From: Sphingobium sp. EM0848
GTDB lineage: Bacteria; Pseudomonadota; Alphaproteobacteria; Sphingomonadales; Sphingomonadaceae
DNA: 64,000 nt
Reading direction: 5' to 3'
Assembly (NCBI RefSeq): GCF_013375555.1
Contig: NZ_JABXWB010000003.1
Location: 124,001-188,000 of the forward strand
The stretch's first letter is position 1, and each line of letters starts with the position of its first letter. The translations under genes were made by a program, and so were the position numbers. The notes under the pieces were generated by a model. It made no database searches and was not told where the DNA came from. It saw only the letters and a program-made list of their open reading frames with translations. Of this stretch, positions 1 to 64,000 are shown one piece after another.

Positions 1-1527
1 AATGCCGCCATAGTTGATCGCCGGGTCGGCATGGGGATCGAAAAAAGGCGGTTGCAGTATCGCCGCGGGGAACACGATCTCGACCTTGCTGAAGCTGGCA
101 TAGGCGTTGATCTCCATGGGGGTCATGCCCCATTCCCACCGATAGATCGGCTTGCCGAGCTTTCCGACATTATAGTCGAATGCGAACTGATTGGCCCGGA
201 CTGCATTGCCGAACAGATCGTCGGGCTTGATCAATAGGCCGGTATAATCGCGCCATCTGTCAGGGTAGCCGATTTTCGCGGTGAACGCGGTGAGCTTTGC
301 TTGCGCCCGGAGCTTGGCCGGCTCGCTCATCCACTTCAGACGATCAATGCGCCGGCCCATGGCGGCGATCACATTCTTCACCAACTGGTCCATCGCGGAC
401 TTGGTCTGCGGCGGGAAATATTGGGCGACATAGGTCTTGCCAACCTCCTCGCCAAGCGCACCCTTCATAAAATCGAAGCCCCGTTTCCAGCGCTCTGGCC
501 GGGTCGGAGCACCGGTCAGCACCGTCCCGTAAAATGCGAAATCCTCCGCGCCGATTCGGTCGGGCAGAACATCAGCAAGGGCGTGAAGGCTGCGCACCAA
601 CAGTGCATCCTTGAGGACATCGAGCTGCGCATTGCCGATCACCGCTGCCTCGCCAACAATTACGCTAGGCTGGGCAACGATGAGGGCCGTGGCGTCGATC
701 TTGTTCGCCGCGAAGAAGGCGCGAAAGTTGAAACCCGGTGCGGTCTTTATCAGTTCGACCAGGGTCATCTTATTGTAGATTTTCTCGACGTCCCGGCTGT
801 CGACGCGCGACCAATGGGTTCTGGCGATCTCGGTTTCCAATCCCAGCAGAGCCTCTGCCCTGCCCCTCGCGTGGGTCTGCCCGGCCAGCGTCAGCATTTT
901 CTCCAGGTACCTGACATAGGCCGTCCTGATCGCAGCCATCTTCTCGGACGGGTCCAGATAATAGTCACGATCCGGGAGCCCCAGACCGCCCTGGCTTAAT
1001 TTCAGGATATAGCGATCGGGGTCCTTGTCATCCTGGCTGATGTAGATGCGGAAAGGTCCGGCAACTCCGGCGCGGCTTGCCTGAGCGGCGACCCTAGCAT
1101 AGCTCTCCCTGTTTTTGATCGCCGCGATTTCCATGAGCCAGGGCTGGATCGGCGTCATCCCCTTTTCTTCGACGGCAGAGCTGGCCATGAAACTTGCGTA
1201 CGCAGCGCCGATCTTGGTTGATGAATCTTTCGCGGCGGCTTCCAGAATGGCGCGGGTTCGCTCCCGCGACAGATCTTCCAGTATCGCGAACGCCCCGTAG
1301 CTGGATCGATCGGCAGGAACGTCTGTGGTCGCCGCCCAATGTCCGTTCGCATAGAGGTAGAAATCATCTCCCGGCCGTGCTTGTGGGTCCATGCCCTCGC
1401 CGTCGAAGCCGAACGCACCATAGGCCGGTCTGTTTGAAACTCCCTGTGCCTGCATCGGCCCAGGCGCCGCTGCCGAAAGTGCAAATGGAAGCGCGACCAT
1501 CGTCACGCGACGTTTGTTCAGTACCAT
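1..1527 (-). CDS. M13-family metallopeptidase, N-terminal part (runs off window)
   Basis: This is a neprilysin/PepO-like zinc endopeptidase of the M13 family, expected to be exported and to cut peptides in the periplasm or at the cell surface. Translating the minus strand from ATG at 1527 gives 509 uninterrupted residues to the window edge. Residues 1-28 form a signal peptide with a basic start (NKRR) followed by a hydrophobic stretch. The M13 hallmark DDFYLYANGHW lies at 54-64, GLPDRDYYL further in, and EIVFPAAILQPPFF near the edge. The catalytic HExxH follows that last motif in the family, so it lies outside this window. AGAGGGG precedes the start by 9 bases. Family assignment is firm; activity cannot be judged. 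Confidence 0.88.
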   Translation of the reverse strand, partial: MVLNKRRVTMVALPFALSAAAPGPMQAQGVSNRPAYGAFGFDGEGMDPQARPGDDFYLYANGHWAATTDVPADRSSYGAFAILEDLSRERTRAILEAAAKDSSTKIGAAYASFMASSAVEEKGMTPIQPWLMEIAAIKNRESYARVAAQASRAGVAGPFRIYISQDDKDPDRYILKLSQGGLGLPDRDYYLDPSEKMAAIRTAYVRYLEKMLTLAGQTHARGRAEALLGLETEIARTHWSRVDSRDVEKIYNKMTLVELIKTAPGFNFRAFFAANKIDATALIVAQPSVIVGEAAVIGNAQLDVLKDALLVRSLHALADVLPDRIGAEDFAFYGTVLTGAPTRPERWKRGFDFMKGALGEEVGKTYVAQYFPPQTKSAMDQLVKNVIAAMGRRIDRLKWMSEPAKLRAQAKLTAFTAKIGYPDRWRDYTGLLIKPDDLFGNAVRANQFAFDYNVGKLGKPIYRWEWGMTPMEINAYASFSKVEIVFPAAILQPPFFDPHADPAINYGGI

Positions 1528-1730
1528 ACGAGAATTCCCCTCTGCGAATGTGAGAGGACATTCCACGCGTTATATCGTGATGGCTCTCAGGGGCGAGCCG
1601 CCAGTCAAAAATTAGCCCGCTCGATCACACAACGCGGCATGCCTCAGCGATATGAACGAATTTATGGCACTCCCACCCTGGCGACCGCCGGCAAGCCATC
1701 AGATGATTGGCGCTTGAATGGTTCGAACGG
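1528..1730. other. Short intergenic gap
   Basis: This gap lies between the M13 peptidase start and the 3' end of the Fic-fold gene. I see no convincing gene, hairpin or promoter in it. Confidence 0.4.
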
Positions 1731-3104
1731 TCAATTTTGCGCCCAGGCTGCTTGCCACCGTGCGAATTCAGACGGGCGCACCTGATAACGGGCAAAATTG
1801 CCTTCATGCAGGCCCAACAACTCCGTTTCCGCCACCTCGACAAACTGTTCCTGGTCTTCGGTCGGTATCTGATTGCTCACGAAGGACGTGAGATGCGTGC
1901 GCGCCGCCGGTCTGCCGCTCGCCTCACGAATGATATTCCGGATGATCTGGCGCAAAGTGTCGCGGTAGCGTAATCGGAATGGGTCAGGGTCGCCAAGGGA
2001 CTGACGAACCGCTGCATAACGTGCGGCCGAGCGTTCATAGGCCCAGAGATAGACATCGCGTAACAGCGCAATATCGGTGCGTTCATAAACGCCCAGCGTT
2101 GCCGTGATGTATAGATCACCCGGCACATCGGTGAATGATAGTGGAGCAAGGTTAGCCCTGATCATCGGGATATTCGCGGCCAGACGCGAAACACGCTTGT
2201 TCACGTCATCAAAAGGCTGAAGATATGGCAGCTGCACCATGAAGAAGAACGATTGTTCGAACGGGTCGTTGATCGCTTCAGCCGTGGCCAGGAGCTGATC
2301 AAAGCATTCTTCGATCATCCCGGGCACTTCGAGCGGATGAAAGGTCGAGCCATCAATGCCAACAACGATATGCCGCAATCGCCCGACTGCAACGGGATCG
2401 GTCAACAGGTTGTTCGCAAGGAGCGCATGCAGGTTGAGAATGGTGTAGCGATTGAACCCGATATCGTCGGCCGCCGCGACCAGGAATTCAATGGCGTCCT
2501 TGTGATTGAGGATCATCTGGGCTTCGCGTTGGCCGTGGCCAGCAGCAGCCTCGCCAAAATCGAGCAGTCGCCGTGTGTCCAGCAGTGAATAGGTGTTTCC
2601 TTCGAGCCGGCTCGAATTCCACGCGAGGTCAATCAGCAGCCTGCTGAGGATCTGCTTGGCATAAGTACCTGCCGGAGCCGCCTCGACGCGCGGCTTTCCG
2701 AGACTTGCCAAATGCGCACGCTGCTCTTCCGTCAGATAGAATGTTTCGTTCGGGCGGTAACCGTCAAGGAAGGCACGAGCATATCCAACCGGTTTTCTTG
2801 CGGCCACGGGCTGGCGCACATAGGCCAGGAGCGCCTCTCCTTCTGGCGATAGCGGAACAATGTCGGTGATGACTGGTTCGGTGACGCTGCTGTGTTCCAC
2901 AACATGATAGCGAGCCGTGCGCCCTTCGCCGCTCAAGCGCAATCGGCCGGTATCGACTAATGTCCGAAGGCGATATTGAAGGGTGCGGCGGGCGCCGGGC
3001 GTGGCAAGCGCTTGTGCGATCTGTGCAACCGAAGCTCCGCCGCCACGGCGCGCGACAATCGCCAGAATTTCATTGAGATCCGCCTCGGGTATCGGCCGCG
3101 CCAT
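1731..3104 (-). CDS. Fic-fold protein with N-terminal winged helix and degenerate catalytic motif
   Basis: The protein has 457 aa. Residues 1-70 look like a winged helix-turn-helix; the Fic domain follows. A class II-type inhibitory motif SSRLEGN is near residue 165. The Fic loop near 297 reads LQPFDDVNKRVSR where active AMP-transferases have HPFxxGNGRxxR, so the catalytic His is Gln and both Gly are replaced. Known Fic enzymes use that His to transfer AMP to hydroxyl side chains; loss of it suggests a regulatory or altered-activity protein. I chose ATG at 3104 rather than GTG at 3108-3110 because AAGGAG lies 5 bases upstream of the ATG. The upstream repeat array (3114-3186) suggests autoregulation through the winged helix. 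Confidence 0.82.
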   Translation of the reverse strand: MARPIPEADLNEILAIVARRGGGASVAQIAQALATPGARRTLQYRLRTLVDTGRLRLSGEGRTARYHVVEHSSVTEPVITDIVPLSPEGEALLAYVRQPVAARKPVGYARAFLDGYRPNETFYLTEEQRAHLASLGKPRVEAAPAGTYAKQILSRLLIDLAWNSSRLEGNTYSLLDTRRLLDFGEAAAGHGQREAQMILNHKDAIEFLVAAADDIGFNRYTILNLHALLANNLLTDPVAVGRLRHIVVGIDGSTFHPLEVPGMIEECFDQLLATAEAINDPFEQSFFFMVQLPYLQPFDDVNKRVSRLAANIPMIRANLAPLSFTDVPGDLYITATLGVYERTDIALLRDVYLWAYERSAARYAAVRQSLGDPDPFRLRYRDTLRQIIRNIIREASGRPAARTHLTSFVSNQIPTEDQEQFVEVAETELLGLHEGNFARYQVRPSEFARWQAAWAQN

Positions 3105-3113
3105 AATCACTCC

Positions 3114-3186
3114 TTAGTTGCGCGAAAACCTGAACCGCGCAACTAAACAAGTCAATGCGCAATTATTCCCCGTTTCGCGCAACTAA
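3114..3186. promoter_or_regulatory. Operator-like 11-bp repeats upstream of the Fic-fold gene
   Basis: TTAGTTGCGCG at 3114-3124 and its exact inverse CGCGCAACTAA at 3136-3146 form a perfect 11-bp inverted repeat with centres 22 bp apart. A third exact copy lies at 3176-3186. Looser GCGCAA/TTGCGC half-sites continue to about 3230. The first copy almost touches the Shine-Dalgarno of the Fic-fold gene, so a bound repressor would block expression. Which protein binds is inference. Confidence 0.6.
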
Positions 3187-3573
3187 ACTCATTTTTTTCG
3201 CAGATTCTTGCGCGAACCTCAACGCGCAAAATGCAGCATCAGTGAATTCGAACTTCACAGATAATCGAACGCGCCTTCCGCCACTCGAACGACCGCATCG
3301 ATCCGGCCTTTTCGCAGCCACTCGATCGGCTCGACATCGCCCGTGTGCCGGTTCCCCCCGCGATGACCTGGTCGCAGGTCTGCGGACGCTGACATTTGAG
3401 CGTCGCTTATTGATCGCTTATAACATGGACGGGAAGGTCGTCACCATTCAGCGCGTCATCAACGCGTTTCGCGACCTGGCACCGATTCTTCAAAACTCCT
3501 GAAATGTGCAGCGGTCATCGCCGCGAGACATCCCCCGTGGCGCTGCATTCGGAATTGGCGCATGGTTACCGCT

Positions 3574-3602
3574 TCTGCCGTCGACCCTTTGCCGCCATTC
3601 AG
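3574..3602 (-). repeat. 29-bp interspersed repeat, copy 1
   Basis: On the minus strand it reads CTGAATGGCGGCAAAGGGTC followed by GACGGCAGA. It differs from copy 2 (5148-5176) at 6 of 29 positions and is also clearly related to copy 3 (7106-7134). All three copies sit in gaps around the AIPR gene and its neighbour. Confidence 0.5.
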
Positions 3603-3730
3603 CCGCCAAGTTTCCGTTCCCAGCTGCGGTCGGTCTGCTTCATCACTCTGCACGCCCAAGACTGGCCAGCAGGAGACTTTCCGGTCCAAGATATCATGGA
3701 TCCTAAGCAGACGTTCGATATCGAGAAAAT

Positions 3731-4960
3731 CTAGCTTTCTGTATCCACTAACGCGTCATCATCGAGTGGACGCCAACTATGAATGAATAATCGGGGATCG
3801 ACCATACCGCCCCGCGAACCGCGGCTAAGTTCGGCTCTGACTTCTATTGGTCGGTCACGCGGGACATTGATTCCGGGGGCTACGCCGTTGACTAAGGCGG
3901 TCCCGCCCCAGTCTAATTTGAACTGCAGTCCGTCAACGTCTTCAGACAGCACGCCGGAATAGGTCGAAAGTTCGGGACCAGGCGCAGAAGACGAGATGGT
4001 TGCTGCTTCCTCTCGATCAAGCTCGCGCCAGTCGTAGATCTCGAGCTGCTCGCCGTCGGTCAACGAAGCTCTAACCTCGACGAGCGCACCCATCGGCACC
4101 CATCCGAGCGTATCGTCTGGCACGACAGGGGCATAGTGCGCGCCATCGGTGGTTTCGAAGGTGACGGCGCGTCCGTCATGAACCTCGATCATCCGTCCGA
4201 CGAAGCTTCCTATCGGTCTGTCGCTGCGCGGCGCCCATCCTTCGATAGCGTAGGTCTGACCGTATTTTGCGAGCGGACCGCGCAGGCGGAAGTCAGCGAC
4301 GCGGCCCTCGGGCGGTGTCTCGCGATCGTTATCGAGTTCAATATCGTGGCTGCCATCAACGGTGTAGACCTTTGGGACGCCGTCGTCGTGATCAAACAAG
4401 CCGACAACGTCGAGCTGAGGAGGCTCGTATTCGGTGGAAGGCAGAGGATCACTTGCAACAAGCTCAGGCGCATTTCCGGCTTGAGGCGAGCCCTCTGCAA
4501 AGTCGGACGAGAATTTTCCGGAAAAGGGTGCCGCTTTTTCCGTCGCGAGCGATTGTAACTTTTCGATTGCGGGCATGGCGTTGCGTTCGACGAGGAATTC
4601 TTCCTCCGAAGTCCGGAACCCACAGCGGGCCGCGCCGCTTTCGACGCAGGCCTTCGCAATTTCCGTGGCGAAGGAGCCGTCACTGTCGCCCTTTAGCATA
4701 TCCGCGCCACTGAGTGCCAAGGCCGCAAGAGCGATCGCTGTGCCGGTTGCCGGGTCGCGGAGAATGACCATAAGACGGGCGCGGAAGCTGCCGCGACCGA
4801 GGTGGACGATCTCAGTCGCTTCGAGCTCTCCCTCCGCGAATTGTGATTGAATGAAGAGTACGAATTCTGTGCCCAGCGCAAGCGCCCGCTCTGCGCTTAG
4901 CCGGCCGTTGGTCTCAATGAAGAATTCGATCTCGGCGTTGGAAAAGGGCTGCATGATCAT
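3731..4960 (-). CDS. Hypothetical protein, 409 aa, next to AIPR gene
   Basis: I do not recognise this protein. The N-terminal ~150 residues look alpha/beta, with an acidic patch, a hydrophobic helix around residues 75-90 (IALAALALSGADML) and two Cys near 110-120. Residues ~150-215 are Pro/Ser/Asp-rich and probably a linker. The C-terminal half is rich in short beta-strands (for example YGQTYAIEGW and FVGRMIEVHDGRAVTFE) and could hold two small beta-barrel domains. No signal peptide or transmembrane segment is evident. ATG codons at 4960 and 4954 both lack a clear Shine-Dalgarno. It lies downstream of, and in the same direction as, the AIPR gene with a 341-bp gap, so co-function in defence is possible but unproven. 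Confidence 0.6.
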   Translation of the reverse strand: MIMQPFSNAEIEFFIETNGRLSAERALALGTEFVLFIQSQFAEGELEATEIVHLGRGSFRARLMVILRDPATGTAIALAALALSGADMLKGDSDGSFATEIAKACVESGAARCGFRTSEEEFLVERNAMPAIEKLQSLATEKAAPFSGKFSSDFAEGSPQAGNAPELVASDPLPSTEYEPPQLDVVGLFDHDDGVPKVYTVDGSHDIELDNDRETPPEGRVADFRLRGPLAKYGQTYAIEGWAPRSDRPIGSFVGRMIEVHDGRAVTFETTDGAHYAPVVPDDTLGWVPMGALVEVRASLTDGEQLEIYDWRELDREEAATISSSAPGPELSTYSGVLSEDVDGLQFKLDWGGTALVNGVAPGINVPRDRPIEVRAELSRGSRGGMVDPRLFIHSWRPLDDDALVDTES

Positions 4961-5301
4961 ACTGTGCTAAAAATATCCCTGCGAGGTATTCATTTCCAAC
5001 GCATAGGCCTACTTCAGTACGCTAAGAAAGTGGAATGTCTGCAGACCAAACAATAACGGTAGCTTGACCATTGCCTGCAGTAATGACCAATTTTGGGAAG
5101 CCTGTCCTTGTCCGAGAACGACGGCTCTGGGCGCGCGTTGCCGCCATCCCGCCGTCGACCATCTTCCGCCGTTCAGTGGTCAGGCGCGAATGGCCGAATA
5201 TGCTGGGAACTGCCGTTCGCCTCAGGTGGAGGCGTCGGCAATGCCAACTTCCAGCTTGCGCCGTTAGCCAGCGTTACCGACGACAGACATGGCTCGACGG
5301 A
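4961..5301. other. Intergenic region with repeat copy 2
   Basis: This is a 341-bp gap between the AIPR gene and the 409-aa gene, holding the second 29-bp repeat. No credible gene is seen. Confidence 0.45.
5148..5176 (-). repeat. 29-bp interspersed repeat, copy 2
   Basis: The minus-strand core CTGAACGGCGG...TGGTCGACGGC matches copy 1 at 23 of 29 positions. It sits in the gap between the AIPR gene and the 409-aa gene. Confidence 0.5.
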
Positions 5302-6978
5302 CTAGAGGAGGCTAAGTTGCTGGGGTTGCTCGTTGAGCGAGGCTCGAAACAGGTTCTGTTTCGTGGCCGCATTTCTGAAGAGGCGGTAGGTCGAGATATT
5401 CGGGCGGTCCTTGACGAACTCGGCCAACCGCCGCTCCGCCTCGGGGATTAGAGGGCTGACCTGGTCGAAATCGAAGATGTCGATGTTGGCGCGGTCCGCG
5501 AGTTTTCTGACTGCGAAGGCCAGATGATACAACCCCTCGACGATCCAAGCAGATTCGATTTCCTGCTCCGCGACCAGCTTTGATGCCCTACGCGCTTCCT
5601 GCAGCTTGGCGCGGCGATGCTTCTCGATCTCGGTGTAGAGGCTCCACACCGCTATCACGCGCTTCGCATCCATCTCAGAAGGATCGAAGACCAGCGGGAA
5701 ATACTCTCCGAATATTCGATCCGAAGCCGTCTTCGCCTTATCAGGTTCAGCGCGGACGTAGGCTAACCAGACCTGCCCGAGCTTCAGGGCATCTATGCGT
5801 TTGCTTTCGTCGATCTTAGAATGCTGGTCGCGCTTTCGATCCAGATGCCACTCGTGCTTCAGCAGCGACGCCTCGAGGCGAACGAGTACGGGATCGTTCG
5901 ATCTCAGGTCGCGGCTTCGTATCGGCGTCTGGCTGTTCGTTGCCTCGGCGACCTTCGCATAGAGGCTCTTGTCTTGCGTCTCAATAATGCGGACGAGAAG
6001 CCGAACGCGCTGCACGGAAGCGAAGCTGGTTCGCGATGCCTGGAAGAGCGCGTGCGAGGTCTGGCCACCGTTCACCACCTGAGGATTCAGGAGGCGCAAT
6101 GGCGCATTCTTGAAGCCAGGCTGATAACTGAACCGTTCGCAGACAATCGTAATGCCATTGTTGAAATACCAGAACATTCCGGCTTCGTTGGACACGGCGG
6201 TATCGTAGATGCGCCGGTTTATGTCGTTCTGTTCACCAAGGTAGACGCGGACGTTCTCCTCAAACAGATCGGGGTCGAGCTGCGTCGGCTTGGTGGGATC
6301 TGTCAGCGCCGCGATAAATTCGTCGCCGCAGACCGTTCCGATGACAGCCCGCACGTTGCCGTCCGTGCGCTCATAAACCTGTTCCTCCACGATCCGGAGG
6401 TGGATCTCCCGCTCTGTCGCTGTCCGGTGGGAGACCGTGTCAGACAGGGAATCGAGATCGGCTTCGTGGAGCTGGAAGAACTTGAACCGAGCAAGCGATG
6501 ATTCAAAGCGAGCCTTGTGGTCGGGGATGAGCCGCTCCCCATTGGAGCAAAGGTGGACTTCGACCTTGCACGCCCCCGAATTCACAAAGTCCCAGATGTC
6601 CAACACCTTCTGCCGCAGCAGCGGATTGCATGTGTCGAGAAAGCCGTCGACCTGTCCGAAGCAGTCCCCGATGAAGGCAAGGAGTTTGTCAATCTCAGTC
6701 GACGGGAAGTTGCGGTTGCTGCCGTTGAATTTGCTGTGGCACTTGAACTGGAAGAGATGGATCACACGGAGCCCGAAGCGCTCGTCGAGATAGACCGCGT
6801 CAACGCCCCTGTCCTCTCCTCCATCGGTGATCGAGCCCCTCGCCTCATCGAAGTCGATGCGTAGTAGTGATGTCACGCAGAGGAGGGAGAACGCTTCCCG
6901 CCGGGTTTCGAGATTGAGAGTCTTCTCAATCTGAGCGGCAGCCGCGTCTACGTTTCCCCAGTCAAGAAGTGTTGCCAT
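5302..6978 (-). CDS. AIPR-family (abortive infection / phage resistance) protein
   Basis: The 558-aa protein has the AIPR signature: NNGITIVC followed by NPQVVNGGQTS, roughly residues 280-320. The N-terminal region carries a pattern compatible with a restriction-endonuclease fold: D60 in GVDAVYLDE and Q77-F-K79, like the D...QxK end of PD-(D/E)xK sites. AIPR proteins are known from phage-resistance loci and as companions of restriction systems; the molecular activity of this one is not known. No methyltransferase is adjacent, which argues against a classic restriction pair. ATG at 6978 is preferred over a longer frame (7014) because AGAGGT lies 5 bases upstream. An unrecognised 409-aa gene follows downstream and may belong to the same defence unit. 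Confidence 0.8.
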   Translation of the reverse strand: MATLLDWGNVDAAAAQIEKTLNLETRREAFSLLCVTSLLRIDFDEARGSITDGGEDRGVDAVYLDERFGLRVIHLFQFKCHSKFNGSNRNFPSTEIDKLLAFIGDCFGQVDGFLDTCNPLLRQKVLDIWDFVNSGACKVEVHLCSNGERLIPDHKARFESSLARFKFFQLHEADLDSLSDTVSHRTATEREIHLRIVEEQVYERTDGNVRAVIGTVCGDEFIAALTDPTKPTQLDPDLFEENVRVYLGEQNDINRRIYDTAVSNEAGMFWYFNNGITIVCERFSYQPGFKNAPLRLLNPQVVNGGQTSHALFQASRTSFASVQRVRLLVRIIETQDKSLYAKVAEATNSQTPIRSRDLRSNDPVLVRLEASLLKHEWHLDRKRDQHSKIDESKRIDALKLGQVWLAYVRAEPDKAKTASDRIFGEYFPLVFDPSEMDAKRVIAVWSLYTEIEKHRRAKLQEARRASKLVAEQEIESAWIVEGLYHLAFAVRKLADRANIDIFDFDQVSPLIPEAERRLAEFVKDRPNISTYRLFRNAATKQNLFRASLNEQPQQLSLL

Positions 6979-7105
6979 GCAATACCTCTTGCCCTGTGGC
7001 CCCGCCCGTTTCAACCTTTCCGCCGATATAGTGCGTCAGCCGCCTCTACGGGCACCCCTGCACGGTGCCGAAAGTCGCCACCTTGCCATGCCGACCCGTT
7101 GTCGA

Positions 7106-7134
7106 CCCGTTGTCGACCCTTTGTCGTCATTCCC
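7106..7134 (-). repeat. 29-bp interspersed repeat, copy 3, with a local triplication
   Basis: The minus-strand core GAATGACGACAAAGGGTCGAC matches copy 1 with mostly G/A changes. Immediately left of it the unit GTCGACCCGTT is tandemly repeated (about 7090-7120). It lies just upstream of the AIPR start. Confidence 0.45.
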
Positions 7135-7295
7135 GCGCGAATTCGCTATGCTCCAAAGCGGCCATTAAATTTGGCTCCTTTTCCCCGCGAGTCTGGCCGA
7201 AAGCGGAAGGTTGCCTTTTGCCGGATAGAAAGAAAGTTGGACGCTCAGATTCAGTAAAACCAACGTCGCTACAAGGATTGCTGGCAGGTTGAAAG

Positions 7296-8085
7296 CTGCC
7301 GCTGCTGTTCGGCCTGCTCTTCCTTCCTCAGCGCCTGAGCGACAGGCTGTCGCGACGGCCCGCGTTGACCGGCGCCGTGGCGATGAGCCTGCTCCCGGTG
7401 GGCGTCCTGACAATCATGCTCTGGCCCGAGACAAGCGCGCCATCACAGCTATCTGGACGGCACCAACTGAGCCGGCCCGACCGTGGACAAGCGCACGGGC
7501 CGGCTGATCGTCAATATGAGCCATGTGCCCAATTACACCCGTCTGATCCCGCGCAGGCAGGCCGACGCGATGGGCGTGGAACCGGTCTACCCCGGAGGCA
7601 AGGGAAATTTCGCCGTCATGGCGCAGATGGGCACGCCCTATGCCGCCGCCAGCAAGCCTTTCCTCTCGCCCTTGGGCGCTCCGTGCAACCAGCCGCCCTT
7701 CGGCCGGATCGCTTCCATCGACATCCGCACGGGCAAGTTGCTGTGGGCCAAGACGCTGGGCACGACGCGCGACGCAGGCCCCCGGGGCATCGCGTCCCAC
7801 CTGCCGCTGCAGACGGGCATGCCCAATACGGGCGGCGCCATCTCGACCGCCGGAGGACTGACTTTCATCGGCGCGACGCAGGACCGGGCGATCCGCGCCT
7901 TCCAGAGCACAACAGGACGCCTGCTGTGGACCGCACGCCTGCCCGCTGGCGGACAGGCAATGCCGATGACCTACCTATCCGCGCGCAGCGGGCGGCAATT
8001 CGTCGTCATCTCGGCCGGAGGAAACAAGCTGCTGGGCAGTAAATTGGGCGATCAGATCGTCGCCTTTGCCCTCCCCAGCAAATAG
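7296..8085 (+). pseudogene. Remnant of membrane-bound PQQ-dependent dehydrogenase (glucose/quinate type)
   Basis: Two pieces in different frames belong to one membrane-bound quinoprotein dehydrogenase, normally about 800 aa. From 7296, one frame encodes two hydrophobic segments (LPLLFGLLFL and AVAMSLLPVGVLTIMLW) typical of the membrane anchor. From 7483 another frame encodes the last 200 residues of the beta-propeller, with GRIASIDIRTGKLLW, GTTRDAGPRGI, GLTFIGATQDRAIRAF and LPAGGQAMPMTYL. Several hundred middle residues are missing and the frame changes at the junction, so no functional enzyme can be made. It points to a past periplasmic sugar or alicyclic-acid oxidase. Confidence 0.75.
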
Positions 8086-8094
8086 GATGGCAGC

Positions 8095-8123
8095 CTGCCC
8101 GCCGCCGGTGAGGCGGCGGGCAG
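8095..8123. terminator. Hairpin between convergent transcripts
   Basis: A perfect 12-bp stem (CTGCCCGCCGCC pairing with GGCGGCGGGCAG, loop GGTGA) lies between the dehydrogenase remnant and the 3' end of the thiolase gene. There is no long T run; it probably works as a termination or stabilising hairpin. Confidence 0.55.
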
Positions 8124-8130
8124 AAGGCTT

Positions 8131-9315
8131 TCAGTCGATCACCCGCTCGATGACCATGGCGATCCCCTGCCCACCACCGATGCACATGGTGACAAGGCCA
8201 TAGTGCCCCGCAATCCGCTCCAACTCATAGAGAGCCTTGACCGTCAAAATCGCGCCCGTCGCACCGACCGGATGGCCCAGCGAAATGCCGGACCCGTTGG
8301 GATTGACCTTCTCGGGATCGAAGCCGAGCAGATGGGCGACGGCACAGGCCTGCGCCGCAAAGGCTTCGTTCGATTCGATGACATCGACCTGATCGAGCGT
8401 CACGCCAGCCCGCTCCAGCGCGATCGGCACGGCCTTGACCGGCCCGATGCCCATGCGATCGGGCTGGACCCCGGCATGGCCCCATCCCAATATGCTGGCT
8501 CTGGGCTTCAACCCCTTTTCCCTGACCGCCGCCTGCGAGGCGAGAACCAGCGCCGCCGCGCCATCATTGATGCCGGACGCATTGCCGGCCGTGACCGTGC
8601 CACCCTTCTGAAACACGGCCTTGAGCTTGCCCATATCCTCCACATTCGCGCCACCGCGGACATGCTCGTCCGTGTCGAACAGTTGCACGCCTTTGCGGCT
8701 CCTGATCTCGACGGGCAGGATCTGCTCCCTGAAGCGTCCTTCCGCCTGCGCAGTCGCCGCACGCTGGTGGCTGAGTACCGCCAGTTCGTCCTGCATCTCG
8801 CGCGTGATGTGATGGTCGGCGGCCACATTCTCCGCCGTCACGCCCATATGCATGCCTTCGAACGGGTCGGAAAGCACAGCCGTCAGCGCGTCGACCATGA
8901 CGGCATCGCCCATTTTCTGTCCGAAGCGCGCGGCAGCCATATGATAGGGCGAGCGCGTCATCGATTCGGCGCCCCCGGCCACGGCAATACCGCATTCCCC
9001 CAGCGCGATCATCTGCGCGGCGGAAATGATGGCCTGGACACCCGATCCGCACAGCCGGTTGAGCGTCAGCGCGGGCGCTTCGACAGGCACGCCCGCCTCG
9101 ACCGCAGCGACGCGGGCGAGATAGGCATCCTTGGGTTCGCTGGGAATGACATTGCCCATGACGACATGCTGCACCGCATCAGGCTCCAGTCCCGCGCGCC
9201 GCACGGCCTCTGCAATGACCAGCGTGCCGAGGCGAGCGGGCGGAATGTCCTTCAGGCTGCCGCCGAAATCGCCGATGGCGGTACGAACGCCCGACAATAT
9301 GTAGATCGGTTCCAT
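8131..9315 (-). CDS. Acetyl-CoA C-acyltransferase (thiolase)
   Basis: The protein has 394 aa, the full length for a degradative thiolase II. It cleaves a 3-oxoacyl-CoA with CoA to give acetyl-CoA (or propionyl-CoA) and a shortened acyl-CoA. The nucleophile is in LNRLCGSGVQAI, the base in GHPVGATGA and the second Cys in CIGGGQG; all are intact. ATG at 9315 has GAGGTGA just upstream. It is the last gene of a leftward TetR-SDR-thiolase unit, 11 bp after the SDR stop. In context it would finish the beta-oxidation of the terpenoid skeleton by removing a C2 unit; the substrate itself is inference. Confidence 0.9.
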   Translation of the reverse strand: MEPIYILSGVRTAIGDFGGSLKDIPPARLGTLVIAEAVRRAGLEPDAVQHVVMGNVIPSEPKDAYLARVAAVEAGVPVEAPALTLNRLCGSGVQAIISAAQMIALGECGIAVAGGAESMTRSPYHMAAARFGQKMGDAVMVDALTAVLSDPFEGMHMGVTAENVAADHHITREMQDELAVLSHQRAATAQAEGRFREQILPVEIRSRKGVQLFDTDEHVRGGANVEDMGKLKAVFQKGGTVTAGNASGINDGAAALVLASQAAVREKGLKPRASILGWGHAGVQPDRMGIGPVKAVPIALERAGVTLDQVDVIESNEAFAAQACAVAHLLGFDPEKVNPNGSGISLGHPVGATGAILTVKALYELERIAGHYGLVTMCIGGGQGIAMVIERVID

Positions 9316-9326
9316 AATCTCACCTC

Positions 9327-10106
9327 TCACCGCGGCGTCATGCGCAGCGCGCCGTCAAGGCGCACCGAAGCGCCGTTCATGTAGCCATTGCCGATCAAGA
9401 ACAGCACGGTCTCGGCATATTCCTCCGGCTTTCCCAGACGCTTGGGAAAGGGCACCGTCGCGGCCAGCGAATCCTGAACATTCTGCGGTAGCCCGGCCAG
9501 CATCGGGGTGCCCAATATCCCCGGCAGGATGACGTTGCAGCGAATGCCGTCGCCCATGAGATCGCGGGCGATCGGCAGGGTCATGCCCTTCACCCCGGCC
9601 TTCGAGGCGGCATAAGCGGCCTGGCCGATCTGCCCATCCTCGGCGGCGACGGAAGCGGTGTTGATGATGACGCCCCGCTCGCCATCCTCGAGCGGATCAA
9701 GCGTCAGCATGCCCGCCGCCGATTTGGCGATACAGGCAAAGGTTCCCACCAGATTGATGCTCACGGTGCGCATGAAGGCCGCGATGCGGTGGGCGACGGG
9801 GGTGCCGCTTTCCCTGTCGCGGCTGGCCGTCTTTTCGCCCGACGCAATGCCCGCGCAGTTGACGAGAATGCGCTCCTGCCCCTGCGCATCGCGCGCCCTG
9901 GCAAAGGCAGCGTCGACCGATGCCTCGTCGGTGACATCGACGGCGCAGAACAGGGCGCCGATCTCGGCCGCCAGTGCTTCGCCGCGCTCGGCATTCACGT
10001 CGAAGATCGCGACTCTGGCCCCCGCGTCACGCAGCGCCCGCGCGGTCGCCTCCCCCAATCCCGATGCGCCGCCGGTCACGACGGCGGGCATGTCCTTGAT
10101 CCGCAT
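9327..10106 (-). CDS. Short-chain dehydrogenase, HSD10-like 3-hydroxyacyl-CoA dehydrogenase type
   Basis: The 259-aa classical SDR has the NAD-binding TGGASGLG at residues ~12-19, an acidic D37-type residue after strand 2 (AIFDVN) favouring NAD, NCAG, and the catalytic Ser (NTAS) and YAASK. The sequence resembles type-10 17beta-HSD/3-hydroxyacyl-CoA dehydrogenases. Lying directly before a thiolase, the likely step is 3-hydroxyacyl-CoA to 3-oxoacyl-CoA. GGAGAGAG precedes ATG 10106. It is transcribed with the TetR gene 30 bp upstream. Confidence 0.85.
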   Translation of the reverse strand: MRIKDMPAVVTGGASGLGEATARALRDAGARVAIFDVNAERGEALAAEIGALFCAVDVTDEASVDAAFARARDAQGQERILVNCAGIASGEKTASRDRESGTPVAHRIAAFMRTVSINLVGTFACIAKSAAGMLTLDPLEDGERGVIINTASVAAEDGQIGQAAYAASKAGVKGMTLPIARDLMGDGIRCNVILPGILGTPMLAGLPQNVQDSLAATVPFPKRLGKPEEYAETVLFLIGNGYMNGASVRLDGALRMTPR

Positions 10107-10136
10107 TTTCTCTCTCCTATGGATATGGCTTCAGGT

Positions 10137-10793
10137 CTATGCTGGCCCAAGCCTCAGCGGCATGCACATGACGGCCACGATCTGCTCCATCGTGTCCTCC
10201 AGCGCTTCCTCGAACGTCTCCCCGAACATCTCCCCGTCCGTGCCATGATGGCGGACCAGTATGTTGAGGAACATGAGACTGATGCTGATGAGCCGCCGCT
10301 GCGCGACATGCGGCGGCAGATAATCGACCCGATCGCGCAGCAGATGGAGCGCGCGGGTCAGATGGGGCGGCTCCGATCCGCTGAAATCGCCAAATTCCGG
10401 AGAACGGCTTTGCAGCAGATACTGGCTGAGGAAGCTGGCATAGCTATGGTTGCCATCGGCGTCCTGAAGGTCGAGCTGCGGCAGCAGGATGATCTCCAAT
10501 ATGGTGCGCGCATCCTTCAGCCGCCCGCCTGCTTCCGCCCGGCGCAACAGGGTGCCGCGCGCGTCCTCCATCTGATCCATGCGAAAGTCGAAGATGGCGC
10601 GCACCAGTCCCTCACGCGATCCGAAATGATATTGCACCGCCGCGTGATTACCCTGCCCGGCCTGTGCGGCAATCTCGCGCATCGAGGCACCATGGATGCC
10701 TCCCTTCGCAAACAGCCGCTCACCGGCGAGGATGAGGCGGGTCTTGCCGTCGAGACTTTCGGTCGCCGCCCCATCCTCCAGCTGGTTATCCAT
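10137..10793 (-). CDS. TetR-family transcriptional regulator 1
   Basis: The 218-aa protein has an N-terminal TetR helix-turn-helix at residues ~15-65 (LFAKGGIHGASMREIAAQAGQG, then QYHFGSREGLV) and an all-helical ligand domain after it. It begins the leftward unit with the SDR and thiolase and is divergent from the LLM monooxygenase at 11138. It is therefore a candidate repressor for the 14-bp dyads of this cluster, most likely released by a pathway intermediate. ATG at 10793 was taken; GTG at 10808 is an alternative and neither has an ideal ribosome site. Confidence 0.85.
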   Translation of the reverse strand: MDNQLEDGAATESLDGKTRLILAGERLFAKGGIHGASMREIAAQAGQGNHAAVQYHFGSREGLVRAIFDFRMDQMEDARGTLLRRAEAGGRLKDARTILEIILLPQLDLQDADGNHSYASFLSQYLLQSRSPEFGDFSGSEPPHLTRALHLLRDRVDYLPPHVAQRRLISISLMFLNILVRHHGTDGEMFGETFEEALEDTMEQIVAVMCMPLRLGPA

Positions 10794-11020
10794 GCCCGCC
10801 ACCCACATTCCTTATTACATCTGTTTTAGAAATACCCGGCATTGAAGGCGGGCTGAAAAATATATTTCCAGAAACCGCCCCTTCCCAACCGCCGAAACCG
10901 ATCGCAGAAAAGTGGGCATATTGCAAGAATTTTAGCGGCATTTCGGCACAATATGTCGACGCACCGCGCTCACAGCCTCTGCGCGCCGGGCCAAAACCCT
11001 ACCCCAGACGCGAAATACAC

Positions 11021-11049
11021 TTGACTTAAATTCCCGCGCTGGATTATCC
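11021..11049 (+). promoter_or_regulatory. Candidate sigma70 promoter of LLM monooxygenase 1
   Basis: TTGACT at 11021-11026 and TTATCC at 11044-11049 are separated by 17 bp. Dyad A begins at the next base, so a bound repressor would cover the start site. Confidence 0.4.
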
Positions 11050-11063
11050 CTAATCACCGTTAG
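11050..11063. promoter_or_regulatory. Dyad A (CTAATCACCGTTAG), cluster operator
   Basis: This 14-bp site has half-sites CTAAT and (G)TTAG, matching the CTAAT-N4-ATTAG pattern at 9 of 10 fixed positions. It lies 75 bp upstream of the LLM monooxygenase start and abuts the candidate -10. Confidence 0.5.
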
Positions 11064-11137
11064 ACAGCCCTGGCCCATATGCCGCCCAAAGACGGCAGCC
11101 ATCGGCTCGTTGCGATTACGCTCAAGGAGAGACTTTC

Positions 11138-12277
11138 ATGGCGATGGAAACCGGCCTCATCTTCCACCCCTATATGCGCCCGGGCCGAACGGCGCGGCAG
11201 ACCTTCGAATGGGGCGTTCAGAACAGCGTGGCCTGCGACAAGGCAGGCTTCACCTCGATGATGATTTCCGAGCATGCCTCGCAGATCTGGGAGAATATCC
11301 CCAACCCCGAACTCATCATGGCCGCCGCCGCGTTGCAGACCAGCCAGATCAAATTCGCTCCGATGGCGCACATCCTGCCCCACCAGCATCCCGCCAAGCT
11401 CGCCATCATGGTCGGCTGGCTGTCGCAGATTCTGGAAGGCCGCTATTTCATGGGCATCGGCGCCGGCGCCTATCCGCAGGCCTCCTACATGCACGGCATC
11501 AGGGAAGCGGAGCCGCAGATGCTGAACGACATGGTGCGCGAATCCCTCACCATCATGGAGAAGATCTGGAAGCGCGAGCCCTTTTTCTACGAGGGCAAAT
11601 ATTGGGACGCCGGCTTTCCCGAGGAAACCCCGGCGGAAACCGAGGAAGACGAACAGCATATGCTGGCCGATTTCTCGCCCTGGAACGGCGCCTTTCCCGA
11701 ATTCGCCGTCACCGGGTTCAGCCAGAATTCGCCATCGATGAAGCTCGCAGGCGAACGCAACTTCAAGCCGGTATCGATCTTCTCCGGCCTCGACGCGCTC
11801 AAGCGTCACTGGGAAATCTATTCGGAGGCCAATATCAAGGCAGGCTTCACACCGAACCGCCAGCGCCATGCCGTCTCGCAGACCGTCTTCTGCGCGGATA
11901 CGGATGCAGAGGCCAAGCGGCTCGTGATGGAGGGGCCGATCGGTTATTGCTTCAACAAATATCTGATCCCGATCTGGCACCGCTTCGGCATGATGGATGG
12001 CTTCGCCAAGGACGCCGGCATCGATCCCAAGGACGCCGACCTCGAATTCCTGGTCGATAATGTCTTCGTCGTCGGCTCGCCCGACACCGTCGTCGACAAG
12101 CTCAACACGCTGTTCGAACAATGCGGCGGTTGGGGCACGCTCCAGGTCGAAGCCCATGACTATTATGACGATCCGTCGCCCTGGTTCTATTCGCTCGAAC
12201 TGCTCGCCAAGGAAGTCGCCCCCCGCGTGAAGCTGCCGGGCACGCGCGAAGCGGTGAGTGAGGCGGCGGTCGCCTGA
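11138..12277 (+). CDS. Luciferase-like (LLM) flavin monooxygenase, diketocamphane-monooxygenase-like
   Basis: The 379-aa protein is of the bacterial-luciferase superfamily, which uses reduced FMN delivered by a separate reductase. Long blocks (RTARQTFEW, ISEHASQIWENIP, FAPMAHILPHQHPAKLAI, WLSQILEGRYF, IMEKIWKREPFF, AVTGFSQNSPSMK) closely follow the type II Baeyer-Villiger diketocamphane monooxygenases of camphor-degrading Pseudomonas as I remember them. Expected role: insertion of O next to a ring ketone to make a lactone, with FMNH2 supplied by the reductase at 20281. AAGGAG precedes ATG 11138. It is transcribed alone from a dyad-bearing promoter and ends at a strong terminator. The family is firm; the diketocamphane-like subtype is by memory, not alignment. 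Confidence 0.85.
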   Translation: MAMETGLIFHPYMRPGRTARQTFEWGVQNSVACDKAGFTSMMISEHASQIWENIPNPELIMAAAALQTSQIKFAPMAHILPHQHPAKLAIMVGWLSQILEGRYFMGIGAGAYPQASYMHGIREAEPQMLNDMVRESLTIMEKIWKREPFFYEGKYWDAGFPEETPAETEEDEQHMLADFSPWNGAFPEFAVTGFSQNSPSMKLAGERNFKPVSIFSGLDALKRHWEIYSEANIKAGFTPNRQRHAVSQTVFCADTDAEAKRLVMEGPIGYCFNKYLIPIWHRFGMMDGFAKDAGIDPKDADLEFLVDNVFVVGSPDTVVDKLNTLFEQCGGWGTLQVEAHDYYDDPSPWFYSLELLAKEVAPRVKLPGTREAVSEAAVA

Positions 12278-12294
12278 TCTTCGGATCGCAACGC

Positions 12295-12335
12295 AAAAAG
12301 GGGCGGGAGATCATCGATCTCTCACCCCTTTTTTT
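12295..12335 (+). terminator. Intrinsic terminator after LLM monooxygenase 1
   Basis: AAAAAGGGG...CCCCTTTTTTT brackets an inner stem (GGAGAT/ATCTC) and ends in a T run. It starts 18 bp after the stop codon. Confidence 0.8.
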
Positions 12336-12376
12336 GTGCCTGAAAAAGCGATGCGCGCAGTACGCGCCTAGCCCGC

Positions 12377-13410
12377 CTTATTCATGAGGTTGGATGTGAG
12401 GGGTTGACGGGAGTGGCCTAAGCGCTTGGCTTGCTGTAGGAAATTGGATGTCTAGACCAACCTGCAGCGAGGCAAAAAATGCCACAGGCCACTCCCGCCG
12501 GGAGCGACGATAGTGCGGCGGTGATTTCGTTTCCAGCAGTGTCGCGCAAGAAAGTGGCAGGCGCCTTCGATGGAGGCCGGTTGACCTCGGACGGTGGGGT
12601 TCTGCTGCTGGCTCAGGCCGAGCGCGCAATGGGTATCTGCCGGCAGCTCGCGGCCTGCATTGCCGATCCGCGCGATCCTTCGCGGGTCACCCATAAGCTC
12701 GATGATATCCTGCGGGCGCGGATCCTGGCGATCGCCTGCGGCTACGAAGACGCTGACGGCCTTGATGCCCTGCGCGCCAACCCTGACATCGTCGCCGCCG
12801 CCGATGCCTGTGCGGTCAAGCGTGCCGAGAAACAGCGCGTGGTCCTGCGTAGCTATGCCGAGATCCGCTATGGGGCGAAAAGCTGGAAGTGTCAGCGCCG
12901 CGTCGTCGCCCGGATTGAAGCCAGCACCCTGGGCATGGATATCCGCTACGTCGTCACTTCCCTGGCACAGGGCTCCGCCGAACATATCTACGACAGCCTT
13001 TATTGCGCCCGGGGCCAGGCCGAAAACCTGATCAAGCGGCACAAGAGCCAGCTCAGCAGCGATCGCACCTCGTGCCGATCGGCCAACGCCAACCAGATGC
13101 GGCTCATTCTGCACACCGCTGCCTATTGGTTGATGTGGCGCATCCAGCAGGCTGTCCCCAAAGCAGCAGCCCTTGCCAATGCCGAGTTCGCCACCCTGCG
13201 CCTGCGGCTCCTCAAAGTCGCCGCCCGCGTAATCGAAACCGCAAGCCGAATCCGCGTCGCCTTCGCTTCCGCCTGTCCTGATGCCAACACGTTCCGGGCT
13301 GTCGCCGCCGCGCTCAGGTCCGCGCCGACATAGCCCACGCGGCCGTGCCGCTGAACCACACAACCCGCTCCTTCAACCCGAAAGCCTATCAAACATCCGC
13401 GGTGAAATAG
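12377..13410 (+). mobile_element. IS1380-family element, internally deleted
   Basis: The element consists of the shortened transposase plus short flanks. Imperfect terminal similarity exists between about 12377 (TTATTCATGAGGTTGGATGT) and the inverse of about 13390-13410 (TATTTCACCGCGGATGTTT). The exact ends are uncertain. It sits between two catabolic transcription units without breaking a gene. Confidence 0.5.
12479..13333 (+). pseudogene. IS1380-family transposase with in-frame internal deletion
   Basis: The 284-aa open frame starts like an intact IS1380 transposase (AFDGGRLTSDGGVLLLAQAE, DPRDPSRVTHKLDDILRARI, GYEDADGLDALRANPDI). At about residue 104 it jumps to the C-terminal region (YGAKSWKCQRRVVARIEAS, GQAENLIKRHKSQL, ANQMRLILHTAAYWLMW). 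The family is normally about 430-460 aa, so roughly 150 residues, including part of the DDE catalytic core, are lost without breaking the frame. It is probably inactive but mobilisable in trans if the ends are intact. Confidence 0.75.
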
Positions 13411-13506
13411 ACGCAGCACGATCGCTCGTCCCGATCATACAGCAGATAGTGTAGTAGGCCGGCCACCGGCGGAAAAGACATCGTCACGAATAAGATGGGC
13501 TAAAGG

Positions 13507-14100
13507 TCAGGGACGTTCGACCGCGAACCCGTGGAGAAGCAGATGGGCCGCCTGTTCGGCAATCTGCGCAGGCCCCAGCTTTCCCGGACGATACCAGGAC
13601 GAGCAGGAATCGAGCATCGCAATCAGGAACTTGCGAACGACAGTGGCGTCCAGAGCCTTGGCACCGCTGCCGTCGGCCTGAGCGGCGACGATCAAATCGC
13701 GCCAGTAGTTATCAAAGCTGGAATAGGCCGCCAGCACGCGCTGACGCATCTCATCGGGCAAGTCATCGAACACGCGCGACACAGCCGAGGAATAGTCATC
13801 ACCCGTCAACAGGAAGTCGACATGCGCGACAATCGCCGCGCGCAGGCGCACCATCGGCGATGCCCCCGGTCCCAGCCCTTCCACGCGCGCCATGATGTGG
13901 CGGTTGTTATGATAGATGCCCTCCATCATCACTTCCTCGACCAGATGGTCCTTGGACGGGAAATGATGATAGATGCTGGGGGCCAGCATGCCGGCCCCCT
14001 TTGCAATGTCGCTCAGCTTGGCGCCGGCCAGCCCCTTTTGCCGCAGGATCGCGGCGGCGGAATCCAGAATGCGCGTTCGGCCATTATCTGCTTGTGCCAT
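13507..14100 (-). CDS. TetR-family transcriptional regulator 2
   Basis: The 197-aa protein has a TetR N-terminal domain (TRILDSAAAILRQKGLAGAKLSDIAKGAG, then SIYHHFPSKDHLV; residues ~8-58) and a C-terminal helical domain of the AcrR type. It is the last gene of the leftward LLM2-ECH1-lactonase-TetR unit (54 bp after the lactonase), so it is probably expressed with and regulates that unit. GAGGG precedes ATG 14100. Like TetR1 it is a candidate binder of the 14-bp dyads; in the Pseudomonas camphor system the repressor CamR is also TetR-type. Confidence 0.85.
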   Translation of the reverse strand: MAQADNGRTRILDSAAAILRQKGLAGAKLSDIAKGAGMLAPSIYHHFPSKDHLVEEVMMEGIYHNNRHIMARVEGLGPGASPMVRLRAAIVAHVDFLLTGDDYSSAVSRVFDDLPDEMRQRVLAAYSSFDNYWRDLIVAAQADGSGAKALDATVVRKFLIAMLDSCSSWYRPGKLGPAQIAEQAAHLLLHGFAVERP

Positions 14101-14154
14101 GAACCCTCTTAACCGCTATTTCAGCGAAATACAGTCCTTTCGCCTATGGCGAGC

Positions 14155-15090
14155 CTATCCGGCGAAAGGCGTGTTTGGGACGCCTGCGGCGGGAGGATCG
14201 AGAATCTCGAACAGACCACCGGCCAGCGGCTGCTGCGCGAAGATTTCGGGCGTGAAACCCTGCGAACCGGTGATCAGGAACAGCCGACTATAATCTGTAC
14301 CGCCAAAGGCAGGGCGAAGACCGCGCCGGACCGGCAGGCGCCGCTCCTCCAATAAGGTGGCATCCGGCGCAAAGCGACGCAACATCCAGCTTTCGTAAAA
14401 GGCCATCCAGATACAGCCTTCGACATCGACGGCCATGCCGTCGGGATAGCCATCCTCCGGCTTGAACGTCAGGAAATCGCGGCGGTTGGACAGGGTGCCA
14501 TCCTCCGCCAAATCATAGGCCCAGCTCACCAGCGGCATGGAATCGTTCACATAAGCGATCCTGCCATCGGGGCTGAACGCCGGGCCATTGGCGGTGACGA
14601 TATTGCGTTCCTGCGTGCTGACCGTTCCATCGGCATCGAGCCGGTAGAGTTCGCCCGTGCTGCGGACCTCGAAATTGCCAAGCGTGCTTTCCTTATCCTC
14701 AGCCGTGGTGCTTTCGTCCCACTGGCTGGAATCGCAGGACCCTGACCAGTAGCGCCCCTTGCGGTCGGTGACGCCGTCATTCAGGCGCGCGACTTTCGGG
14801 TTGGGGATGGGATGGATGAAGGGCTGGTAAATCCCCCGCCGGGGATCGATATGGGCGAAACCGTCGGCGCAGGAGGCGACGAAGCCGCCGCTTGCCCGCG
14901 GCGCGATGGCGCTGATCCAGGCTGGCGCGTCCCACCGGCCCTTCTCGCCGCTCTCCAGATGATACCAGTTGACGCTCGGCGCTTCGATATCGACCCAATA
15001 GATGCAGCCGTCCCGATCGTCCCAGATGGTGCTTTCGCCCAGGATCGCCTTCGCATCCCACAGGCAGCGCCAGCCTTCGCCTTCCATCAT
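14155..15090 (-). CDS. SMP-30/gluconolactonase-like lactone hydrolase
   Basis: The 311-aa six-bladed propeller is of the SMP-30/gluconolactonase/LRE family, which hydrolyses lactones with one bound metal. Recognisable blocks are GESTIWDDRDGCIYWVDI at the N-terminus (Glu metal ligand), ARLNDGVTDRKGRYWSGS (Asn-Asp), YVNDSMPLVSWAYD and GYPDGMAVDVEGCIW. The ligand residues appear conserved. A longer open frame extends to 15603 but overlaps the crotonase gene; ATG 15090, 20 bp after that gene's stop, is the natural start. Expected role here: opening the lactone produced by the flavin monooxygenases. The substrate is inferred from context. Confidence 0.85.
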   Translation of the reverse strand: MMEGEGWRCLWDAKAILGESTIWDDRDGCIYWVDIEAPSVNWYHLESGEKGRWDAPAWISAIAPRASGGFVASCADGFAHIDPRRGIYQPFIHPIPNPKVARLNDGVTDRKGRYWSGSCDSSQWDESTTAEDKESTLGNFEVRSTGELYRLDADGTVSTQERNIVTANGPAFSPDGRIAYVNDSMPLVSWAYDLAEDGTLSNRRDFLTFKPEDGYPDGMAVDVEGCIWMAFYESWMLRRFAPDATLLEERRLPVRRGLRPAFGGTDYSRLFLITGSQGFTPEIFAQQPLAGGLFEILDPPAAGVPNTPFAG

Positions 15091-15110
15091 AGCCTCATCC
15101 CGTCCTTCTA

Positions 15111-15956
15111 TCAGAGCTTCACGATCGGATCGCCAAAGGGTTCGTCGCGTTGCCGCACGGCTTCCTTGAGGCCCTGCGTCCGCACGGTTTCGTTGAAGCG
15201 CGTCCGGCTCGCCGCCAGATGCCCCCGCGCATCCATTTCCGCCGCCATGCGCTGCAAGGTGCGCGCGCCCATCAGTTCGAGGCCGATGTTGACGATCCGC
15301 TTGTTGGCGCTCAGCAGATCGGGATCGATCAGCGCCAGCCGCGCCGCGAGCGCTTCGACCTCCGCCTCCAACTGGTCGGCGGGAACGGCCTTGAGCGCCA
15401 GGCCGATCCGGGCCGCATCCTCGCCCCGAATGGAATCCCCGGTCAGCAGCAATCGCTTCGCCCATTGCGGCCCCGCCAGATAGAGCCACATATGGCTCGG
15501 CAGCGACCCCTGCGACCGCGCGGGCGGAAAGCCGAAGATCGCATCGTCCGCGCAGATCACCATGTCGCAGAGCAGGGCCAGATCGGTCCCTCCCGCCAGA
15601 CAACGGCCATGGACCTGCGCGATCACCGGCTTGTGCATGTCGAACAGCGCCATGCGCAGCCGTTGCGCCCGTTCCTGATGCCAGCTGTCATCGTCGAACT
15701 TCGCCCGCCCGCGCCGGTGATCGACCTGTCCGGGGATCGGCTGGTCATATTTCTGCAGGTCATAACCCGAACAGAAATCCGGCCCCGCAGCCTTCAGCAC
15801 CACCGCATGGACGCGAACATCCTCATCAGCGTCCCACAGCATCGCATTCAGCTGCTCCTGCAACTCCTCGCTCAACGCGTTGCGCTTTTCGGGCCGGTTC
15901 AGCGTAATCCACGCCGTCCCGTCACGCACATCGTACAGGAGCAATGGCTCGGTCAT
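15111..15956 (-). CDS. Crotonase-fold protein (enoyl-CoA hydratase/isomerase family) 1
   Basis: The 281-aa crotonase has the oxyanion-hole block QVHGRCLAGGTDLAL at about residue 115 and ITLNRPEKRNALS at the N-terminus. The two glutamates that act in true enoyl-CoA hydratases are not conserved (AGGTDLALLCD has D at the first, GFPPARSQGS has A at the second), so simple hydration is unlikely. Isomerase, C-C hydrolase or ring-opening activity on a CoA thioester is more plausible. It is second in the leftward unit, 47 bp after LLM2. GAGAGGATGAGG precedes ATG 15956. Confidence 0.8.
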   Translation of the reverse strand: MTEPLLLYDVRDGTAWITLNRPEKRNALSEELQEQLNAMLWDADEDVRVHAVVLKAAGPDFCSGYDLQKYDQPIPGQVDHRRGRAKFDDDSWHQERAQRLRMALFDMHKPVIAQVHGRCLAGGTDLALLCDMVICADDAIFGFPPARSQGSLPSHMWLYLAGPQWAKRLLLTGDSIRGEDAARIGLALKAVPADQLEAEVEALAARLALIDPDLLSANKRIVNIGLELMGARTLQRMAAEMDARGHLAASRTRFNETVRTQGLKEAVRQRDEPFGDPIVKL

Positions 15957-16003
15957 CCTGTCCTCATCCTCTCAAAAGGCGCCGATCCTGATCGGCCGCC
16001 GCA

Positions 16004-17110
16004 TCATGCCAAAGTCTGCACGCCGACCGGAGCGACCGGCGCGGACACATCGATATCCTTGAGATGGGGCAGGACCTTGCGCGCAAAAAGCTCGTAATTT
16101 TCCCGACCCACCTCGAAGGGCATGTCGCCAAACTGGGTATAGATGATGAAGCTGCCCACGTCGAAGCGATCGACCATCGCCTTCAGCTTTTCCAGCACCT
16201 CTTCCGGGCGGCCCCATATCTGGAGATCGGCGAGGAAATTGTTGAATTTCTCGATGCCGTTCTTCTCCACGCTGGCCGCCAGCGCGCCATAATATTCATA
16301 GCCTTCGATCGACGCGAATTCCTTGTTGCCGAACTGATAGAAGGAGGAGGTGGAGCGGGCATATTCGACCAGATATTTATCGCGCATCTCCTGCGCCTTC
16401 GCCGCATCCTCATTGACCGCGACGAAGGCGACGACCACCGGCTTGGGCGCGGGACGGCCCTGCATCGCGAAGAAACGCTCGCGATAGCTGGTGATATCCT
16501 CCTCGACCCGGTCCCAGGGCTTCTGCGCGATGATCATCAGCCCGACGTCCAGATTGGCCATCAGCTTGACCGATTCCGGCGACACGGCGGAGGCGAACAC
16601 GCGACCCCGATAGCTGGCATAGGGGCGCGGACGCAGCTCGACGCGGGGCTGCTTCAAATAGTCGCCGTCATATTCCATGACGCCGGTTTCCAGCGCTTCC
16701 AGCAGGGCTTCGGCATATTCGCGGAAACGCTTGCGCGCCTCGCCCATGGGCACGCCGAAGCCGTCAAACTCCTCCTTGCCCAGACCCCGGCCAATGCCCA
16801 GAATTGCCCGCCCTTCGGAGAACTGGTCGAGCAGGAGGAAGCTTTCCGCGATGCGAACCGGGTTCTGCCACGGCAACACGGTGACGGTCGTGCCGAGCTT
16901 GATCCGCTTGGTCTGGCCCGCCACCCAGGACAGGAACTGGGGCACGTTGGGCGTCATCATATAGCCGGTGAAATGATGCTCCGGCGTCCAGACGGAATCG
17001 AAGCCCTGATCTTCGGCGCGCGCCGCCAGCGAGAGTTCGTGACGGAACACGTCGATATCGCTGACCTTGTCGTTCAGATTCTGGAACGTCAGCCCCAATC
17101 CCACATCCAT
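16004..17110 (-). CDS. Luciferase-like (LLM) flavin-dependent oxidoreductase 2
   Basis: The 368-aa bacterial-luciferase-family protein contains DSVWTPEHHFTGYMMTP (flavin-side EHH motif), IKLGTTVTVLPWQNPVRIAE and GRAILGIGRGLGKEEFDGFG. It differs clearly from LLM1, so the two should act on different ketones or one may be a two-component hydroxylase. GGAGG lies 6 bases before ATG 17110, which is better than the in-frame start 12 bp upstream. It is the first gene of a leftward four-gene unit and has dyad B 34 bp upstream. It would depend on the flavin reductase at 20281. Confidence 0.85.
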   Translation of the reverse strand: MDVGLGLTFQNLNDKVSDIDVFRHELSLAARAEDQGFDSVWTPEHHFTGYMMTPNVPQFLSWVAGQTKRIKLGTTVTVLPWQNPVRIAESFLLLDQFSEGRAILGIGRGLGKEEFDGFGVPMGEARKRFREYAEALLEALETGVMEYDGDYLKQPRVELRPRPYASYRGRVFASAVSPESVKLMANLDVGLMIIAQKPWDRVEEDITSYRERFFAMQGRPAPKPVVVAFVAVNEDAAKAQEMRDKYLVEYARSTSSFYQFGNKEFASIEGYEYYGALAASVEKNGIEKFNNFLADLQIWGRPEEVLEKLKAMVDRFDVGSFIIYTQFGDMPFEVGRENYELFARKVLPHLKDIDVSAPVAPVGVQTLA

Positions 17111-17143
17111 ATTCGCCTCCAAATCGCATCTCTTGGAATTAAA

Positions 17144-17157
17144 CTAATTATAATTAG
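17144..17157. promoter_or_regulatory. Dyad B (CTAATTATAATTAG), cluster operator
   Basis: This is a perfect 14-bp palindrome 34 bp upstream of LLM2. It contains TATAAT on both strands, so binding would overlap a -10 element. Confidence 0.6.
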
Positions 17158-17369
17158 GCTGATTTGGCAAGCCCCTTCGCACGGCAAAGCTGCCCACGAG
17201 GCCATTTTCGGCCACTAAGAAAGTCGGAAATCCGCTCAAATATTGCTATTTTATCTCATTATATCTGCTACTTAAATGATATTTCATTTTCCCTTTAAAA
17301 TCGAAGGCAGAGACGGGAAACGACAGCGAAAAACCGTCGCCCTTGACGAACATGGCGTAAATTTGCATC

Positions 17370-17383
17370 ATAACAGAAATTAG
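17370..17383. promoter_or_regulatory. Dyad F (ATAACAGAAATTAG), cluster operator variant
   Basis: It fits the pattern CTAAT-N4-ATTAG at 8 of 10 fixed positions and lies 20 bp before the ligase start. The same ATAAC-N4-ATTAG form recurs at dyad G before the SDR at 23465. Confidence 0.45.
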
Positions 17384-17402
17384 GCAGAGGAGATTTCGAC
17401 CG

Positions 17403-19088
17403 GTGAGTGAGTCCATCGCAGCGCGGCGCCAGGCCATGGCAGACCGGCATCCTGTCTGGCAGGAGATGACGCTGGACGCTTATCTCAGACGCGCCGCCGA
17501 AGATTATGGCACGCGCCCCCTCGTCATCACCGATGCCGAAACGCTCGATTATGGCACGGTGGAGGCGCAATCCCGGCAGATCGCGGCAGGCCTCGTGGCC
17601 CTCGGCATCCAGCGCGGCGAACGGGTGGGCCTGATGATGGCCAATTATCCCGTTACCGTATCCCTGCTCTTCGCGATCTGGCGCACCGGGGCCATCGCCG
17701 TAGCGATCAACACGCTCTATGGCCCCAAGGAGCTGGAATATGTCATCCGCGAAGCCGGATGCGCGCTGCTCGTCAGCATGGCCGGCTTCGGTTCCCGCCG
17801 CTTCGATCGGGAACTGGACGAGCGCATGCCGGGATGGCGGACCGGCGACTATGCACCCCTGCCGGAATTGCGCCGGGGCTTGGTGCACGACATCAACGCG
17901 CCGCAGCATTTTTTCGATGCGCTACCGGCCGGGGAGCTGCCCGAACAGGGCGCCGAACCCCATGATGCGGCCGTCATCATGTTCACCTCCGGCACGACCG
18001 GATCGCCCAAGGGCGTGATGCAGACCCATGATAATCTGCTGCGGGCCGCTTATGCCGGCGCCTATCATCAGGCGTTCGAAGACGGCCGGCGCGCGGTCTT
18101 CTCGCTGCCGCTCTATCATTCCTTCGGCCTTGTCGTGGGGCTGCTGTCCGGGATGATCGTCGGCGGCGCCATCATTCCCCTGCTCCGTTTCGATCCGCAC
18201 GCCCTGCTGACGGCGACCGAGCGCCACCGCGCGACCTATCTCATGGGCGTCCCGACCATGACGATCGCCATGATGGAGCAGGCGAAGACGCAAAGTTACG
18301 ATCTGTCCTCCCTGACCGCCGTGCACAGCGCCGCCGCCCCGACGCCAAGCTGGGTCTGGCGCGAGATACAGCGGGTCTTCGGCTGCGAGGAGATTTTCAC
18401 CAGCTACGGCCAGACCGAAGTGACCGCGACCATCGTGTGCACAAAGCCGGGCGATCCCATCGAGATCGTCGCGGAAACGCAGGGCTGCATTGTCGAGGCC
18501 GGTGTAGCCGGAATCCCCGCGCTGGGCGGCAGGATTTGCGAGTTCAAGACGATCGACCCGGAAACCGGTGAAGATCTGCCGCACGGCGCCGCGGGCGAAT
18601 TGTGCACCCGCGGACCGATGAACAGCCTCGGCTATTTCCGCCGTCCGGAGGAAAGCGCGAAGCTCTTCCTTCCGGGTGGCTGGATTCGCACGGGCGACCT
18701 TGGACAGTTCAGGCCCGACGGCAATCTGTTCCTGACCGGGCGGTCGAAGGAACTCTACAAGAGCAAGGGCGAACTGGTTTCCCCCAAGGAGCTGGAGCAG
18801 CTGGTCACCGCGCATCCGGCCATCGCACAGGCCTTTTTCATCGGCATGCCTGATGATCGCTGGGGCGAATGCGGTTGTGCCTGGATCGTGCTGGCCGATG
18901 GCCAGTCCTTCACCGCCGAAGAACTGCTCGCCTGGCTCGCTCCGCAAGTGGCGGGCTACAAGCTGCCGCGGGATATCTGGTTCATTGCCGACAATGAACT
19001 GCCCAAGACCGGCACCGGCAAGGTGCAGAAGAACATCCTCAAGGACATGGCATTGGCACAGCTCGCTGCGGCGAAGGGCGCAGCCTGA
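17403..19088 (+). CDS. Acyl-CoA synthetase (AMP-binding, class I adenylate-forming)
   Basis: The 561-aa ligase activates a carboxylic acid to its CoA thioester via an acyl-AMP. The P-loop-like FTSGTTGSPKGVMQTHD is at ~197, the A5/A8 motifs SYGQTE and GWIRTGDLGQF...LFLTGRSKELYKSKGELVSPKELE follow, and the C-terminal catalytic Lys is in PKTGTGKVQK. All are complete. GTG at 17403 has AGGAG nearby. It is cotranscribed with the RibBA gene 27 bp downstream and divergent from LLM2. In the camphor-like scheme it would take the acid released after ring opening, as CamF does in Pseudomonas; the true substrate is unknown. Confidence 0.88.
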   Translation: MSESIAARRQAMADRHPVWQEMTLDAYLRRAAEDYGTRPLVITDAETLDYGTVEAQSRQIAAGLVALGIQRGERVGLMMANYPVTVSLLFAIWRTGAIAVAINTLYGPKELEYVIREAGCALLVSMAGFGSRRFDRELDERMPGWRTGDYAPLPELRRGLVHDINAPQHFFDALPAGELPEQGAEPHDAAVIMFTSGTTGSPKGVMQTHDNLLRAAYAGAYHQAFEDGRRAVFSLPLYHSFGLVVGLLSGMIVGGAIIPLLRFDPHALLTATERHRATYLMGVPTMTIAMMEQAKTQSYDLSSLTAVHSAAAPTPSWVWREIQRVFGCEEIFTSYGQTEVTATIVCTKPGDPIEIVAETQGCIVEAGVAGIPALGGRICEFKTIDPETGEDLPHGAAGELCTRGPMNSLGYFRRPEESAKLFLPGGWIRTGDLGQFRPDGNLFLTGRSKELYKSKGELVSPKELEQLVTAHPAIAQAFFIGMPDDRWGECGCAWIVLADGQSFTAEELLAWLAPQVAGYKLPRDIWFIADNELPKTGTGKVQKNILKDMALAQLAAAKGAA

Positions 19089-19115
19089 ACCAACAGGCAA
19101 ATGGAAAGAAAAACA

Positions 19116-20231
19116 ATGAGCACCGAAGGCATCTCATCGATCGAAGACATCATCCAGGATGCCATCGACGGACTCCCCTATATCTTGGTCGACGCCGACG
19201 ACCGCGAAAATGAGGGCGATGTCATCATCCCGGCCCAGTTCGCGACGCCGCGCCAGATCAATTTCATGGCGAAGCATGCACGCGGCCTCATCTGCCTCGC
19301 CATGACGCAGGCGCGGGCGGAGCATCTGAAACTGCCGCCGATGACGGTCAACAACCAGTCCGGCCACGGCACGGCCTTCACCGTATCGATCGAAGCCCGC
19401 GAAGGCGTGACCACCGGCATTTCGGCGCAGGATCGCGCCCATACCGTCGCCGTGGCGGTCGATCCCACCAAGACCGCCGCCGACATCGTCTCGCCCGGCC
19501 ATATCTTTCCGCTGACGGCGCGCGACGGCGGCGTGCTGGTCAGGGCCGGGCATACGGAGGCGGCCGTCGACATCTCGCGCCTCGCGGGCCTCACGCCAGC
19601 GGGCGTCATCTGCGAGGTGATGAACGACGATGGAACCATGGCGCGTCTGCCGGAGCTATTGGTTTTTGCGAAAGAGCATGGCCTCAAGGTCGGCACCATC
19701 GCCGACCTCATCGCCTATCGCCGCCGGTCGGAAAAGCTGGTGCAATGCGTCGCCAGCGCGCCATTCCACAGCTTCTACGGCGGCGACCTCACCATCCATG
19801 TCTATCGCAACCAGATTGACGGTGGAGAACATGTCGCGCTGGTGAAAGGCGAAGTCCGTCCCGATCGGGAAACGCTGGTCCGCGTGCATCAGGTGGACCT
19901 GACGGCCGACCTGCTCGGCTGGTCGCAGGCGCACCCCGAATATGTGCCGCAGGCCCTTCAGGCCATGGCCGCGCATGAGGGGCAGGCCGTCGCCGTTTTC
20001 GTCCGCGATCCCAGCCCGGATTCCATTTCGCAACGCATCAAGGGCGGGCGAAAGACCTATCACGACACCAATGCGACCCGCGATTACGGCATCGGCGCCC
20101 AAATCCTGCTGGATTTGGGCGTGCGCCAGATGACCCTGCTGACCTCCAGCAAAGCCAAGCTCGCGGCACTGGAGGGCTTCGGTCTGACGGTGGTAGGACG
20201 CGTTCCGCTGCGCAGCCCCGTCGAGGGATGA
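19116..20231 (+). CDS. RibBA-type protein: DHBP synthase with degenerate GTP cyclohydrolase II domain
   Basis: In the 371-aa protein, residues ~10-215 form an intact 3,4-dihydroxy-2-butanone-4-phosphate synthase (DDRENEGD, GLICLAM, GVTTGISAQDRA, GHTEAAVDISRLAGL, GVICEVMNDDGTMAR), which makes the four-carbon precursor of riboflavin. The GCH-II-like C-terminal half keeps the frame HVALVKGE but lacks the zinc cysteines (the usual SECLTGD is HQVDLTAD and the RCDCG segment is missing), so that half should not open GTP. ATG 19116 follows GGAAAG. Its place behind the ligase gene implies extra FMN supply for the two LLM enzymes and the reductase. Confidence 0.88.
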   Translation: MSTEGISSIEDIIQDAIDGLPYILVDADDRENEGDVIIPAQFATPRQINFMAKHARGLICLAMTQARAEHLKLPPMTVNNQSGHGTAFTVSIEAREGVTTGISAQDRAHTVAVAVDPTKTAADIVSPGHIFPLTARDGGVLVRAGHTEAAVDISRLAGLTPAGVICEVMNDDGTMARLPELLVFAKEHGLKVGTIADLIAYRRRSEKLVQCVASAPFHSFYGGDLTIHVYRNQIDGGEHVALVKGEVRPDRETLVRVHQVDLTADLLGWSQAHPEYVPQALQAMAAHEGQAVAVFVRDPSPDSISQRIKGGRKTYHDTNATRDYGIGAQILLDLGVRQMTLLTSSKAKLAALEGFGLTVVGRVPLRSPVEG

Positions 20232-20243
20232 TATCGCTCACCA

Positions 20244-20272
20244 GCCTGGGACCGATAGTTTCGGCCCCAGGC
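20244..20272. terminator. Bidirectional terminator between convergent units
   Basis: GCCTGGG-A-CCGA / TCGG-C-CCCAGGC forms a strong stem with a 5-base loop in the 49-bp gap between ribBA and the flavin reductase gene. Confidence 0.65.
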
Positions 20273-20280
20273 AAACAGGA

Positions 20281-20769
20281 TCAGATCGGCATGACCCGGC
20301 CATAGGCGCCCTTGTGGAACAACAGGGGCGCGCCGGGATGGTGGGCGTCGAGCGCATGCACCGCGCCCAGCACGATATGATGATCGCCCGCTTCGTGCAC
20401 GGCGTGGATGGTGCAATCGATCCAGGCGAGCGCGCCATCCAGCACCGGCGACCCCAGCGCAGAGAGATGATGCGGCACGCCCTCGAACTTGTTCGGGTCC
20501 TTGGACGCGAGGATGCGGCAAAGCCCCTCCTGCCCGTCGCCCAGCACATTGACGCAAAAGCGTCCCGCCGCTTCGATCTTCGGCCAGCTCGACGACCCCT
20601 TGTCGGGGAAGAAGGCGACCAGCGGCGGATCGAGCGATACCGAGGTGAAGGAGCCGACGATCATGGCGGCGGGAACGCCGTCCGGCTGGACCGCGGTGAT
20701 GGCGCAGACGCCGGTCGGATAGTGACCCAATATGCGGCGGAAATCGTGCGGGTCGATCGTGACGGTCAT
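20281..20769 (-). CDS. Flavin reductase (FMN-split-barrel, two-component monooxygenase type)
   Basis: The 162-aa protein is of the flavin-reductase-like family (HpaC/DIM6-NTAB type), with GHYPTGVCAITA at ~11-22, GSFTSVSLDPPLVAFFPDKGSSSWPKI and GDHHIVLGAVHAL. It reduces free FMN or FAD with NAD(P)H and hands it to partner oxygenases, here most likely the LLM enzymes at 11138 and 16004. It is the third gene of the leftward ADH-P450-reductase unit. ATG 20769, 7 bp after the P450 stop, is preferred over an upstream ATG at 20808 that would overlap the P450; neither has a strong ribosome site, suggesting coupled translation. Confidence 0.88.
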   Translation of the reverse strand: MTVTIDPHDFRRILGHYPTGVCAITAVQPDGVPAAMIVGSFTSVSLDPPLVAFFPDKGSSSWPKIEAAGRFCVNVLGDGQEGLCRILASKDPNKFEGVPHHLSALGSPVLDGALAWIDCTIHAVHEAGDHHIVLGAVHALDAHHPGAPLLFHKGAYGRVMPI

Positions 20770-20776
20770 GGGAGAA

Positions 20777-22033
20777 TCAGACTTTCCAGACGAGAGGGAC
20801 ATTTTCAACGGCTGCGACTATGCCTGCATGATAGGTCGGCGCCGCGCCCTCTTCCATAGCGAAGCCCGGAATCCGGGCCAACCATTCCTGCAAGGTGACG
20901 ATCACCTCCATCCGGGCCAGATGCATGCCGGCGCAGCGATGCGGCCCCTGGGCGAAGGTGGAATGGGCGGCGACATTGCGACGCGACAGGTCGACCTTCA
21001 TCGGATCAGGATGCTCGCTGTCGTCCAGCCCGTGCAGGGCCGTGGGCAGCAGGATCAGGTCACCGGCCTTCAGCTGCGTGCCGTGAAATTCCATGTCGGA
21101 CACGACATAGCGCGCGTCGGACACCACGGCGAAGCGGCGGAACATCTCCTCGACACCGCGTTGCAGCTTCATCGGGTCGGACCGCAATTCCTCCACCGTC
21201 TCGGGATGGCGAGCGAGATAGATCATCATGAAGCTGAGGAGATTGACCACCGTATCGAGACCGCCCAGCAGCAGCAGCGAGACAAGACCCAGCATCTTGT
21301 CCTCCGGCATCGGCTGGCCGTTGATCTCGCTGTTCACCATCATGGTGATGAGGTCGGTTCCGGTGCCGCCGCGCCGCTCCTCGATGATCGGCGCGACATA
21401 GGCGAAAAAGCCCTTGTTCGCGGCCTCCAGCGACCGGCCCTGCTCCTCGGGCGTGTTGCCCGAAGGACGCGTCATCTCCTTGGCCAGCGCGTTCAGCATC
21501 GGCGCATCGTCCATCGGCAGGCCAGCGAGCGCCAGGAACACCTTGACCGGAAAGACCCCGGCATAATCCCGCGCGAAATCGCACCCGCCCTTGTCCGCGA
21601 ACCCCTCGATCAGCTCGACCGCGACGGCGCGCACATCCGCCTCCAGCTTGCGAATCTGGGCCAGATTCAGCCCCTTGTCGATCGCCTTGCGGTAGGGCGT
21701 ATGCTCGGGCGGGTCCATCTTGGTCGGGACCATCTCATAGGCCTCGCCCGCCTCACGCGGCACCCAGATGACGCGGCTGGAGAAGCGGTCGGGACTGCGA
21801 TAGACCTCGTCGATCACCGCGCCGCGCGTCGCGACCCAATGGCCGCCGGTCAGCGGCGTCCAGACCAGCGGCGGCGTGCCGGGCTGCTGCACGCGCTTCC
21901 ATGCCTCGTGAAAGCCCTCCTCTATGCCGTCCAGTCCGTAGATATCGATGTCCCGGACCAGTGCCGGCGGCACATGATCAGGAAGGGCGACGCGCGGCTT
22001 CGCGGGGGCCGGGGTCAGCAGATCGGTGTTCAT
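20777..22033 (-). CDS. Cytochrome P450, CYP101 (P450cam)-like
   Basis: The 418-aa soluble bacterial P450 has an I-helix GGLDTVVN with the oxygen-activating Asp-Thr pair, EEMFRRF (ExxR) and the heme loop [10 protein letters not shown] with the Cys ligand. It follows P450cam closely: REAGEAY...VPT...[18 protein letters not shown] and [13 protein letters not shown]. By eye the camphor-contact positions Tyr96, Thr101, Leu244, Val295 and Asp297 are kept, while Phe87 is Trp and Val247 is Leu. Expected role: regiospecific hydroxylation of a camphor-sized ketone or terpenoid. No ferredoxin or ferredoxin reductase gene is nearby, so electrons must come from elsewhere. AAGGA precedes ATG 22033; it follows the ADH by 14 bp. 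Confidence 0.92.
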
Positions 22034-22047
22034 GGCCGCATTCCTTT

Positions 22048-23130
22048 TCAACGGATGGTCGGGTCGATCACCGCCTTGGTGGCGACGCCGGTTTTCGTGA
22101 CATGGAGGGCCTCGGCCGCCTGATGGATACCGAAGCGATGGCTGACGAGCTGGCCCAGCGGCACCGCATCCTGAACGCGCGCCGCAAATTGCATCGCCTG
22201 ATAGTAATTTTTGGGGGCCGGGAAGGAAGCACCCCCGACCGTCAGATTCTTCAGCGTCAGATCCCGCGGGGAAATCGGCTGCGTGCCGATCGCACCCCAC
22301 AGGCCCAATATGATGTAGCGGCTGTGAATGCCGCTGAGATCGACGCCTTCGGGAAAGGCCGGCAGCGCGCCAGCCGCTTCGATGACAATGTCCGGACCCT
22401 GACGGCCGACACGGTCGTAAATCATCCGCTTGCGCTCCTCGGCGGGCAGGTCGAGCGACACCGTCGCCGTCGCGCCGAGCGACTTCGCAGCCTCCAGCCG
22501 TGCCGGGGCGCCATCGATCACGATCACTTCGCGCGCGCCCGCCTGCGCCGCCACCAGCGCGGCGGACAGACCCACCGGCCCTGCCCCCTGAACGACGACG
22601 GAGTCGCCGAACCGCACCGGACCGCAGCGGTCGAAGCCGCGCAATACCGTCGGCAAGGCACATCCCAGTGCCGCGACCGCCTCCGGCCGGGCATGGTCCG
22701 GCAGGCGATAGAAGGGCATGTTGTTGGGCAGCCAGGCATAATCGGCATAGCTGCCCCAATTGGGCTTGGCCGCATCCTCGAAATATTGGCTGTTCTCGCA
22801 CGGCGTCTGTTCGAGGACGGTGCAGGAATAGCAGCGGTGGCACAGCGCGATGGGCGACCAGATGACAAGGTCGCCGGGCTTGACCGGCACGCCCGCATAG
22901 TCGGTCGACACACCGGCGCCGAGCTGCTCGATCTGTCCGACGCCCTCATGGCCCAGGATGATCGGAAAAGGCATCTCGCCCGCCTCTCCGCTCAATATGT
23001 GGACGTCGCTACCGCATACGCCGCCCAATATGGTGCGGACCAACGCACCACCCGCCTCGGGCGCATGGATGTCGACGTCCCAAGTTTCGAGGCGGTTTTT
23101 CTCCACCATCACCGCAGCTCTGCCCTGCAT
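22048..23130 (-). CDS. Zinc-dependent medium-chain alcohol dehydrogenase
   Basis: The 360-aa MDR enzyme has catalytic zinc ligands Cys (GVCGSDVH) and His (GHEGVG), a structural zinc lobe with four Cys ([15 protein letters not shown]) and the nucleotide-binding [14 protein letters not shown] followed by an acidic residue (IVIDG), favouring NAD. As the first gene before a CYP101-like P450 it matches the order camD-camC of the Pseudomonas camphor operon, where the dehydrogenase oxidises the hydroxylated terpene to a diketone. GAGAGGATGAGGG lies directly before ATG 23130. Dyad C is 99 bp upstream. Confidence 0.88.
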
Positions 23131-23228
23131 CCCTCATCCTCTCAGCTTTGCCTTCGTAGCCGTCGCACCGGCGTTCGAACGGCTTTTAACTCACTTGCAG
23201 GGTCGACGTCCCCGCCATTGAAACGAAA

Positions 23229-23242
23229 CTAATCAAAATTAG
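23229..23242. promoter_or_regulatory. Dyad C (CTAATCAAAATTAG), cluster operator
   Basis: This is a 5-bp inverted repeat CTAAT/ATTAG with a 4-bp spacer, 99 bp upstream of the ADH-P450-reductase unit. Confidence 0.6.
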
Positions 23243-23422
23243 CCTGACGATGCAAGAGGCGATTGCAGGCGACATCAAGGAGTACCCCGCAAAGACAACC
23301 TTAGTAATTTCATAAATTACTGTTTTTACGTAATATTTTTTTGAATATTCGTATTGAATCTCCGGCACCGGAACAGCCGGATCAATCCCACCCTATTGAC
23401 ATTTACGCGCCAAGAATATTCA

Positions 23423-23436
23423 ATAACCAACATTAG
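23423..23436. promoter_or_regulatory. Dyad G (ATAACCAACATTAG), cluster operator variant
   Basis: It has the same ATAAC-N4-ATTAG form as dyad F and lies 28 bp before the SDR2 start. Confidence 0.45.
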
Positions 23437-23464
23437 GCAAATGAAGAATCGCGAAGGAGAGCAT

Positions 23465-24211
23465 ATGGGTCGTCTGGCAGGCAAAGTGGCCATCATCACA
23501 GGGGCTGCTCGCGGCATGGGGGAATCCCACGCCCGCATGTTCGCGCGTGAAGGCGCCAAACTCGTCCTCACCGACCTCAACGTCGAAAAGGGCACGGCCT
23601 TGGCCAAGGAAATCGGCGAAGCGGCAATATTCCTGGCGCATGACGTGACCAAGACCGACGACTGGGCACGCATCGTCGCCAAGGCGGTCGAAACCTTCGG
23701 AACGATCGACATCCTCGTCAACAATGCCGGCATCCTCGGCCCGATGGCCAATACGGTCGACCTGACGGAAGAGAGCTACCAACTCGTCTGCGCGGTCAAC
23801 CAGCATTCGGTCTTTTACGGCATGCAGGCCGTGCTGCCGACGATGGTGAAGGCCAATAAGGGCTCGATCGTGAACATCTCCTCCATCGCTGGCATGGCGG
23901 CGAACTATGGCTTCCCCAGCCTGGCCTATGTCGCGAGCAAGTTCGCCGTGCGCGGCATGACCAAGGCCACGGCCATGGAATATGGGAAAAATAATATCCG
24001 CGTGAACTCCGTGCATCCCGGCTTCATCCAGACGCCGATGATGGTCGAGGCGACCGACGAAGTCGGCGGCGAGGCGCTGGCCCAAATCCCGCTGGGCCGC
24101 ATCGCCGATCCGTCCGAAGTGTCGAACCTCGTGCTGTTCCTGGCTTCGGACGAATCATCCTACATCACTGCCTCGGAACATCTGGTCGACGCTGGCATGC
24201 TGGCCCACTGA
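23465..24211 (+). CDS. Short-chain dehydrogenase/reductase 2
   Basis: The 248-aa classical SDR has TGAARGMG, an acidic residue after strand 2 (LVLTDLN), NNAGILG, the catalytic Ser in ISSIAG and YVASK, and is complete. GAAGGAG sits 6 bases before ATG 23465; in-frame codons upstream are not needed. It is cotranscribed with the crotonase gene 16 bp downstream. It resembles secondary-alcohol/hydroxysteroid-type SDRs; it could oxidise a hydroxylated ring or side-chain intermediate. The exact substrate is unknown. Confidence 0.86.
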   Translation: MGRLAGKVAIITGAARGMGESHARMFAREGAKLVLTDLNVEKGTALAKEIGEAAIFLAHDVTKTDDWARIVAKAVETFGTIDILVNNAGILGPMANTVDLTEESYQLVCAVNQHSVFYGMQAVLPTMVKANKGSIVNISSIAGMAANYGFPSLAYVASKFAVRGMTKATAMEYGKNNIRVNSVHPGFIQTPMMVEATDEVGGEALAQIPLGRIADPSEVSNLVLFLASDESSYITASEHLVDAGMLAH

Positions 24212-24227
24212 CCGGGAGGGAAGCGCC

Positions 24228-24998
24228 GTGCCAACGGTCGAGTTTCACCGCAGCGGCCATGTTGCCGAGATACGGCTTAACCGGCCCGCCTCGCTCAACG
24301 CCATTGATGATGAGATGGACCGGGCACTTGCCGATGCCTGGGAACATGTGGACGGCGACCCGGATATCCGGGTCGCTGTTCTCTCCGGCACCGGCGACAG
24401 GGCCTTTTGCGCCGGGGCAGACATAGCGAACCCACCGCTGGGCCATGACGGCCTTTCCTTCGGCGGCGGCCTGACGGGCATAGGGGGGCGGCTGAACGCC
24501 TTGCGCAAACCCCTGATCTGCGCGGTCCAGGGCCATGTGCTGGGACTTGGTTTCGAGCTGGCCATGTGCGCGGACATCATCATCGCCGCCGAGGACGCTG
24601 TGTTCCGTCTGCCAGAGGCGCGGGCCGGCATCATCGACCATTGCGGCGTCGTCCATCGCGCCATCCGGCAACTTCCGCATCATGTGGCCATGGCCATGAT
24701 CATCGCCAGCGAACCGCTGACCGCGCAGGACGCATTGCGATTTGGCCTGATCAATGCCTGCGTCGACCGCAGCGCATTGCCCGCGGAAACCACTCGCTGG
24801 ATCGCGAAGCTGCTGGAATGCTCGCCACTGGTGTCACAAGCGGGCAAAGAGGCAGCACTGGACGGGCTGAGGCATTCGCTGCCTGACGCCTTGTCGGCCT
24901 CCTACCCCCAGATCAAAAGCTATCAGGCGGCACGGGACTGCGCGGAAGCGGCAGTCGCATGGAAGGAACGGCGCGCACCCCAATGGCTCGGGCGATAG
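24228..24998 (+). CDS. Enoyl-CoA hydratase/isomerase family protein 2
   Basis: The 256-aa crotonase has IRLNRPASLNAI, AFCAGADI and VQGHVLGLGFELAMCADI. Both hydratase glutamates are present (GFELAMC and LPEARAGI), unlike crotonase 1, so reversible hydration of a 2-enoyl-CoA is plausible. GTG at 24228 is preceded by GGGAGG. It would supply the 3-hydroxyacyl-CoA for the SDR1/thiolase pair. IS66 inserted 112 bp downstream. Confidence 0.85.
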   Translation: MPTVEFHRSGHVAEIRLNRPASLNAIDDEMDRALADAWEHVDGDPDIRVAVLSGTGDRAFCAGADIANPPLGHDGLSFGGGLTGIGGRLNALRKPLICAVQGHVLGLGFELAMCADIIIAAEDAVFRLPEARAGIIDHCGVVHRAIRQLPHHVAMAMIIASEPLTAQDALRFGLINACVDRSALPAETTRWIAKLLECSPLVSQAGKEAALDGLRHSLPDALSASYPQIKSYQAARDCAEAAVAWKERRAPQWLGR

Positions 24999-25009
24999 AA
25001 TCGTAATCC

Positions 25010-25023
25010 TAATTGAAATTCGA
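25010..25023. promoter_or_regulatory. Dyad E (CTAATTGAAATTCG), degenerate cluster operator
   Basis: It matches CTAAT-N4-ATTAG at 9 of 10 fixed positions. Before IS66 inserted, this site and dyad D would have been about 230 bp apart in one intergenic region upstream of the TonB receptor. Confidence 0.35.
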
Positions 25024-25110
25024 AATTTTTTGCCAAAAGCGGAAAAACCTTTCCTCAGGAAGCGCGGGCACCGATTTTCCTATCGCGGTCAGCACCGGGC
25101 GGCCAATTTC

Positions 25111-26830
25111 GTAAGCGGGGCAAATTTCCGGGCAGGGGGACTGGACAAGGTTGGTTTGGCGTGATTCACACTGCCGATGACTTCGGGCAACGACATTGGC
25201 GGTACAAGAGGCGAGGAGGATATTCGTCGGGTTGTTGCTGCGCTGGTTGAGCGTTGCGACCGTCTGGAAGCGACGAACCAGGATCTGCTGATCGAGAGGG
25301 CGGCTGACAAGCTGGAGATCCAGGCATTACGGGACGAGATTGCGCGATTGAAGGGCGATCCGCCGCGTCCCCGCTTCAAGTCGAAGCCATCGGGGATGGA
25401 GAAGTCGACGTCACCGACACCGGGGAAGAAGCGGAGCAAGCGGAGGCGTGGGGCGGTGCAATCGAAGCTCACCGTCAGCCGGGATGTGACGCTGAAAGCG
25501 GCAGTTCCTGATGGCTCACGTTTCAAGGGTTACGAAGACGTCTTGGTGCAGGATCTTCGGCTTGAAGTTGACGTCATCCGCTATCGTCGCGAGATTTGGC
25601 GGGGTCCTGATGGTAAGCGGATCGCAGCAGAGTTGCCGGCGGGCATTTTGGGAGGCTTTGGCCCCGAGCTACGGCGCTTTATCACGGCGGGTCATTTCCA
25701 AGGTCAGATCACCAGCGAACGGCTGTGCTCGATGTTGAACGGGATGGGTTTGGCCATTTCCAAACGCCAGGTCGTACGACTGCTCAGCCGTGGGCTCGAC
25801 GATCTGGTTGCCGAAGATCGGGCGATTTTAGCCACGGGGATTTCCACGGCGCAATGGATCAATGTCGACGACACTTCCGCTCCGCATGCTCGCAAGAATG
25901 GGTATGTCACCCATCTTGGGGATCGGCGCTTCGCGGTGTTTCGCAGCAGCTTTTCCAAATCGCGGCGCAATTTTCTCAATCTTCTTCAGGCGGGCATCAG
26001 CCATTTTGTCGTCAACGACGAAGCGCTAGCCAAAATGCGCGAGATGAACCTCGCGTCCGAACCGATTGCCGTGCTGGAAGCCCACGAAGCCAAGCATTTT
26101 GAGAGCCCCGAGGCGTGGCAGGCGCATCTTTGCGCGCTGGGCTTTGACAAGTTGAGCGTCACGCCCGATCCCACCAAGGTCGCGACCGAAGGCGCGCTAT
26201 GGGGCGCCCTTTGCGAACAAGGTCTGCTCGGCGACACAGCTATCGTCTCCGATGGCGCCGGTCAGTTCCGCGTCGGCAGCAACCATGCGTTGTGCTGGGT
26301 ACATGCAGAAAGGCTGGTCCACAAACTCCATCCCCGCTCGAAGAAAGATCGTGAAGCGCTCGAACTCATCCGCACGTTGATCTGGTGGTTCTACGCCGAT
26401 CTCAAAGCCTGGCAAAAGCATCCGGATCCCAAACGGGGCCGTGCCCTCAGGGTTCGTTTTGACCGGATCTTTGCCCGCAAAACCGGCTTTGTGATGCTCG
26501 ATCGGCAATTGGCACGCCTCTACCGCCAGAAAAACGATCTCCTGCGCGTTCTGACACGTCCCGAAATCCCGTTGCATACCAACGGTTCGGAAAACGATAT
26601 CCGCAGCTTTGTCACCAAGCGCAAAATTTCCGGTGGCACCGTTAGCGAACAAGGACGGATCGCTCGCGACATCATGCTCGGCCTGATCAAAACCTGTGCC
26701 AAGCTTGGCGTCTCCTTCTACCAATTCCTCGGTGATCGCTTCGCCGTTCCCGGCGCGCCATCCGTTCCATGGCTGCCGGACCTCGTCAGCGCCGCTCCCG
26801 CCTGACCGCCCGGGAGTTTGCCCCGCTTAC
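25111..26830 (+). mobile_element. IS66-family insertion sequence, copy 1 (1,720 bp)
   Basis: The ends are the inverted repeats GTAAGCGGGGCAAA...CCGGGC and GCCCGGGAGTTTGCCCCGCTTAC (two differences in 23). GCCAATTTC flanks both sides (25102-25110 and 26831-26839), an 8-9 bp target duplication as expected for IS66, so this is a simple insertion. Only the large transposase is encoded, with no tnpA/tnpB accessory genes (ISBst12-like arrangement). Length and encoded protein are identical to the copy at 57127-58846. Confidence 0.92.
25177..26805 (+). CDS. IS66-family transposase, copy 1
   Basis: The 542-aa DDE transposase has an N-terminal coiled-coil segment (VERCDRLEATNQDLLIERAADKLEIQALRDEIARLKG), a basic region, and the catalytic domain with INVDDTSAPH, IVSDGAGQF and the C-terminal TNGSENDIRSFVTKRKISGG typical of IS66 TnpC. 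The frame is complete and the element has both ends, so it is probably active. The product is identical to copy 2. Confidence 0.93.
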   Translation: MTSGNDIGGTRGEEDIRRVVAALVERCDRLEATNQDLLIERAADKLEIQALRDEIARLKGDPPRPRFKSKPSGMEKSTSPTPGKKRSKRRRGAVQSKLTVSRDVTLKAAVPDGSRFKGYEDVLVQDLRLEVDVIRYRREIWRGPDGKRIAAELPAGILGGFGPELRRFITAGHFQGQITSERLCSMLNGMGLAISKRQVVRLLSRGLDDLVAEDRAILATGISTAQWINVDDTSAPHARKNGYVTHLGDRRFAVFRSSFSKSRRNFLNLLQAGISHFVVNDEALAKMREMNLASEPIAVLEAHEAKHFESPEAWQAHLCALGFDKLSVTPDPTKVATEGALWGALCEQGLLGDTAIVSDGAGQFRVGSNHALCWVHAERLVHKLHPRSKKDREALELIRTLIWWFYADLKAWQKHPDPKRGRALRVRFDRIFARKTGFVMLDRQLARLYRQKNDLLRVLTRPEIPLHTNGSENDIRSFVTKRKISGGTVSEQGRIARDIMLGLIKTCAKLGVSFYQFLGDRFAVPGAPSVPWLPDLVSAAPA

Positions 26831-26961
26831 GCCAATTTCCTGATAATACCATGTTTTCAACGATTATTTCGCATCGACCACGGCATTCTTCCGCGATAGC
26901 GACGAAAATAAACAGCGGAACGAACCCAACACGCACCGCATAATCCCTCTTGCACGTTGCC

Positions 26962-26975
26962 CTAATTTGAATTAG
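26962..26975. promoter_or_regulatory. Dyad D (CTAATTTGAATTAG), cluster operator
   Basis: CTAAT/ATTAG with a 4-bp spacer, extended by C and G outside, 115 bp upstream of the TonB receptor. It survived on the receptor side of the IS66 insertion. Confidence 0.6.
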
Positions 26976-27089
26976 GCAAAGCCTGCAGGCGTCGCAGAGC
27001 GCCGGTCGATGAACCTGTCGAGACAATCGCGCCCGCAATCATGGCGCCCAGCGGCTATCAACGAACAATAATCAGGTGAGGAGTAGAAT

Positions 27090-29536
27090 ATGAGGCAAGA
27101 CGAACTTCGGGCCTATGATGTCAGCCAGGCCGTTTCCCCTCTCTATCGTCGGATATTGATGGCATCGGCGGGATCGGCCGCCATCGCCCTGTTCGGACTG
27201 GCTGGCAATGTCGCCATCGCCCAGTCCGCATCCAGCGCCCCGCAGGCGGCCGAAAGCACGCCCCAGCCCGCCGACACGTCCGACATCGTCGTGACCGCGC
27301 AACGGCGCGAGGAATCGCTGTCGAAAGTCCCGCTCTCCGTCGCGGCGCTCAGCTCCGAAACCTTGCAGAACCGGGTGGTCACGAAGGAGCAGGATCTGGC
27401 GGCGCTCGTCCCCGGCCTGATCGTCAAGAACGGCCAGAACCAGAACCAGCTCAGCTTCACCATGCGGGGCCAGACGCTGGACCCCTTCTCCGGCGCCAGC
27501 CCGGCCGTGCTTACCTATCTGAACGAAGTCCCCTTCACCGGCGGCAATTCGGCTACGGCCTTTTACGACTTCTCGTCGGTGCAGGTGCTCAAGGGGCCGC
27601 AAGGCACGCTGTTCGGCCGCAACGCGACCGGCGGCGCGGTGCTGTATGCATCGGCCAAGCCAGGCGAGAATTTCGGCGGTTTCGGCACCATTCGCGCGGG
27701 TGAACGCGATCTCATCCAGCTACAGGGCGCGGTCGACATTCCCGTCATACCGGGCAAGATCCTGCTCCGTATCGCTGGCGACTATCAGAAGCAGGACGGC
27801 TATGTCCACAACCTGCTGACCGGCAATACGCTGGGCGATGTCGACAACCGCTCCGGCCGCATCACGGCAGTCCTGCGCCCGACCGACACGATCGAGAACA
27901 CTACCGTCTTCCAATATAGCCGGTTTCGCGGCACGGAATCCAACGGCCAGCTCTATTCCTATTATCCGCTCGGCTCGACCAACACTTCCAGCCAGACCGG
28001 CATCACCTATAACCTGACGGCGACGCTGGACGCGCTCTACGGCAACGGCTTCTTCCCCGGCGTAGGCGACGGCCCGCCCGGACCCGGCACCTTCCCCGGC
28101 GCGGTTGCAGGCTATCTCGCCTGGCAGAAGGCCCATCCCTACGAAACCTATCTGTCCTACGACCTGCCCCACAAGGCGAGCAGCTATTTCCTGTCGAACA
28201 CCACGACTTTCGAGCTGAACGACAATCTCACGGTCAAGAATATCTTCGGCTTCCAAAAGACCTTCGCCCGGACCGCAGGCATATTGAGCGGATCGCCTTT
28301 CGCCTCGCTCGACCTCTATAACAGCTCTGGTAACTATACCGGCCCTCCGGGCGGACAGGTCTTCCGCAACAAGAGCATTTCCGAAGAACTCCAGCTTCAG
28401 GGAAAATCCGCCGACGGCAAGCTCGAATATATCATCGGCGGCTTTTACAACTATGCCACGAAGGAAGAAGCCATCCCCGTCATCGTCGGGGCCGAACTCC
28501 CGACCCCGGCAGGCGAGGTTCTGTACCACACCCACGGCACCACGCGCTCACGCGCGGTTTACGGGCAGGCTACCTACGACCTGTCGGACGCCGTGCTGGA
28601 AGGGCTGAAGTTCACCGCTGGTGCCCGCTATACCTGGGAAACGGTCGGCATGACATCCTATGACGATCATGCTTTCTTCGTCGGCTTCCCCGTGAAAAGG
28701 CGACGCTTAAAGCGCCAAGCTGGGTCGGCACTCTGCAATGGCAGGCCAGTCCATCGAGCCAGTTCTACTTCACGCAACGCGGCAGCTTCCGGGCCGGCAA
28801 CTTCAACGGCGCCGTGGTGCCCTATGGTCTCGCGAATTTCTTCAAGAATGAATATACCCATGATTTCGAACTGGGCTACAAGTTCAGCGGGATACTGCTC
28901 GGTCAGCGCGCTCATTTCAACGTGGCCGCCTATAAGCAGATCGTGAAGAACGCGCAGCATTCGCTCTACGCCGTGGTGGCCGGCGCGCCGTCCGCCTTCA
29001 CCGTCAACGTGCCCGAAGCGCAAGTAAAGGGTGTCGAGATGGACGGCGACATCATGCCGGCCGATTGGCTGAAACTGGGCTTTTCCGGCGCCTATACTGA
29101 CGCGAAATACACCAAGAACATCGTCGATCTGTCAGTGCAGACCGGTACGCCCGGCTTCGTCGTTCCGTTCGATTCCTATCCCGACGCGCCCAAATGGTCG
29201 GGGTCACTCTATGCCGATCTGACCCTGCCGACACCGGCGCAGTGGGGCGAAATGCATTTCCGGGTCGACAGCTTCTCGCAAACCTCATCCTATTTCTCGA
29301 ACAATAATTATTCGATCACGCCGGGCACCAAGATCAAAGGATACACGACCATTGCGGCACGCCTGAGCTGGAACGAGATCATGGGTAGCCCGCTTTCGCT
29401 GGGCATCTATGCGAAGAACCTATTCGATCGTCAATATTATCAGTCTGGCTATGTCCTTGGCGCCTCGGGTGGCATGAATACAGTGATCCCTGGCGAGCCT
29501 CAGACCTTCGGTGCCGAAGTTACGATGAAGTTCTGA
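27090..29536 (+). pseudogene. TonB-dependent outer-membrane receptor, frameshifted
   Basis: The signal peptide region (ILMASAGSAAIALFGLAGNVAIAQ) is followed by a TonB box (SDIVVTAQRREE), the plug domain (VLKGPQGTLFGRNATGGAV) and beta-barrel strands ending in the terminal Phe (GAEVTMKF). One frame runs from 27090 to just after FFVGFPVK at about 28695; the barrel then continues in another frame (ATLKAPSWVGTLQWQ...). Restoring one base in the AAAA run near 28695 would give a single protein of about 815 aa. In sphingomonads such receptors bring large or hydrophobic substrates across the outer membrane; here it is probably the uptake receptor of the catabolic regulon. GAGGAG precedes ATG 27090. 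The shift may be real or a sequencing error. Confidence 0.85.
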
Positions 29537-30104
29537 TTATATTCAGGCAGTTATCCATAACGTTTTCGTTTAATTGGCACCATTCGCCGATGCCTAGATT
29601 GATGAGCCAAAAGTGCTTCAATATGGCTGATGGAGTAGAATTCTGATTACAGGAACTCGGCTCACCCCCAAGAGGGTGAACCGAGTTCGCATCGTTTGAG
29701 CAACCTGAAAGGACTGGTTTCGGGTTACGCAAACCTGCGCCGAAACGACCGACTATGCCGCTCACGAGAAACTCGAGGCAAGCAGCTATAGCCAGTTGCC
29801 TTCTCCCAAGCAGATAGAGCAGAAAGTCCCACGGCCAGCTCGTCAGGCCAGTCGACGCCCGACTTCCGCGAACAGCAGGTTCTAGGATCGGAGACCAGAC
29901 CGTTAAGTGTCCGGCTTTGACGCTTAACAGAAATTCGATGTTAGCCAGCCAACGGCAGCTATTGCCGGTTGCCTCCTCTGAAGCCGACCGTCACGAAAGT
30001 CCCAATCCTTGACGAAAAACGGACGGCAGAGGTGCTTTCACTTTTGGCGAAAGCGTTCTGCTGATCTGCCCAAAATCCTCTTGCCGCCGTTAGTCCGTAA
30101 GGCG
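29537..30104. other. Intergenic region, 568 bp
   Basis: It contains the long hairpin at 29653-29688 and otherwise no gene that I can support. Confidence 0.5.
29653..29688. terminator. Long hairpin downstream of the TonB receptor
   Basis: GAACTCGG-C-TCACCC pairs with GGGTGA-A-CCGAGTTC around a 6-base loop. There is no T run, so it may be a factor-dependent or stabilising structure rather than a classical terminator. Confidence 0.5.
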
Positions 30105-31337
30105 CTAAGCGTACAGGCGCGGAAACAACGTATCGAGGGTCGCACTGGGAAATCTTAGGGAAACTGGCCCTTTCGGCGTATCGGAGGCAAGAAGTCCTTC
30201 GTCGATCAGTTGCTTGAGCACACGACGGGCCGATCGCTCCGGCATCTGCGTGATCCGTTCGGCTTCCCCACGATCAATCTCGCCGCGCATCAACGCTTCC
30301 TGAAGGAGGCGCGCGCTCTCCTTGGGCAGCGTTTCGCTCAAGGCGACATGGCGATCCAGACGCTTGGACAGGGCATCGAGTTCGAACAGGTCCGACATAT
30401 AGGTCAGTTGATCGATGCACACGCGCAGGAACCAGCCGGTGAAAAGTTCCAGCCCCTTGAGCGACAAATGGCCGCGACCATCGCGGTCACCCTGTCTAAC
30501 TTCATCCGCCCAGGCCATATGCTGCTTATACTCACCACGCCCGTCTAGGCCAGGCTGAAGACCGCGCGCCAGTCCACGAGATATCGACCAAAGGCCATGC
30601 GCGCCTATGCCGCTGGCATGCGCCATCGCATGGCTCATCAAGCGACTGACACGACCGTTGCCATCGGGAAAGGGATGGATCCAGTTGAAGCGATGATGGG
30701 CAGTCGCCGTGGCAAGAAGACGCTTTGCCTTGCCCTTTCCCACTCCCTGAAGCACGCGGCCGGGAGCAGGATCGAACGCAAATCGAAGGTGGAAATAGTC
30801 CATGAACGCAGGGACGCACGCACTTGTCGGGGGCAAATGCCTGCCAACTTCCACATCCTGCTCAGCGACGGATCGCCATTCACCCGGTTGCATGGTGAAA
30901 GACCGATCACCGCTTCTGATCGTCAGCATCTCGACCGACGCACCTGCATAGAAGTCGCGATGCAATTGCCGGATAAATTCCGGGTCAGCGGGATCGGGAA
31001 GTTCGCCTGACGCAGCCTGCCGATCGATGCGTTCCTGCAACCGATAATGCGCCACCGCTTCCTGCTGCAGGTCTCGCTGCCCCTCGTCTCTAGCGCCGGC
31101 AAGCGCCCGCTCTATGTCGCGCGGCCTCGTATTGTGGCCTTCGATGAGATTGCTGTAATAGGTATTCATCAGGCGAACGAGATCCGACAGGTTCGCCGCG
31201 GTTTTTGGATGCAACGAATGCCCCAGTCGCTCAGCCTTTGCCGCGACCTCTGCGACGAGATCAGGTAAATCACCGCCCAGCGTGTCGATACGGGCTGGTT
31301 CAATTCGGGATGGCATTTCTTCAAGTCTGGCTTTCAT
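30105..31337 (-). CDS. Fic/DOC-family protein with canonical motif and C-terminal winged helix
   Basis: The 410-aa protein has an N-terminal inhibitory helix motif SNLIEG at ~62-67, the central canonical Fic loop HPFPDGNGRVSR near 220, and a C-terminal winged helix (ERITQMPERSARRVLKQLIDEGLL). Fic enzymes transfer AMP or another phosphate-containing moiety to target proteins, and this architecture is self-inhibited until relieved. Unlike the Fic-fold protein at 1731 it keeps all catalytic residues. ATG codons at 31337 and 31316 are both possible; neither has a strong ribosome site. No cognate antitoxin gene is adjacent. Confidence 0.86.
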   Translation of the reverse strand: MKARLEEMPSRIEPARIDTLGGDLPDLVAEVAAKAERLGHSLHPKTAANLSDLVRLMNTYYSNLIEGHNTRPRDIERALAGARDEGQRDLQQEAVAHYRLQERIDRQAASGELPDPADPEFIRQLHRDFYAGASVEMLTIRSGDRSFTMQPGEWRSVAEQDVEVGRHLPPTSACVPAFMDYFHLRFAFDPAPGRVLQGVGKGKAKRLLATATAHHRFNWIHPFPDGNGRVSRLMSHAMAHASGIGAHGLWSISRGLARGLQPGLDGRGEYKQHMAWADEVRQGDRDGRGHLSLKGLELFTGWFLRVCIDQLTYMSDLFELDALSKRLDRHVALSETLPKESARLLQEALMRGEIDRGEAERITQMPERSARRVLKQLIDEGLLASDTPKGPVSLRFPSATLDTLFPRLYA

Positions 31338-31576
31338 TGGCCGATCTTAGCGCAAGAACAGATTTACGCAATCATCCGATTTTCTGCAGCTACAGCTACC
31401 GGGTAAGAAAAATTTGGCCGATCTTTTGGCCGATCCTTTGTTCGGCCCTGCCAATTGGTTTCCAAGCAATTGCTGACACTCCGCCATAGGCCAGGACAGA
31501 TCGTGAGAGCAGACCACAAGTAGGCATCTTCCCTCCCCCTGACACTCCGCTCTCATCAAACCCTCTGCCTCTATCG

Positions 31577-32444
31577 CTACTCCAACAGCCCAAGGAGCCG
31601 CGCACGCTCTTTCTCCCGGCGTACGCCTTCGGGTGCCCATGACAGACCACCCCGGGCTGTGGGCTCCCGGAGATCGCGCGAAAGCCATGTCGCGAGTTCC
31701 CGCAAAGTCACATCGGGATGCGTGCGAACCCGGTCGGCAATCAGCCTCGCCACCCGCGTGTCCGGCGGCAACCGGCCTGCCTTGTCGAGGATGACCGCAT
31801 CTGCATAGCCGGCCTTCACCAGCGTCCGCTCGGAAAAGGACCGCACTGGCCGCGGCAGCGCCTGCAACTGCCGCACCACCAACTTCCAAGGCAAATGCGG
31901 GCGGAGGCGCTCGACCGTTGGCAGCCAGCGATGGCGGCCATCGAGCAGTTCATTGAGATAGCGCTCCCGGTGGCCATAGCGAATGTCAGCGATGGCGCGG
32001 GCATCCCGCGCGCGCATCTTGGGATTTCCGGGCTTGGCCCCCCGAGCGACGGCGGCCTTCAGACCGGATCGGGTGCGCTCGCGGATCAGCGCCCGTTCAA
32101 ACTCTGAAAATGCACCCAGCATCTGCATCGTCAGCATACCTTGCGCGCTGCCGGTATCGATCGGATCATTGATCGACCGGAAATGCGCCCCCTTCTTCCG
32201 CAGCGTCTCCACTACCTCCAGCAGATGCGACAGCGAACGCGCGAGGCGATCGATCCTCACCACCAACAGCGTGCCCCCTCCCCTGCCCGCACGATGGCCC
32301 GCGCAAGCTGGGGCCGCTCACGGCTCGCTCCGCTGGCCTTATCCTCGAAAACGGTCGCACACAGCCCGCTGCGCGCAGAGCATCCTGCTGCGCCGCCGTA
32401 TCCTGCTCGTCCGTCGAGACGCGCGCGTAGCCAATGATCGCCAT
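31577..32444 (-). pseudogene. Serine recombinase (resolvase/invertase), two frameshifts
   Basis: Three frames together make a resolvase. MAIIGYARVSTDEQDTAAQQ with the catalytic Ser starts at 32444; ATVFEDKASGASRERPQL continues in a second frame; VVRIDRLARSLSHLLEVV...FERALIRERTRSGL continues in a third to 31577 with a long C-terminal helix-turn-helix region. One shift is in a GGGGAGGGGG run near 32280 and the other near 32360. Such recombinases resolve transposon cointegrates or plasmid multimers. It is not functional as read, unless the shifts are sequencing errors in homopolymers. Confidence 0.75.
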
Positions 32445-32698
32445 CCGGACCCCGATTTTCCATTGGAGGTCAATTTGTCACAAATAAGCTAACGGGATCA
32501 ATCGTTCGGTTGCCCCCGTTCAATCAAAAACTTGAGACGGTCGAGCACGCTCAAACGCGCGGCTGTCAGGGCGCATCCCAGACCGCCGGCCTTCCGGTCT
32601 ATCTCACGACGACGGACAGCCCAGGTCGCCCGATACTGATTCTGTGTTGTCTAACGAGATTGCCGGTCGGGCAGGGCTGTGATCGATAGATCGACTTT
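32445..32698. other. Gap upstream of resolvase remnant
   Basis: No gene or clear transposon inverted repeat was identified here. Confidence 0.35.
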
Positions 32699-33874
32699 TT
32701 ATCGATCATCCCCGAGTTCTGTGCCGATCCGCAGTAAGTCGACATAGGCAGCGTAGGCAAAGCTGCGATCCCGGCGCCTGCCGGTTGTTTCCGTCAGAAT
32801 CCCCGTAGACATCAGCGCCTCGATCGCCCGGATCGCTGTTGGTTTGCTGATACCCAGCAAGGTCATTGTCGACGCAACCGTGACGATTGGATGATTGGGC
32901 AGTTCCTCAAACAGCCTGACAGATGAAACGGAAGCGGTGTCGCTCGCCAGCAATCGGGCGCGATCTTGGCCGACGATCCCAAAGATGTCCCGCGCCGATG
33001 TCACTGCCTCGTCGGCGATAGTTGCCACCCCGTCGAGGAAAAAGTCGGTCCATCCCTCCCAGTCGCCTTGCGTTCGCACCGCATCCAGCCGCCGATAATA
33101 TTCGGCACGGTGACGTTTGAAGAACAGGCTGAGGTACAGCGAAGGCGCGCGCAGCAACCCCCAATGCTGGAGCAGCAACGAAATCAGCAACCGGCCTATG
33201 CGTCCGTTACCGTCGAGATAGGGGTGAATCGTTTCGAACTGCACGTGAACAAGCCCTGCGCGAATGATTGGAGGCAAGTCATCGTCTGCATGAATGTATT
33301 TTTCGAGCGCGCTTAGCAATTCCGGCAGGCGCGTGGGCGGCGGCGGGACGAACACAGCATTGCCGGGTCTGCTTCCACCAATCCAGTTTTGGCTGCGCCG
33401 GATTTCGCCCGGCTGTTTGGTTGCGCCCCTAACCCCATCCATCAAACGGCGATGCGCATCATTCAGGAGACGTATGGAAATCGGAATGCCCGACGGGTCC
33501 GCCAACTCCTGCTGGACGTGGTTCAAGGCGTCGAGATAATTGCAGACCTCCTCCACATCGGCATCGGGTGCTTTTGCCTCTTCCGCCTCAAAGCTCAGCA
33601 GATCGAGCAGCGTCGCCTGCGTTCCCTCTATCTGTGATGAGATCACGGCTTCCTTCCGGACGAACCCGTACAGAAACCAATCGAGCGATGGGACCATTTC
33701 GGTTGCGAGATCAAGCCGCACCAAGGCTTGATCTGCGGCCCGCAGACGCCTGTTGAGTGCCTCAGAGATGTCAAAAGCTGGATCGCGCGGCGGCAACGCG
33801 TAAGGCAAAAACGCCAGGACCTCCTCCCCGCCCGCTATCACGTTTTCATATTCGCCTGTGGTTCGTTTCGTCAT
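32699..33874 (-). CDS. Fic family protein, second canonical type
   Basis: The 391-aa protein resembles the widespread Fic/DUF4172-like family of solitary Fic enzymes. The N-terminal inhibitory motif SSQIEG is near residue 80, the Fic loop HPYLDGNGRIGR near 215 with His and the GNGR anion site intact, and the C-terminal winged helix is MTLLGISKPTAIRAIEALMSTGIL. ATG 33874 (MTKRTTGEYENV) follows AGCAGG; the frame is open a further 33 codons upstream without a better start. It is divergent from the DUF1612-like gene. The target is unknown. Confidence 0.86.
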   Translation of the reverse strand: MTKRTTGEYENVIAGGEEVLAFLPYALPPRDPAFDISEALNRRLRAADQALVRLDLATEMVPSLDWFLYGFVRKEAVISSQIEGTQATLLDLLSFEAEEAKAPDADVEEVCNYLDALNHVQQELADPSGIPISIRLLNDAHRRLMDGVRGATKQPGEIRRSQNWIGGSRPGNAVFVPPPPTRLPELLSALEKYIHADDDLPPIIRAGLVHVQFETIHPYLDGNGRIGRLLISLLLQHWGLLRAPSLYLSLFFKRHRAEYYRRLDAVRTQGDWEGWTDFFLDGVATIADEAVTSARDIFGIVGQDRARLLASDTASVSSVRLFEELPNHPIVTVASTMTLLGISKPTAIRAIEALMSTGILTETTGRRRDRSFAYAAYVDLLRIGTELGDDR

Positions 33875-34343
33875 GGCAACCTGCTGTTCGGTATGGAGAC
33901 AAGAAACGAGGTCGTGCCTTGCTCCATAGGATAATAACGATTTCGTGATTTGTTCTGCACAAAAGTCAACCATTCGTTACTAATGGGATCTGTGCGCGGG
34001 CAGGCGATGGTGAGAAGTGGCCTCAAAACGGGGAATTGTGACCGGACACACGTCGGCTGCCAGAGTTCACTTCAACGGCCGATTCCGCCAGCGGGGAATC
34101 CTGCCAAAATTGACGGCACAGCCTATTGTGTACAATTGACGACGCTGATCGCATTTGAGGTCGGCGGTGATCGACGCCTTGATCGTCGGGGCCATCGCCG
34201 CAACCGCCGCTTCGAGCGCGAGCTGGCTCGCCTGTTGTCAGCCGATAGCCATATGATCAGACTTTCTTTAAGCGCTCTTCCGTTTAATTACGCATCATAG
34301 TAATCAGATTTTCCGGAAGAATCTGAGATCAATCATTATCCGT
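33875..34343. other. Intergenic region, 469 bp
   Basis: This divergent gap lies between the Fic gene and the DUF1612-like gene. It becomes AT-rich at its right end. No convincing gene or strong repeat was found. Confidence 0.4.
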
Positions 34344-35387
34344 ATGACCGACCCTGACAGCCTGGTTTCGCACCCGTTTGAGCGCCTCTTGCCGGCTTAT
34401 GCCGACGCCCAGGCCTCACTTGAGCGCATCGAGGAGCGTCTTCGCCTTAGCCCCGTTCGCCGTCCATGGAAAGGTCGCATGGCGATCGCCGAAAGACAAG
34501 CCTTGGCGAGGGTTGACGGTGTCGATTTCGATCTCGCCAATGTTACCGTCGACGGCCGTGGAACGGTCTCAAGCTCTGTTTATGATCTGACGAACTGGAA
34601 GCGGGCGATTGGCAGCCCCCTCACCCTCGAGGCGATCCTTAGCGATCCGGAAGCCTTGCTTGATTGGTTCGGGGTTGCCGATATTGATTATGATTCGGCT
34701 GTTGCTCATCGGCAGCGAGCTGAGATCATGCAGAGCCTGGCCGCCTGGGTGCGTGCTGTGAAGGGCCTCCCCCCCTCCCCTCCCCTGCTCCACGGAGGCC
34801 GGTTGGCCGCGGCCTGGCGACAACACGCCCCTCTTGGCCGGGGTGACACCGTTGCAAGCCTGCTCATCGGCGATCGCTGGGGGGCAGGTCGCTGGAACGG
34901 ATCTCAAGGAGGATTGACGGCACTTGGCCTCACACTGACCGGAGCGGCATGGAAGGTTGCACAGGGTGAGGTGTTGGACCGCATCTGGCTTGCTGCAGTG
35001 ACGGCGGGTGCTCAGACCCACCTTCAGATGGAAGTCAGGTTGCGAGGCTATGCGGCCCGTGCCAGTCAGAAGCTTGCTGCTCGCCGCCGTCCAGGTCGGT
35101 TGAAGGATTTGCTCTTGCTCGCGATGGCCCGCCCTTATGTCACAAGTTCCCATGTCGCGAGGTCCCTCGAACTCACGTCGGCGGGTGCGATCAAGCTTTT
35201 GACGATCGCGACCGAAGAGGGACTCCTCCTGGAACGGAGTGGCCAGGCAAGCTATCGGAGCTATGCGATACCCGTCAGCGAGCCGGTCTCGTCTTCGACT
35301 GCGGGGAGTAGGTTAGCCGCAACAGCATTCGAACCCGATTTTTGGGGCGAAGAGGGTGAAATCGAGGTCTCCCAGGAGCCCTTCTGA
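34344..35387 (+). CDS. DUF1612/helix-turn-helix plasmid protein (RHE_PE00001-like)
   Basis: The 347-aa protein matches the pattern I know from rhizobial and sphingomonad plasmids as the RHE_PE00001/DUF1612 family: an N-terminal domain with LTNWKRAIGSPLTLEAILSDPE, a middle RGDTVASLLIGDRWGAGRW and LTALGLTLTGAAWK, and a C-terminal helix-turn-helix ARPYVTSSHVARSLELTSAGAIKLL. It is thought to bind DNA; the function is unknown. It lies beside the replication region, as is common for the family. The start ATG 34344 has only a weak ribosome site. Confidence 0.75.
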   Translation: MTDPDSLVSHPFERLLPAYADAQASLERIEERLRLSPVRRPWKGRMAIAERQALARVDGVDFDLANVTVDGRGTVSSSVYDLTNWKRAIGSPLTLEAILSDPEALLDWFGVADIDYDSAVAHRQRAEIMQSLAAWVRAVKGLPPSPPLLHGGRLAAAWRQHAPLGRGDTVASLLIGDRWGAGRWNGSQGGLTALGLTLTGAAWKVAQGEVLDRIWLAAVTAGAQTHLQMEVRLRGYAARASQKLAARRRPGRLKDLLLLAMARPYVTSSHVARSLELTSAGAIKLLTIATEEGLLLERSGQASYRSYAIPVSEPVSSSTAGSRLAATAFEPDFWGEEGEIEVSQEPF

Positions 35388-36095
35388 GAGCGATTCCAGG
35401 CCCGTCCGGCCCCAGATGATGCCAGGCAAGTTCAAAGCACCTGGTGAGCCTCTGAGCAGCCCTGAGACCTATTTCGTGATTTGTTCTCATTCCGGGTCCG
35501 GTGGGCATCCCGGTTTGAATTAGTGACACTGACCTGAGCTGTAACTTATCGGAAGGATGGGTGAACGTGCTGGGCTTGACCCGCTCCAGCAGTCCGTCGG
35601 CAAACGCCGGACGTAGATCCGCCTCGAAAGAAGGTCCTCCGGTGCGAGCCTGCTCGCGCAACGCCCTAACTTGAGGATCTCGTTTGGGTTGCTATCTGCC
35701 AGTTGATCATTGTCCAACTGCGAGGCCTCCGAGTTGTAGAATTCGGAGTTGCTCAAGCCACCCCATGCCCGCTTCAAATGCTGAAGTAGGTTGAAGTCCC
35801 ACAGCGTGCGGTGGTCCGATCATCCTTTCCTGTCACTGCCGGTACCACCCCTCAGTATTTGTGTGTCGTCTTCAGACGCACCATCCGGGCGCGGTTAATG
35901 CGGTCGGGCTGAAGCGGGTGTGCGGCGCGGTGGGAGCTCTGGCGAGAGGACCAGAATTCAGTTGCGACACCAGGTATCGTCGGGCTTTCGCTCCACACTC
36001 TGCTGCAACTTCTGCGGCGGGAGTCAGGCTGCGTCCCGGTTCAACACCATCTATCCATCCAAATCTTCAAATCGAAATCTCAGCGCCGCAGGCGC

Positions 36096-36148
36096 CATGG
36101 GTTATGATATTATGTAGAAGTTAGAGAGTTAAGAGAAATCAGGCTGGA
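36096..36148. other. AT-rich segment beside the iterons
   Basis: This A/T-rich stretch stands out in a GC-rich plasmid and abuts the dyad and iterons, as a DNA-unwinding element would. Confidence 0.35.
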
Positions 36149-36177
36149 TGCGAATCGTGCTGACTCCACGATTCGCA
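36149..36177. repeat. Dyad at left edge of iteron array
   Basis: Perfect 11-bp arms TGCGAATCGTG and CACGATTCGCA have a 7-bp spacer. The arms contain the CGTG/CACG core of the iterons, so it may be an initiator-dimer site. Confidence 0.6.
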
Positions 36178-36193
36178 GATTTTTGGACCGGCG

Positions 36194-36312
36194 TGATGGC
36201 ACGACAGACGATCCGTGATGGCACGTTTGGCGCGGTGCGATAGCACGATTGCGCATTCCTGATAGCACGGTTGTCCAGGATCGAGTGATCCACCAATGGT
36301 TCCGATAGAACG
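36194..36312 (+). repeat. Iteron array, 22-bp period (probable oriV)
   Basis: The 10-bp cores are TGATGGCACG (36194), TGATGGCACG (36216), CGATAGCACG (36238), TGATAGCACG (36260), a very degenerate unit at 36282 and CGATAGAACG (36303). The first four start exactly 22 bp apart, two helical turns, as iterons bound on one DNA face would. Confidence 0.75.
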
Positions 36313-36427
36313 ATGAACCCTTGTCGTCTCGGACCGTCGATCGCGCCTTAGCCCTTGCTTCGAATCCGTTTTCCGGGGTTTCTTACGATCTTCATCTGTT
36401 GCCCAAGGACTCGAGAAAGAGTCCCGA

Positions 36428-36492
36428 CGTGCTATCGGGAACAGGCTCTGCACTGGTGCGGAAATGTCGAACTGTTCTTGATCGTGCTATCA
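36428..36492 (-). repeat. Inverted iteron copies
   Basis: CGTGCTATCG (36428-36437) and CGTGCTATCA (36483-36492) are the iteron core in reverse orientation, 55 bp apart. Confidence 0.6.
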
Positions 36493-37785
36493 GGCACAGC
36501 ATCCGCATGGCGCGAGATTGTCTTTTTTTGGCCCTGCCCCTCCCTTCCCCTTACATGGACTTGATTTCGTCAAGCGCTTCTTGCCCGTGCATGACTGCAG
36601 GGACTGATTACGATCACTCCGAGAGCCTAGCGCTCCGATTTCAGTGGTACGCGATACCGCAATGAATGAGGGAGCAAGCTGGTGCCAAGAGGTAGGATCT
36701 TCGCGTGTAGGCCATGCGCTCGGCTCTGGTCGGCCAATTGACGATGACCGATTTCCACCAGCCGTCGACCATTCGATCCACCGTGCCGCGTGAAGACTAT
36801 TTAGGCGCTACCGCAACGCGCAATGGTCTTTTGTCCGGGTGGGTTGGGATATCGGGATCTGACACGAATGGGGCGCCTAACGGCGCTTGATCCGATTACA
36901 TCCTCTTGCTTGAGATCCCTAGCGAAGCTGGCAGGGGCATGCTGGTGCGGACCCGGTAGGGTGAGGGATTGCGGTGTGTCATCGGATTGCAGATGAATCG
37001 ACGGATTTGTTGGTCAGGCAGGCCACGGGCGGTGTTATGCGGTTCGCCTAGAATGGTTGATAGCAAGCATCCTCTCGCCTGATGTCGGCTTACCGGCGCG
37101 ACGGACCAGCGCCCTCCCCCTTCCCTCTCCTGAGTTTTGAAGTGACTACGTCCATTCGCTTCCATTGAAGACGGGATGGTCCACCCCCTGCTCCCGTCAT
37201 GCCATAAATGATTGGCCGATGTCAGACGAAGTTTGGCAAGGCATAGAGGGGGAGACGATGGCCAGCTTCGCGGCGGGAGGCAGCGCGCCTTTCCTCGTCG
37301 GAGTCGCTGCGCGGGAACTGTCCTTCAGGATCGCAGCCGCTTCGGCTTGCGCGGAGGCCGAGTTATCAGTCGCATGAGGCTCCATCTTCGCTTGGATAAG
37401 TCCTCGCGAGAGGCCCCGTTTGAGATCAGGAGCGCTTCGAGAGGAACAGGGGCCCCTCCGACCTAGCCGAAGCTGAAGATCAGAATGTGATTATCAAAGA
37501 GGTCCGCAGCGGGGCAGGGGAGGGGGCTTTCATCTGATCCTTTGTCGGTGCCAGGTTGCCGTGATACCGCTTTGCGATGGAAAGCGATTGCCTACGTTAC
37601 TTGCGGGCCGGTTGCGAAACCCCCGAGTAAGGCGACGGGATGTCACTCCCGCGGCGAAGGAGCGAGCAGGGGCAGATGTTGGCGGAATTGAGCTCTTCTG
37701 TTGCGCAACTGCTTGAGCGAGCCTTTGCCGATATGAAACCCCCCAATGCTCACTTCGAGCGATAGCAGCCCTAGCGGGAGTGGAG

Positions 37786-37804
37786 ATGTTGCCGAAGGCA
37801 ACAT
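37786..37804. repeat. 19-bp palindrome, copy 1
   Basis: ATGTTGCC-GAA-GGCAACAT is a perfect 8-bp inverted repeat, identical to the copy at 39713-39731. It is a candidate ParB/RepB or RepA binding site. Confidence 0.6.
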
Positions 37805-38129
37805 TCTTAGTAATTGACTGATATAAAACGATAATATTGAAATTTGCGCGTTGCTGTTGGTGCACAAGGAGCATCGGCCCTTGAGGACGATCAATTCTTC
37901 CACTGCGGGATAGAAAGCATTGCAACCGGCTTCCCGGCATGATCGTTCGATGACAACGCTTAACGTCCGCAGAGGTTGTAAAGCCGCATTCACTTACCGC
38001 AAATTGTGCAAACCAAGCGTGCCCTTCCCCAAGCTTAACGTGGTACATGGCAGGTGAGGGGGGCCGATGGCGCTGCGCCTGGCCGTCATGGGACGCTTCA
38101 TTTTCTTACGGGCTTTCACCCGCGCCCGT

Positions 38130-38238
38130 CGTGCTATCAGGCACGACCTTGAAAGCTGCCGTCTCCGAGATAATTCCCAGTAGGTGACGGGGTGAGCCAG
38201 TGATTGGTCAGGGTCAGATTGCGATCCGCGATAGCACG
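38130..38238. repeat. Outlying iteron copies next to repA
   Basis: CGTGCTATCA at 38130-38139 (reverse orientation, followed by a second GGCACG) and CGATAGCACG at 38229-38238 lie just beyond the 3' end of repA. Confidence 0.5.
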
Positions 38239-38366
38239 ATGAACGGCGAAACCCTCGAATGCAGCAGGCTGCTTGCGAGTGTCTGCGAGCTAGGGGCAGA
38301 GGTACGAACGGAGAGCCGCGAGACGGGACTCGCGGCGGCATCTATCATGCGGATCGGCTAGGTCAA

Positions 38367-39680
38367 TCAGATGCCCGGCAAGCTGTGCTTGTTCCGCTGG
38401 TGATGGCTCTTCATGAAGAAATAGAATCGCTTGGAATAATTTGCCGGAAGCTCGGTAAGGTTGTTGGCGATGTAATTGTCGAACCTCGACATCAGCACGT
38501 CGAGGTCCCAGCCGGGAAAATCCCGGCGAATGGCGTCATATGTCTCGCGATCGATCACGTCCTCCGCCCGTTTACCCCTGCGGCCGAGCGCAGGTTTTCT
38601 TGAAGGAGGCGGGGAGGGGGACCTGGTCCCGTCCGATACGACCCGAAAGCCATTTGCAGTGCTAGCGACAAGGGCGGCCATATCGGCAGGGGAAACCAGA
38701 TCTTCCGGATCGATCACCGGTTCGGTCGTGGGTTTCACGGGACTTGGCCGCAACGCAGCGGACGCAGCTGCGGGTTTGGACTCGACAGGGGGAGGGGGTG
38801 GTGGTGAACGGTCCGGCTTTGCCTTCCCATGCCAATCCTTGCGCATGACCATCCAGAGCTTGGGATTGGATGATTTCTCGTCAAGCACCTCGATATGGAG
38901 TTCGGGCAAGGCATCGGCGCGAGCGATCGCCAGTAGCGATGCTTTGAACTTGGCTGACGTCTGTTCGCTACCGCTCTTCTGAAGCAGGGTATCAAAACCG
39001 ATGGTAAAGCCTTCGGGGCCATTACCACCAGCGTGTTTGCGAGCGGCGCGATAAAGCCAGCGCTCGATCCCACCCTTTAGATCGAAATAGGCCGGGTCGA
39101 CTGAAAGCACTGATTTCTGATCTAGGACGCCGTCAAAGAACCATTTGGCAAGCGTGACCTCGATGCAGAGTACCTTGTTGCGCCGTTCATCGATCAGCTG
39201 TGTCCAACTGTCGATCCATGAAAAGGTCACCTCCCTGGACTTACCCTTTGCGCAGATGTTCGTTTTAATCGTCGTCGCTTGCAACCGGTCGAGCGCGTCG
39301 CGCAAACGTTCATAGGCCCTGCCTGACGTGTCACGGCGGATCAGCTTCATGATGTCCGCAGGATGGACACGGATCGTTGGAGACAAGTGGTTCGAGCGCT
39401 GCCGCTGTTCGTTCAGATAGGACGCGAAGAAGATCATGATGTCCGCGTCCCATATTGTCGCCATCCCATAATGCGGGTTGGCGGAGACATGGACGCTCAC
39501 CTGGCCGTTGGGACTGAGATACTGGATCGGTTTTACGCGCTTCTTCGCTAGCGAGAAGAAGGGGCGCTGCATTGTCTCCTGATAGTCACGCAGCGACATG
39601 TCCCCAAAATCAGGCAGGGGCGTGAACATCTCAAAGCTGAGCTGGACCTGCCGGCCGAGACTGGGGGGGGATTCTGCCAT
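38367..39680 (-). CDS. repA: Plasmid replication initiator protein A (RPA domain)
   Basis: The 437-aa protein is of the replication-initiator-protein-A type found on alphaproteobacterial plasmids. Residues ~25-260 form the winged-helix initiator core (RDYQETMQRPFFSLAKKR, DIMIFFASYLNE, GRAYERLRDALDRLQATTI, FDLKGGIERWLYRAARKHAGG). A Pro/Ser-rich linker with a PPPPPP run follows, then a C-terminal domain (YDAIRRDFPGWDLDVLMSRFDNYI). It should bind the nearby iterons and open oriV. I chose ATG 39680; a longer frame to 39731 would read through the 19-bp palindrome that more likely serves as its operator. It is leftward, 124 bp after parB, in a parA-parB-repA order. Confidence 0.85.
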   Translation of the reverse strand: MAESPPSLGRQVQLSFEMFTPLPDFGDMSLRDYQETMQRPFFSLAKKRVKPIQYLSPNGQVSVHVSANPHYGMATIWDADIMIFFASYLNEQRQRSNHLSPTIRVHPADIMKLIRRDTSGRAYERLRDALDRLQATTIKTNICAKGKSREVTFSWIDSWTQLIDERRNKVLCIEVTLAKWFFDGVLDQKSVLSVDPAYFDLKGGIERWLYRAARKHAGGNGPEGFTIGFDTLLQKSGSEQTSAKFKASLLAIARADALPELHIEVLDEKSSNPKLWMVMRKDWHGKAKPDRSPPPPPPVESKPAAASAALRPSPVKPTTEPVIDPEDLVSPADMAALVASTANGFRVVSDGTRSPSPPPSRKPALGRRGKRAEDVIDRETYDAIRRDFPGWDLDVLMSRFDNYIANNLTELPANYSKRFYFFMKSHHQRNKHSLPGI

Positions 39681-39712
39681 TTTTAACCCGCTCGACTTGT
39701 GCAACCGGTGCG

Positions 39713-39731
39713 ATGTTGCCGAAGGCAACAT
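39713..39731. promoter_or_regulatory. 19-bp palindrome, copy 2, upstream of repA
   Basis: This exact copy of the palindrome at 37786 lies 33 bp before the repA start in the parB-repA gap. It is a candidate operator for repA or a parS site. Confidence 0.55.
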
Positions 39732-39804
39732 TCACACGAACATAATGATTTTGAACGGAAAAATTGCCGCTTTGAGCTTTTGAAAGGCGCGATGAAAGTA
39801 CGTG

Positions 39805-40839
39805 TCACACCTTGCCCTTCGACCAGATGCGGGCGCGTTCGATGGTTGCCCTCAAGCTCTCCATCACCTCGTCGATCGAGCTTTCCGACGGAATGATCTT
39901 GATCATCAATTCAGTGGCCCGGTCGCGTTCGACCAAACCGAACTCCTGCCCAGACTGGGTCCGCAAGCTCTGCTTTTGACGCCGAGCCCGGGCTTGCACG
40001 TTATTGGCCGCAGCTAGCAAGCGCGTCACGACTTCACTGGCCTGAATGACCGCCTCGTCGAAGCTCTGCTTCAGGCTCTGTTCCTCGGCGATTGCCCGCG
40101 CTGCCTCCTCCATGCGTTGCCGCTTCTCATGGTCGTCAATTAGCGGAAGGAGGGGCTTGGCGAAATGAAGCGTCAAATCGCGCGGGGAACCAAATGCGGA
40201 CACGATGGTCTGAGGCATTTCTGCGAGGGCGACATAGCGCGACAGCGTGCCGGGACTCAGCTTCAGCCGCTCGGCCATGCGTCGTTGCACGCCATCATAA
40301 TGGGACTTGAGGGCTTCGCGATAATTGATCGCCCGTTCATAGTCGGAGATATCTTCCCGCTCCCGGTTTTCGATATCCGCGACGCGGAATGCAGCCTCGT
40401 CCGTCAGATCCTCGATCGACGCATAGAGACTGATCTCGGGATGATTGTTGGCGTTAAGCCACGCGACTGCCCAATGGCGCCTCGTGCCCGTTATCAGTTC
40501 ATAACGCTTTTCACTTCCCGGAGTCGGTCGAACGATGACCGGAATCCGGTTACCATTCTCCGCAACCAGGGAATCGATCAGCGTCTGGACCCGCTCTTCG
40601 GTCAGGGCCGAATAGTCCCGCGCATTGCCCGGCCAGATCGACACCTCGTCCGGCTTGAGCGAAATCGCCGGCTTTTTCAGGATTTTCGCAGCTTCCTCGA
40701 ATGTATCGAGGCGCCGTGTGGCAAAATTCATTGGCTTGCGGGCGCGGGGGGCAACAGTGCCCTCAGCGGCCGGTGCACTATCGCCCTGCTCAGCGGCAGC
40801 GTTGGCAATGACCTCATCGAAAATTGCGCGCTTGCTCAT
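39805..40839 (-). CDS. parB: Plasmid partition protein ParB/RepB
   Basis: The 344-aa ParB-family protein has the CTPase/N-engagement region with ELITGTRRHWAVAW (family GxRR) and VADIENREREDISDYERAINY, the central helix-turn-helix MAERLKLSPGTLSRYVALAEMP, and a C-terminal dimerisation region. It loads on parS and activates ParA. Its ATG overlaps the parA stop by 4 bases, so the two are translationally coupled. Candidate parS sites are the 19-bp palindromes. Confidence 0.92.
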   Translation of the reverse strand: MSKRAIFDEVIANAAAEQGDSAPAAEGTVAPRARKPMNFATRRLDTFEEAAKILKKPAISLKPDEVSIWPGNARDYSALTEERVQTLIDSLVAENGNRIPVIVRPTPGSEKRYELITGTRRHWAVAWLNANNHPEISLYASIEDLTDEAAFRVADIENREREDISDYERAINYREALKSHYDGVQRRMAERLKLSPGTLSRYVALAEMPQTIVSAFGSPRDLTLHFAKPLLPLIDDHEKRQRMEEAARAIAEEQSLKQSFDEAVIQASEVVTRLLAAANNVQARARRQKQSLRTQSGQEFGLVERDRATELMIKIIPSESSIDEVMESLRATIERARIWSKGKV

Positions 40840-42038
40840 GCGGCCTCACCATCCAGCACATTTTGATCGCCAAAGCCCGTCAGGCTGGTCGAAGGCCATT
40901 GCTGACGGATCACATGAAGGATTTCAGAAAAGACCAAATCGAGATTATCCCGGCAGCGCGTGAAGGTCTTGTGCGAGGAGATCGGTTTGTCGGACTCATA
41001 GACCGACCGGAACTCCTGCACCGAATTCTTGATTTCCTCGGATGCGAGAATGGGATTGGTCAGCATGTTCGTGCCGCACATCTGCTGCAGAATACGCAGC
41101 ATGCCCGCTTCACCATCGGCGGACCGCGAGTAATTGGAGGCCACGACGCGGATGAAGTCGTAATTCACGCCCATGTCATGCTCGTGAAGGGATTCCAGCG
41201 TATCGGCGATGTTGGTCATGAAGTGGATCGTCGAGAGAAAATCGAGCTGCCGCGCCGGGACTGGGACAACGAGACCGCTCGCCGCAGCCATCACGTTCAT
41301 GCCGAGGAATCCCATCGCTGGCGGTGGATCCAGCAGAATTACGTCAAATTCACGGCGGACCTGGCTGATACCGGCCCTGAGCAAACCGAACCGGCGCATG
41401 ATCTCCTCGCGTCCTTCCGCGCCGGCGACCATGTGCCACTCGATCTCGCCCAGACCAAGGCTCGAGGGCACGATCTTGGTCGTGGGCCAGGCTGTATCGC
41501 GGATAGTGCGTCGAAAATCGTTGAGCGGCGCGGTAGGCGCCAGGAAATGCGCGAGTGTTTCTTCGCTTTCCCACAACTCTTGCTGGTCTACGTCGAACAA
41601 TGAACTGGTTGACGCTTGAGGGTCGCAATCTACGACGAGTATCCTCAGCCCCTGCAGCGCAAGATAGTCGGCCAAATGCTTGGTGATAGTGCTCTTGCCC
41701 ACGCCCCCCTTGAAGTTCTGCACCGCAAGGACGACTGCGGGTTCATGCGCCTGCTTTCCTGGGGTGATCCCGAGAACCTGACGGATCAGCGTCAGATCTT
41801 CGAGCGTGTAATAGCGCCGGCCGTTCGAGCCGATCTTGGGCGCAGGTAGGCGACCCTTAGCTTCGGCCTTGGCCAAGGCCTCGGGAGTACGGCCGATCAG
41901 GTCCGCCGCTCGCCCCGGACCGAAGGTCAATTCCAAGTTCTTCCGTATCCGCGGTCGGAAAGCGACCTTCTTTAATTGGGCACTGAGGGCCTCACCATTT
42001 TCGACCATGGCTTTGAGGTTGGAAACGGTATCGATCAT
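40836..42038 (-). CDS. parA: Plasmid partition ATPase ParA
   Basis: The 400-aa type Ia ParA has an N-terminal MerR-like DNA-binding region (residues ~40-95, LIGRTPEALAKAEAKGRLPAP, RRYYTLEDLTLIRQVLG), a deviant Walker A KGGVGKST at ~110-117, Walker A' DCDPQAS and Walker B LLDPPPAMG. It moves plasmid copies on the nucleoid with ParB and, through the N-terminal domain, should repress its own promoter. A near-consensus promoter lies just upstream (42083-42111). Confidence 0.93.
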   Translation of the reverse strand: MIDTVSNLKAMVENGEALSAQLKKVAFRPRIRKNLELTFGPGRAADLIGRTPEALAKAEAKGRLPAPKIGSNGRRYYTLEDLTLIRQVLGITPGKQAHEPAVVLAVQNFKGGVGKSTITKHLADYLALQGLRILVVDCDPQASTSSLFDVDQQELWESEETLAHFLAPTAPLNDFRRTIRDTAWPTTKIVPSSLGLGEIEWHMVAGAEGREEIMRRFGLLRAGISQVRREFDVILLDPPPAMGFLGMNVMAAASGLVVPVPARQLDFLSTIHFMTNIADTLESLHEHDMGVNYDFIRVVASNYSRSADGEAGMLRILQQMCGTNMLTNPILASEEIKNSVQEFRSVYESDKPISSHKTFTRCRDNLDLVFSEILHVIRQQWPSTSLTGFGDQNVLDGEAA

Positions 42039-42386
42039 AAAAGTGCCCCAAGCCGAATCACGCGCGAAGTACGGTTACCAATAAAATATGAAGCGCTGCT
42101 ATGGTTGTCAATAAACTGTATTTTTGGAGGTTTTTTTCCAAACTCGGTTCGCGATGGTACGGCGGAAATTAACGCCATCCTACGAACCTCTGCGATCATT
42201 GCGCATCTCTTTCGCAATCAAAACTGTGTAGAATAACCACGCAGATCGATCACTAAGCACGTTTGATCGAGACAATTTGCCTACCGAATGGCGGTTTATT
42301 ACGAAGGATACAGATGGACTGTTGAGTGTATAGCGAGCCTACTTCTGTCGTGCTATATGTTGGTTTCGCTAACTCAGGAGGCTGTC
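42039..42386. other. Divergent gap parA / VapB-like gene
   Basis: This 348-bp AT-rich gap contains the parA promoter. The right part must drive the toxin-antitoxin pair. No further gene is seen. Confidence 0.45.
42083..42111 (-). promoter_or_regulatory. sigma70-type promoter of parA
   Basis: On the minus strand TTGACA (42106-42111) and TATTTT (42083-42088) are separated by 17 bp. Transcription would start about 35-40 bp before parA. Confidence 0.65.
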
Positions 42387-42635
42387 ATGACCGCATATCG
42401 AGGCCGCATCGTGTCGGGCGGCCGACTTCAGATTCCGGCGGACGTTCGGAAGGAACTCGGCCTTTCCGATGGTGACAACGTACGTCTCGAGGTCGTCGAT
42501 GGCGAACTGCGCGTTCGCTCTTATCATGCTGTGATTAAGGCCATTCAGGCGGAGGTGCGCAAATATGTGCCTTCAGGCGTTAGTCTTGTCGACGAGCTGA
42601 TCGCAGATCGCCGGGCGGAAGCCGCGCGTGAGTGA
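42387..42635 (+). CDS. AbrB/SpoVT-type antitoxin of a VapBC-like pair
   Basis: The 82-aa protein has an N-terminal swapped-hairpin AbrB domain (GRIVSGGRLQIPADVRKELGLSDGDNVRLEVVDGELRVRS) and a C-terminal toxin-binding helix. AGGAG lies 7 bases before ATG 42387. It overlaps the toxin gene by 8 bases. The pair should stabilise the plasmid and repress its own promoter. Confidence 0.85.
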   Translation: MTAYRGRIVSGGRLQIPADVRKELGLSDGDNVRLEVVDGELRVRSYHAVIKAIQAEVRKYVPSGVSLVDELIADRRAEAARE

Positions 42636-43011
42636 GGTGGTGCTGGATGCCTCGGCCTTGCTGGCGGTGTTCAATGGAGAGCCAGGTTCCGATCGTGTGA
42701 TTGAGGCGCTGCCGGCGTCCGTGATCAGCGCGGTCAACCTTGCTGAGGTAGCGACCAAGCTCCAGGAGCGTGGAATGCCCGATGATCGGATCCGCGCTAA
42801 TATTGACGCGCTTGAACTAACCGTCATTCCGCTAGAAATAGGGCTCGCAATCGATACCGGCCTGCTGCGCGCCGCCACCCGGTCGGCGGGCCTCTCACTG
42901 GGCGATCGGGCTTGCCTCGCGTTGGCCGGTTCACTGGGCGCGACTGCCGTGACGACTGATCGCGCTTGGCAGGCCCTCGACATTGGGATCTCCATCGAAC
43001 TCGCCCGCTGA
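42628..43011 (+). CDS. PIN-domain ribonuclease toxin (VapC-like)
   Basis: The 127-aa PIN domain has the first acidic residue in VVLDASALLAVFNGE, Glu in AVNLAEVATK, and Asp residues in LSLGDRACLALA and AVTTDRAW. It cuts RNA when not held by its antitoxin. It starts at GTG inside the antitoxin's last codons, a typical coupled arrangement. Confidence 0.86.
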   Translation: MSEVVLDASALLAVFNGEPGSDRVIEALPASVISAVNLAEVATKLQERGMPDDRIRANIDALELTVIPLEIGLAIDTGLLRAATRSAGLSLGDRACLALAGSLGATAVTTDRAWQALDIGISIELAR

Positions 43012-43084
43012 CCATGGCAACTGATCCCTTTTCGATTTCAGCGACCCAGTCTATGCCTGAACGCGCGCGCCTGGATCATCTCGA

Positions 43085-43769
43085 TCATCCGATGTCATGT
43101 CCCTTTATTGCTGTGTTACCAGACAGGATCGTCGTTTCGAGCTTTGCCAGGAACTCATTGGCCGTCTTGTGCTTGTAGACACTCTGGAGCGCAGCAAAAT
43201 CTTTCTTCCTGAGCGAAAGCAGCGCGTCGTGCTCGATCCGCATCCCCGCGGTCAGCCATTCGACGCCAGACCATTGCGCCTTCCGGAACGCGACCAGATC
43301 CATCAGCGCACGCAAGGGGTCGGCGATGAACGCGGTGAGCCGCCCGAATTTCGTGCGAGATACGGCGGCCAGAAGGCGATAGTCATAAATGGCGAGAGGG
43401 TGGAAGCTGAATTGCCCAAGTACGGGGCTTTGCTGGACGACGGTCTTTCGCCCTGGTGACACACTCGCCGTCTTGTATACCGCTTCGGGAATCCAGCCCA
43501 TGATAGGCCAAGGCGGTCTCGAGCGAAACATAACTTCCGGGAAGGAGCGCCTGTGCGACCGCAAAGGGATGAATGGCTTCGCTGCGGTAACGTTTGTCGA
43601 GCATATAAATGCCGCTCTTGAGGCGGATCAGGGAGCCGTCCTTGAGAGCCCGGTTAACGAGGCCGTAGCGACGGGCGTCGCCACCGCCCAGCATTTCGCC
43701 GAGCTGGCATTCGTTGAAAACGCGGTCGGCCAGCCTACCCTGTGAAATCTGATCGGCGAGTCCGGCCAT
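43085..43769 (-). pseudogene. AbiEi-family antitoxin/transcriptional regulator, frameshifted
   Basis: Frame 1 from ATG 43769 gives the winged-helix part (LADRVFNECQLGEMLGGGDARRYGLVNRALKDGSLIRLKSGIYML) and SYVSLETALAYHGL. At about 43500 homologous sequence continues in another frame (IPEAVYKTASVSPGRKTVVQ...FIADPLRALMDLVAFRK...). Together they are a complete ~225-aa AbiEi-type type IV antitoxin domain. One extra base near GGGCTGGATT breaks it. No nucleotidyltransferase toxin AbiEii lies downstream. No ribosome site precedes the ATG, which directly follows the palindromic operator. Confidence 0.7.
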
Positions 43770-43770
43770 A

Positions 43771-43811
43771 AAATTCTAGATACTTCCAAAATCTGGAAGT
43801 ATCTAGAATTT
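43771..43811. promoter_or_regulatory. Perfect 18-bp-arm palindrome before the AbiEi-type gene
   Basis: The arms AAATTCTAGATACTTCCA (43771-43788) and their exact inverse (43794-43811) are separated by AAATC. The site ends one base from the start codon. AbiEi proteins are known to repress their own promoter via inverted repeats; this is the likely operator. Confidence 0.7.
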
Positions 43812-44201
43812 CCGGAGGCTGCTGCGAACTTGTCACATTGTCTTTGCTGCGCGATCAACCAGATCGATAAGCTCTCCATCCCTCGCGCTCTATTTGCCGG
43901 TGATCTGTCCTCGAGGTCGATGGGGCTGCGGTACTAGCCAAGGTTCCCGGCAGCCTGTCTCAGAAAGGTGTCGTTGACGGCGCATTCAGACGGATGGTGT
44001 TTCCGGTGCGCGCATCCTCCACTGATCATTGGACGCGCAGCGGCTGCCCGTTGGGATAATCCATAAGCTGGTCGACGCGGTTTGCAATGGTCAGTCATGT
44101 TGCCGCGCCGACCTTATCGCAAACGCGGGATAGAGTCTTAAAGCGCCTGGCAGCATCAAAAAACCTTAATAAGGAGGAGGGAAGCCGACCCATATTAAAG
44201 C

Positions 44202-44573
44202 TTATGCTTTCGGTCGTCTGTCAAATTCACCAGATGCCATTCGGCCCAGTTCGATCCAGCCCTTGTTGAGGTTGTTGTTGCCGTGGTCACGAAGGTTGGA
44301 CCAGCAGCGACGGTCCTGCATTATCGCCCCCTCGCGTCCGACCGAAAGGCGGCGCACCGGCTCGATCGCGCTGAGGGCGATTTCGAGCGAAATGATACCG
44401 TCGCCATCGGCAACTGCCCGCAACTGCTCCCAGCGGAGGAAGGCGTGGCCATTATCTGGCCGACGGTCATTCACCAGCCGGATATGCGTAACGAGGTGCC
44501 AGTTCGTCGGAACATGCCGCCGCTGCGGCAGATGTTCGAGAATCCCCCCGGAATCTCGCCTCCGATATACCAT
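44202..44573 (-). CDS. Possible hypothetical protein, weakly supported
   Basis: This 123-aa open frame (ATG 44573, MVYRRRDSGG...) has high third-position GC and a plausible globular stretch (HAFLRWEQLRAVADGDGIISLEIALSAIEPVRRLSVGREG). However, the opposite strand is also open with similar codon use, and there is no ribosome site. I recognise neither. The 43812-44201 part of this gap shows nothing. Confidence 0.25.
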   Translation of the reverse strand: MVYRRRDSGGILEHLPQRRHVPTNWHLVTHIRLVNDRRPDNGHAFLRWEQLRAVADGDGIISLEIALSAIEPVRRLSVGREGAIMQDRRCWSNLRDHGNNNLNKGWIELGRMASGEFDRRPKA

Positions 44574-44682
44574 GGCATGAGAAGCGAGCGGAATCCGGGG
44601 CTGCCTGAAGGCCTTCAGATGGTTCGCGAGGCAGCCGAAGGAAAGGGGAGGGGGAGCGAGAGCATAAGCCGGAGGTACGCTT

Positions 44683-45525
44683 ATGCCGCTTGTCGCCCAT
44701 ACACCATCGCCCAAACTGATCGCCATCGTCAGCAAGCTCGGAGGTGACTGGCACGGTAATGTTGCCATGTGCCGGTGCCCTGCGCACGCCGATAACCATC
44801 CAAGCCTGTCGCTGCGGCAAGGTGATCGGGGAATCCTCGTCCATTGCTTTGCCGGCTGCCAGGTTGAGGACATATTGCGCGAACTGGGACGGCTTGGCGC
44901 GCATGGCCCTGCAACTCCACCATCAACCGCGCCTCGCCCCCAGGTTGGAAATCCTCACCGCATTTGGGAGGAGGGGAGGGGAGTCAAGAGCACTCTGGCC
45001 GAGCACTATCTGTTTTCGCGCAGCTTGCCACCGGACCTGCCGGATCTCCGCTTCCATCCCCGCTGCCCCTATCTCCCGAGGCCGCGAACCGTGTTCCTTC
45101 CCGCGCTTCTCGTCGCCTTGCGGGAGGGACAAATGTTGCGCGCAATCCAGCGAATTTTCCTTGATCCCCGTACAGCCAGATACACCCACAAGCGCATGTT
45201 AGGCGTGCCGGGCAACGCCGCGTGGCGGAGCGCGCCGGCAACAGACGTTCTCGCGATCGCGGAAGGATTCGAAGACGCCGCCGCTTTCAGTCTCCTCCAT
45301 TTCATCCCCTGCTGGGCGGGCATGGGGACCGAGCGCCTCATCCAGATGCAGATCCCCCTGTCGGTCAGAACCTTGCTGATTGCAGAAGATGACAATGGCC
45401 CAGGCCGTCTCGCCGCTGGCAAGGCCGTGACCCACTATGCCCGACCGGGTCTCCAGATTTTCCGACGACCGCCACCCCGCGGATTCGAAGATTGGGCCGA
45501 GGCCCGAGAAGCGGGGATGCGATGA
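44683..45525 (+). CDS. Toprim domain protein with CHC2-like zinc finger (primase-type)
   Basis: The 280-aa protein has an N-terminal zinc-finger-like segment (CRCPAHADNHPSLSLRQGDRG, then VHCFAGC; residues 30-60) resembling DnaG CHC2 fingers, and a C-terminal Toprim domain with LAIAEGFEDAAAF (Glu) and TLLIAEDDNGPGRLAA (DxD-like). Such proteins serve as primases or primase-helicase fragments on plasmids and prophages. GGAGG precedes ATG 44683 by 7 bases. It may help the plasmid's replication. Confidence 0.82.
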   Translation: MPLVAHTPSPKLIAIVSKLGGDWHGNVAMCRCPAHADNHPSLSLRQGDRGILVHCFAGCQVEDILRELGRLGAHGPATPPSTAPRPQVGNPHRIWEEGRGVKSTLAEHYLFSRSLPPDLPDLRFHPRCPYLPRPRTVFLPALLVALREGQMLRAIQRIFLDPRTARYTHKRMLGVPGNAAWRSAPATDVLAIAEGFEDAAAFSLLHFIPCWAGMGTERLIQMQIPLSVRTLLIAEDDNGPGRLAAGKAVTHYARPGLQIFRRPPPRGFEDWAEAREAGMR

Positions 45526-45904
45526 CGGCCCGGTCCTCATCCGAGGCGAGAGGAGAGGGGGAAGGGAAGTGATGCTGCCGATTGGGCAGCGAGACTTCGG
45601 AGATCCCAATGACCGACCTATTTGAAGCCGCTTCCCGGCCACTCACAGATCAAGTGCGCCCGCGAAATCGAGCCGTTGCTGGGCCCCTTCGCGCCGTACC
45701 GCTCATCAAGGTGCGCAACCTGGCCTCGATCCGAAATGTGATCGGCCTCATTCGAAAATTGCCTCGGCAGGGTAGGCAGCAAAGCGCAGATCGATCTGCC
45801 GGCCTGATAACCAGAATGGCGCTCCCGCTCCCTCGCTGAGCCCTCCGCAACCCGAATCAAAATCCAGCCGCGGGCAATGGATGCGGCTGCGTGGAGTCAC
45901 GCCC
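45526..45904. other. Gap with one short open frame
   Basis: A 77-codon frame from ATG 45609 (MTDLFEAASRPL) has GGAG upstream but no recognisable domain. I cannot support it as a gene. Confidence 0.3.
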
Positions 45905-47506
45905 ATGGCACAGTTCCAAATCTTGCACCCCTACTCGCAAACCGAGTGGCGCCCGGTGACGACAGAATTCATCTGGGCGCCGAGAGACGATCAGCAATAT
46001 CTCTGGCCCTCCTTCGAAGAGGCCGAGACAGCTCGGCAGCAGCTTCTATCGCGCGCGCCCAATGCCCAATTTCGCATAGCGCTTGCTGGCACCGAAATCG
46101 GCGACATCGACTGGCAAATCCGCGAGAAGTTGCGATTTGCAGATGGCACCTACTCGCCCACCCCTTGGCACGACGAACCCTGGTACCAGGTCAGGCATGG
46201 TGAACATTTCTGCCATATCTCCAAGGCCCACGCGGGCAAGATCGCCTATACCGAAAATGCGGCAAAGGGGCAGGTCGACCGCCAGCTGGTGATCTCGCCT
46301 GGCCGCTATCTCAATCGCTTCTTTTCCGAGCATCTGGACAATAATGCTATCGAGGCATGGTGCGCCCGGCTTTCTGTGCTGCTGGAGGAACATGCCCTTA
46401 AAATCACCCAGGACGCGGACGAAATTGAAGACGTCTATGTCGGCGGTCCCAACAGTTGCATGGCGCACGAGGCTGACCATTTCGAGAGTCCATGCCATCC
46501 CGTTCGGGTCTATGCCGGGCCCGACACTGCGCTCGCCTACATCGGTTCCCGCGAGGATGCCACAGCCCGATGTGTCGTCTGGCCTGATCGTCGAATCTAC
46601 ACCAATATTTATGGCGATGTATCGCGCCTCAGATTGCTGCTCGAAGGGGCGGGATACAGGTCAGGAGAACTGAACGGCGCTCGTATCGGGCGCATCCCTA
46701 AAGGCGACTATTTCGTCGTCCCCTATATCGACCAGGGTGGCGATCTTCGCGACGACGGCGCATATCTCATTGTCGGTCATGGCAGTATCTCATCCTGTAG
46801 TACGACTGGCCTCGCTGATATTCCCTGGTATTGCCCACGGTGCGACTGTGATGGCGAGCCTCATGAAACGGTCCATATCGCAGACGGCAGTGCCGAAGAA
46901 TGGTGTTATGGCTGCTTTAATGACCACGCCACCTTCTGTGATCATAATCAACGACATTACAGCGATAATGAATCCTTCATCATAGTTTACAGTGACGGTG
47001 GCTCCCATACCGTACTTGAGGAGGACGTCGAGGATTTCGATGCGGTCTACCTCGAATATCGCGATGAATGGTGGGACAGCGACTGCTGTCGTCAGTGCGA
47101 CGCCTCTGGCGAATGGTTCCATAGAGACGATCTCACCGAATATCATGGCGAATGGCTGTCCGAAGAGCATCTGCCTGAGCCATTTGACGATGACGAAGAC
47201 GGTCTCCCCAACGCCCATATTCTGACTTACCGCCAGTTCCACGACGAGATGGCCGCCATTCAGGCCGAAGTCGCCCAGTGGCAGGCCGCAGGAGCGCGCG
47301 CGCGTGATGAGCGGTTCAGGCGCGAGCAAGACGAGATCGACCAGTTTCGTTTCGCGGTGCTGCGTCATGACCACCGTGAACCCCATGTAGGTGTGCGTTC
47401 GCAAGGCGCTCAACACGAGCCCACCGAGATTTCCGAAAATCTCCTCACTGCCATCGCGAGCGCGGCGCCGATCCAGGCCGCGAACGCCTCCCACGCAGGA
47501 GTTTGA
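45905..47506 (+). CDS. Large Cys/acidic-rich plasmid or phage-type protein, unknown function
   Basis: I do not recognise this 533-aa protein. The first ~230 residues are mixed alpha/beta with NSCMAHEADHF and CHPVRVYAGPDTALAYI. A central part has repeated strand motifs (RCVVWPDRRIYTNIYGD, GDYFVVPYIDQGG). From ~305 there is a cluster of Cys pairs (WYCPRCDCDG, WCYGC, CRQCDASGEW) suggesting treble-clef or zinc-ribbon modules, then an acidic stretch and a C-terminal helix rich in Arg/Glu. GGAG precedes ATG 45905. An exopeptidase-like gene begins 5 bp after its stop, so the two probably act together. Confidence 0.7.
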   Translation: MAQFQILHPYSQTEWRPVTTEFIWAPRDDQQYLWPSFEEAETARQQLLSRAPNAQFRIALAGTEIGDIDWQIREKLRFADGTYSPTPWHDEPWYQVRHGEHFCHISKAHAGKIAYTENAAKGQVDRQLVISPGRYLNRFFSEHLDNNAIEAWCARLSVLLEEHALKITQDADEIEDVYVGGPNSCMAHEADHFESPCHPVRVYAGPDTALAYIGSREDATARCVVWPDRRIYTNIYGDVSRLRLLLEGAGYRSGELNGARIGRIPKGDYFVVPYIDQGGDLRDDGAYLIVGHGSISSCSTTGLADIPWYCPRCDCDGEPHETVHIADGSAEEWCYGCFNDHATFCDHNQRHYSDNESFIIVYSDGGSHTVLEEDVEDFDAVYLEYRDEWWDSDCCRQCDASGEWFHRDDLTEYHGEWLSEEHLPEPFDDDEDGLPNAHILTYRQFHDEMAAIQAEVAQWQAAGARARDERFRREQDEIDQFRFAVLRHDHREPHVGVRSQGAQHEPTEISENLLTAIASAAPIQAANASHAGV

Positions 47507-47510
47507 TCCC

Positions 47511-48476
47511 ATGACCTATGATGTTGCGGGCCGCAGCGGCCTACTTGAAATCCTGTCTTGGGCACGCCCCCATGACAGCGCCATTGAGCGCGCTTTCTGC
47601 CGGGAATATCTCGATACAGTTCCTGGCATGACCGCCGACGCCTTCGGCAATCGGATGCTCACCATTGGTGACAGACCTCGCGTCCTGTGGAGCTGTCACG
47701 TCGATACCGTGGCGGCTCGTGGCGGGCGACAGGATGTCTGGATTGACGAGCGTGGCATCGTTGCATTGTGTGACGGCAAGCCCGGCATGTCGCTTGGTGC
47801 CGACGACGGCGCCGGCCTGTGGATCATGCTCAACATGATCGCGGCCGACCGCCCTGGCCTTTATCTGTTCCATCGCGGCGAGGAACGCGGCTGTCTCGGC
47901 TCAGACTGGATCCGACGAAATAGTCCTGAAACGCTAAAGGGCATCGACGCAGCCATTGCCTTCGACCGTGCAGGCTTCAGCGATGTCATCACGCATCAAA
48001 GCTACGGGCGAACCTGCTCGGATGCTTTTGCGGTCAGCCTGGCATCAGGACTCAACGATCTCAATCCAGACTTCCGATATGAAGCCGATAATACCGGCGT
48101 CTTTACCGACACCAATGAATATGCCGGCATCATCCCCGAATGCACGAACCTGTCGGTGGGCTATCACGGTCAGCATGGACCCAGGGAGACTCTCAATGTC
48201 GAACATTGCGAAAAGCTTCTTGAAGCCATGTTAAAACTCGACGCTTCCCTGCTCGTGATTGAACGTGATCCCGCAATGCAGGAAGATGATCGCTGGACTT
48301 GGTTCGAAAGCTATCGCGGTCACCGCTATGATTTGGTGGACGCGGTTGCAGACCATCCGTGGTTGGCGGCACGCATGCTCGAGGAATGCGGCATCACACT
48401 GGACGAATTCCAGATGACGGTTTGGGCGGAGGAAATGGCCGACGACTCCGGCTACCGCCCGCTCATGGCATCATGA
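47511..48476 (+). CDS. Zinc exopeptidase-like protein (M20/M28 type)
   Basis: The 321-aa protein carries all metal-binding motifs of M20/M28 peptidases: SCHVDTV (His-x-Asp), SLGADDGAG (bridging Asp), HRGEERGCLGS (Glu-Glu), IAFDRAG (Asp) and VGYHGQHGPRETL (last His). It should therefore remove an amino acid or deacylate an amide. AGGAG precedes ATG 47511. It follows the Cys-rich gene with a 4-bp gap. A peptidase on this kind of plasmid segment is unusual; it might process the neighbouring protein or a small peptide. Substrate and role are unknown. Confidence 0.75.
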   Translation: MTYDVAGRSGLLEILSWARPHDSAIERAFCREYLDTVPGMTADAFGNRMLTIGDRPRVLWSCHVDTVAARGGRQDVWIDERGIVALCDGKPGMSLGADDGAGLWIMLNMIAADRPGLYLFHRGEERGCLGSDWIRRNSPETLKGIDAAIAFDRAGFSDVITHQSYGRTCSDAFAVSLASGLNDLNPDFRYEADNTGVFTDTNEYAGIIPECTNLSVGYHGQHGPRETLNVEHCEKLLEAMLKLDASLLVIERDPAMQEDDRWTWFESYRGHRYDLVDAVADHPWLAARMLEECGITLDEFQMTVWAEEMADDSGYRPLMAS

Positions 48477-48581
48477 CGCCTTCGGGGGGGGCGTAGCGGG
48501 GTGCTGCTCGATCTGGACGTCATATTATTGCAAGCGATCTCAGGCAGCGGCGATCGGTTTGACGCCCGAAACGTCGCCTTC

Positions 48582-48610
48582 TTGACAAGGTAAGGAAATT
48601 CCATTACCTA
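48582..48610 (+). promoter_or_regulatory. Promoter and operator of prlF-yhaV
   Basis: TTGACA and TACCTA are 17 bp apart. The spacer lies within an imperfect palindrome with outer arms AGGTAA (48588-48593) and TTACCT (48604-48609) and inner GGAA/TTCC, positioned for autorepression. Confidence 0.6.
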
Positions 48611-48637
48611 GATGTAGGATTAAGTTGGGAGCCAGAC

Positions 48638-48970
48638 ATGGCTGCGTTGCTGAAAGAAGAAAGCACTATCACCGCCAAAGGTCAGACCACCGTCCCCAAG
48701 GCCGTTAGACAGGCCTTGGGCGTGGATTATGGCGGGCGCATCGCCTTCTTTGTCGATGATGCGCACCGCGTCTATGTCGAGAAGGCAACGGAAGAGGTGA
48801 GCGATCCGGTCGTCGATAGCTTCCTCGAATTCCTGGCGCGCGACATGACCAGACATCCGGGCACCTCCATCGCCCCGCTGCCCGCTTCGCTGCGTGATCG
48901 CATGGCGGCACTCGTTGGGGATATGGATGTTGACCTCGACGCAGAGATCGACGGGGATGTCGCAATCTAG
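48638..48970 (+). CDS. prlF: PrlF/SohA-type antitoxin
   Basis: The 110-aa protein has a SpoVT/AbrB-like N-terminus (ESTITAKGQTTVPKAVRQALGVDYGGRIAFFVDD) and the extended C-terminal half (VVDSFLEFLARDM...PLPASLRDRMAALVGDMDVDLD) typical of PrlF. GGGAG precedes ATG 48638. It neutralises YhaV, encoded directly downstream, and should bind the operator at 48588. Confidence 0.9.
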   Translation: MAALLKEESTITAKGQTTVPKAVRQALGVDYGGRIAFFVDDAHRVYVEKATEEVSDPVVDSFLEFLARDMTRHPGTSIAPLPASLRDRMAALVGDMDVDLDAEIDGDVAI

Positions 48971-48972
48971 CC

Positions 48973-49464
48973 ATGCTCACTATCAATGGCTGGACCATAT
49001 TGGCGCATCCTCTCTTTCTTGATCAGTTGGAAAAGCTGACCGAGGCCGTCGAGGTGTTGAAGGCGAAGAAGCCCGACGAATATCGGAAAAACGCGAATAC
49101 CAAACTCTTGGCCGCGTTGAGCAAGCTCGTTTTTGAAGCTGTCCCGGCTGATCCAACGGCAACGACATATCGGCAGGGTTCGACACTCGGTGAAGCTTAC
49201 AAGCACTGGTTCCGGGCGAAGTTCGGGAATGGCCGTTTTCGCTTGTTTTTCCGCTATGACTCGACCGCCAAGGTTATCATCTTCGCGTGGGTCAACGACG
49301 AAAAGACCCTGCGGACCTATGGCGCGAGGTCCGACGCCTACAAGGTCTTCAAGGGGATGCTGGACGACGGCAATCCGCCCGACGATTGGGCCGCACTGCA
49401 CAAGGCGGCTTGCGAAGCCAGCGCGGTTAAGCGCCTGGACCTCGCATCGCCCACAAAGCAATAG
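48973..49464 (+). CDS. yhaV: YhaV-type RelE-superfamily toxin
   Basis: The 163-aa protein matches YhaV ribonuclease toxins along its length: INGWTILAHPLFLDQLEKL, the conserved TTYRQGSTLGEAYKHWFRAKF, RFRLFFRYDSTAKVIIFAWVND and GYGA-like YGARSDAYKVFKGML. It cleaves RNA when free of PrlF. It starts 2 bases after the antitoxin stop with no separate ribosome site, indicating coupled translation. Confidence 0.9.
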   Translation: MLTINGWTILAHPLFLDQLEKLTEAVEVLKAKKPDEYRKNANTKLLAALSKLVFEAVPADPTATTYRQGSTLGEAYKHWFRAKFGNGRFRLFFRYDSTAKVIIFAWVNDEKTLRTYGARSDAYKVFKGMLDDGNPPDDWAALHKAACEASAVKRLDLASPTKQ

Positions 49465-49553
49465 GCAGAGAACCAAGCGGCCGGAACAGTGAGATGAAAC
49501 CGTCTTCGCATGAAGCGATGAGCATACACCCTATGCCAGCAAGAGGTTATGTC

Positions 49554-49754
49554 ATGTCTGCTCTGCCTGAACCCCTCTCTGCTAAACGCCGGGCGCTTTG
49601 CAGCCGTGAGAATGCCGAGCGGGTCGCCTCGCAGATATTCGACCAGGGTGTCCGGCCCGTCAGCATCATCCGTACCGGCAACGCGTTTCAGCCTTTTCGG
49701 GTATCGATCGCACCTGCACGGGATGATCATGTCGAGGTCGAGCTGATGTGCTGA
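49554..49754 (+). CDS. Small hypothetical protein, 66 aa
   Basis: It begins MSALPEPLSAKRRALCSRENAERVA; AGAGG lies 7 bases before ATG 49554. There is a basic helical start and a beta-rich end (FRVSIAPARDDHVEVELM). I do not recognise it. It may be a small plasmid-conserved protein. Confidence 0.45.
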   Translation: MSALPEPLSAKRRALCSRENAERVASQIFDQGVRPVSIIRTGNAFQPFRVSIAPARDDHVEVELMC

Positions 49755-49823
49755 AGCCAACCAGCAGCTTCAGAGGGTCGGCCGGCTCCACAAACCAGCA
49801 TAACTTCTCGCCGAGGCCGAGGA

Positions 49824-50315
49824 TCAGCGCCGCAGCGCCTCATCCATCCACCAGGATGAGCCCTGCGTGAAGTCCCGATCCATCGCGATCATCGGGCCAT
49901 CGGGTTCATCGGCCACATAGGCTTGCGCCATCGGCAGGGTGGGGATGTTCATGCGAAGCTGCTCGCTCGCGATGCGGCCCCGGCGCTCCAGGAGGTCTTC
50001 CAGCCATTCGAGATCGTCAAGCATTTCGACGATGCCGCGGCCCGCCAGGCTGAAATAGATGCAGCGCTGGAAATCGTCACAATTATCGTTCGACAGCACC
50101 GACATGAGCTTCGCCTTGCCGGCTGGCTCTCCCTCATGGACCCATTGTGCCGCCTCGCGCAGCTCTCGCACGGAATAATAGGCGTCATTGGCCGACATGC
50201 CGATGCAGGCATTGGCGATCATCCGGCGCGTGGGACGGATCTCAGGATCAAGCGCTGCGTCGCGCAGCATGATGTCGAGATCGAAAAAGCGGCGGATTTC
50301 CTTCTCATAATTCAC
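49824..50315 (-). CDS. Hypothetical protein, 163 aa
   Basis: GTG 50315 follows AAGGAG by 9 bases, which decides the start. It is mostly helical (YEKEIRRFFDLDIMLRDAALDPEIRPTRRMIANACIGM, EMLDDLEWLEDLLERRGRI) with no signal peptide or known motif. It is divergent from the ParB-like gene. The function is unknown. Confidence 0.6.
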   Translation of the reverse strand: MNYEKEIRRFFDLDIMLRDAALDPEIRPTRRMIANACIGMSANDAYYSVRELREAAQWVHEGEPAGKAKLMSVLSNDNCDDFQRCIYFSLAGRGIVEMLDDLEWLEDLLERRGRIASEQLRMNIPTLPMAQAYVADEPDGPMIAMDRDFTQGSSWWMDEALRR

Positions 50316-50486
50316 GGACAAATCTCCTTCGTGAAAGAACATATAATGAACGATTGGACCCGTCAATTTCGCGTGGCCCGGGTTTGAAAGGGAAGGGGGA
50401 GTGGAAGGGGTGAGCATGAGGCTCGCCGGAAAGAAGGCACGCAGCCGTGAGCAGGCATGCCGTTCCGTTCCATAAGGAGACCCGCC

Positions 50487-52100
50487 TTGACCCTATCGCG
50501 CCCCACCGGGACTGCCATGGTCCCACTCTCTCGCATCACTCCCGGTTACAATCCACGCCGCTATTTCGACCGGAAGAAGCTCGACGAACTTGTCGAATCC
50601 CTTCGCCTTCGGGGAATGATCCAGCCCATGTTGGTGCGGCCGGCATCGGCGTCGGATGACACATACGAGATTGTCGTAGGTGGGCGCCGGTACAAGGCCG
50701 CGCTCGAAGCCTTTGGACCCGAAGCGGAAATACCCGTCGTCATCCGTGAGATGACCGACCAGGAAGCGCTCGAAGCTGCCATCGACGAAAATGATGTGCG
50801 CGACGATGCGTCCGAAACCGAGCAGGCCGATGCCGCTGTTCGCGTCCTTGCCGCCTGTCACAATGATCGCGCCGAGGCCGTTCGTCGCCTGGGTTGGTCG
50901 CGCGCAAAGCTGGATCGCCGTCTCGCGCTTGCAGGCCTCGCGGACGCGGTCAAACTGGCGCTCGATGAACGGCGGATCAAGGTCGGGCACGCCGAGTTGC
51001 TCGCCGCCGTTCCGGCCGACAAGCAGGAAAAGGCCCTCGATACGATCCTCAAAGCCGGCCTCGACATCGGCAAGACCCGCGAATTGCTGATGCGCGTCAC
51101 GCAAAGCCTCGCCGATGCCTGCTTCGACAAGAGCGAGTGTACGACCTGTCCGTTCAACTCGGCCGCCCAGCGCGCGCTATTCGAAACCCATGTCGATGAT
51201 GGCTATTGCACCAACGCCCAGTGTTTTGCGCTCAAGACCGACGCGGTAGAAAAAGCCCAGCTCGAAGAGCAGGAGAGGGCAGAGGCCAAGGCGGCAGGCG
51301 ATGACGAAATGGACGAACCGGATAGCGAGAGCGATGCGTCGCCCGAACCCGGAGATCATCCGGCAGGCACAGCAACGTCTGCCAACTCCAGGCTCGGGAA
51401 TCTCGCGCCCGGATCCCCTCCCATGTCGGCACCGCTGCGACGGAGACAAAAAGGAAAGAGGGGAGTGGCCTTCCGGCTCAACAAGGGAAGGCAAAGCCCA
51501 TGTCCATCACATTCCGCATCGCCACCGACGCCGATGACCGGTCAGGTCCAATGGCCAAGATCACGGCGCCCCAACTCGGAGCATTCCAACGCTATCTGCG
51601 CGCCCAGGGCGACCGGCTGGGCATCGTGCTGCTCCATCCAGACGCGCGGGGCGATGACTATCTCTGCTATCATTTCGAGGCGCGCATTTGTCCGCTCGCA
51701 CTCGCGAGCGTGGCGTGGGTTTTCGACCATGATGCAGATGTCCTTGCAGTCCTTGAAGAGGCCCAGTTCCGTGGCCGGCGCGTCATGGTCTACCGTGTCG
51801 ATGCCGATCGCAGCATCCGGATGCGCGTCGCACTCACGTCGGACCAGGGGCTGGAACTCAACCTGGCAAATGGCAATGCCTATGCGCTGCTCGAAAGCCT
51901 CGGCCTGCATCCCCATAGCGTCGGGGAAATCGCTATCGCGGACATCCGCGCGCGGATCACCAACCCTGCCGTCAAACGCCGCGGTCAGGAGACGGGCGTC
52001 GCCGATTACCTCGGGCGGCTCGACCGGCTTCTCCAACTGGGGAACGCCGATGCGTCTTCCCGCCTCGAATGGGCTTAACTTGCAGGACAAGACAAGCTGA
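50487..52100 (+). CDS. ParB-like nuclease-domain protein (PRTRC-type), C-terminus degenerate
   Basis: Residues ~10-120 form a ParB N-terminal domain (PLSRITPGYNPRRYFDRKKLDELVESLRLRGMIQPMLVRP, VVGGRRYKAAL) and ~120-260 an HTH and Cys-containing part (CFDKSECTTCPFNSAAQRALF, DGYCTNAQCF) typical of the ParB of PRTRC plasmid systems. After ~residue 285 the sequence becomes low-complexity and then runs antiparallel in meaning to the gene at 51500 in another frame, so the real C-terminal part is probably lost by deletion or frameshift. TTG 50487 with AAGGAG 7 bases upstream is the likely start. It is a second ParB-like protein besides parB at 39805. Confidence 0.65.
   Translation: MTLSRPTGTAMVPLSRITPGYNPRRYFDRKKLDELVESLRLRGMIQPMLVRPASASDDTYEIVVGGRRYKAALEAFGPEAEIPVVIREMTDQEALEAAIDENDVRDDASETEQADAAVRVLAACHNDRAEAVRRLGWSRAKLDRRLALAGLADAVKLALDERRIKVGHAELLAAVPADKQEKALDTILKAGLDIGKTRELLMRVTQSLADACFDKSECTTCPFNSAAQRALFETHVDDGYCTNAQCFALKTDAVEKAQLEEQERAEAKAAGDDEMDEPDSESDASPEPGDHPAGTATSANSRLGNLAPGSPPMSAPLRRRQKGKRGVAFRLNKGRQSPCPSHSASPPTPMTGQVQWPRSRRPNSEHSNAICAPRATGWASCCSIQTRGAMTISAIISRRAFVRSHSRAWRGFSTMMQMSLQSLKRPSSVAGASWSTVSMPIAASGCASHSRRTRGWNSTWQMAMPMRCSKASACIPIASGKSLSRTSARGSPTLPSNAAVRRRASPITSGGSTGFSNWGTPMRLPASNGLNLQDKTS
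51500..52078 (+). CDS. Hypothetical protein, 192 aa
   Basis: The start MSITFRIATDADDRSGPMAKI is preceded by GGAAGG. The composition is balanced, with strands FRGRRVMVYRVDADRSIRMRVAL and a C-terminal helix ADYLGRLDRLLQLGNADASS. I do not recognise it, but codon use and the ribosome site support it over the overlapping ParB-like frame. It may be part of the same plasmid-maintenance cluster. Confidence 0.6.
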   Translation: MSITFRIATDADDRSGPMAKITAPQLGAFQRYLRAQGDRLGIVLLHPDARGDDYLCYHFEARICPLALASVAWVFDHDADVLAVLEEAQFRGRRVMVYRVDADRSIRMRVALTSDQGLELNLANGNAYALLESLGLHPHSVGEIAIADIRARITNPAVKRRGQETGVADYLGRLDRLLQLGNADASSRLEWA

Positions 52101-52139
52101 CGCAGCTATGCAATTCAGTGGACCCCAAGGGAAATGTGT

Positions 52140-52445
52140 ATGACTGCTGCCACAACCATGACCATCAGCATAAGCGATGAATCCGCCGAAAAGCTGGAGC
52201 GGATCGCACGCGCGATGCGACGGGACAGGGCTGCTCTCGCAGCAGATGTGCTGACTGCCTATGTCGACAGGGGAATCCGCATCTTTGAGGCTGTTCAGCA
52301 GGGACTGGCTGATGTCGATGCCGGGCGGACTATCCCTCATGACGAGGTTATGGATCAGATTGACGCCATGATCGGGCTCAAGGACTCGTCCAGCCGGAAA
52401 CAGTCGTCTTCGATCAATCGACTTTGCCGCGAGGTCGAAAGCTGA
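52140..52445 (+). CDS. Ribbon-helix-helix antitoxin-like protein, no toxin partner seen
   Basis: The 101-aa protein has an N-terminal RHH domain (TMTISISDESAEKLERIARAMRRDRAALAADVLTAYVDRG) followed by EAVQQGLADVDAGRTIPHDEVMDQI, the pattern of ParD/CopG-type antitoxins. Normally a RelE/ParE toxin follows; here none is seen within 300 bp. ATG 52140 has AAGGG upstream. Confidence 0.7.
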   Translation: MTAATTMTISISDESAEKLERIARAMRRDRAALAADVLTAYVDRGIRIFEAVQQGLADVDAGRTIPHDEVMDQIDAMIGLKDSSSRKQSSSINRLCREVES

Positions 52446-52747
52446 ATGGCTCGCTCGCGTGCCGCACGGCCCCTTCGGTCCGCGCGTCGCTACGCATCGG
52501 CCGAGTCTCCCGACGAGAGGAAAAATCTCACTGACTTCCCATTGTGCCAGGCGGAGCGGGGCCGCGTGCAAGGAGGAGCGGTCCCGCCAATTTTCACAGG
52601 GCCTCCACTGCGCTTCGCTCCGTTCCAACCCTGAGAAAATCGGTTCCCCCACTCCCCGCTTCGCGGCGCGGGCCGGTGGCCCGCGTCCTTGACCCGACCC
52701 CGCTCCGCCCGCGCGCACTGACCCTGTCATTTCAAGACAGGAGGATC
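52446..52747. other. Gap of 302 bp
   Basis: No gene was found where a ParE-type toxin would be expected. The right end carries AGGAGG for the next small gene. Confidence 0.4.
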
Positions 52748-52975
52748 ATGATGCAGACGATCACGAACCAGTTCCGCGCCGATCACGCCGCCTATTTCGC
52801 CGCGTGCGCCAATGCCGAACGCCGCGCGATGCACAGCTTCTTCGACCAGCATGTCATCGTCGACGAAGTGGTCGGCTATCTCGTCCTCGACGAGGGCGAT
52901 CATGATCCGCTGCCGATGACCGTCATCGACCGGATCGTCTATACCGTCACCGGCAAACTGCTGGATGATTATTGA
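52748..52975 (+). CDS. Small hypothetical protein, 75 aa
   Basis: It reads MMQTITNQFRADHAAYFAACANAERRAMHSFF, then HVIVDEVVGYLVLDEGDHDPLPMTVIDRIVYTVTGKLLDDY. AGGAGG lies 6 bases upstream of ATG 52748. Helix followed by beta-strands, no known motif. Confidence 0.55.
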   Translation: MMQTITNQFRADHAAYFAACANAERRAMHSFFDQHVIVDEVVGYLVLDEGDHDPLPMTVIDRIVYTVTGKLLDDY

Positions 52976-53084
52976 ACGACAGGGGAGGGCTGCGGCTCTC
53001 CTTTTTTTGCTGTCGGACATGTGGTCATGACGGGCATCGAGCCCGCCATGACCAGGCGCGGCCCGATGCCGCGCCGTGGTGGCT

Positions 53085-53303
53085 TCAGCTTCCCAATCGC
53101 TTCTGGACTTCGTCGATTCCGAGCGTCCTGATCCGGTCCATGAGGCTGGTCAGCCTCTTCCCCTCGACCTTCAGCAATCCCGACCTCTCGACGGTCGCAA
53201 TCGCGACCTCACGCTCCTTGTCTTCAAGCGCCTTCATGCGACCAGCCAGCTTCTGCTGCTCCGCCTCGATCGCGGCGCGTTCCTGTTCCAATGTGCGTGC
53301 CAT
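53085..53303 (-). CDS. Small coiled-coil protein, 72 aa
   Basis: ARTLEQERAAIEAEQQKLAGRMKALEDKEREVAIATVERSG forms a heptad-like coiled coil, followed by LKVEGKRLTSLMDRIRTLGIDEVQKRL. AAGGA is 8 bases before ATG 53303. It resembles small plasmid or prophage accessory proteins; the function is unknown. Confidence 0.55.
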   Translation of the reverse strand: MARTLEQERAAIEAEQQKLAGRMKALEDKEREVAIATVERSGLLKVEGKRLTSLMDRIRTLGIDEVQKRLGS

Positions 53304-53919
53304 AGTGGCGTTCCTTGTCCATGAGATAGGGCTCCGGACACCCCCTCTATAACCCGCGATCGAGCTCCATGCCAAGTCCACGGCATCGGCTTCTCGACCA
53401 CCAAAATCTCCCACTGTCCATACGCCACGAACCGGGCGTGACGGCCTTCGGCCCTCACGCCCGGCCGTTGCTGTGGCGATGGGGATTGCCGCCTCGGCGC
53501 TCGCTAATCGAGCTGATCAAAGGGAAAGGCTGGCGGCTCGGCGGTTCGTTCCTCACCGCCGACCGGAGCTCTATTCGCTTGGGCCTCCGACGCCCCTTTC
53601 AGGGACGCCGTCGACCCAGGCTCACGGAGCCAAGGCGATGCCTTGTCTCCGCCCTGCCGGGTGTCGATCCCCTGCCGGACCGTCGGTCCTGGAGGCCCGA
53701 CGGATGACCCGCGCTGGGGCTTTTCTCTCAGCGCTTTTTTGCGCGTCAATGGCCTCGCCATTCACCTGTCAGCCGCCCTTATCTTGTTCCGCCCGTCGGG
53801 CGGAACCTTGCCCCGCCGGAAGCGCGAACCATCCCCCTATGAGCCACGACCAGCACGACCAGAAGCCACAGAATCATCCCCAAGGCATAAGCACACCCCA
53901 CGCACCATATGGTGCATGT
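53304..53919. other. Region upstream of the tandem recombinases
   Basis: No supported gene. A perfect 14-bp palindrome GCACCATATGGTGC (53902-53915) lies 4 bp before the recombinase ATG and could be an operator or part of an attachment site. The recombinase frame stays open through this region but shows no homologous domain. Confidence 0.45.
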
Positions 53920-55233
53920 ATGGAAAAAAGTTCAATAAAACCGCCATTTGAGTTCCTCGACCTGCCCGCGGGTCCGGCTGCTCCCGCTGGCGATTGGGTC
54001 CCCCAAAACGCCCTGTTTCCCGAGACTTTCGAGGCGGATTCGGCTGTCGATGATGGTCTTATGGTCCCCAACGGGCAAAAGCTTGGGTGCCGGGCCTATC
54101 TCGACGGCAATTTTGCGCGGCGAAAGCTACCGCTCCGTACGACGGACTATTGCATCTGGGATACGGAATTGCCGGGCTTTGGCCTGCGTGTCAGGCCGAC
54201 GGGCCGCTATTATTGGTGTGTCCGCGTCAGGCATCGCGGAACCCGGAAGCGTGTCTCCCTGGGGCGTACCAATGAAGTCGATGCGGATACGGCACGGGCA
54301 AAGGCGCGGCGGTTGCTGGCGGACGTGGCGCTGGATGGCTTACCCAAGCGAACGGTGATCAAGGCCAGTCCGACGATGGCGGACTTTGTTGCCACCTATT
54401 GGTGCGACATGATCCGGCTTTGGAAGCCGTCCACCGCCAAACGCAATCACGCTGCCTGGCGTCGGGATCTAGCACCCTATTTCGGGAAAATGCACCTAGC
54501 CGACATTGTGTCGGCGGATGTCAGGCGTTGGCGGGATGAGTGCGCAGGGTGCCGAGAGGCCAGCTACAATCGCGCTGTCCCGGTCCTTTCGGCGCTGCTC
54601 GACTATGCTGAAGCGCTTCACTTGCGGCGCAAGGGCTCGAACCCGGCGCGGGGGTTGCCGCGATACAAGCGGGAGGCCTGCGAACGCTATCTGTCGCCCC
54701 TCGAATATCGTCGCATGGGGGCCGCATTGCGAGAAGCCGAGGCAGACAATCCCGACGAAGTCGCCATGATTCGCCTGCTGCTATATACCGGCGCGCGGAT
54801 CAGCGAGATTCGCGACCTGCAATGGCTATGGGTGCGGCCGCCGCATCTGGCGTTGCCCGACAGCAAGACCGGTCCCAAGACGATCTGGCTGAACAGGCAG
54901 GCGCTTGCGATCCTGGACATGCAGCCTCGGGTGGAAGGTTGCCCCTATGTTTTTCCCAATCGGGATGGGTCGGCGCCGCTGGACCCGAACAGTTGGTGGT
55001 TCAGATTTCGGCGGACTTGCGCGTTGCCGGATGTTCGTCTTCACGACCTGCGCCATAGCTTTGCATCTACCGCCATCATGGACAATGTTCCGTTGGCGAC
55101 CATCGGTGCGTTGCTCGGTCATCTTCTCCCCGAAACCACCGCCAAATATGCCCATCTATCCGATGATGTCATTGCCGATGCGGCGCAGCGGATTTCCGGC
55201 AATCTCGCCCAGGCGATAGGGCTTCGCCCATGA
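53920..55233 (+). CDS. Tyrosine recombinase/integrase 1 of a tandem pair
   Basis: The protein has 437 aa. An arm-type DNA-binding domain covers ~70-125 (LPGFGLRVRPTGRYYWCVRVRHRGTRKRVSLGRT), then a SAM-like core-binding domain (TMADFVATYWCDMIRLWKPSTAKRNHAAWRRDLAPYFG) and the catalytic domain with R (GARISEIRDLQW), K (DSKTGP), HxxR (HDLRHSF), H (LLGH) and Y (TAKYAHL). All are present, so it should be active in site-specific recombination. Start: ATG 53920 or ATG 53839; the ribosome site is poor for both. The stop overlaps the next recombinase by 4 bases. Confidence 0.85.
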   Translation: MEKSSIKPPFEFLDLPAGPAAPAGDWVPQNALFPETFEADSAVDDGLMVPNGQKLGCRAYLDGNFARRKLPLRTTDYCIWDTELPGFGLRVRPTGRYYWCVRVRHRGTRKRVSLGRTNEVDADTARAKARRLLADVALDGLPKRTVIKASPTMADFVATYWCDMIRLWKPSTAKRNHAAWRRDLAPYFGKMHLADIVSADVRRWRDECAGCREASYNRAVPVLSALLDYAEALHLRRKGSNPARGLPRYKREACERYLSPLEYRRMGAALREAEADNPDEVAMIRLLLYTGARISEIRDLQWLWVRPPHLALPDSKTGPKTIWLNRQALAILDMQPRVEGCPYVFPNRDGSAPLDPNSWWFRFRRTCALPDVRLHDLRHSFASTAIMDNVPLATIGALLGHLLPETTAKYAHLSDDVIADAAQRISGNLAQAIGLRP

Positions 55234-56423
55234 CCGCGCTTGCACTCAAGCAGGTGGTCCGCGAGGCATTGGCGGAGGTGGGCGTCGCATTCGACTTCAC
55301 CCGCCTGCCAAGGGGCAAGGCGCGGACAACGACCTGGCTTGGCGGGCAGGGGTTTGGCATCCGCCATTATCCCTCCGGCCGCAACGTCTATATCGTCCAG
55401 GCCCGAATGGCTGGTCGCCTGCGGACGGTCACCATTGGTCCGGCAACGGTCCTGTCCCGCCACCAGGCGACCACCGTGTCACGGCGGGTTATTGCCTACG
55501 CACAGCTGGGCCTTGATGCGGCAGCGGAACGCAAGAGGATCAGGTCTGCGCCGGGCTTTGTCGATTTCCTTGAGGAATATTGGACGCGCTGGTCTCCGCG
55601 CTGGAAGCCGTCCACCCTCGACACCCACAATAAATATCGGCGGCTGTATCTCGATCGTGCCTTTCCCGACCGGACCATCGATGGACTGGATGAGGCCGAT
55701 GTCGCCAGCTGGTTTTCCGACCTCAACAACCGCCTTGGTCCCGGTGGGGCGAACCGGGTGATGACGATCCTCAGCAGTATGATGAACAAGGCTGAGGCGT
55801 GGGGCTATCGGCTTGAGAATAGCAATCCCTGCAAGTCCATCCGGTTCAATCGCACGCGCCGGTGCGATCGGTTCCTCAGCCATGAGGAGTTGCAGCGGGT
55901 CGGTGCTGTTCTCGCCAGGGTACGGGCCACTGACGAGGCGGTTCGGCCCATCGCTGCGACCGCGATCACGCTCATGCTGCTGACGGGTTGTCGGGCTGGT
56001 GAGATCATGGACCTGCAATGGCGCGACGTTCGAGGGAACAGGCTCAAGCTGCGGGACAGCAAGACGGGGCCGCGCACGGTCTGGCTGGGGGATGAGGCGC
56101 GGGCGCTGATCGACGGCTTGCCGCGCTATATGCGGAGCCCATGGCTGTTCTGGAACCGCAACTATGGGCGTCGGCTAAAGGCCGTCGATTATTATTGGAC
56201 GGAATTCCAGGCCGAAGCGGGTCTTCGCCGCGTTCGCCTGCATGACCTACGGCACACATTCGCGAGCCATGCGGCCATGAGCCAAGAAACCTTGCCCATG
56301 ATCGGACGCTTGCTTGGCCATAGCGAAATCCAGTCGACGGCGCGCTATGCCCATCTTGACGATGCCCATCTGCTCGATGCTGCGGAGCAGATTGGTGCTG
56401 CTATTGAGCGGATGTTGGGTTGA
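55230..56423 (+). CDS. Tyrosine recombinase/integrase 2 of a tandem pair
   Basis: The 397-aa protein has an arm-like N-terminal domain (FGIRHYPSGRNVYIVQARMAGRLRTVTIG), a core-binding domain (FVDFLEEYWTRWSPRWKPSTLDTHNKYRRLYL) and a catalytic domain with R (GCRAGEIMDLQW), K (DSKTGPRTVWL), HDLRHTF, LLGH and ARYAHL all intact. It starts inside the stop of recombinase 1 (ATGA overlap). The two related enzymes probably work together on one mobile unit; the site they use is not identified. Confidence 0.86.
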   Translation: MTALALKQVVREALAEVGVAFDFTRLPRGKARTTTWLGGQGFGIRHYPSGRNVYIVQARMAGRLRTVTIGPATVLSRHQATTVSRRVIAYAQLGLDAAAERKRIRSAPGFVDFLEEYWTRWSPRWKPSTLDTHNKYRRLYLDRAFPDRTIDGLDEADVASWFSDLNNRLGPGGANRVMTILSSMMNKAEAWGYRLENSNPCKSIRFNRTRRCDRFLSHEELQRVGAVLARVRATDEAVRPIAATAITLMLLTGCRAGEIMDLQWRDVRGNRLKLRDSKTGPRTVWLGDEARALIDGLPRYMRSPWLFWNRNYGRRLKAVDYYWTEFQAEAGLRRVRLHDLRHTFASHAAMSQETLPMIGRLLGHSEIQSTARYAHLDDAHLLDAAEQIGAAIERMLG

Positions 56424-56496
56424 ACCGGCTATAATGCGCGGCCCGTACTGTATGGCGTCACTTGACACCGAACGACTTTAAAGAGTAGAGGTCGAT

Positions 56497-56787
56497 ATGA
56501 AGATCAGAAACGTGATCCACAAGGGATTGCGCCGACTCATGGAGGACGACGATGAAAGCGGGCTGCAACCCGTGGTCATCGGCAAGGTCCGGCGTATGCT
56601 GTCCTTCCTCCAGGATATGGAGCGGGAGGACGAATTGCGCACCGTGCCGAGCTGGAAGGCGCACCTGCTGACCGGCGACCGCAAGGGAACATGGAGCCTG
56701 TTCGTCACGAAAAATTGGCGGATGACGTTTCGGATCGACCGTGATGAGATCGAGATCATCGACCTTGATTATGAGGATTACCACTAG
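56497..56787 (+). CDS. higB: HigB-type toxin (RelE superfamily)
   Basis: The 96-aa protein contains MKIRNVIHKGLRRLMEDDDESGL, KVRRMLSFLQD, PSWKAHLLTGDRKGTWSLFVTKNWRMTFRI and the acidic end IIDLDYEDYH, matching HigB mRNA interferases that act on ribosome-bound mRNA. In HigBA modules the toxin gene comes first, as here. Confidence 0.9.
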   Translation: MKIRNVIHKGLRRLMEDDDESGLQPVVIGKVRRMLSFLQDMEREDELRTVPSWKAHLLTGDRKGTWSLFVTKNWRMTFRIDRDEIEIIDLDYEDYH

Positions 56788-56796
56788 GAGGTGGCC

Positions 56797-57126
56797 ATGA
56801 GTGCGATTGCAGGCATTCGTTTGAAGAACCCGGCCCATCCCGGCGGTTTTATCAAGCATGAAATCATCGAGCCGCTGGACCTGACGGTCACGGCGGCGGC
56901 CGAAGTGTTGGGTGTGACGCGGGCGACCCTCTCGACCCTGCTCAACGAGCGTGCAAGCCTTTCGTCGGAAATGGCGCTGCGCATCGAGAAAGCGTTCGGC
57001 GTGTCGATGGACACGCTCATGCGGATGCAGAACAGCTATGACATTGCGCAGGCTCGCAAGCGTGAGGGCGAAATCAAGGTCATGCCGTTCAAGGGCAAGC
57101 CGGTGGAGCCGCATACAGCGGTCTGA
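56797..57126 (+). CDS. higA: HigA-type antitoxin
   Basis: The 109-aa XRE-type protein contains NPAHPGGFIKHEIIEPLDLTVTAAAEVLGVTRATLSTLLNERASLSSEMALRIEKAFG, the HigA signature. AGGAGG precedes ATG 56797. The stop codon directly abuts the IS66 end at 57127, so the original C-terminus may have been longer. Confidence 0.9.
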   Translation: MSAIAGIRLKNPAHPGGFIKHEIIEPLDLTVTAAAEVLGVTRATLSTLLNERASLSSEMALRIEKAFGVSMDTLMRMQNSYDIAQARKREGEIKVMPFKGKPVEPHTAV

Positions 57127-58846
57127 GTAAGCGGGGCAAATTTCCGGGCAGGGGGACTGGACAAGGTTGGTTTGGCGTGATTCACACTGCCGATGACTTC
57201 GGGCAACGACATTGGCGGTACAAGAGGCGAGGAGGATATTCGTCGGGTTGTTGCTGCGCTGGTTGAGCGTTGCGACCGTCTGGAAGCGACGAACCAGGAT
57301 CTGCTGATCGAGAGGGCGGCTGACAAGCTGGAGATCCAGGCATTACGGGACGAGATTGCGCGATTGAAGGGCGATCCGCCGCGTCCCCGCTTCAAGTCGA
57401 AGCCATCGGGGATGGAGAAGTCGACGTCACCGACACCGGGGAAGAAGCGGAGCAAGCGGAGGCGTGGGGCGGTGCAATCGAAGCTCACCGTCAGCCGGGA
57501 TGTGACGCTGAAAGCGGCAGTTCCTGATGGCTCACGTTTCAAGGGTTACGAAGACGTCTTGGTGCAGGATCTTCGGCTTGAAGTTGACGTCATCCGCTAT
57601 CGTCGCGAGATTTGGCGGGGTCCTGATGGTAAGCGGATCGCAGCAGAGTTGCCGGCGGGCATTTTGGGAGGCTTTGGCCCCGAGCTACGGCGCTTTATCA
57701 CGGCGGGTCATTTCCAAGGTCAGATCACCAGCGAACGGCTGTGCTCGATGTTGAACGGGATGGGTTTGGCCATTTCCAAACGCCAGGTCGTACGACTGCT
57801 CAGCCGTGGGCTCGACGATCTGGTTGCCGAAGATCGGGCGATTTTAGCCACGGGGATTTCCACGGCGCAATGGATCAATGTCGACGACACTTCCGCTCCG
57901 CATGCTCGCAAGAATGGGTATGTCACCCATCTTGGGGATCGGCGCTTCGCGGTGTTTCGCAGCAGCTTTTCCAAATCGCGGCGCAATTTTCTCAATCTTC
58001 TTCAGGCGGGCATCAGCCATTTTGTCGTCAACGACGAAGCGCTAGCCAAAATGCGCGAGATGAACCTCGCGTCCGAACCGATTGCCGTGCTGGAAGCCCA
58101 CGAAGCCAAGCATTTTGAGAGCCCCGAGGCGTGGCAGGCGCATCTTTGCGCGCTGGGCTTTGACAAGTTGAGCGTCACGCCCGATCCCACCAAGGTCGCG
58201 ACCGAAGGCGCGCTATGGGGCGCCCTTTGCGAACAAGGTCTGCTCGGCGACACAGCTATCGTCTCCGATGGCGCCGGTCAGTTCCGCGTCGGCAGCAACC
58301 ATGCGTTGTGCTGGGTACATGCAGAAAGGCTGGTCCACAAACTCCATCCCCGCTCGAAGAAAGATCGTGAAGCGCTCGAACTCATCCGCACGTTGATCTG
58401 GTGGTTCTACGCCGATCTCAAAGCCTGGCAAAAGCATCCGGATCCCAAACGGGGCCGTGCCCTCAGGGTTCGTTTTGACCGGATCTTTGCCCGCAAAACC
58501 GGCTTTGTGATGCTCGATCGGCAATTGGCACGCCTCTACCGCCAGAAAAACGATCTCCTGCGCGTTCTGACACGTCCCGAAATCCCGTTGCATACCAACG
58601 GTTCGGAAAACGATATCCGCAGCTTTGTCACCAAGCGCAAAATTTCCGGTGGCACCGTTAGCGAACAAGGACGGATCGCTCGCGACATCATGCTCGGCCT
58701 GATCAAAACCTGTGCCAAGCTTGGCGTCTCCTTCTACCAATTCCTCGGTGATCGCTTCGCCGTTCCCGGCGCGCCATCCGTTCCATGGCTGCCGGACCTC
58801 GTCAGCGCCGCTCCCGCCTGACCGCCCGGGAGTTTGCCCCGCTTAC
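57127..58846 (+). mobile_element. IS66-family insertion sequence, copy 2 (1,720 bp)
   Basis: Same length, ends and encoded protein as copy 1 (25111-26830) and the same orientation. The flanks (…CGGTCTGA on the left, TCAGTCTGA… on the right) do not form an adjacent perfect target duplication, unlike copy 1, so flanking sequence may have been deleted or rearranged. Confidence 0.92.
57193..58821 (+). CDS. IS66-family transposase, copy 2
   Basis: The 542-aa transposase is identical to that at 25177-26805, with an N-terminal coiled coil, central DDE core and C-terminal TNGSENDIRSF. It has no accessory tnpA/tnpB. Identity of the copies implies very recent movement or duplication. Confidence 0.93.
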   Translation: MTSGNDIGGTRGEEDIRRVVAALVERCDRLEATNQDLLIERAADKLEIQALRDEIARLKGDPPRPRFKSKPSGMEKSTSPTPGKKRSKRRRGAVQSKLTVSRDVTLKAAVPDGSRFKGYEDVLVQDLRLEVDVIRYRREIWRGPDGKRIAAELPAGILGGFGPELRRFITAGHFQGQITSERLCSMLNGMGLAISKRQVVRLLSRGLDDLVAEDRAILATGISTAQWINVDDTSAPHARKNGYVTHLGDRRFAVFRSSFSKSRRNFLNLLQAGISHFVVNDEALAKMREMNLASEPIAVLEAHEAKHFESPEAWQAHLCALGFDKLSVTPDPTKVATEGALWGALCEQGLLGDTAIVSDGAGQFRVGSNHALCWVHAERLVHKLHPRSKKDREALELIRTLIWWFYADLKAWQKHPDPKRGRALRVRFDRIFARKTGFVMLDRQLARLYRQKNDLLRVLTRPEIPLHTNGSENDIRSFVTKRKISGGTVSEQGRIARDIMLGLIKTCAKLGVSFYQFLGDRFAVPGAPSVPWLPDLVSAAPA

Positions 58847-58904
58847 TCAGTCTGACGCGTAACCCCTTGCTTTGCAGCGCTTCCCTCGACAGTGTGAAAA
58901 TGTG

Positions 58905-59804
58905 ATGCGAACCGACCTTGACCATCTTCCGGCACCCAAGCAGCAGGAGCTGCAAGAGGTCATGCGTATCCTGTTTGAGGAATTTGCAGCCGTCATTGGC
59001 GAGAGCACCGCGCCTTGGAAAAAGAAGGCGCGCATCCTCAAGGTCATCCTCTATGGCTCCTATGCGCGTGGCGATTGGGTGGACGATCCCATCGGCGGTT
59101 ACAAATCCGACTATGACATTCTGGTCGTCGTGAACGATGAGCGGTTGACGGATGTAGTGGATTATTGGGCCTCGGCCGAAGACCGGCTGATGCGCGAGAT
59201 GACGATAACGGGAACCCTCAGCGCGCCGGTGGGCCTAATCGTGCATAGTCTCAAGGACCTGAATAAGCAGCTCGAACATGGGCGTCCCTTTTTCGTCGAC
59301 ATCGCCAAACAGGGCATTGCGCTATATGAGGCGGAAGGCTTTGGGCTGGCTACGCCGCAGAAGCTTGCGCCCGAAAAAGCCCTCGCGGAAGCTAAAGAAT
59401 ATTTTGATCTGTGGTTTCCCAAGGTTTTGAGCGCCGTGAGGGGTGCCGCTAGATACCTTGAGGACGATGAGCGCAATGACGCTGCGTTCACGCTCCATCA
59501 AGCCGCAGAGCGGGCATATCATTGCGCGTTGCTCGTGTTGACGCTCTATTCGCCGAAATCTCACAAGCTCAATTTCCTGCGCGGCCATGCGGAAGAAATT
59601 GCCCCCGAACTGATTGAGGCGTGGCCGCGCGATGACAAGTTCAGCCGCCGTTGCTTCGAGTTGCTACGCCAAGCCTATGTGAACGCAAGATACTCGCCTC
59701 ATTACAAAGTAACGGACGAGGAATTGAACTGGCTCGGTGAGAGGCTTTTTTGCCTTCAAGGTCTTGTAAAATCTGTCTGCGAACGGCGGTTGGCTGAAGT
59801 TTGA
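58905..59804 (+). CDS. MNT-HEPN fusion protein (nucleotidyltransferase + HEPN)
   Basis: The protein has 299 aa. The N-terminal minimal nucleotidyltransferase has GSYARGDW (GSxxRG) at ~49-56 and SDYDILVVV (DxD). The C-terminal half is HEPN-like (AEAKEYFDLWFPKVLSAVRGAARYLEDDERNDAAFTLHQAAERAYHCALLVLTLY). Separate MNT and HEPN genes form type VII toxin-antitoxin pairs in which MNT adenylylates HEPN; here both are in one chain. No strong ribosome site precedes ATG 58905, and the IS66 right end is only 58 bp upstream, so its own promoter may have been lost. Confidence 0.82.
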   Translation: MRTDLDHLPAPKQQELQEVMRILFEEFAAVIGESTAPWKKKARILKVILYGSYARGDWVDDPIGGYKSDYDILVVVNDERLTDVVDYWASAEDRLMREMTITGTLSAPVGLIVHSLKDLNKQLEHGRPFFVDIAKQGIALYEAEGFGLATPQKLAPEKALAEAKEYFDLWFPKVLSAVRGAARYLEDDERNDAAFTLHQAAERAYHCALLVLTLYSPKSHKLNFLRGHAEEIAPELIEAWPRDDKFSRRCFELLRQAYVNARYSPHYKVTDEELNWLGERLFCLQGLVKSVCERRLAEV

Positions 59805-60095
59805 TTAGGGGTTCACCCGCAGGTTCAGCTTTATTGGTAACATGGGTTCGAATCCTTCGAGCATGTTCGAACAGAACCGCGGCACAGCTATGAGCGTGCG
59901 GATGCCCATTCTACTCCGACCGGACCACGGATCACGGACCTTCCATAAGCGCAAGTTGGACGAACATGACGTAATCGCGGGAGCACCGGCCGCGGGCCAG
60001 GAGCACGAGATTACTGGAAGGTTGGTTGCCCCCCGATAAGATGAAGAACGGGCTCACGATTTTGGACCGGGCCCAGCATCAGACGGAGGACAACC
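59805..60095 (+). ncRNA. Candidate bridge-RNA region / left end of IS110 element
   Basis: This 291-bp stretch upstream of the IS110 transposase has no gene. In the IS110 group a structured RNA encoded in this non-coding end pairs with target and donor DNA and guides the recombinase. I infer it by position only; several short inverted repeats are present (for example around 59862-59876) but I could not fold it. Confidence 0.35.
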
Positions 60096-61127
60096 GTGGA
60101 TCAGTATATCGGACTCGACGTTTCTCTAAAAGACACTTCGCTATCGGTTCGTCAGGATGGCAAGCGCGTTTGGCGCGGCAAGTGTGCCTCCGATCCCAAA
60201 CTGCTTGCCGAAGTGATCCGCAAACGCGCGCCGAATGCAAAGCGCGTGGTATTTGAGACCGGACCGTTGTCGGTTTGGTTTTACCATGCGCTTACTGCGG
60301 AGGGTTTGCCCGCGATCTGTATAGACGCGCGCCATGCAAAGGCCGCCCTCGATATGGCTGCCAACAAGACCGATGCAAACGACGCCGACGGTCTGGCTCA
60401 TTTGGCTGAGGTGGGCTTTTATCGGGAGGTGCGCGTCAAAGGCTTTGACAGCATGTTGATGAGGACGCTGATCAGCGCCCGACGCCAACTGATGAAGATG
60501 CGGGTACAGATGTCGAACCAGATACGCGGGCTGATGAAGACATTCGGGCTTGTCATACCCAAAGGCACCGGCAGCGTTTTTGAGCGCAACGTCGTTACGC
60601 TTCTGGAAGGCGAAGACAATCTGTCGCGCATCATCCTACCGCTGCTTAAGGCCTGGAGCGATATTCGGCTTCGGGTGGCGGAGTTGACCAAGCAGCTGGT
60701 TGCGATGGCTGGCACGGATCCACGCTGCCGTCTGCTCACCTCGGTGCCTGGCGTGGGCACGGTCACCGCTACCGCCTTTGCAGCAGCAGTGGAGGATTCG
60801 ATCAACTTCAAGAACTCCCGCGCTGTCGGGGCGTGGGTCGGGCTCACCCCAAAGCGATATCAATCGGGGGAAGTTGATTATGAAGGCCACATCTCGCGCC
60901 GTGGCGACCCTAAGTTACGGACGCTGTTGTACGAGGCGGCCGCGGTCATATTGAACAGATCAACGGAGACGAACACGTTACGCACTTGGGCGCTGGCGTT
61001 AAAAGAGCGGCTTGGTTTCAAGCGAGCGGCTGTAGCTCTTGCCCGCAAATTAGCGGTGATCATGCACGCGATGCTGAAGACGGGCGAACTGTTCGATCCA
61101 AACGCCGGGACCACCGTATCAGTCTGA
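60096..61127 (+). CDS. IS110-family transposase (DEDD recombinase)
   Basis: The 343-aa protein has an N-terminal RuvC-like DEDD domain with D in YIGLDVSLKD, E in VVFETGPLS and the pair in NKTDANDADG, then a helical linker and the C-terminal Transposase_20 part (LTSVPGVGTVTATAFAAAV, FKNSRAVGAWVGLTPKRYQSG, RRGDPKLRTLLYEAA). It is complete. GTG 60096 with CGGAGG 6 bases upstream is the start. IS110 elements insert without classical inverted repeats. Confidence 0.92.
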   Translation: MDQYIGLDVSLKDTSLSVRQDGKRVWRGKCASDPKLLAEVIRKRAPNAKRVVFETGPLSVWFYHALTAEGLPAICIDARHAKAALDMAANKTDANDADGLAHLAEVGFYREVRVKGFDSMLMRTLISARRQLMKMRVQMSNQIRGLMKTFGLVIPKGTGSVFERNVVTLLEGEDNLSRIILPLLKAWSDIRLRVAELTKQLVAMAGTDPRCRLLTSVPGVGTVTATAFAAAVEDSINFKNSRAVGAWVGLTPKRYQSGEVDYEGHISRRGDPKLRTLLYEAAAVILNRSTETNTLRTWALALKERLGFKRAAVALARKLAVIMHAMLKTGELFDPNAGTTVSV

Positions 61128-61518
61128 CCCAATAAACCAACGCCATTAACAGAACACTCATCGTTTCACTGATAACGCCCTTTCAGGGCGTGCCGAGCCG
61201 TCCCTGCCGGGACGCGGCCGAGATCATTCCGCGAAGCGGGAAGCAACTGTCCTCATAAGCAGATTGCGTCACGAACATAGGAAGATCTTGCCTACGGAAC
61301 CCATCCTGCGGCGATCAACTTGCATCGACCGCGTAGACGACCCTGTACCCGGCATACGCATGGCAACAGTTATGAACGAATGATTTTGCTGGCTTGACAG
61401 AGGGGCGATTAGACGACCCGCTTCGCGGGAGCTGGCGCGTGGTGCCGGCTTTGTCCAACACATTTGCGGAAGTGAGGACTGAGGTCATTTTGCCAGGTCC
61501 GGCCGCAGCCGTGACGCC
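61128..61518. other. Region after IS110
   Basis: It includes the hairpin cluster at 61175-61243; otherwise no gene. Confidence 0.4.
61175..61243. repeat. Three consecutive small hairpins (REP-like)
   Basis: ACGCCC-TTTCA-GGGCGT (61175-61191), CGTCCC-TGCC-GGGACG (61199-61214) and TTCCGC-GAA-GCGGGAA (61227-61243, one bulge) stand in a row just downstream of IS110. They may be the element's right end or a palindromic target sequence. Confidence 0.45.
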
Positions 61519-61871
61519 ATGTTTGAGGGCTCTCGAATCGGGCACAATCAGTTGGCTGTAAACACCAGCCTGATTGACCGAAGGAGTATCTCCGAAGCTA
61601 CGCATCTGAAGTGCCGCGGTGCCATCGACCGTCAGCGGATGGTCCTACGGATCGAACAAGGCAAGGGGCAGAAGGACCGCTACGTCATGCTGTCCGTGAG
61701 GCTGCTCGATATCCTGACCAGCTACTGGCGCGTTGCCAGGCCCAAGGATTGGCTATTTCCCGGTACATCCGATGATCGACCAATCACCCGTCAGGCAGTA
61801 GGCCTCGCCTGCGAGAAAGCGCATGCCCGGTCTGGGCTAACCAAACCGGTAAGCCCCCATGGGATGAGGCA

Positions 61872-62192
61872 CTATATTCCCATACTGATTATGTCGGGTA
61901 GCGCTGTCCGAACGGCGGCACATTGGGCATTTCGGCGCATCCGTGGACATACCACGCGACATAATTTCTTGAGCTACAGACTGATGAGGAAACCGAGCAA
62001 ACGATCTACCGGCCGATAACGACCCAGTTTTGCGTCGTGAGGTAATGTCTTTGGCCACGCTGTTGGTGGAAGGCGATCAATATTATGTCTCTGGAAAGCC
62101 ATAAGAATCGACGGATTTACGTGGGATATGGGAAATTACCCGACATAATCAGTATGGGAACATAGTGTCTCCTATCTCTTCGGAGAAATAGG
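61872..62192. mobile_element. MITE-like insertion (about 321 bp) in the integrase remnant
   Basis: Inverted repeats of 31 bp with one mismatch (core TTCCCATACTGATTATGTC) lie at 61870-61900 and 62137-62167. The integrase reading is cleanly restored by removing 61872-62192, leaving AGGCA on both sides as a 5-bp duplication. The right end carries about 25 bp more than the left. No protein is encoded. Confidence 0.6.
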
Positions 62193-62307
62193 AGGCATGC
62201 CTTTGCGGTTCATTTGTTCGAAGCTGGGACTGATGTGCGAACCATCCAACTCCTGCTTGGCCACCGCGCCTTGGCTACGACAGCCCAATATCTCCGTATT
62301 GCTACCA

Positions 62308-62356
62308 ACAAGATCCCATGGGGAGTGGATAGCGACCTGTCCCCATGGGATCTTGT
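62308..62356. repeat. 16-bp perfect inverted repeat at end of integrase homology
   Basis: ACAAGATCCCATGGGG (62308-62323) and its exact inverse (62341-62356) are separated by 17 bp. The integrase homology stops at this point, suggesting a recombination or element boundary. Confidence 0.5.
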
Positions 62357-62510
62357 CTGGCGCACAGACCTTGAGATGAAGCCTGATGCGGAAGCTCGAA
62401 TGAAGATGGTTCATCATTAGCCTGCGGTCCCATAGACAAGTTATGGGAGGCCGAATCTCGTCTCGCCAAACGCGCTGGCATATGCTATTGACATAGGCCA
62501 AGGAGGCGCC

Positions 62511-62744
62511 ATGAACGCCTATCGTCACGTCAAACTGTTCAAGAATGGTCGCAGCCAGGCGGTCCGCATTCCGCGCGAGTTCGAGCTGCCGGGCGAGGAC
62601 GCGATCATCCGCAAGGATGGGGATCGCCTCATCATCGAGCCGGCCCCCGTGCTGTCGCTGGCTGCCTATTTGGCCACCCTGGAGCCGATCGACGACGATT
62701 TCGGCGCCATCGAAGACACGCCGCCTGATCCCGTCGACTTCTGA
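62511..62744 (+). CDS. vapB: VapB antitoxin
   Basis: The 77-aa protein has the AbrB-type VapB signature VKLFKNGRSQAVRIPREFELPGEDAIIRKDGDRLIIEP and a C-terminal acidic toxin-binding tail. AGGAGG precedes ATG 62511. It is cotranscribed with vapC, 3 bp apart. Confidence 0.92.
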   Translation: MNAYRHVKLFKNGRSQAVRIPREFELPGEDAIIRKDGDRLIIEPAPVLSLAAYLATLEPIDDDFGAIEDTPPDPVDF

Positions 62745-62747
62745 CCC

Positions 62748-63155
62748 ATGTATCTGCTCGATACCAACATCCTGTCGGATCTCGTCCGGCACCCTGGGGG
62801 CGTGATCGGCGCGCGCATTACCCAACTGCCCAATGATGCGGTCGCAACAAGCGTTGTAGTGGCCAGCGAATTGCGGTTCGGTGCCGAGCGCCGCGGTTCT
62901 GAGCGACTGACCGCACAGCTGGAGGGCATCCTCAAGCGACTTCCCGTCCTGCCACTCGCCGCGGACGCAGACCGTCACTATCGCGCGCTCCGCGCCGCCC
63001 TCGAGCGGCAGGGTACGCCCATCGGGGGGAACGACATGTTCATCGCGGCGCATGCGCTTGCGCTCGATGCCACCTTGGTGACGGACAATGTCCGCGAGTT
63101 CGCGCGTGTTCCCGGCCTCAGGGTTGAGAATTGGCTGCGGCCGGCCGGCGCATGA
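62748..63155 (+). CDS. vapC: VapC toxin (PIN-domain ribonuclease)
   Basis: The 135-aa protein has MYLLDTNILSDLVR (first Asp), ASELRFGAERR (Glu), IGGNDMFIAAHALALDATLVTDNVREFARV (Asp residues), all PIN catalytic acids present. It resembles VapC enzymes of the initiator-tRNA-cleaving type. It starts 3 bases after vapB. Confidence 0.92.
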   Translation: MYLLDTNILSDLVRHPGGVIGARITQLPNDAVATSVVVASELRFGAERRGSERLTAQLEGILKRLPVLPLAADADRHYRALRAALERQGTPIGGNDMFIAAHALALDATLVTDNVREFARVPGLRVENWLRPAGA

Positions 63156-63546
63156 ATTGCAGCTTAATGATTTCGGCGCGTTTGTAGCAAAATTACATAG
63201 TTCTAACCGCATCCGCTAGAACCAGCTAAAACGACCTAAAAAGGACAGGGTGCCTTTTATTTCTGACCGGCCCTGGGACCTAGCCGACTTTCCGGTCTGG
63301 GGAAGAGACCTGGGGCAACCAGACATTCAGCTGGGCCTACCGGAGCGACTGCATCCGCCGACAATCCAGTCGTTCGCTGGGATTTGGCCGCTCCCAATAA
63401 CTGCCATCCATTTATGTTCTGGCGTGACAGAAATAGCCGTTCTCGAGTTGGCGCCACACCACTCAGGCTGCAGCTGAGTTTCGGTTCCGACCGACGAGGG
63501 CCTTCAGCTGACGGATAGGTGGACCGTCGACAAACGACGTTACCGT
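63156..63546. other. Intergenic region, 391 bp
   Basis: This separates VapBC from the convergent AraC gene. No gene or clear repeat can be supported. Confidence 0.4.
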
Positions 63547-64000
63547 TCATCCGGTTGTGCGCCCACTTCCGTCGGCCGACGCACCTCGGCGTGAAAGAGT
63601 GTCTCGTCGAAACGCGATTGGGGTGGTGCCACTCCATTCCACGAACGCGCGCGTGAACGCTTTGGTCCCGCTGAAATCCAGTATCGTCGCGACCTGGTCG
63701 AAGTGCGCGTTGTCAGCAGCCAGCAATTCTCGCGCGACGCGATACCGGATGTTGGCCTTGATTTCGCGGATCGAACCGCCCTCGGATTCCAGGTGTCTCC
63801 GGAACGTAGCACTCGACATACCGAACCGCTTGGCCAGTTCGACATGGTTGGGAAGCGGCCGGGCACTCAGCATTGCGTCCCGGTAGAGAGCCGTGACCTG
63901 GGCCGAGAGGCTCACGGTCATATCTGCGGGCAGCAGAACGTCGAAGGGGAATGATTGCAGAAACTGGCGCATTTCAACGCCGTCTCGGACCACAGGGCGG
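63547..64000 (-). CDS. AraC-family regulator, C-terminal part (5' end beyond window)
   Basis: The frame is open to the window edge, so the N-terminal ligand domain is missing from view. The visible ~150 residues include the two-HTH AraC domain: LAKRFGMSSATFRRHLESEGGSIREIKANIRYRVARELL and FDQVATILDFSGTKAFTRAFVEWSGTTPIAFR. It would be a transcription factor for a gene outside the window. Confidence 0.88.
   Translation of the reverse strand, partial: RPVVRDGVEMRQFLQSFPFDVLLPADMTVSLSAQVTALYRDAMLSARPLPNHVELAKRFGMSSATFRRHLESEGGSIREIKANIRYRVARELLAADNAHFDQVATILDFSGTKAFTRAFVEWSGTTPIAFRRDTLSRRGASADGSGRTTG

Follow-up and report, generated by a model that had tools for sequence, protein, structure and literature searches.

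A candidate camphor catabolic cluster on a Sphingobium plasmid, with a predicted diketocamphane monooxygenase and a second luciferase-like oxygenase

Camphor degradation is one of the founding pathways of oxygenase biochemistry. Pseudomonas putida has separate, strictly enantioselective diketocamphane monooxygenases (DKCMOs) for the two camphor series, and the CAM plasmid carries a further luciferase-like gene (orf23) whose role is called unrecognised, according to excerpts of a review (PMC6352141). The second Baeyer-Villiger step is the job of a type I enzyme, OTEMO, in P. putida. The excerpts consulted disagree about the steps after trimethylpimelyl-CoA: PMC6027186 at one point describes them as poorly characterised and elsewhere assigns proteins to each activity down to isobutyryl-CoA, and PMC8706424 has a 40.5-kb CAM region code for all of them. 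Another type II Baeyer-Villiger monooxygenase (BVMO), sphantq_4473, is reported in an excerpt of PMC9836352. A title search on camphor or diketocamphane with sphingomonads or CYP101, with most subscription journals outside its scope, found no description of the cluster presented here.

The window (the whole stretch of 64,000 nucleotides analyzed) belongs to a 266-kb contig, C3, of Sphingobium sp. EM0848. RepA and ParAB genes at 38367–42038 bear out the sphingomonad plasmid proposed in an earlier note. That note had also listed a set of enzymes within 17 kb, in a layout different from that of the Pseudomonas cam genes. All its enzyme classes were detected with Pfam at 8131–24998, the dehydrogenase gene directly precedes that of the P450 on the same strand (the camD-camC order), and the layout does differ. 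The note did not mention the RibB-type gene, the two TetR genes, IS1380, IS66 or the frame-broken TonB receptor (Table 1), nor that no OTEMO ortholog turns up in the genome.

Table 1. Features of the candidate cluster and its flank (window positions).
Feature	Position	Strand	Basis
BktB-type beta-ketothiolase	8131..9330	-	Pfam Thiolase_N/C
SDRA, SDR, candidate 3-hydroxyacyl-CoA dehydrogenase	9327..10106	-	Pfam adh_short
TetR1, divergent from LLM1	10137..10808	-	Pfam TetR_N
LLM1, predicted 3,6-diketocamphane 1,6-monooxygenase ortholog	11138..12277	+	PDB 4uwm, 701 bits
Insertion with IS1380-family transposase remnant (ORF 12479-13333, +)	12366..13499		Family searches, locus comparison
TetR2	13507..14100	-	Pfam TetR_N and TetR_C_24
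SMP-30/gluconolactonase-type lactonase (putative), 310 aa, start at MEGEGW	14155..15087	-	Pfam SGL
Crotonase ECH1	15111..15956	-	Pfam ECH_1
LLM2, bacterial-luciferase-alpha-like oxygenase, not DKCMO	16004..17122	-	Pfam, PDB and Pseudomonas comparisons
LIG, acyl-CoA ligase, candidate OTE-CoA synthetase	17403..19088	+	Pfam AMP-binding
RIB, RibB fused to degenerate GTP cyclohydrolase II domain (RibBX type)	19101..20231	+	Family searches, 4i14 alignment
FRED, flavin reductase, HsaB/FerA-like, start at MTVTID	20281..20769 (ORF to 20808)	-	Flavin_Reduct
CYP101D-type cytochrome P450	20777..22033	-	PDB matches
ADH, zinc alcohol dehydrogenase, CamD-like	22048..23130	-	Pfam, Pseudomonas sp. BN102 comparison
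SDRB, SDR, start at MGRLAG	23465..24211 (ORF from 23354)	+	Pfam
Crotonase ECH2	24228..24998	+	Pfam
IS66 element, 1720 bp (transposase ORF 25177-26805, +)	25111..26830	+	Identical copies
TonB-dependent receptor, frame broken into two ORFs	27090..29536	+	Family searches

The CYP101-like P450 of the earlier note proved to be a relative of CYP101D1 (3lxh), its top match among solved structures (741 bits, near full-length). Scores were 629 bits against CYP101D2 (3nv5), 526 against CYP101D5 and ∼400 against P450cam. Substrates vary among CYP101 members, and bulky pocket residues are the criterion for camphor-type CYP101D1 in an excerpt of PMC9655578. In the alignment, W90, Y99 and M101 of the window P450 match Trp89, Tyr98 and Met100 of CYP101D1, and camphor is therefore predicted as substrate rather than an ionone. 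The cineole enzyme P450cin reached 141 bits against ∼740 for CYP101D1. The earlier reading (a route for camphor, cineole, fenchone or an ionone-type compound) was mostly right and, judged from the protein alignments, can be sharpened to camphor. The camD-like assignment of ADH also stood: it is 71% identical over 357 residues to the Pseudomonas sp. BN102 gene that adjoins P450cam (945 bits to P450cam entry 6wpl).

LLM1, taken earlier as a DKCMO-like luciferase-family enzyme, matches 3,6-DKCMO (4uwm) with 701 bits over residues 1–367, the next PDB match being at 41 bits. It is 79% identical to the Pseudomonas copies and 45% to the 2,5-DKCMO of BN102, and by these alignments it is predicted to be the ortholog of 3,6-diketocamphane monooxygenase. 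A 2,5-DKCMO-like gene (64% to that of BN102) is on contig C1 of the same genome.

LLM2 scored 34.6 bits against 4uwm, 138 bits against 8cbb, and was 28–33% identical to both DKCMOs over short stretches; its placement in the DKCMO group is not upheld. Joint placement of the P450 and both luciferase-like enzymes outside the CYP101 and DKCMO groups had been named as counting against the camphor-like assignment; only LLM2 falls outside. A third protein, the orf23-like LLM, is encoded by one copy adjoining 2,5-DKCMO in every layout drawn, and by this position probably corresponds to the CAM-plasmid gene orf23, which has no assigned role. LLM2 is not its ortholog (33% identity over just 94 residues).

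RIB has a whole DHBP synthase domain, and its alignment to RibBA 4i14 lacks the RibA zinc cysteines, which rules out an active bifunctional RibBA. RibB with an inactive RibA-like domain corresponds to the RibBX concept (excerpt of PMC10012899). A relative of RIB, not confirmed one by one as RibBX type, lies near DKCMO in 27 of 44 loci, suggesting that these particular flavin oxygenases travel together with a gene for flavin supply. This neighbourhood resembles some lux operons, which contain rib genes. The lactonase of the earlier note held up as a prediction: the SMP-30 protein has an SGL domain, scored 169 bits against the Smp-30/Cgr1 family protein 7plb, and keeps the Glu, Asn and Asp positions (E18, N167, D216, in alignments with 7plb and with regucalcin, 4gnb) that we take to be metal ligands. 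No ferredoxin gene matched beside the P450 in the window, where 68 bp stand in place of the gene found in Sphingobium sp. 15-1 (L042), and no ferredoxin reductase domain was found among the cluster ORFs scanned with Pfam. Four ferredoxins (50–57% identical to that of Novosphingobium sp. ES2-1) are encoded elsewhere in the genome. A 545-aa oxidoreductase of ES2-1 is not a ferredoxin reductase; a PDB search identified it as OTEMO.

Among the remaining enzymes, the thiolase passed the NCBIfam subfamily model BktB PRK09051 (644.9, cut-off 565) and fell below the equivalog bketothiol_BktB (606.3, cut-off 725); FRED fell below the HsaB model (192.7, cut-off 230). In Croceicoccus estronivorus an SDRA relative (83%) is flanked by OTEMO and thiolase, and SDRB and ECH2 are 76% and 49% identical to genes from the camphor region in Pseudomonas sp. 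MYb185. Of 44 loci, 35 have a TetR1 relative of at least 50% identity close to LLM1. The LLM2, ECH1 and SMP-30 genes all point the same way. The IS1380-type insertion is missing from the 15-1 locus, with flanks 95–96% identical on both sides. The IS66 element recurs identically at 57127–58846 and, as a third copy, inside a CYP101D gene on contig C1. The TonB receptor is a single 815-aa ORF in 15-1 (L118).

The cluster has counterparts elsewhere: of 397 family genomes, 10 besides its own carry the DKCMO at ∼80% identity or above. The gene order TetR1-LLM1-TetR2-SMP-ECH1-LLM2-LIG-RIB-FRED-P450-ADH is repeated at eight further loci (L042, L044, L045, L046, L047, L049, L066 and L081), where RIB and FRED are in some cases separated by a ferredoxin gene; the arrangement is therefore not due to chance. 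In this 397-genome sample LLM1 occurs in 11 genomes, and all five LLM2 relatives at 70% identity or more occur with it, which ties the role of LLM2 to the DKCMO pathway.

An OTEMO ortholog was not found in the genome by homology or PF00743 search; the best match was 32% identical with 195 bits, against at least 620 for orthologs and their fragments. We compared 45 genomes or records with an LLM1-type DKCMO, drafts and MAGs included (OTEMO at ≥69%, LLM2 at ≥70%). A 34% relative (L084) and two fragments (L085, L087) were left out of the counts; L086 was kept as the handle for G439, whose LLM1 is a fragment at a contig end. OTEMO was present in 19 and absent in 26, absences being weak in the small genomes G418 (1.7 Mb) and G425 (2.1 Mb). 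LLM2 occurred in 19 and the orf23-like LLM in 29; six carry both, at separate sites so far as contig extent allows a judgement. Every OTEMO-less genome (26/26) carries LLM2 or the orf23-like LLM, and the three records with neither (W01, a plasmid record alone, G406 and G407) carry OTEMO. LLM2 and OTEMO occur together in 10 of the 45, so that LLM2 does not exclude OTEMO as such, and their trend gave no signal on the tree.

In 18 of its 19 genomes LLM2 could be placed inside the cluster; in G411 LLM1 and LLM2 lie on different contigs. An orf23-like LLM shared a contig with LLM1, at no more than 40 kb from it, in none of the 19 LLM2 genomes vs. 20 of the 26 others (Fisher 7e-8), a count in which contig breaks affect G434 (short contigs) among the former and three of the latter. 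With tree control just four independent pairs were left (p 0.125). This was a quick tree in which 12 of the 41 inner branches are open, L086 is left out and L082 is a 212-residue fragment, and G423 and G431 were scored orf23-type with LLM1 and the orf23-like LLM on different contigs.

Our preferred reading, held tentatively and at a little under even chances, is that the window carries a sphingomonad variant of the camphor catabolic cluster in which LLM2 and the SMP-30 lactonase stand in for OTEMO. Judged by homology, CYP101D would hydroxylate camphor, the CamD-like dehydrogenase would yield the diketone, and LLM1 with the flavin reductase would form the lactone that opens to 2-oxo-4,5,5-trimethylcyclopentenylacetate (OTE). 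The ligase may then form OTE-CoA. LLM2, taken as FMNH2-dependent, would perform the second Baeyer-Villiger step, and the SMP-30 protein would hydrolyse the resulting lactone; this replacement is to be read beside the ten genomes in which LLM2 and OTEMO coexist. Crotonases, SDRs and the BktB-type thiolase could shorten the chain to acetyl-CoA and isobutyryl-CoA, and RibBX may raise the FMN supply for both oxygenases.

It is rather unlikely that LLM2 is instead a second, enantiocomplementary diketocamphane monooxygenase replacing 2,5-DKCMO, the OTE-CoA step being left to an unrelated BVMO elsewhere or not made. LLM2 and the 2,5-DKCMO/orf23-like pair were not seen together in a cluster in the 40-kb count, and the P. 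putida enzymes are strictly enantioselective for each camphor series (excerpt of PMC6352141), but the distance of LLM2 from both DKCMOs, the four pairs left by tree control and the 2,5-DKCMO-like gene on C1 argue against it. That the upper pathway is real and LLM2 has another role, for example on a later branched acyl chain or another terpenoid of the same cluster, appears unlikely. The placement of LLM2 with a crotonase and the lactonase rather than with the P450, the diverse substrates of luciferase-like enzymes and the ten genomes with both OTEMO and LLM2 would fit such a role; the restriction of LLM2 to genomes with LLM1 in the 397-genome sample speaks against it.

A decayed, non-working copy of a formerly complete camphor cluster, with OTEMO and ferredoxin gene lost and the uptake receptor broken, is improbable. 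The 68 bp in place of the ferredoxin gene, the broken receptor frame, the IS1380 and IS66 insertions and the C1 CYP101D gene cut by the same IS66 point to decay, but each enzyme reading frame in the plasmid cluster is open, four ferredoxins are encoded elsewhere, and OTEMO was not found either in 15-1, whose receptor frame is whole. We consider it highly improbable that the true growth substrate is an ionone, cineole, fenchone or a steroid side chain. Such a substrate would suit the relative ES2-1, known as a degrader of oestrogens, and the CYP101D5-scoring P450 near a DKCMO in Sphingomonas echinoides. The differing substrates of CYP101 members (excerpt of PMC9655578) would also suit it, but camphor-type pocket residues, a DKCMO ortholog and a CamD-like dehydrogenase together argue for camphor.

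The preferred reading, with LLM2 in the place of OTEMO, can be widened to a proposal that we regard as possible, if on the doubtful side. Camphor clusters would reserve one place for another luciferase-like oxygenase besides the DKCMO, either LLM2 or the unrelated orf23-like LLM, and its occupant would be a new FMNH2-dependent Baeyer-Villiger enzyme for OTE-CoA, making OTEMO dispensable in many camphor degraders. The genes that recur nearby offer candidates for the second oxygenase, along with an independent gene set for the lower pathway; strains without OTEMO are ready-made tests.

Compared with the CAM plasmid of P. putida, as far as excerpts of the papers describe its layout, the window shares the P450-dehydrogenase order, the predicted 3,6-DKCMO ortholog, the flavin reductase and the CoA ligase, and both systems have a second luciferase-like oxygenase, orf23 in P. 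putida (PMC6352141). By the same descriptions, the window has CYP101D in place of CYP101A and LLM2 in place of the orf23-like LLM, lacks OTEMO, 2,5-DKCMO and a ferredoxin gene adjoining the P450, and adds RibBX and an SMP-30 lactonase, whereas lactone opening is described as spontaneous in P. putida. CYP101D1 itself, whose camphor-pocket residues the window P450 keeps, comes from Novosphingobium aromaticivorans.

Plasmid p2 of ES2-1 (NZ_CP063447, L016) carries a camphor-type cluster with relatives of LLM1 (88%), the P450 (79%), ADH (87%), SMP-30 (84%), RIB (74%), LIG (67%) and SDRB (79%). It has OTEMO (945 bits to PDB 3uov), a ferredoxin gene and a TonB receptor; ECH1, the thiolase and LLM2 are not in the stretch read, nor LLM2 in the whole plasmid record. 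The near-same cluster of Sphingobium sp. 15-1 (L042/L118) is 94–96% identical in DNA except for a 201-bp piece at 85%, with LLM1 at 100% and LLM2 at 99%. OTEMO was not found in that genome either; unlike the window, it keeps the ferredoxin gene and the whole receptor frame, and is free of IS1380 and IS66 at the sites where the window carries them. As a precedent for its proposed function, LLM2 can be set beside the pdc cluster of the sphingomonad Caenibius tardaugens, where the substrate is a steroid, progesterone, and a luciferase-like enzyme and a type I BVMO share one job and are functionally redundant, according to an excerpt of PMC12239570.

The earlier note had read a CYP101-like P450 and a diketocamphane monooxygenase (DKCMO)-like luciferase-family enzyme in this DNA, and both assignments held. 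The best match of the window P450 was CYP101D1 (741 bits); scores were 629 bits to CYP101D2 (3nv5), 526 to CYP101D5, ∼400 to P450cam and 141 to P450cin. One published comparison links camphor binding to the bulky Trp89, Tyr98 and Met100 of CYP101D1, in contrast to the smaller residues of CYP101D5, an ionone-type enzyme (PMC9655578). At the corresponding places the window P450 carries W90, Y99 and M101. It also keeps the acid-alcohol pair D260-T261, which we take to be catalytic. LLM1, the luciferase-like oxygenase, matched 3,6-DKCMO with 701 bits across almost its full length, and the next PDB entry scored 41 bits. The zinc dehydrogenase (ADH) is 71% identical to the product of the gene preceding the P450 gene in Pseudomonas sp. 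BN102, whose P450 scores 945 bits against the P450cam entry 6wpl. The P450, LLM1 and the dehydrogenase jointly support camphor as the substrate, short of proof. In contrast, a P450 of Sphingomonas echinoides with the CYP101D5 score (526 bits) lies ∼8 kb from DKCMO, and adjoins a second CYP101D-like P450 at 64%.

All the enzymes listed in the earlier note are encoded within the cluster, and the proposed sphingomonad plasmid location is very likely, because the 266-kb contig C3 carries RepA and ParAB. From left to right, the cluster begins with thiolase and SDRA genes and TetR1 (all minus strand), LLM1 (plus) and an IS1380 remnant. TetR2, SMP-30, the crotonase ECH1 and LLM2, the other luciferase-like oxygenase, come next, all on the minus strand and with LLM2 first in transcription order. 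To the right of LLM2 are the acyl-CoA ligase (LIG) and ribB (RIB) genes (plus), then flavin reductase (FRED), P450 and zinc dehydrogenase, all minus, the dehydrogenase being transcribed first. SDRB and the crotonase ECH2 (plus) end the cluster; beyond them lie an IS66 element and, split into two frames, a TonB receptor gene. The same plasmid stretch bears three Fic-domain genes, an AIPR-domain gene left of the cluster, a short PQQ-dehydrogenase C-terminal piece between the latter and the thiolase gene, and a nucleotidyltransferase-HEPN gene. A nucleotidyltransferase-HEPN gene of equal length is located within a few kb of the camphor-type cluster on plasmid p2 of Novosphingobium sp. ES2-1, a cluster that also adjoins a lasso peptide cluster.

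Locations of the features discussed (window positions unless a locus or contig is named)
Feature	Location	Strand
Camphor-type cluster	8131-24998	
LLM1	11138-12277	+
LLM2	16004-17122	-
IS1380 insertion	12366-13499	
IS66 insertion	~25095-26833	
Fic-domain gene	1731-3110	
Fic-domain gene	30105-31337	
Fic-domain gene	32699-33973	
AIPR-domain gene	5302-7014	
PQQ-dehydrogenase C-terminal piece	7483-8085	
Nucleotidyltransferase-HEPN gene	58872-59804	
IS66 in CYP101D gene, own genome	C1:760404-762123	
Second camphor-type cluster, own genome (L130, L140)	C1:762000-778000	
Nucleotidyltransferase-HEPN gene, ES2-1	L016:4205-5137	
Lasso peptide cluster, ES2-1	L016:1-3842	
478-aa frame, Rhizorhabdus histidinilytica	L119:1780-3216	
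Dienelactone-hydrolase-family gene, Sphingobium psychrophilum	L142:5768-6607	
CYP101D5-scoring P450 gene, S. echinoides (L072)	G427:C1:171800-172999	

Almost the same cluster is found in the closest relative, Sphingobium sp. 15-1 (94-96% DNA identity except for a 201-bp piece at 85%), in an alignment that stops 2 bases from the thiolase gene end. Relative to 15-1, the window has gained the IS1380 and IS66 insertions, its TonB receptor gene is broken, and it has 68 bp where 15-1 has 406 bp including a ferredoxin gene. The window P450 gene no longer has a ferredoxin gene next to it; four are found elsewhere in the genome, with 50-57% to the ES2-1 ferredoxin. The 1720-bp IS66 element is present in three identical copies, two in the window and one on contig C1, where it cuts one of the genome's two CYP101D-like genes (>60% identity); therefore, the plasmid gene is the only unbroken one. 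The interrupted gene belongs to a second camphor-type cluster on C1, the largest contig, which also contains a 2,5-DKCMO-like gene, an orf23-like LLM (see below), a CamD-like dehydrogenase (74%), a RIB relative (77%) and a TonB receptor gene.

A DKCMO relative (E <= 1e-60) was present in 17 of 397 family genomes, and at about 80% identity or more in 11, the window's own included. Scanning the GTDB species genomes yielded 46 loci, in Sphingobium, Novosphingobium, Rhizorhabdus, Sphingomonas, Croceicoccus, Pseudomonas and Pseudoduganella, among others, and in several MAGs. The blocks TetR1-LLM1, TetR2-SMP-(ECH1)-LLM2, LIG-RIB, FRED-P450-ADH and SDRB-ECH2 recur in the gene maps. Within the fetched flanks (at most 10 kb, and in many cases shortened by a contig end), the neighbours of LLM1 at 44 loci were TetR1 (35), P450 (28), RIB (27), ADH (24), SMP-30 (20) and LLM2 (17). 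In S. psychrophilum (L120), SDRB-ECH2 is followed by SDRc, thiolase and OTEMO. A 478-aa frame of R. histidinilytica with no Pfam match, opposite a stretch aligning with window SDRB-ECH2, is probably spurious and overlies that species' relatives of the two genes.

The textbook camphor pathway relies on OTEMO, a type I enzyme, to oxidise OTE-CoA. An OTEMO gene is present in the ES2-1 cluster (its product scores 945 bits against PDB 3uov), but no OTEMO ortholog was found in the window's genome, where the best-scoring match reached 32% (195 bits) and a further one 37% over half its length. The search covered 45 genomes or records, of which 44 were genomes and one was the plasmid record of ES2-1; loci L084, L085 and L087 had been dropped beforehand. 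OTEMO (>=69%) and LLM2 (>=70%) were each present in 19/45, and both in 10/45. In other clusters, a different LLM adjoins 2,5-DKCMO; it does so directly in BN102, where the latter is named via a 95% relative so named in a source. A review assigns orf22 of the CAM plasmid to 2,5-DKCMO-2 and calls the role of orf23, a luciferase-like monooxygenase, unrecognised (PMC6352141). The LLM beside 2,5-DKCMO is taken to be orf23-like, a label from gene position, not sequence; it is a distant relative of LLM2 (33% over 94 residues). It was found in 29/45, as two fragments in G423 and, in G425, at a contig end with no 2,5-DKCMO in view. The camphor regions of Pseudomonas sp. MYb185 and BN102 (L073, L137-L139) carry a P450cam gene, both DKCMO types (2,5- and 3,6-) and at least two orf23-like LLM copies, one of those in MYb185 lying beside ribB and flavin reductase genes. 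OTEMO was not found in either draft genome.

LLM2 at >=70% occurred in 5/397 family genomes, each of them one of the 11 that carry LLM1 (hypergeometric 6e-9, kinship ignored); therefore, LLM2 is part of LLM1's camphor-type pathway. An orf23-like LLM on the same contig, <=40 kb from LLM1, was seen in 0/19 LLM2 genomes vs. 20/26 others (Fisher, 7e-8); of the remaining six, three were left ambiguous by contig breaks (G423, G431, G439) and three had neither LLM (W01, G406, G407). Six genomes have both LLMs: on different contigs in four (G000, G399, G401, G405), ∼100 kb apart on one contig in G397, and in G434 on contigs too short to settle co-location. Relatedness bears on this contrast: on the LLM1 tree the LLM state changes at least 7 times, with only 4 independent pairs on well supported branches; a mean of 3.6/4 went in the expected direction and 0 in the opposite (p 0.125). 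Each of the 26 genomes lacking OTEMO has LLM2 or an orf23-like LLM, and the three records with neither LLM have OTEMO; taken alone, however, this association was not significant (p 0.068).

RIB keeps the DHBP synthase domain and lacks the GTP cyclohydrolase II zinc cysteines, thus resembling RibBX proteins, which are described as retaining only RibB activity (PMC10012899). Its place next to the ligase gene and near two luciferase-like oxygenases suggests that it may supply their flavin. The C1 2,5-DKCMO cluster has its separate RIB relative, and in MYb185 a 48% relative precedes genes for an orf23-like LLM and for a flavin reductase that shares 61% identity with FRED.

The cluster is of value for its second oxygenase slot, which is unexplained, for its lack of OTEMO and for the candidates that it offers for later steps. 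For P. putida, one source reports that lactone hydrolase activity for diketocamphane lactones was not detected (PMC6352141), and another describes spontaneous opening of the OTEMO product (PMC6027186). The window cluster, in contrast, has a candidate opener, the SMP-30 protein, which would provide an enzymatic version of this step. A dienelactone-hydrolase-family gene near OTEMO in the second S. psychrophilum cluster encodes a possible alternative opener. The window holds a real camphor-type cluster, which represents a variant of the known pathway rather than a system of a new kind.
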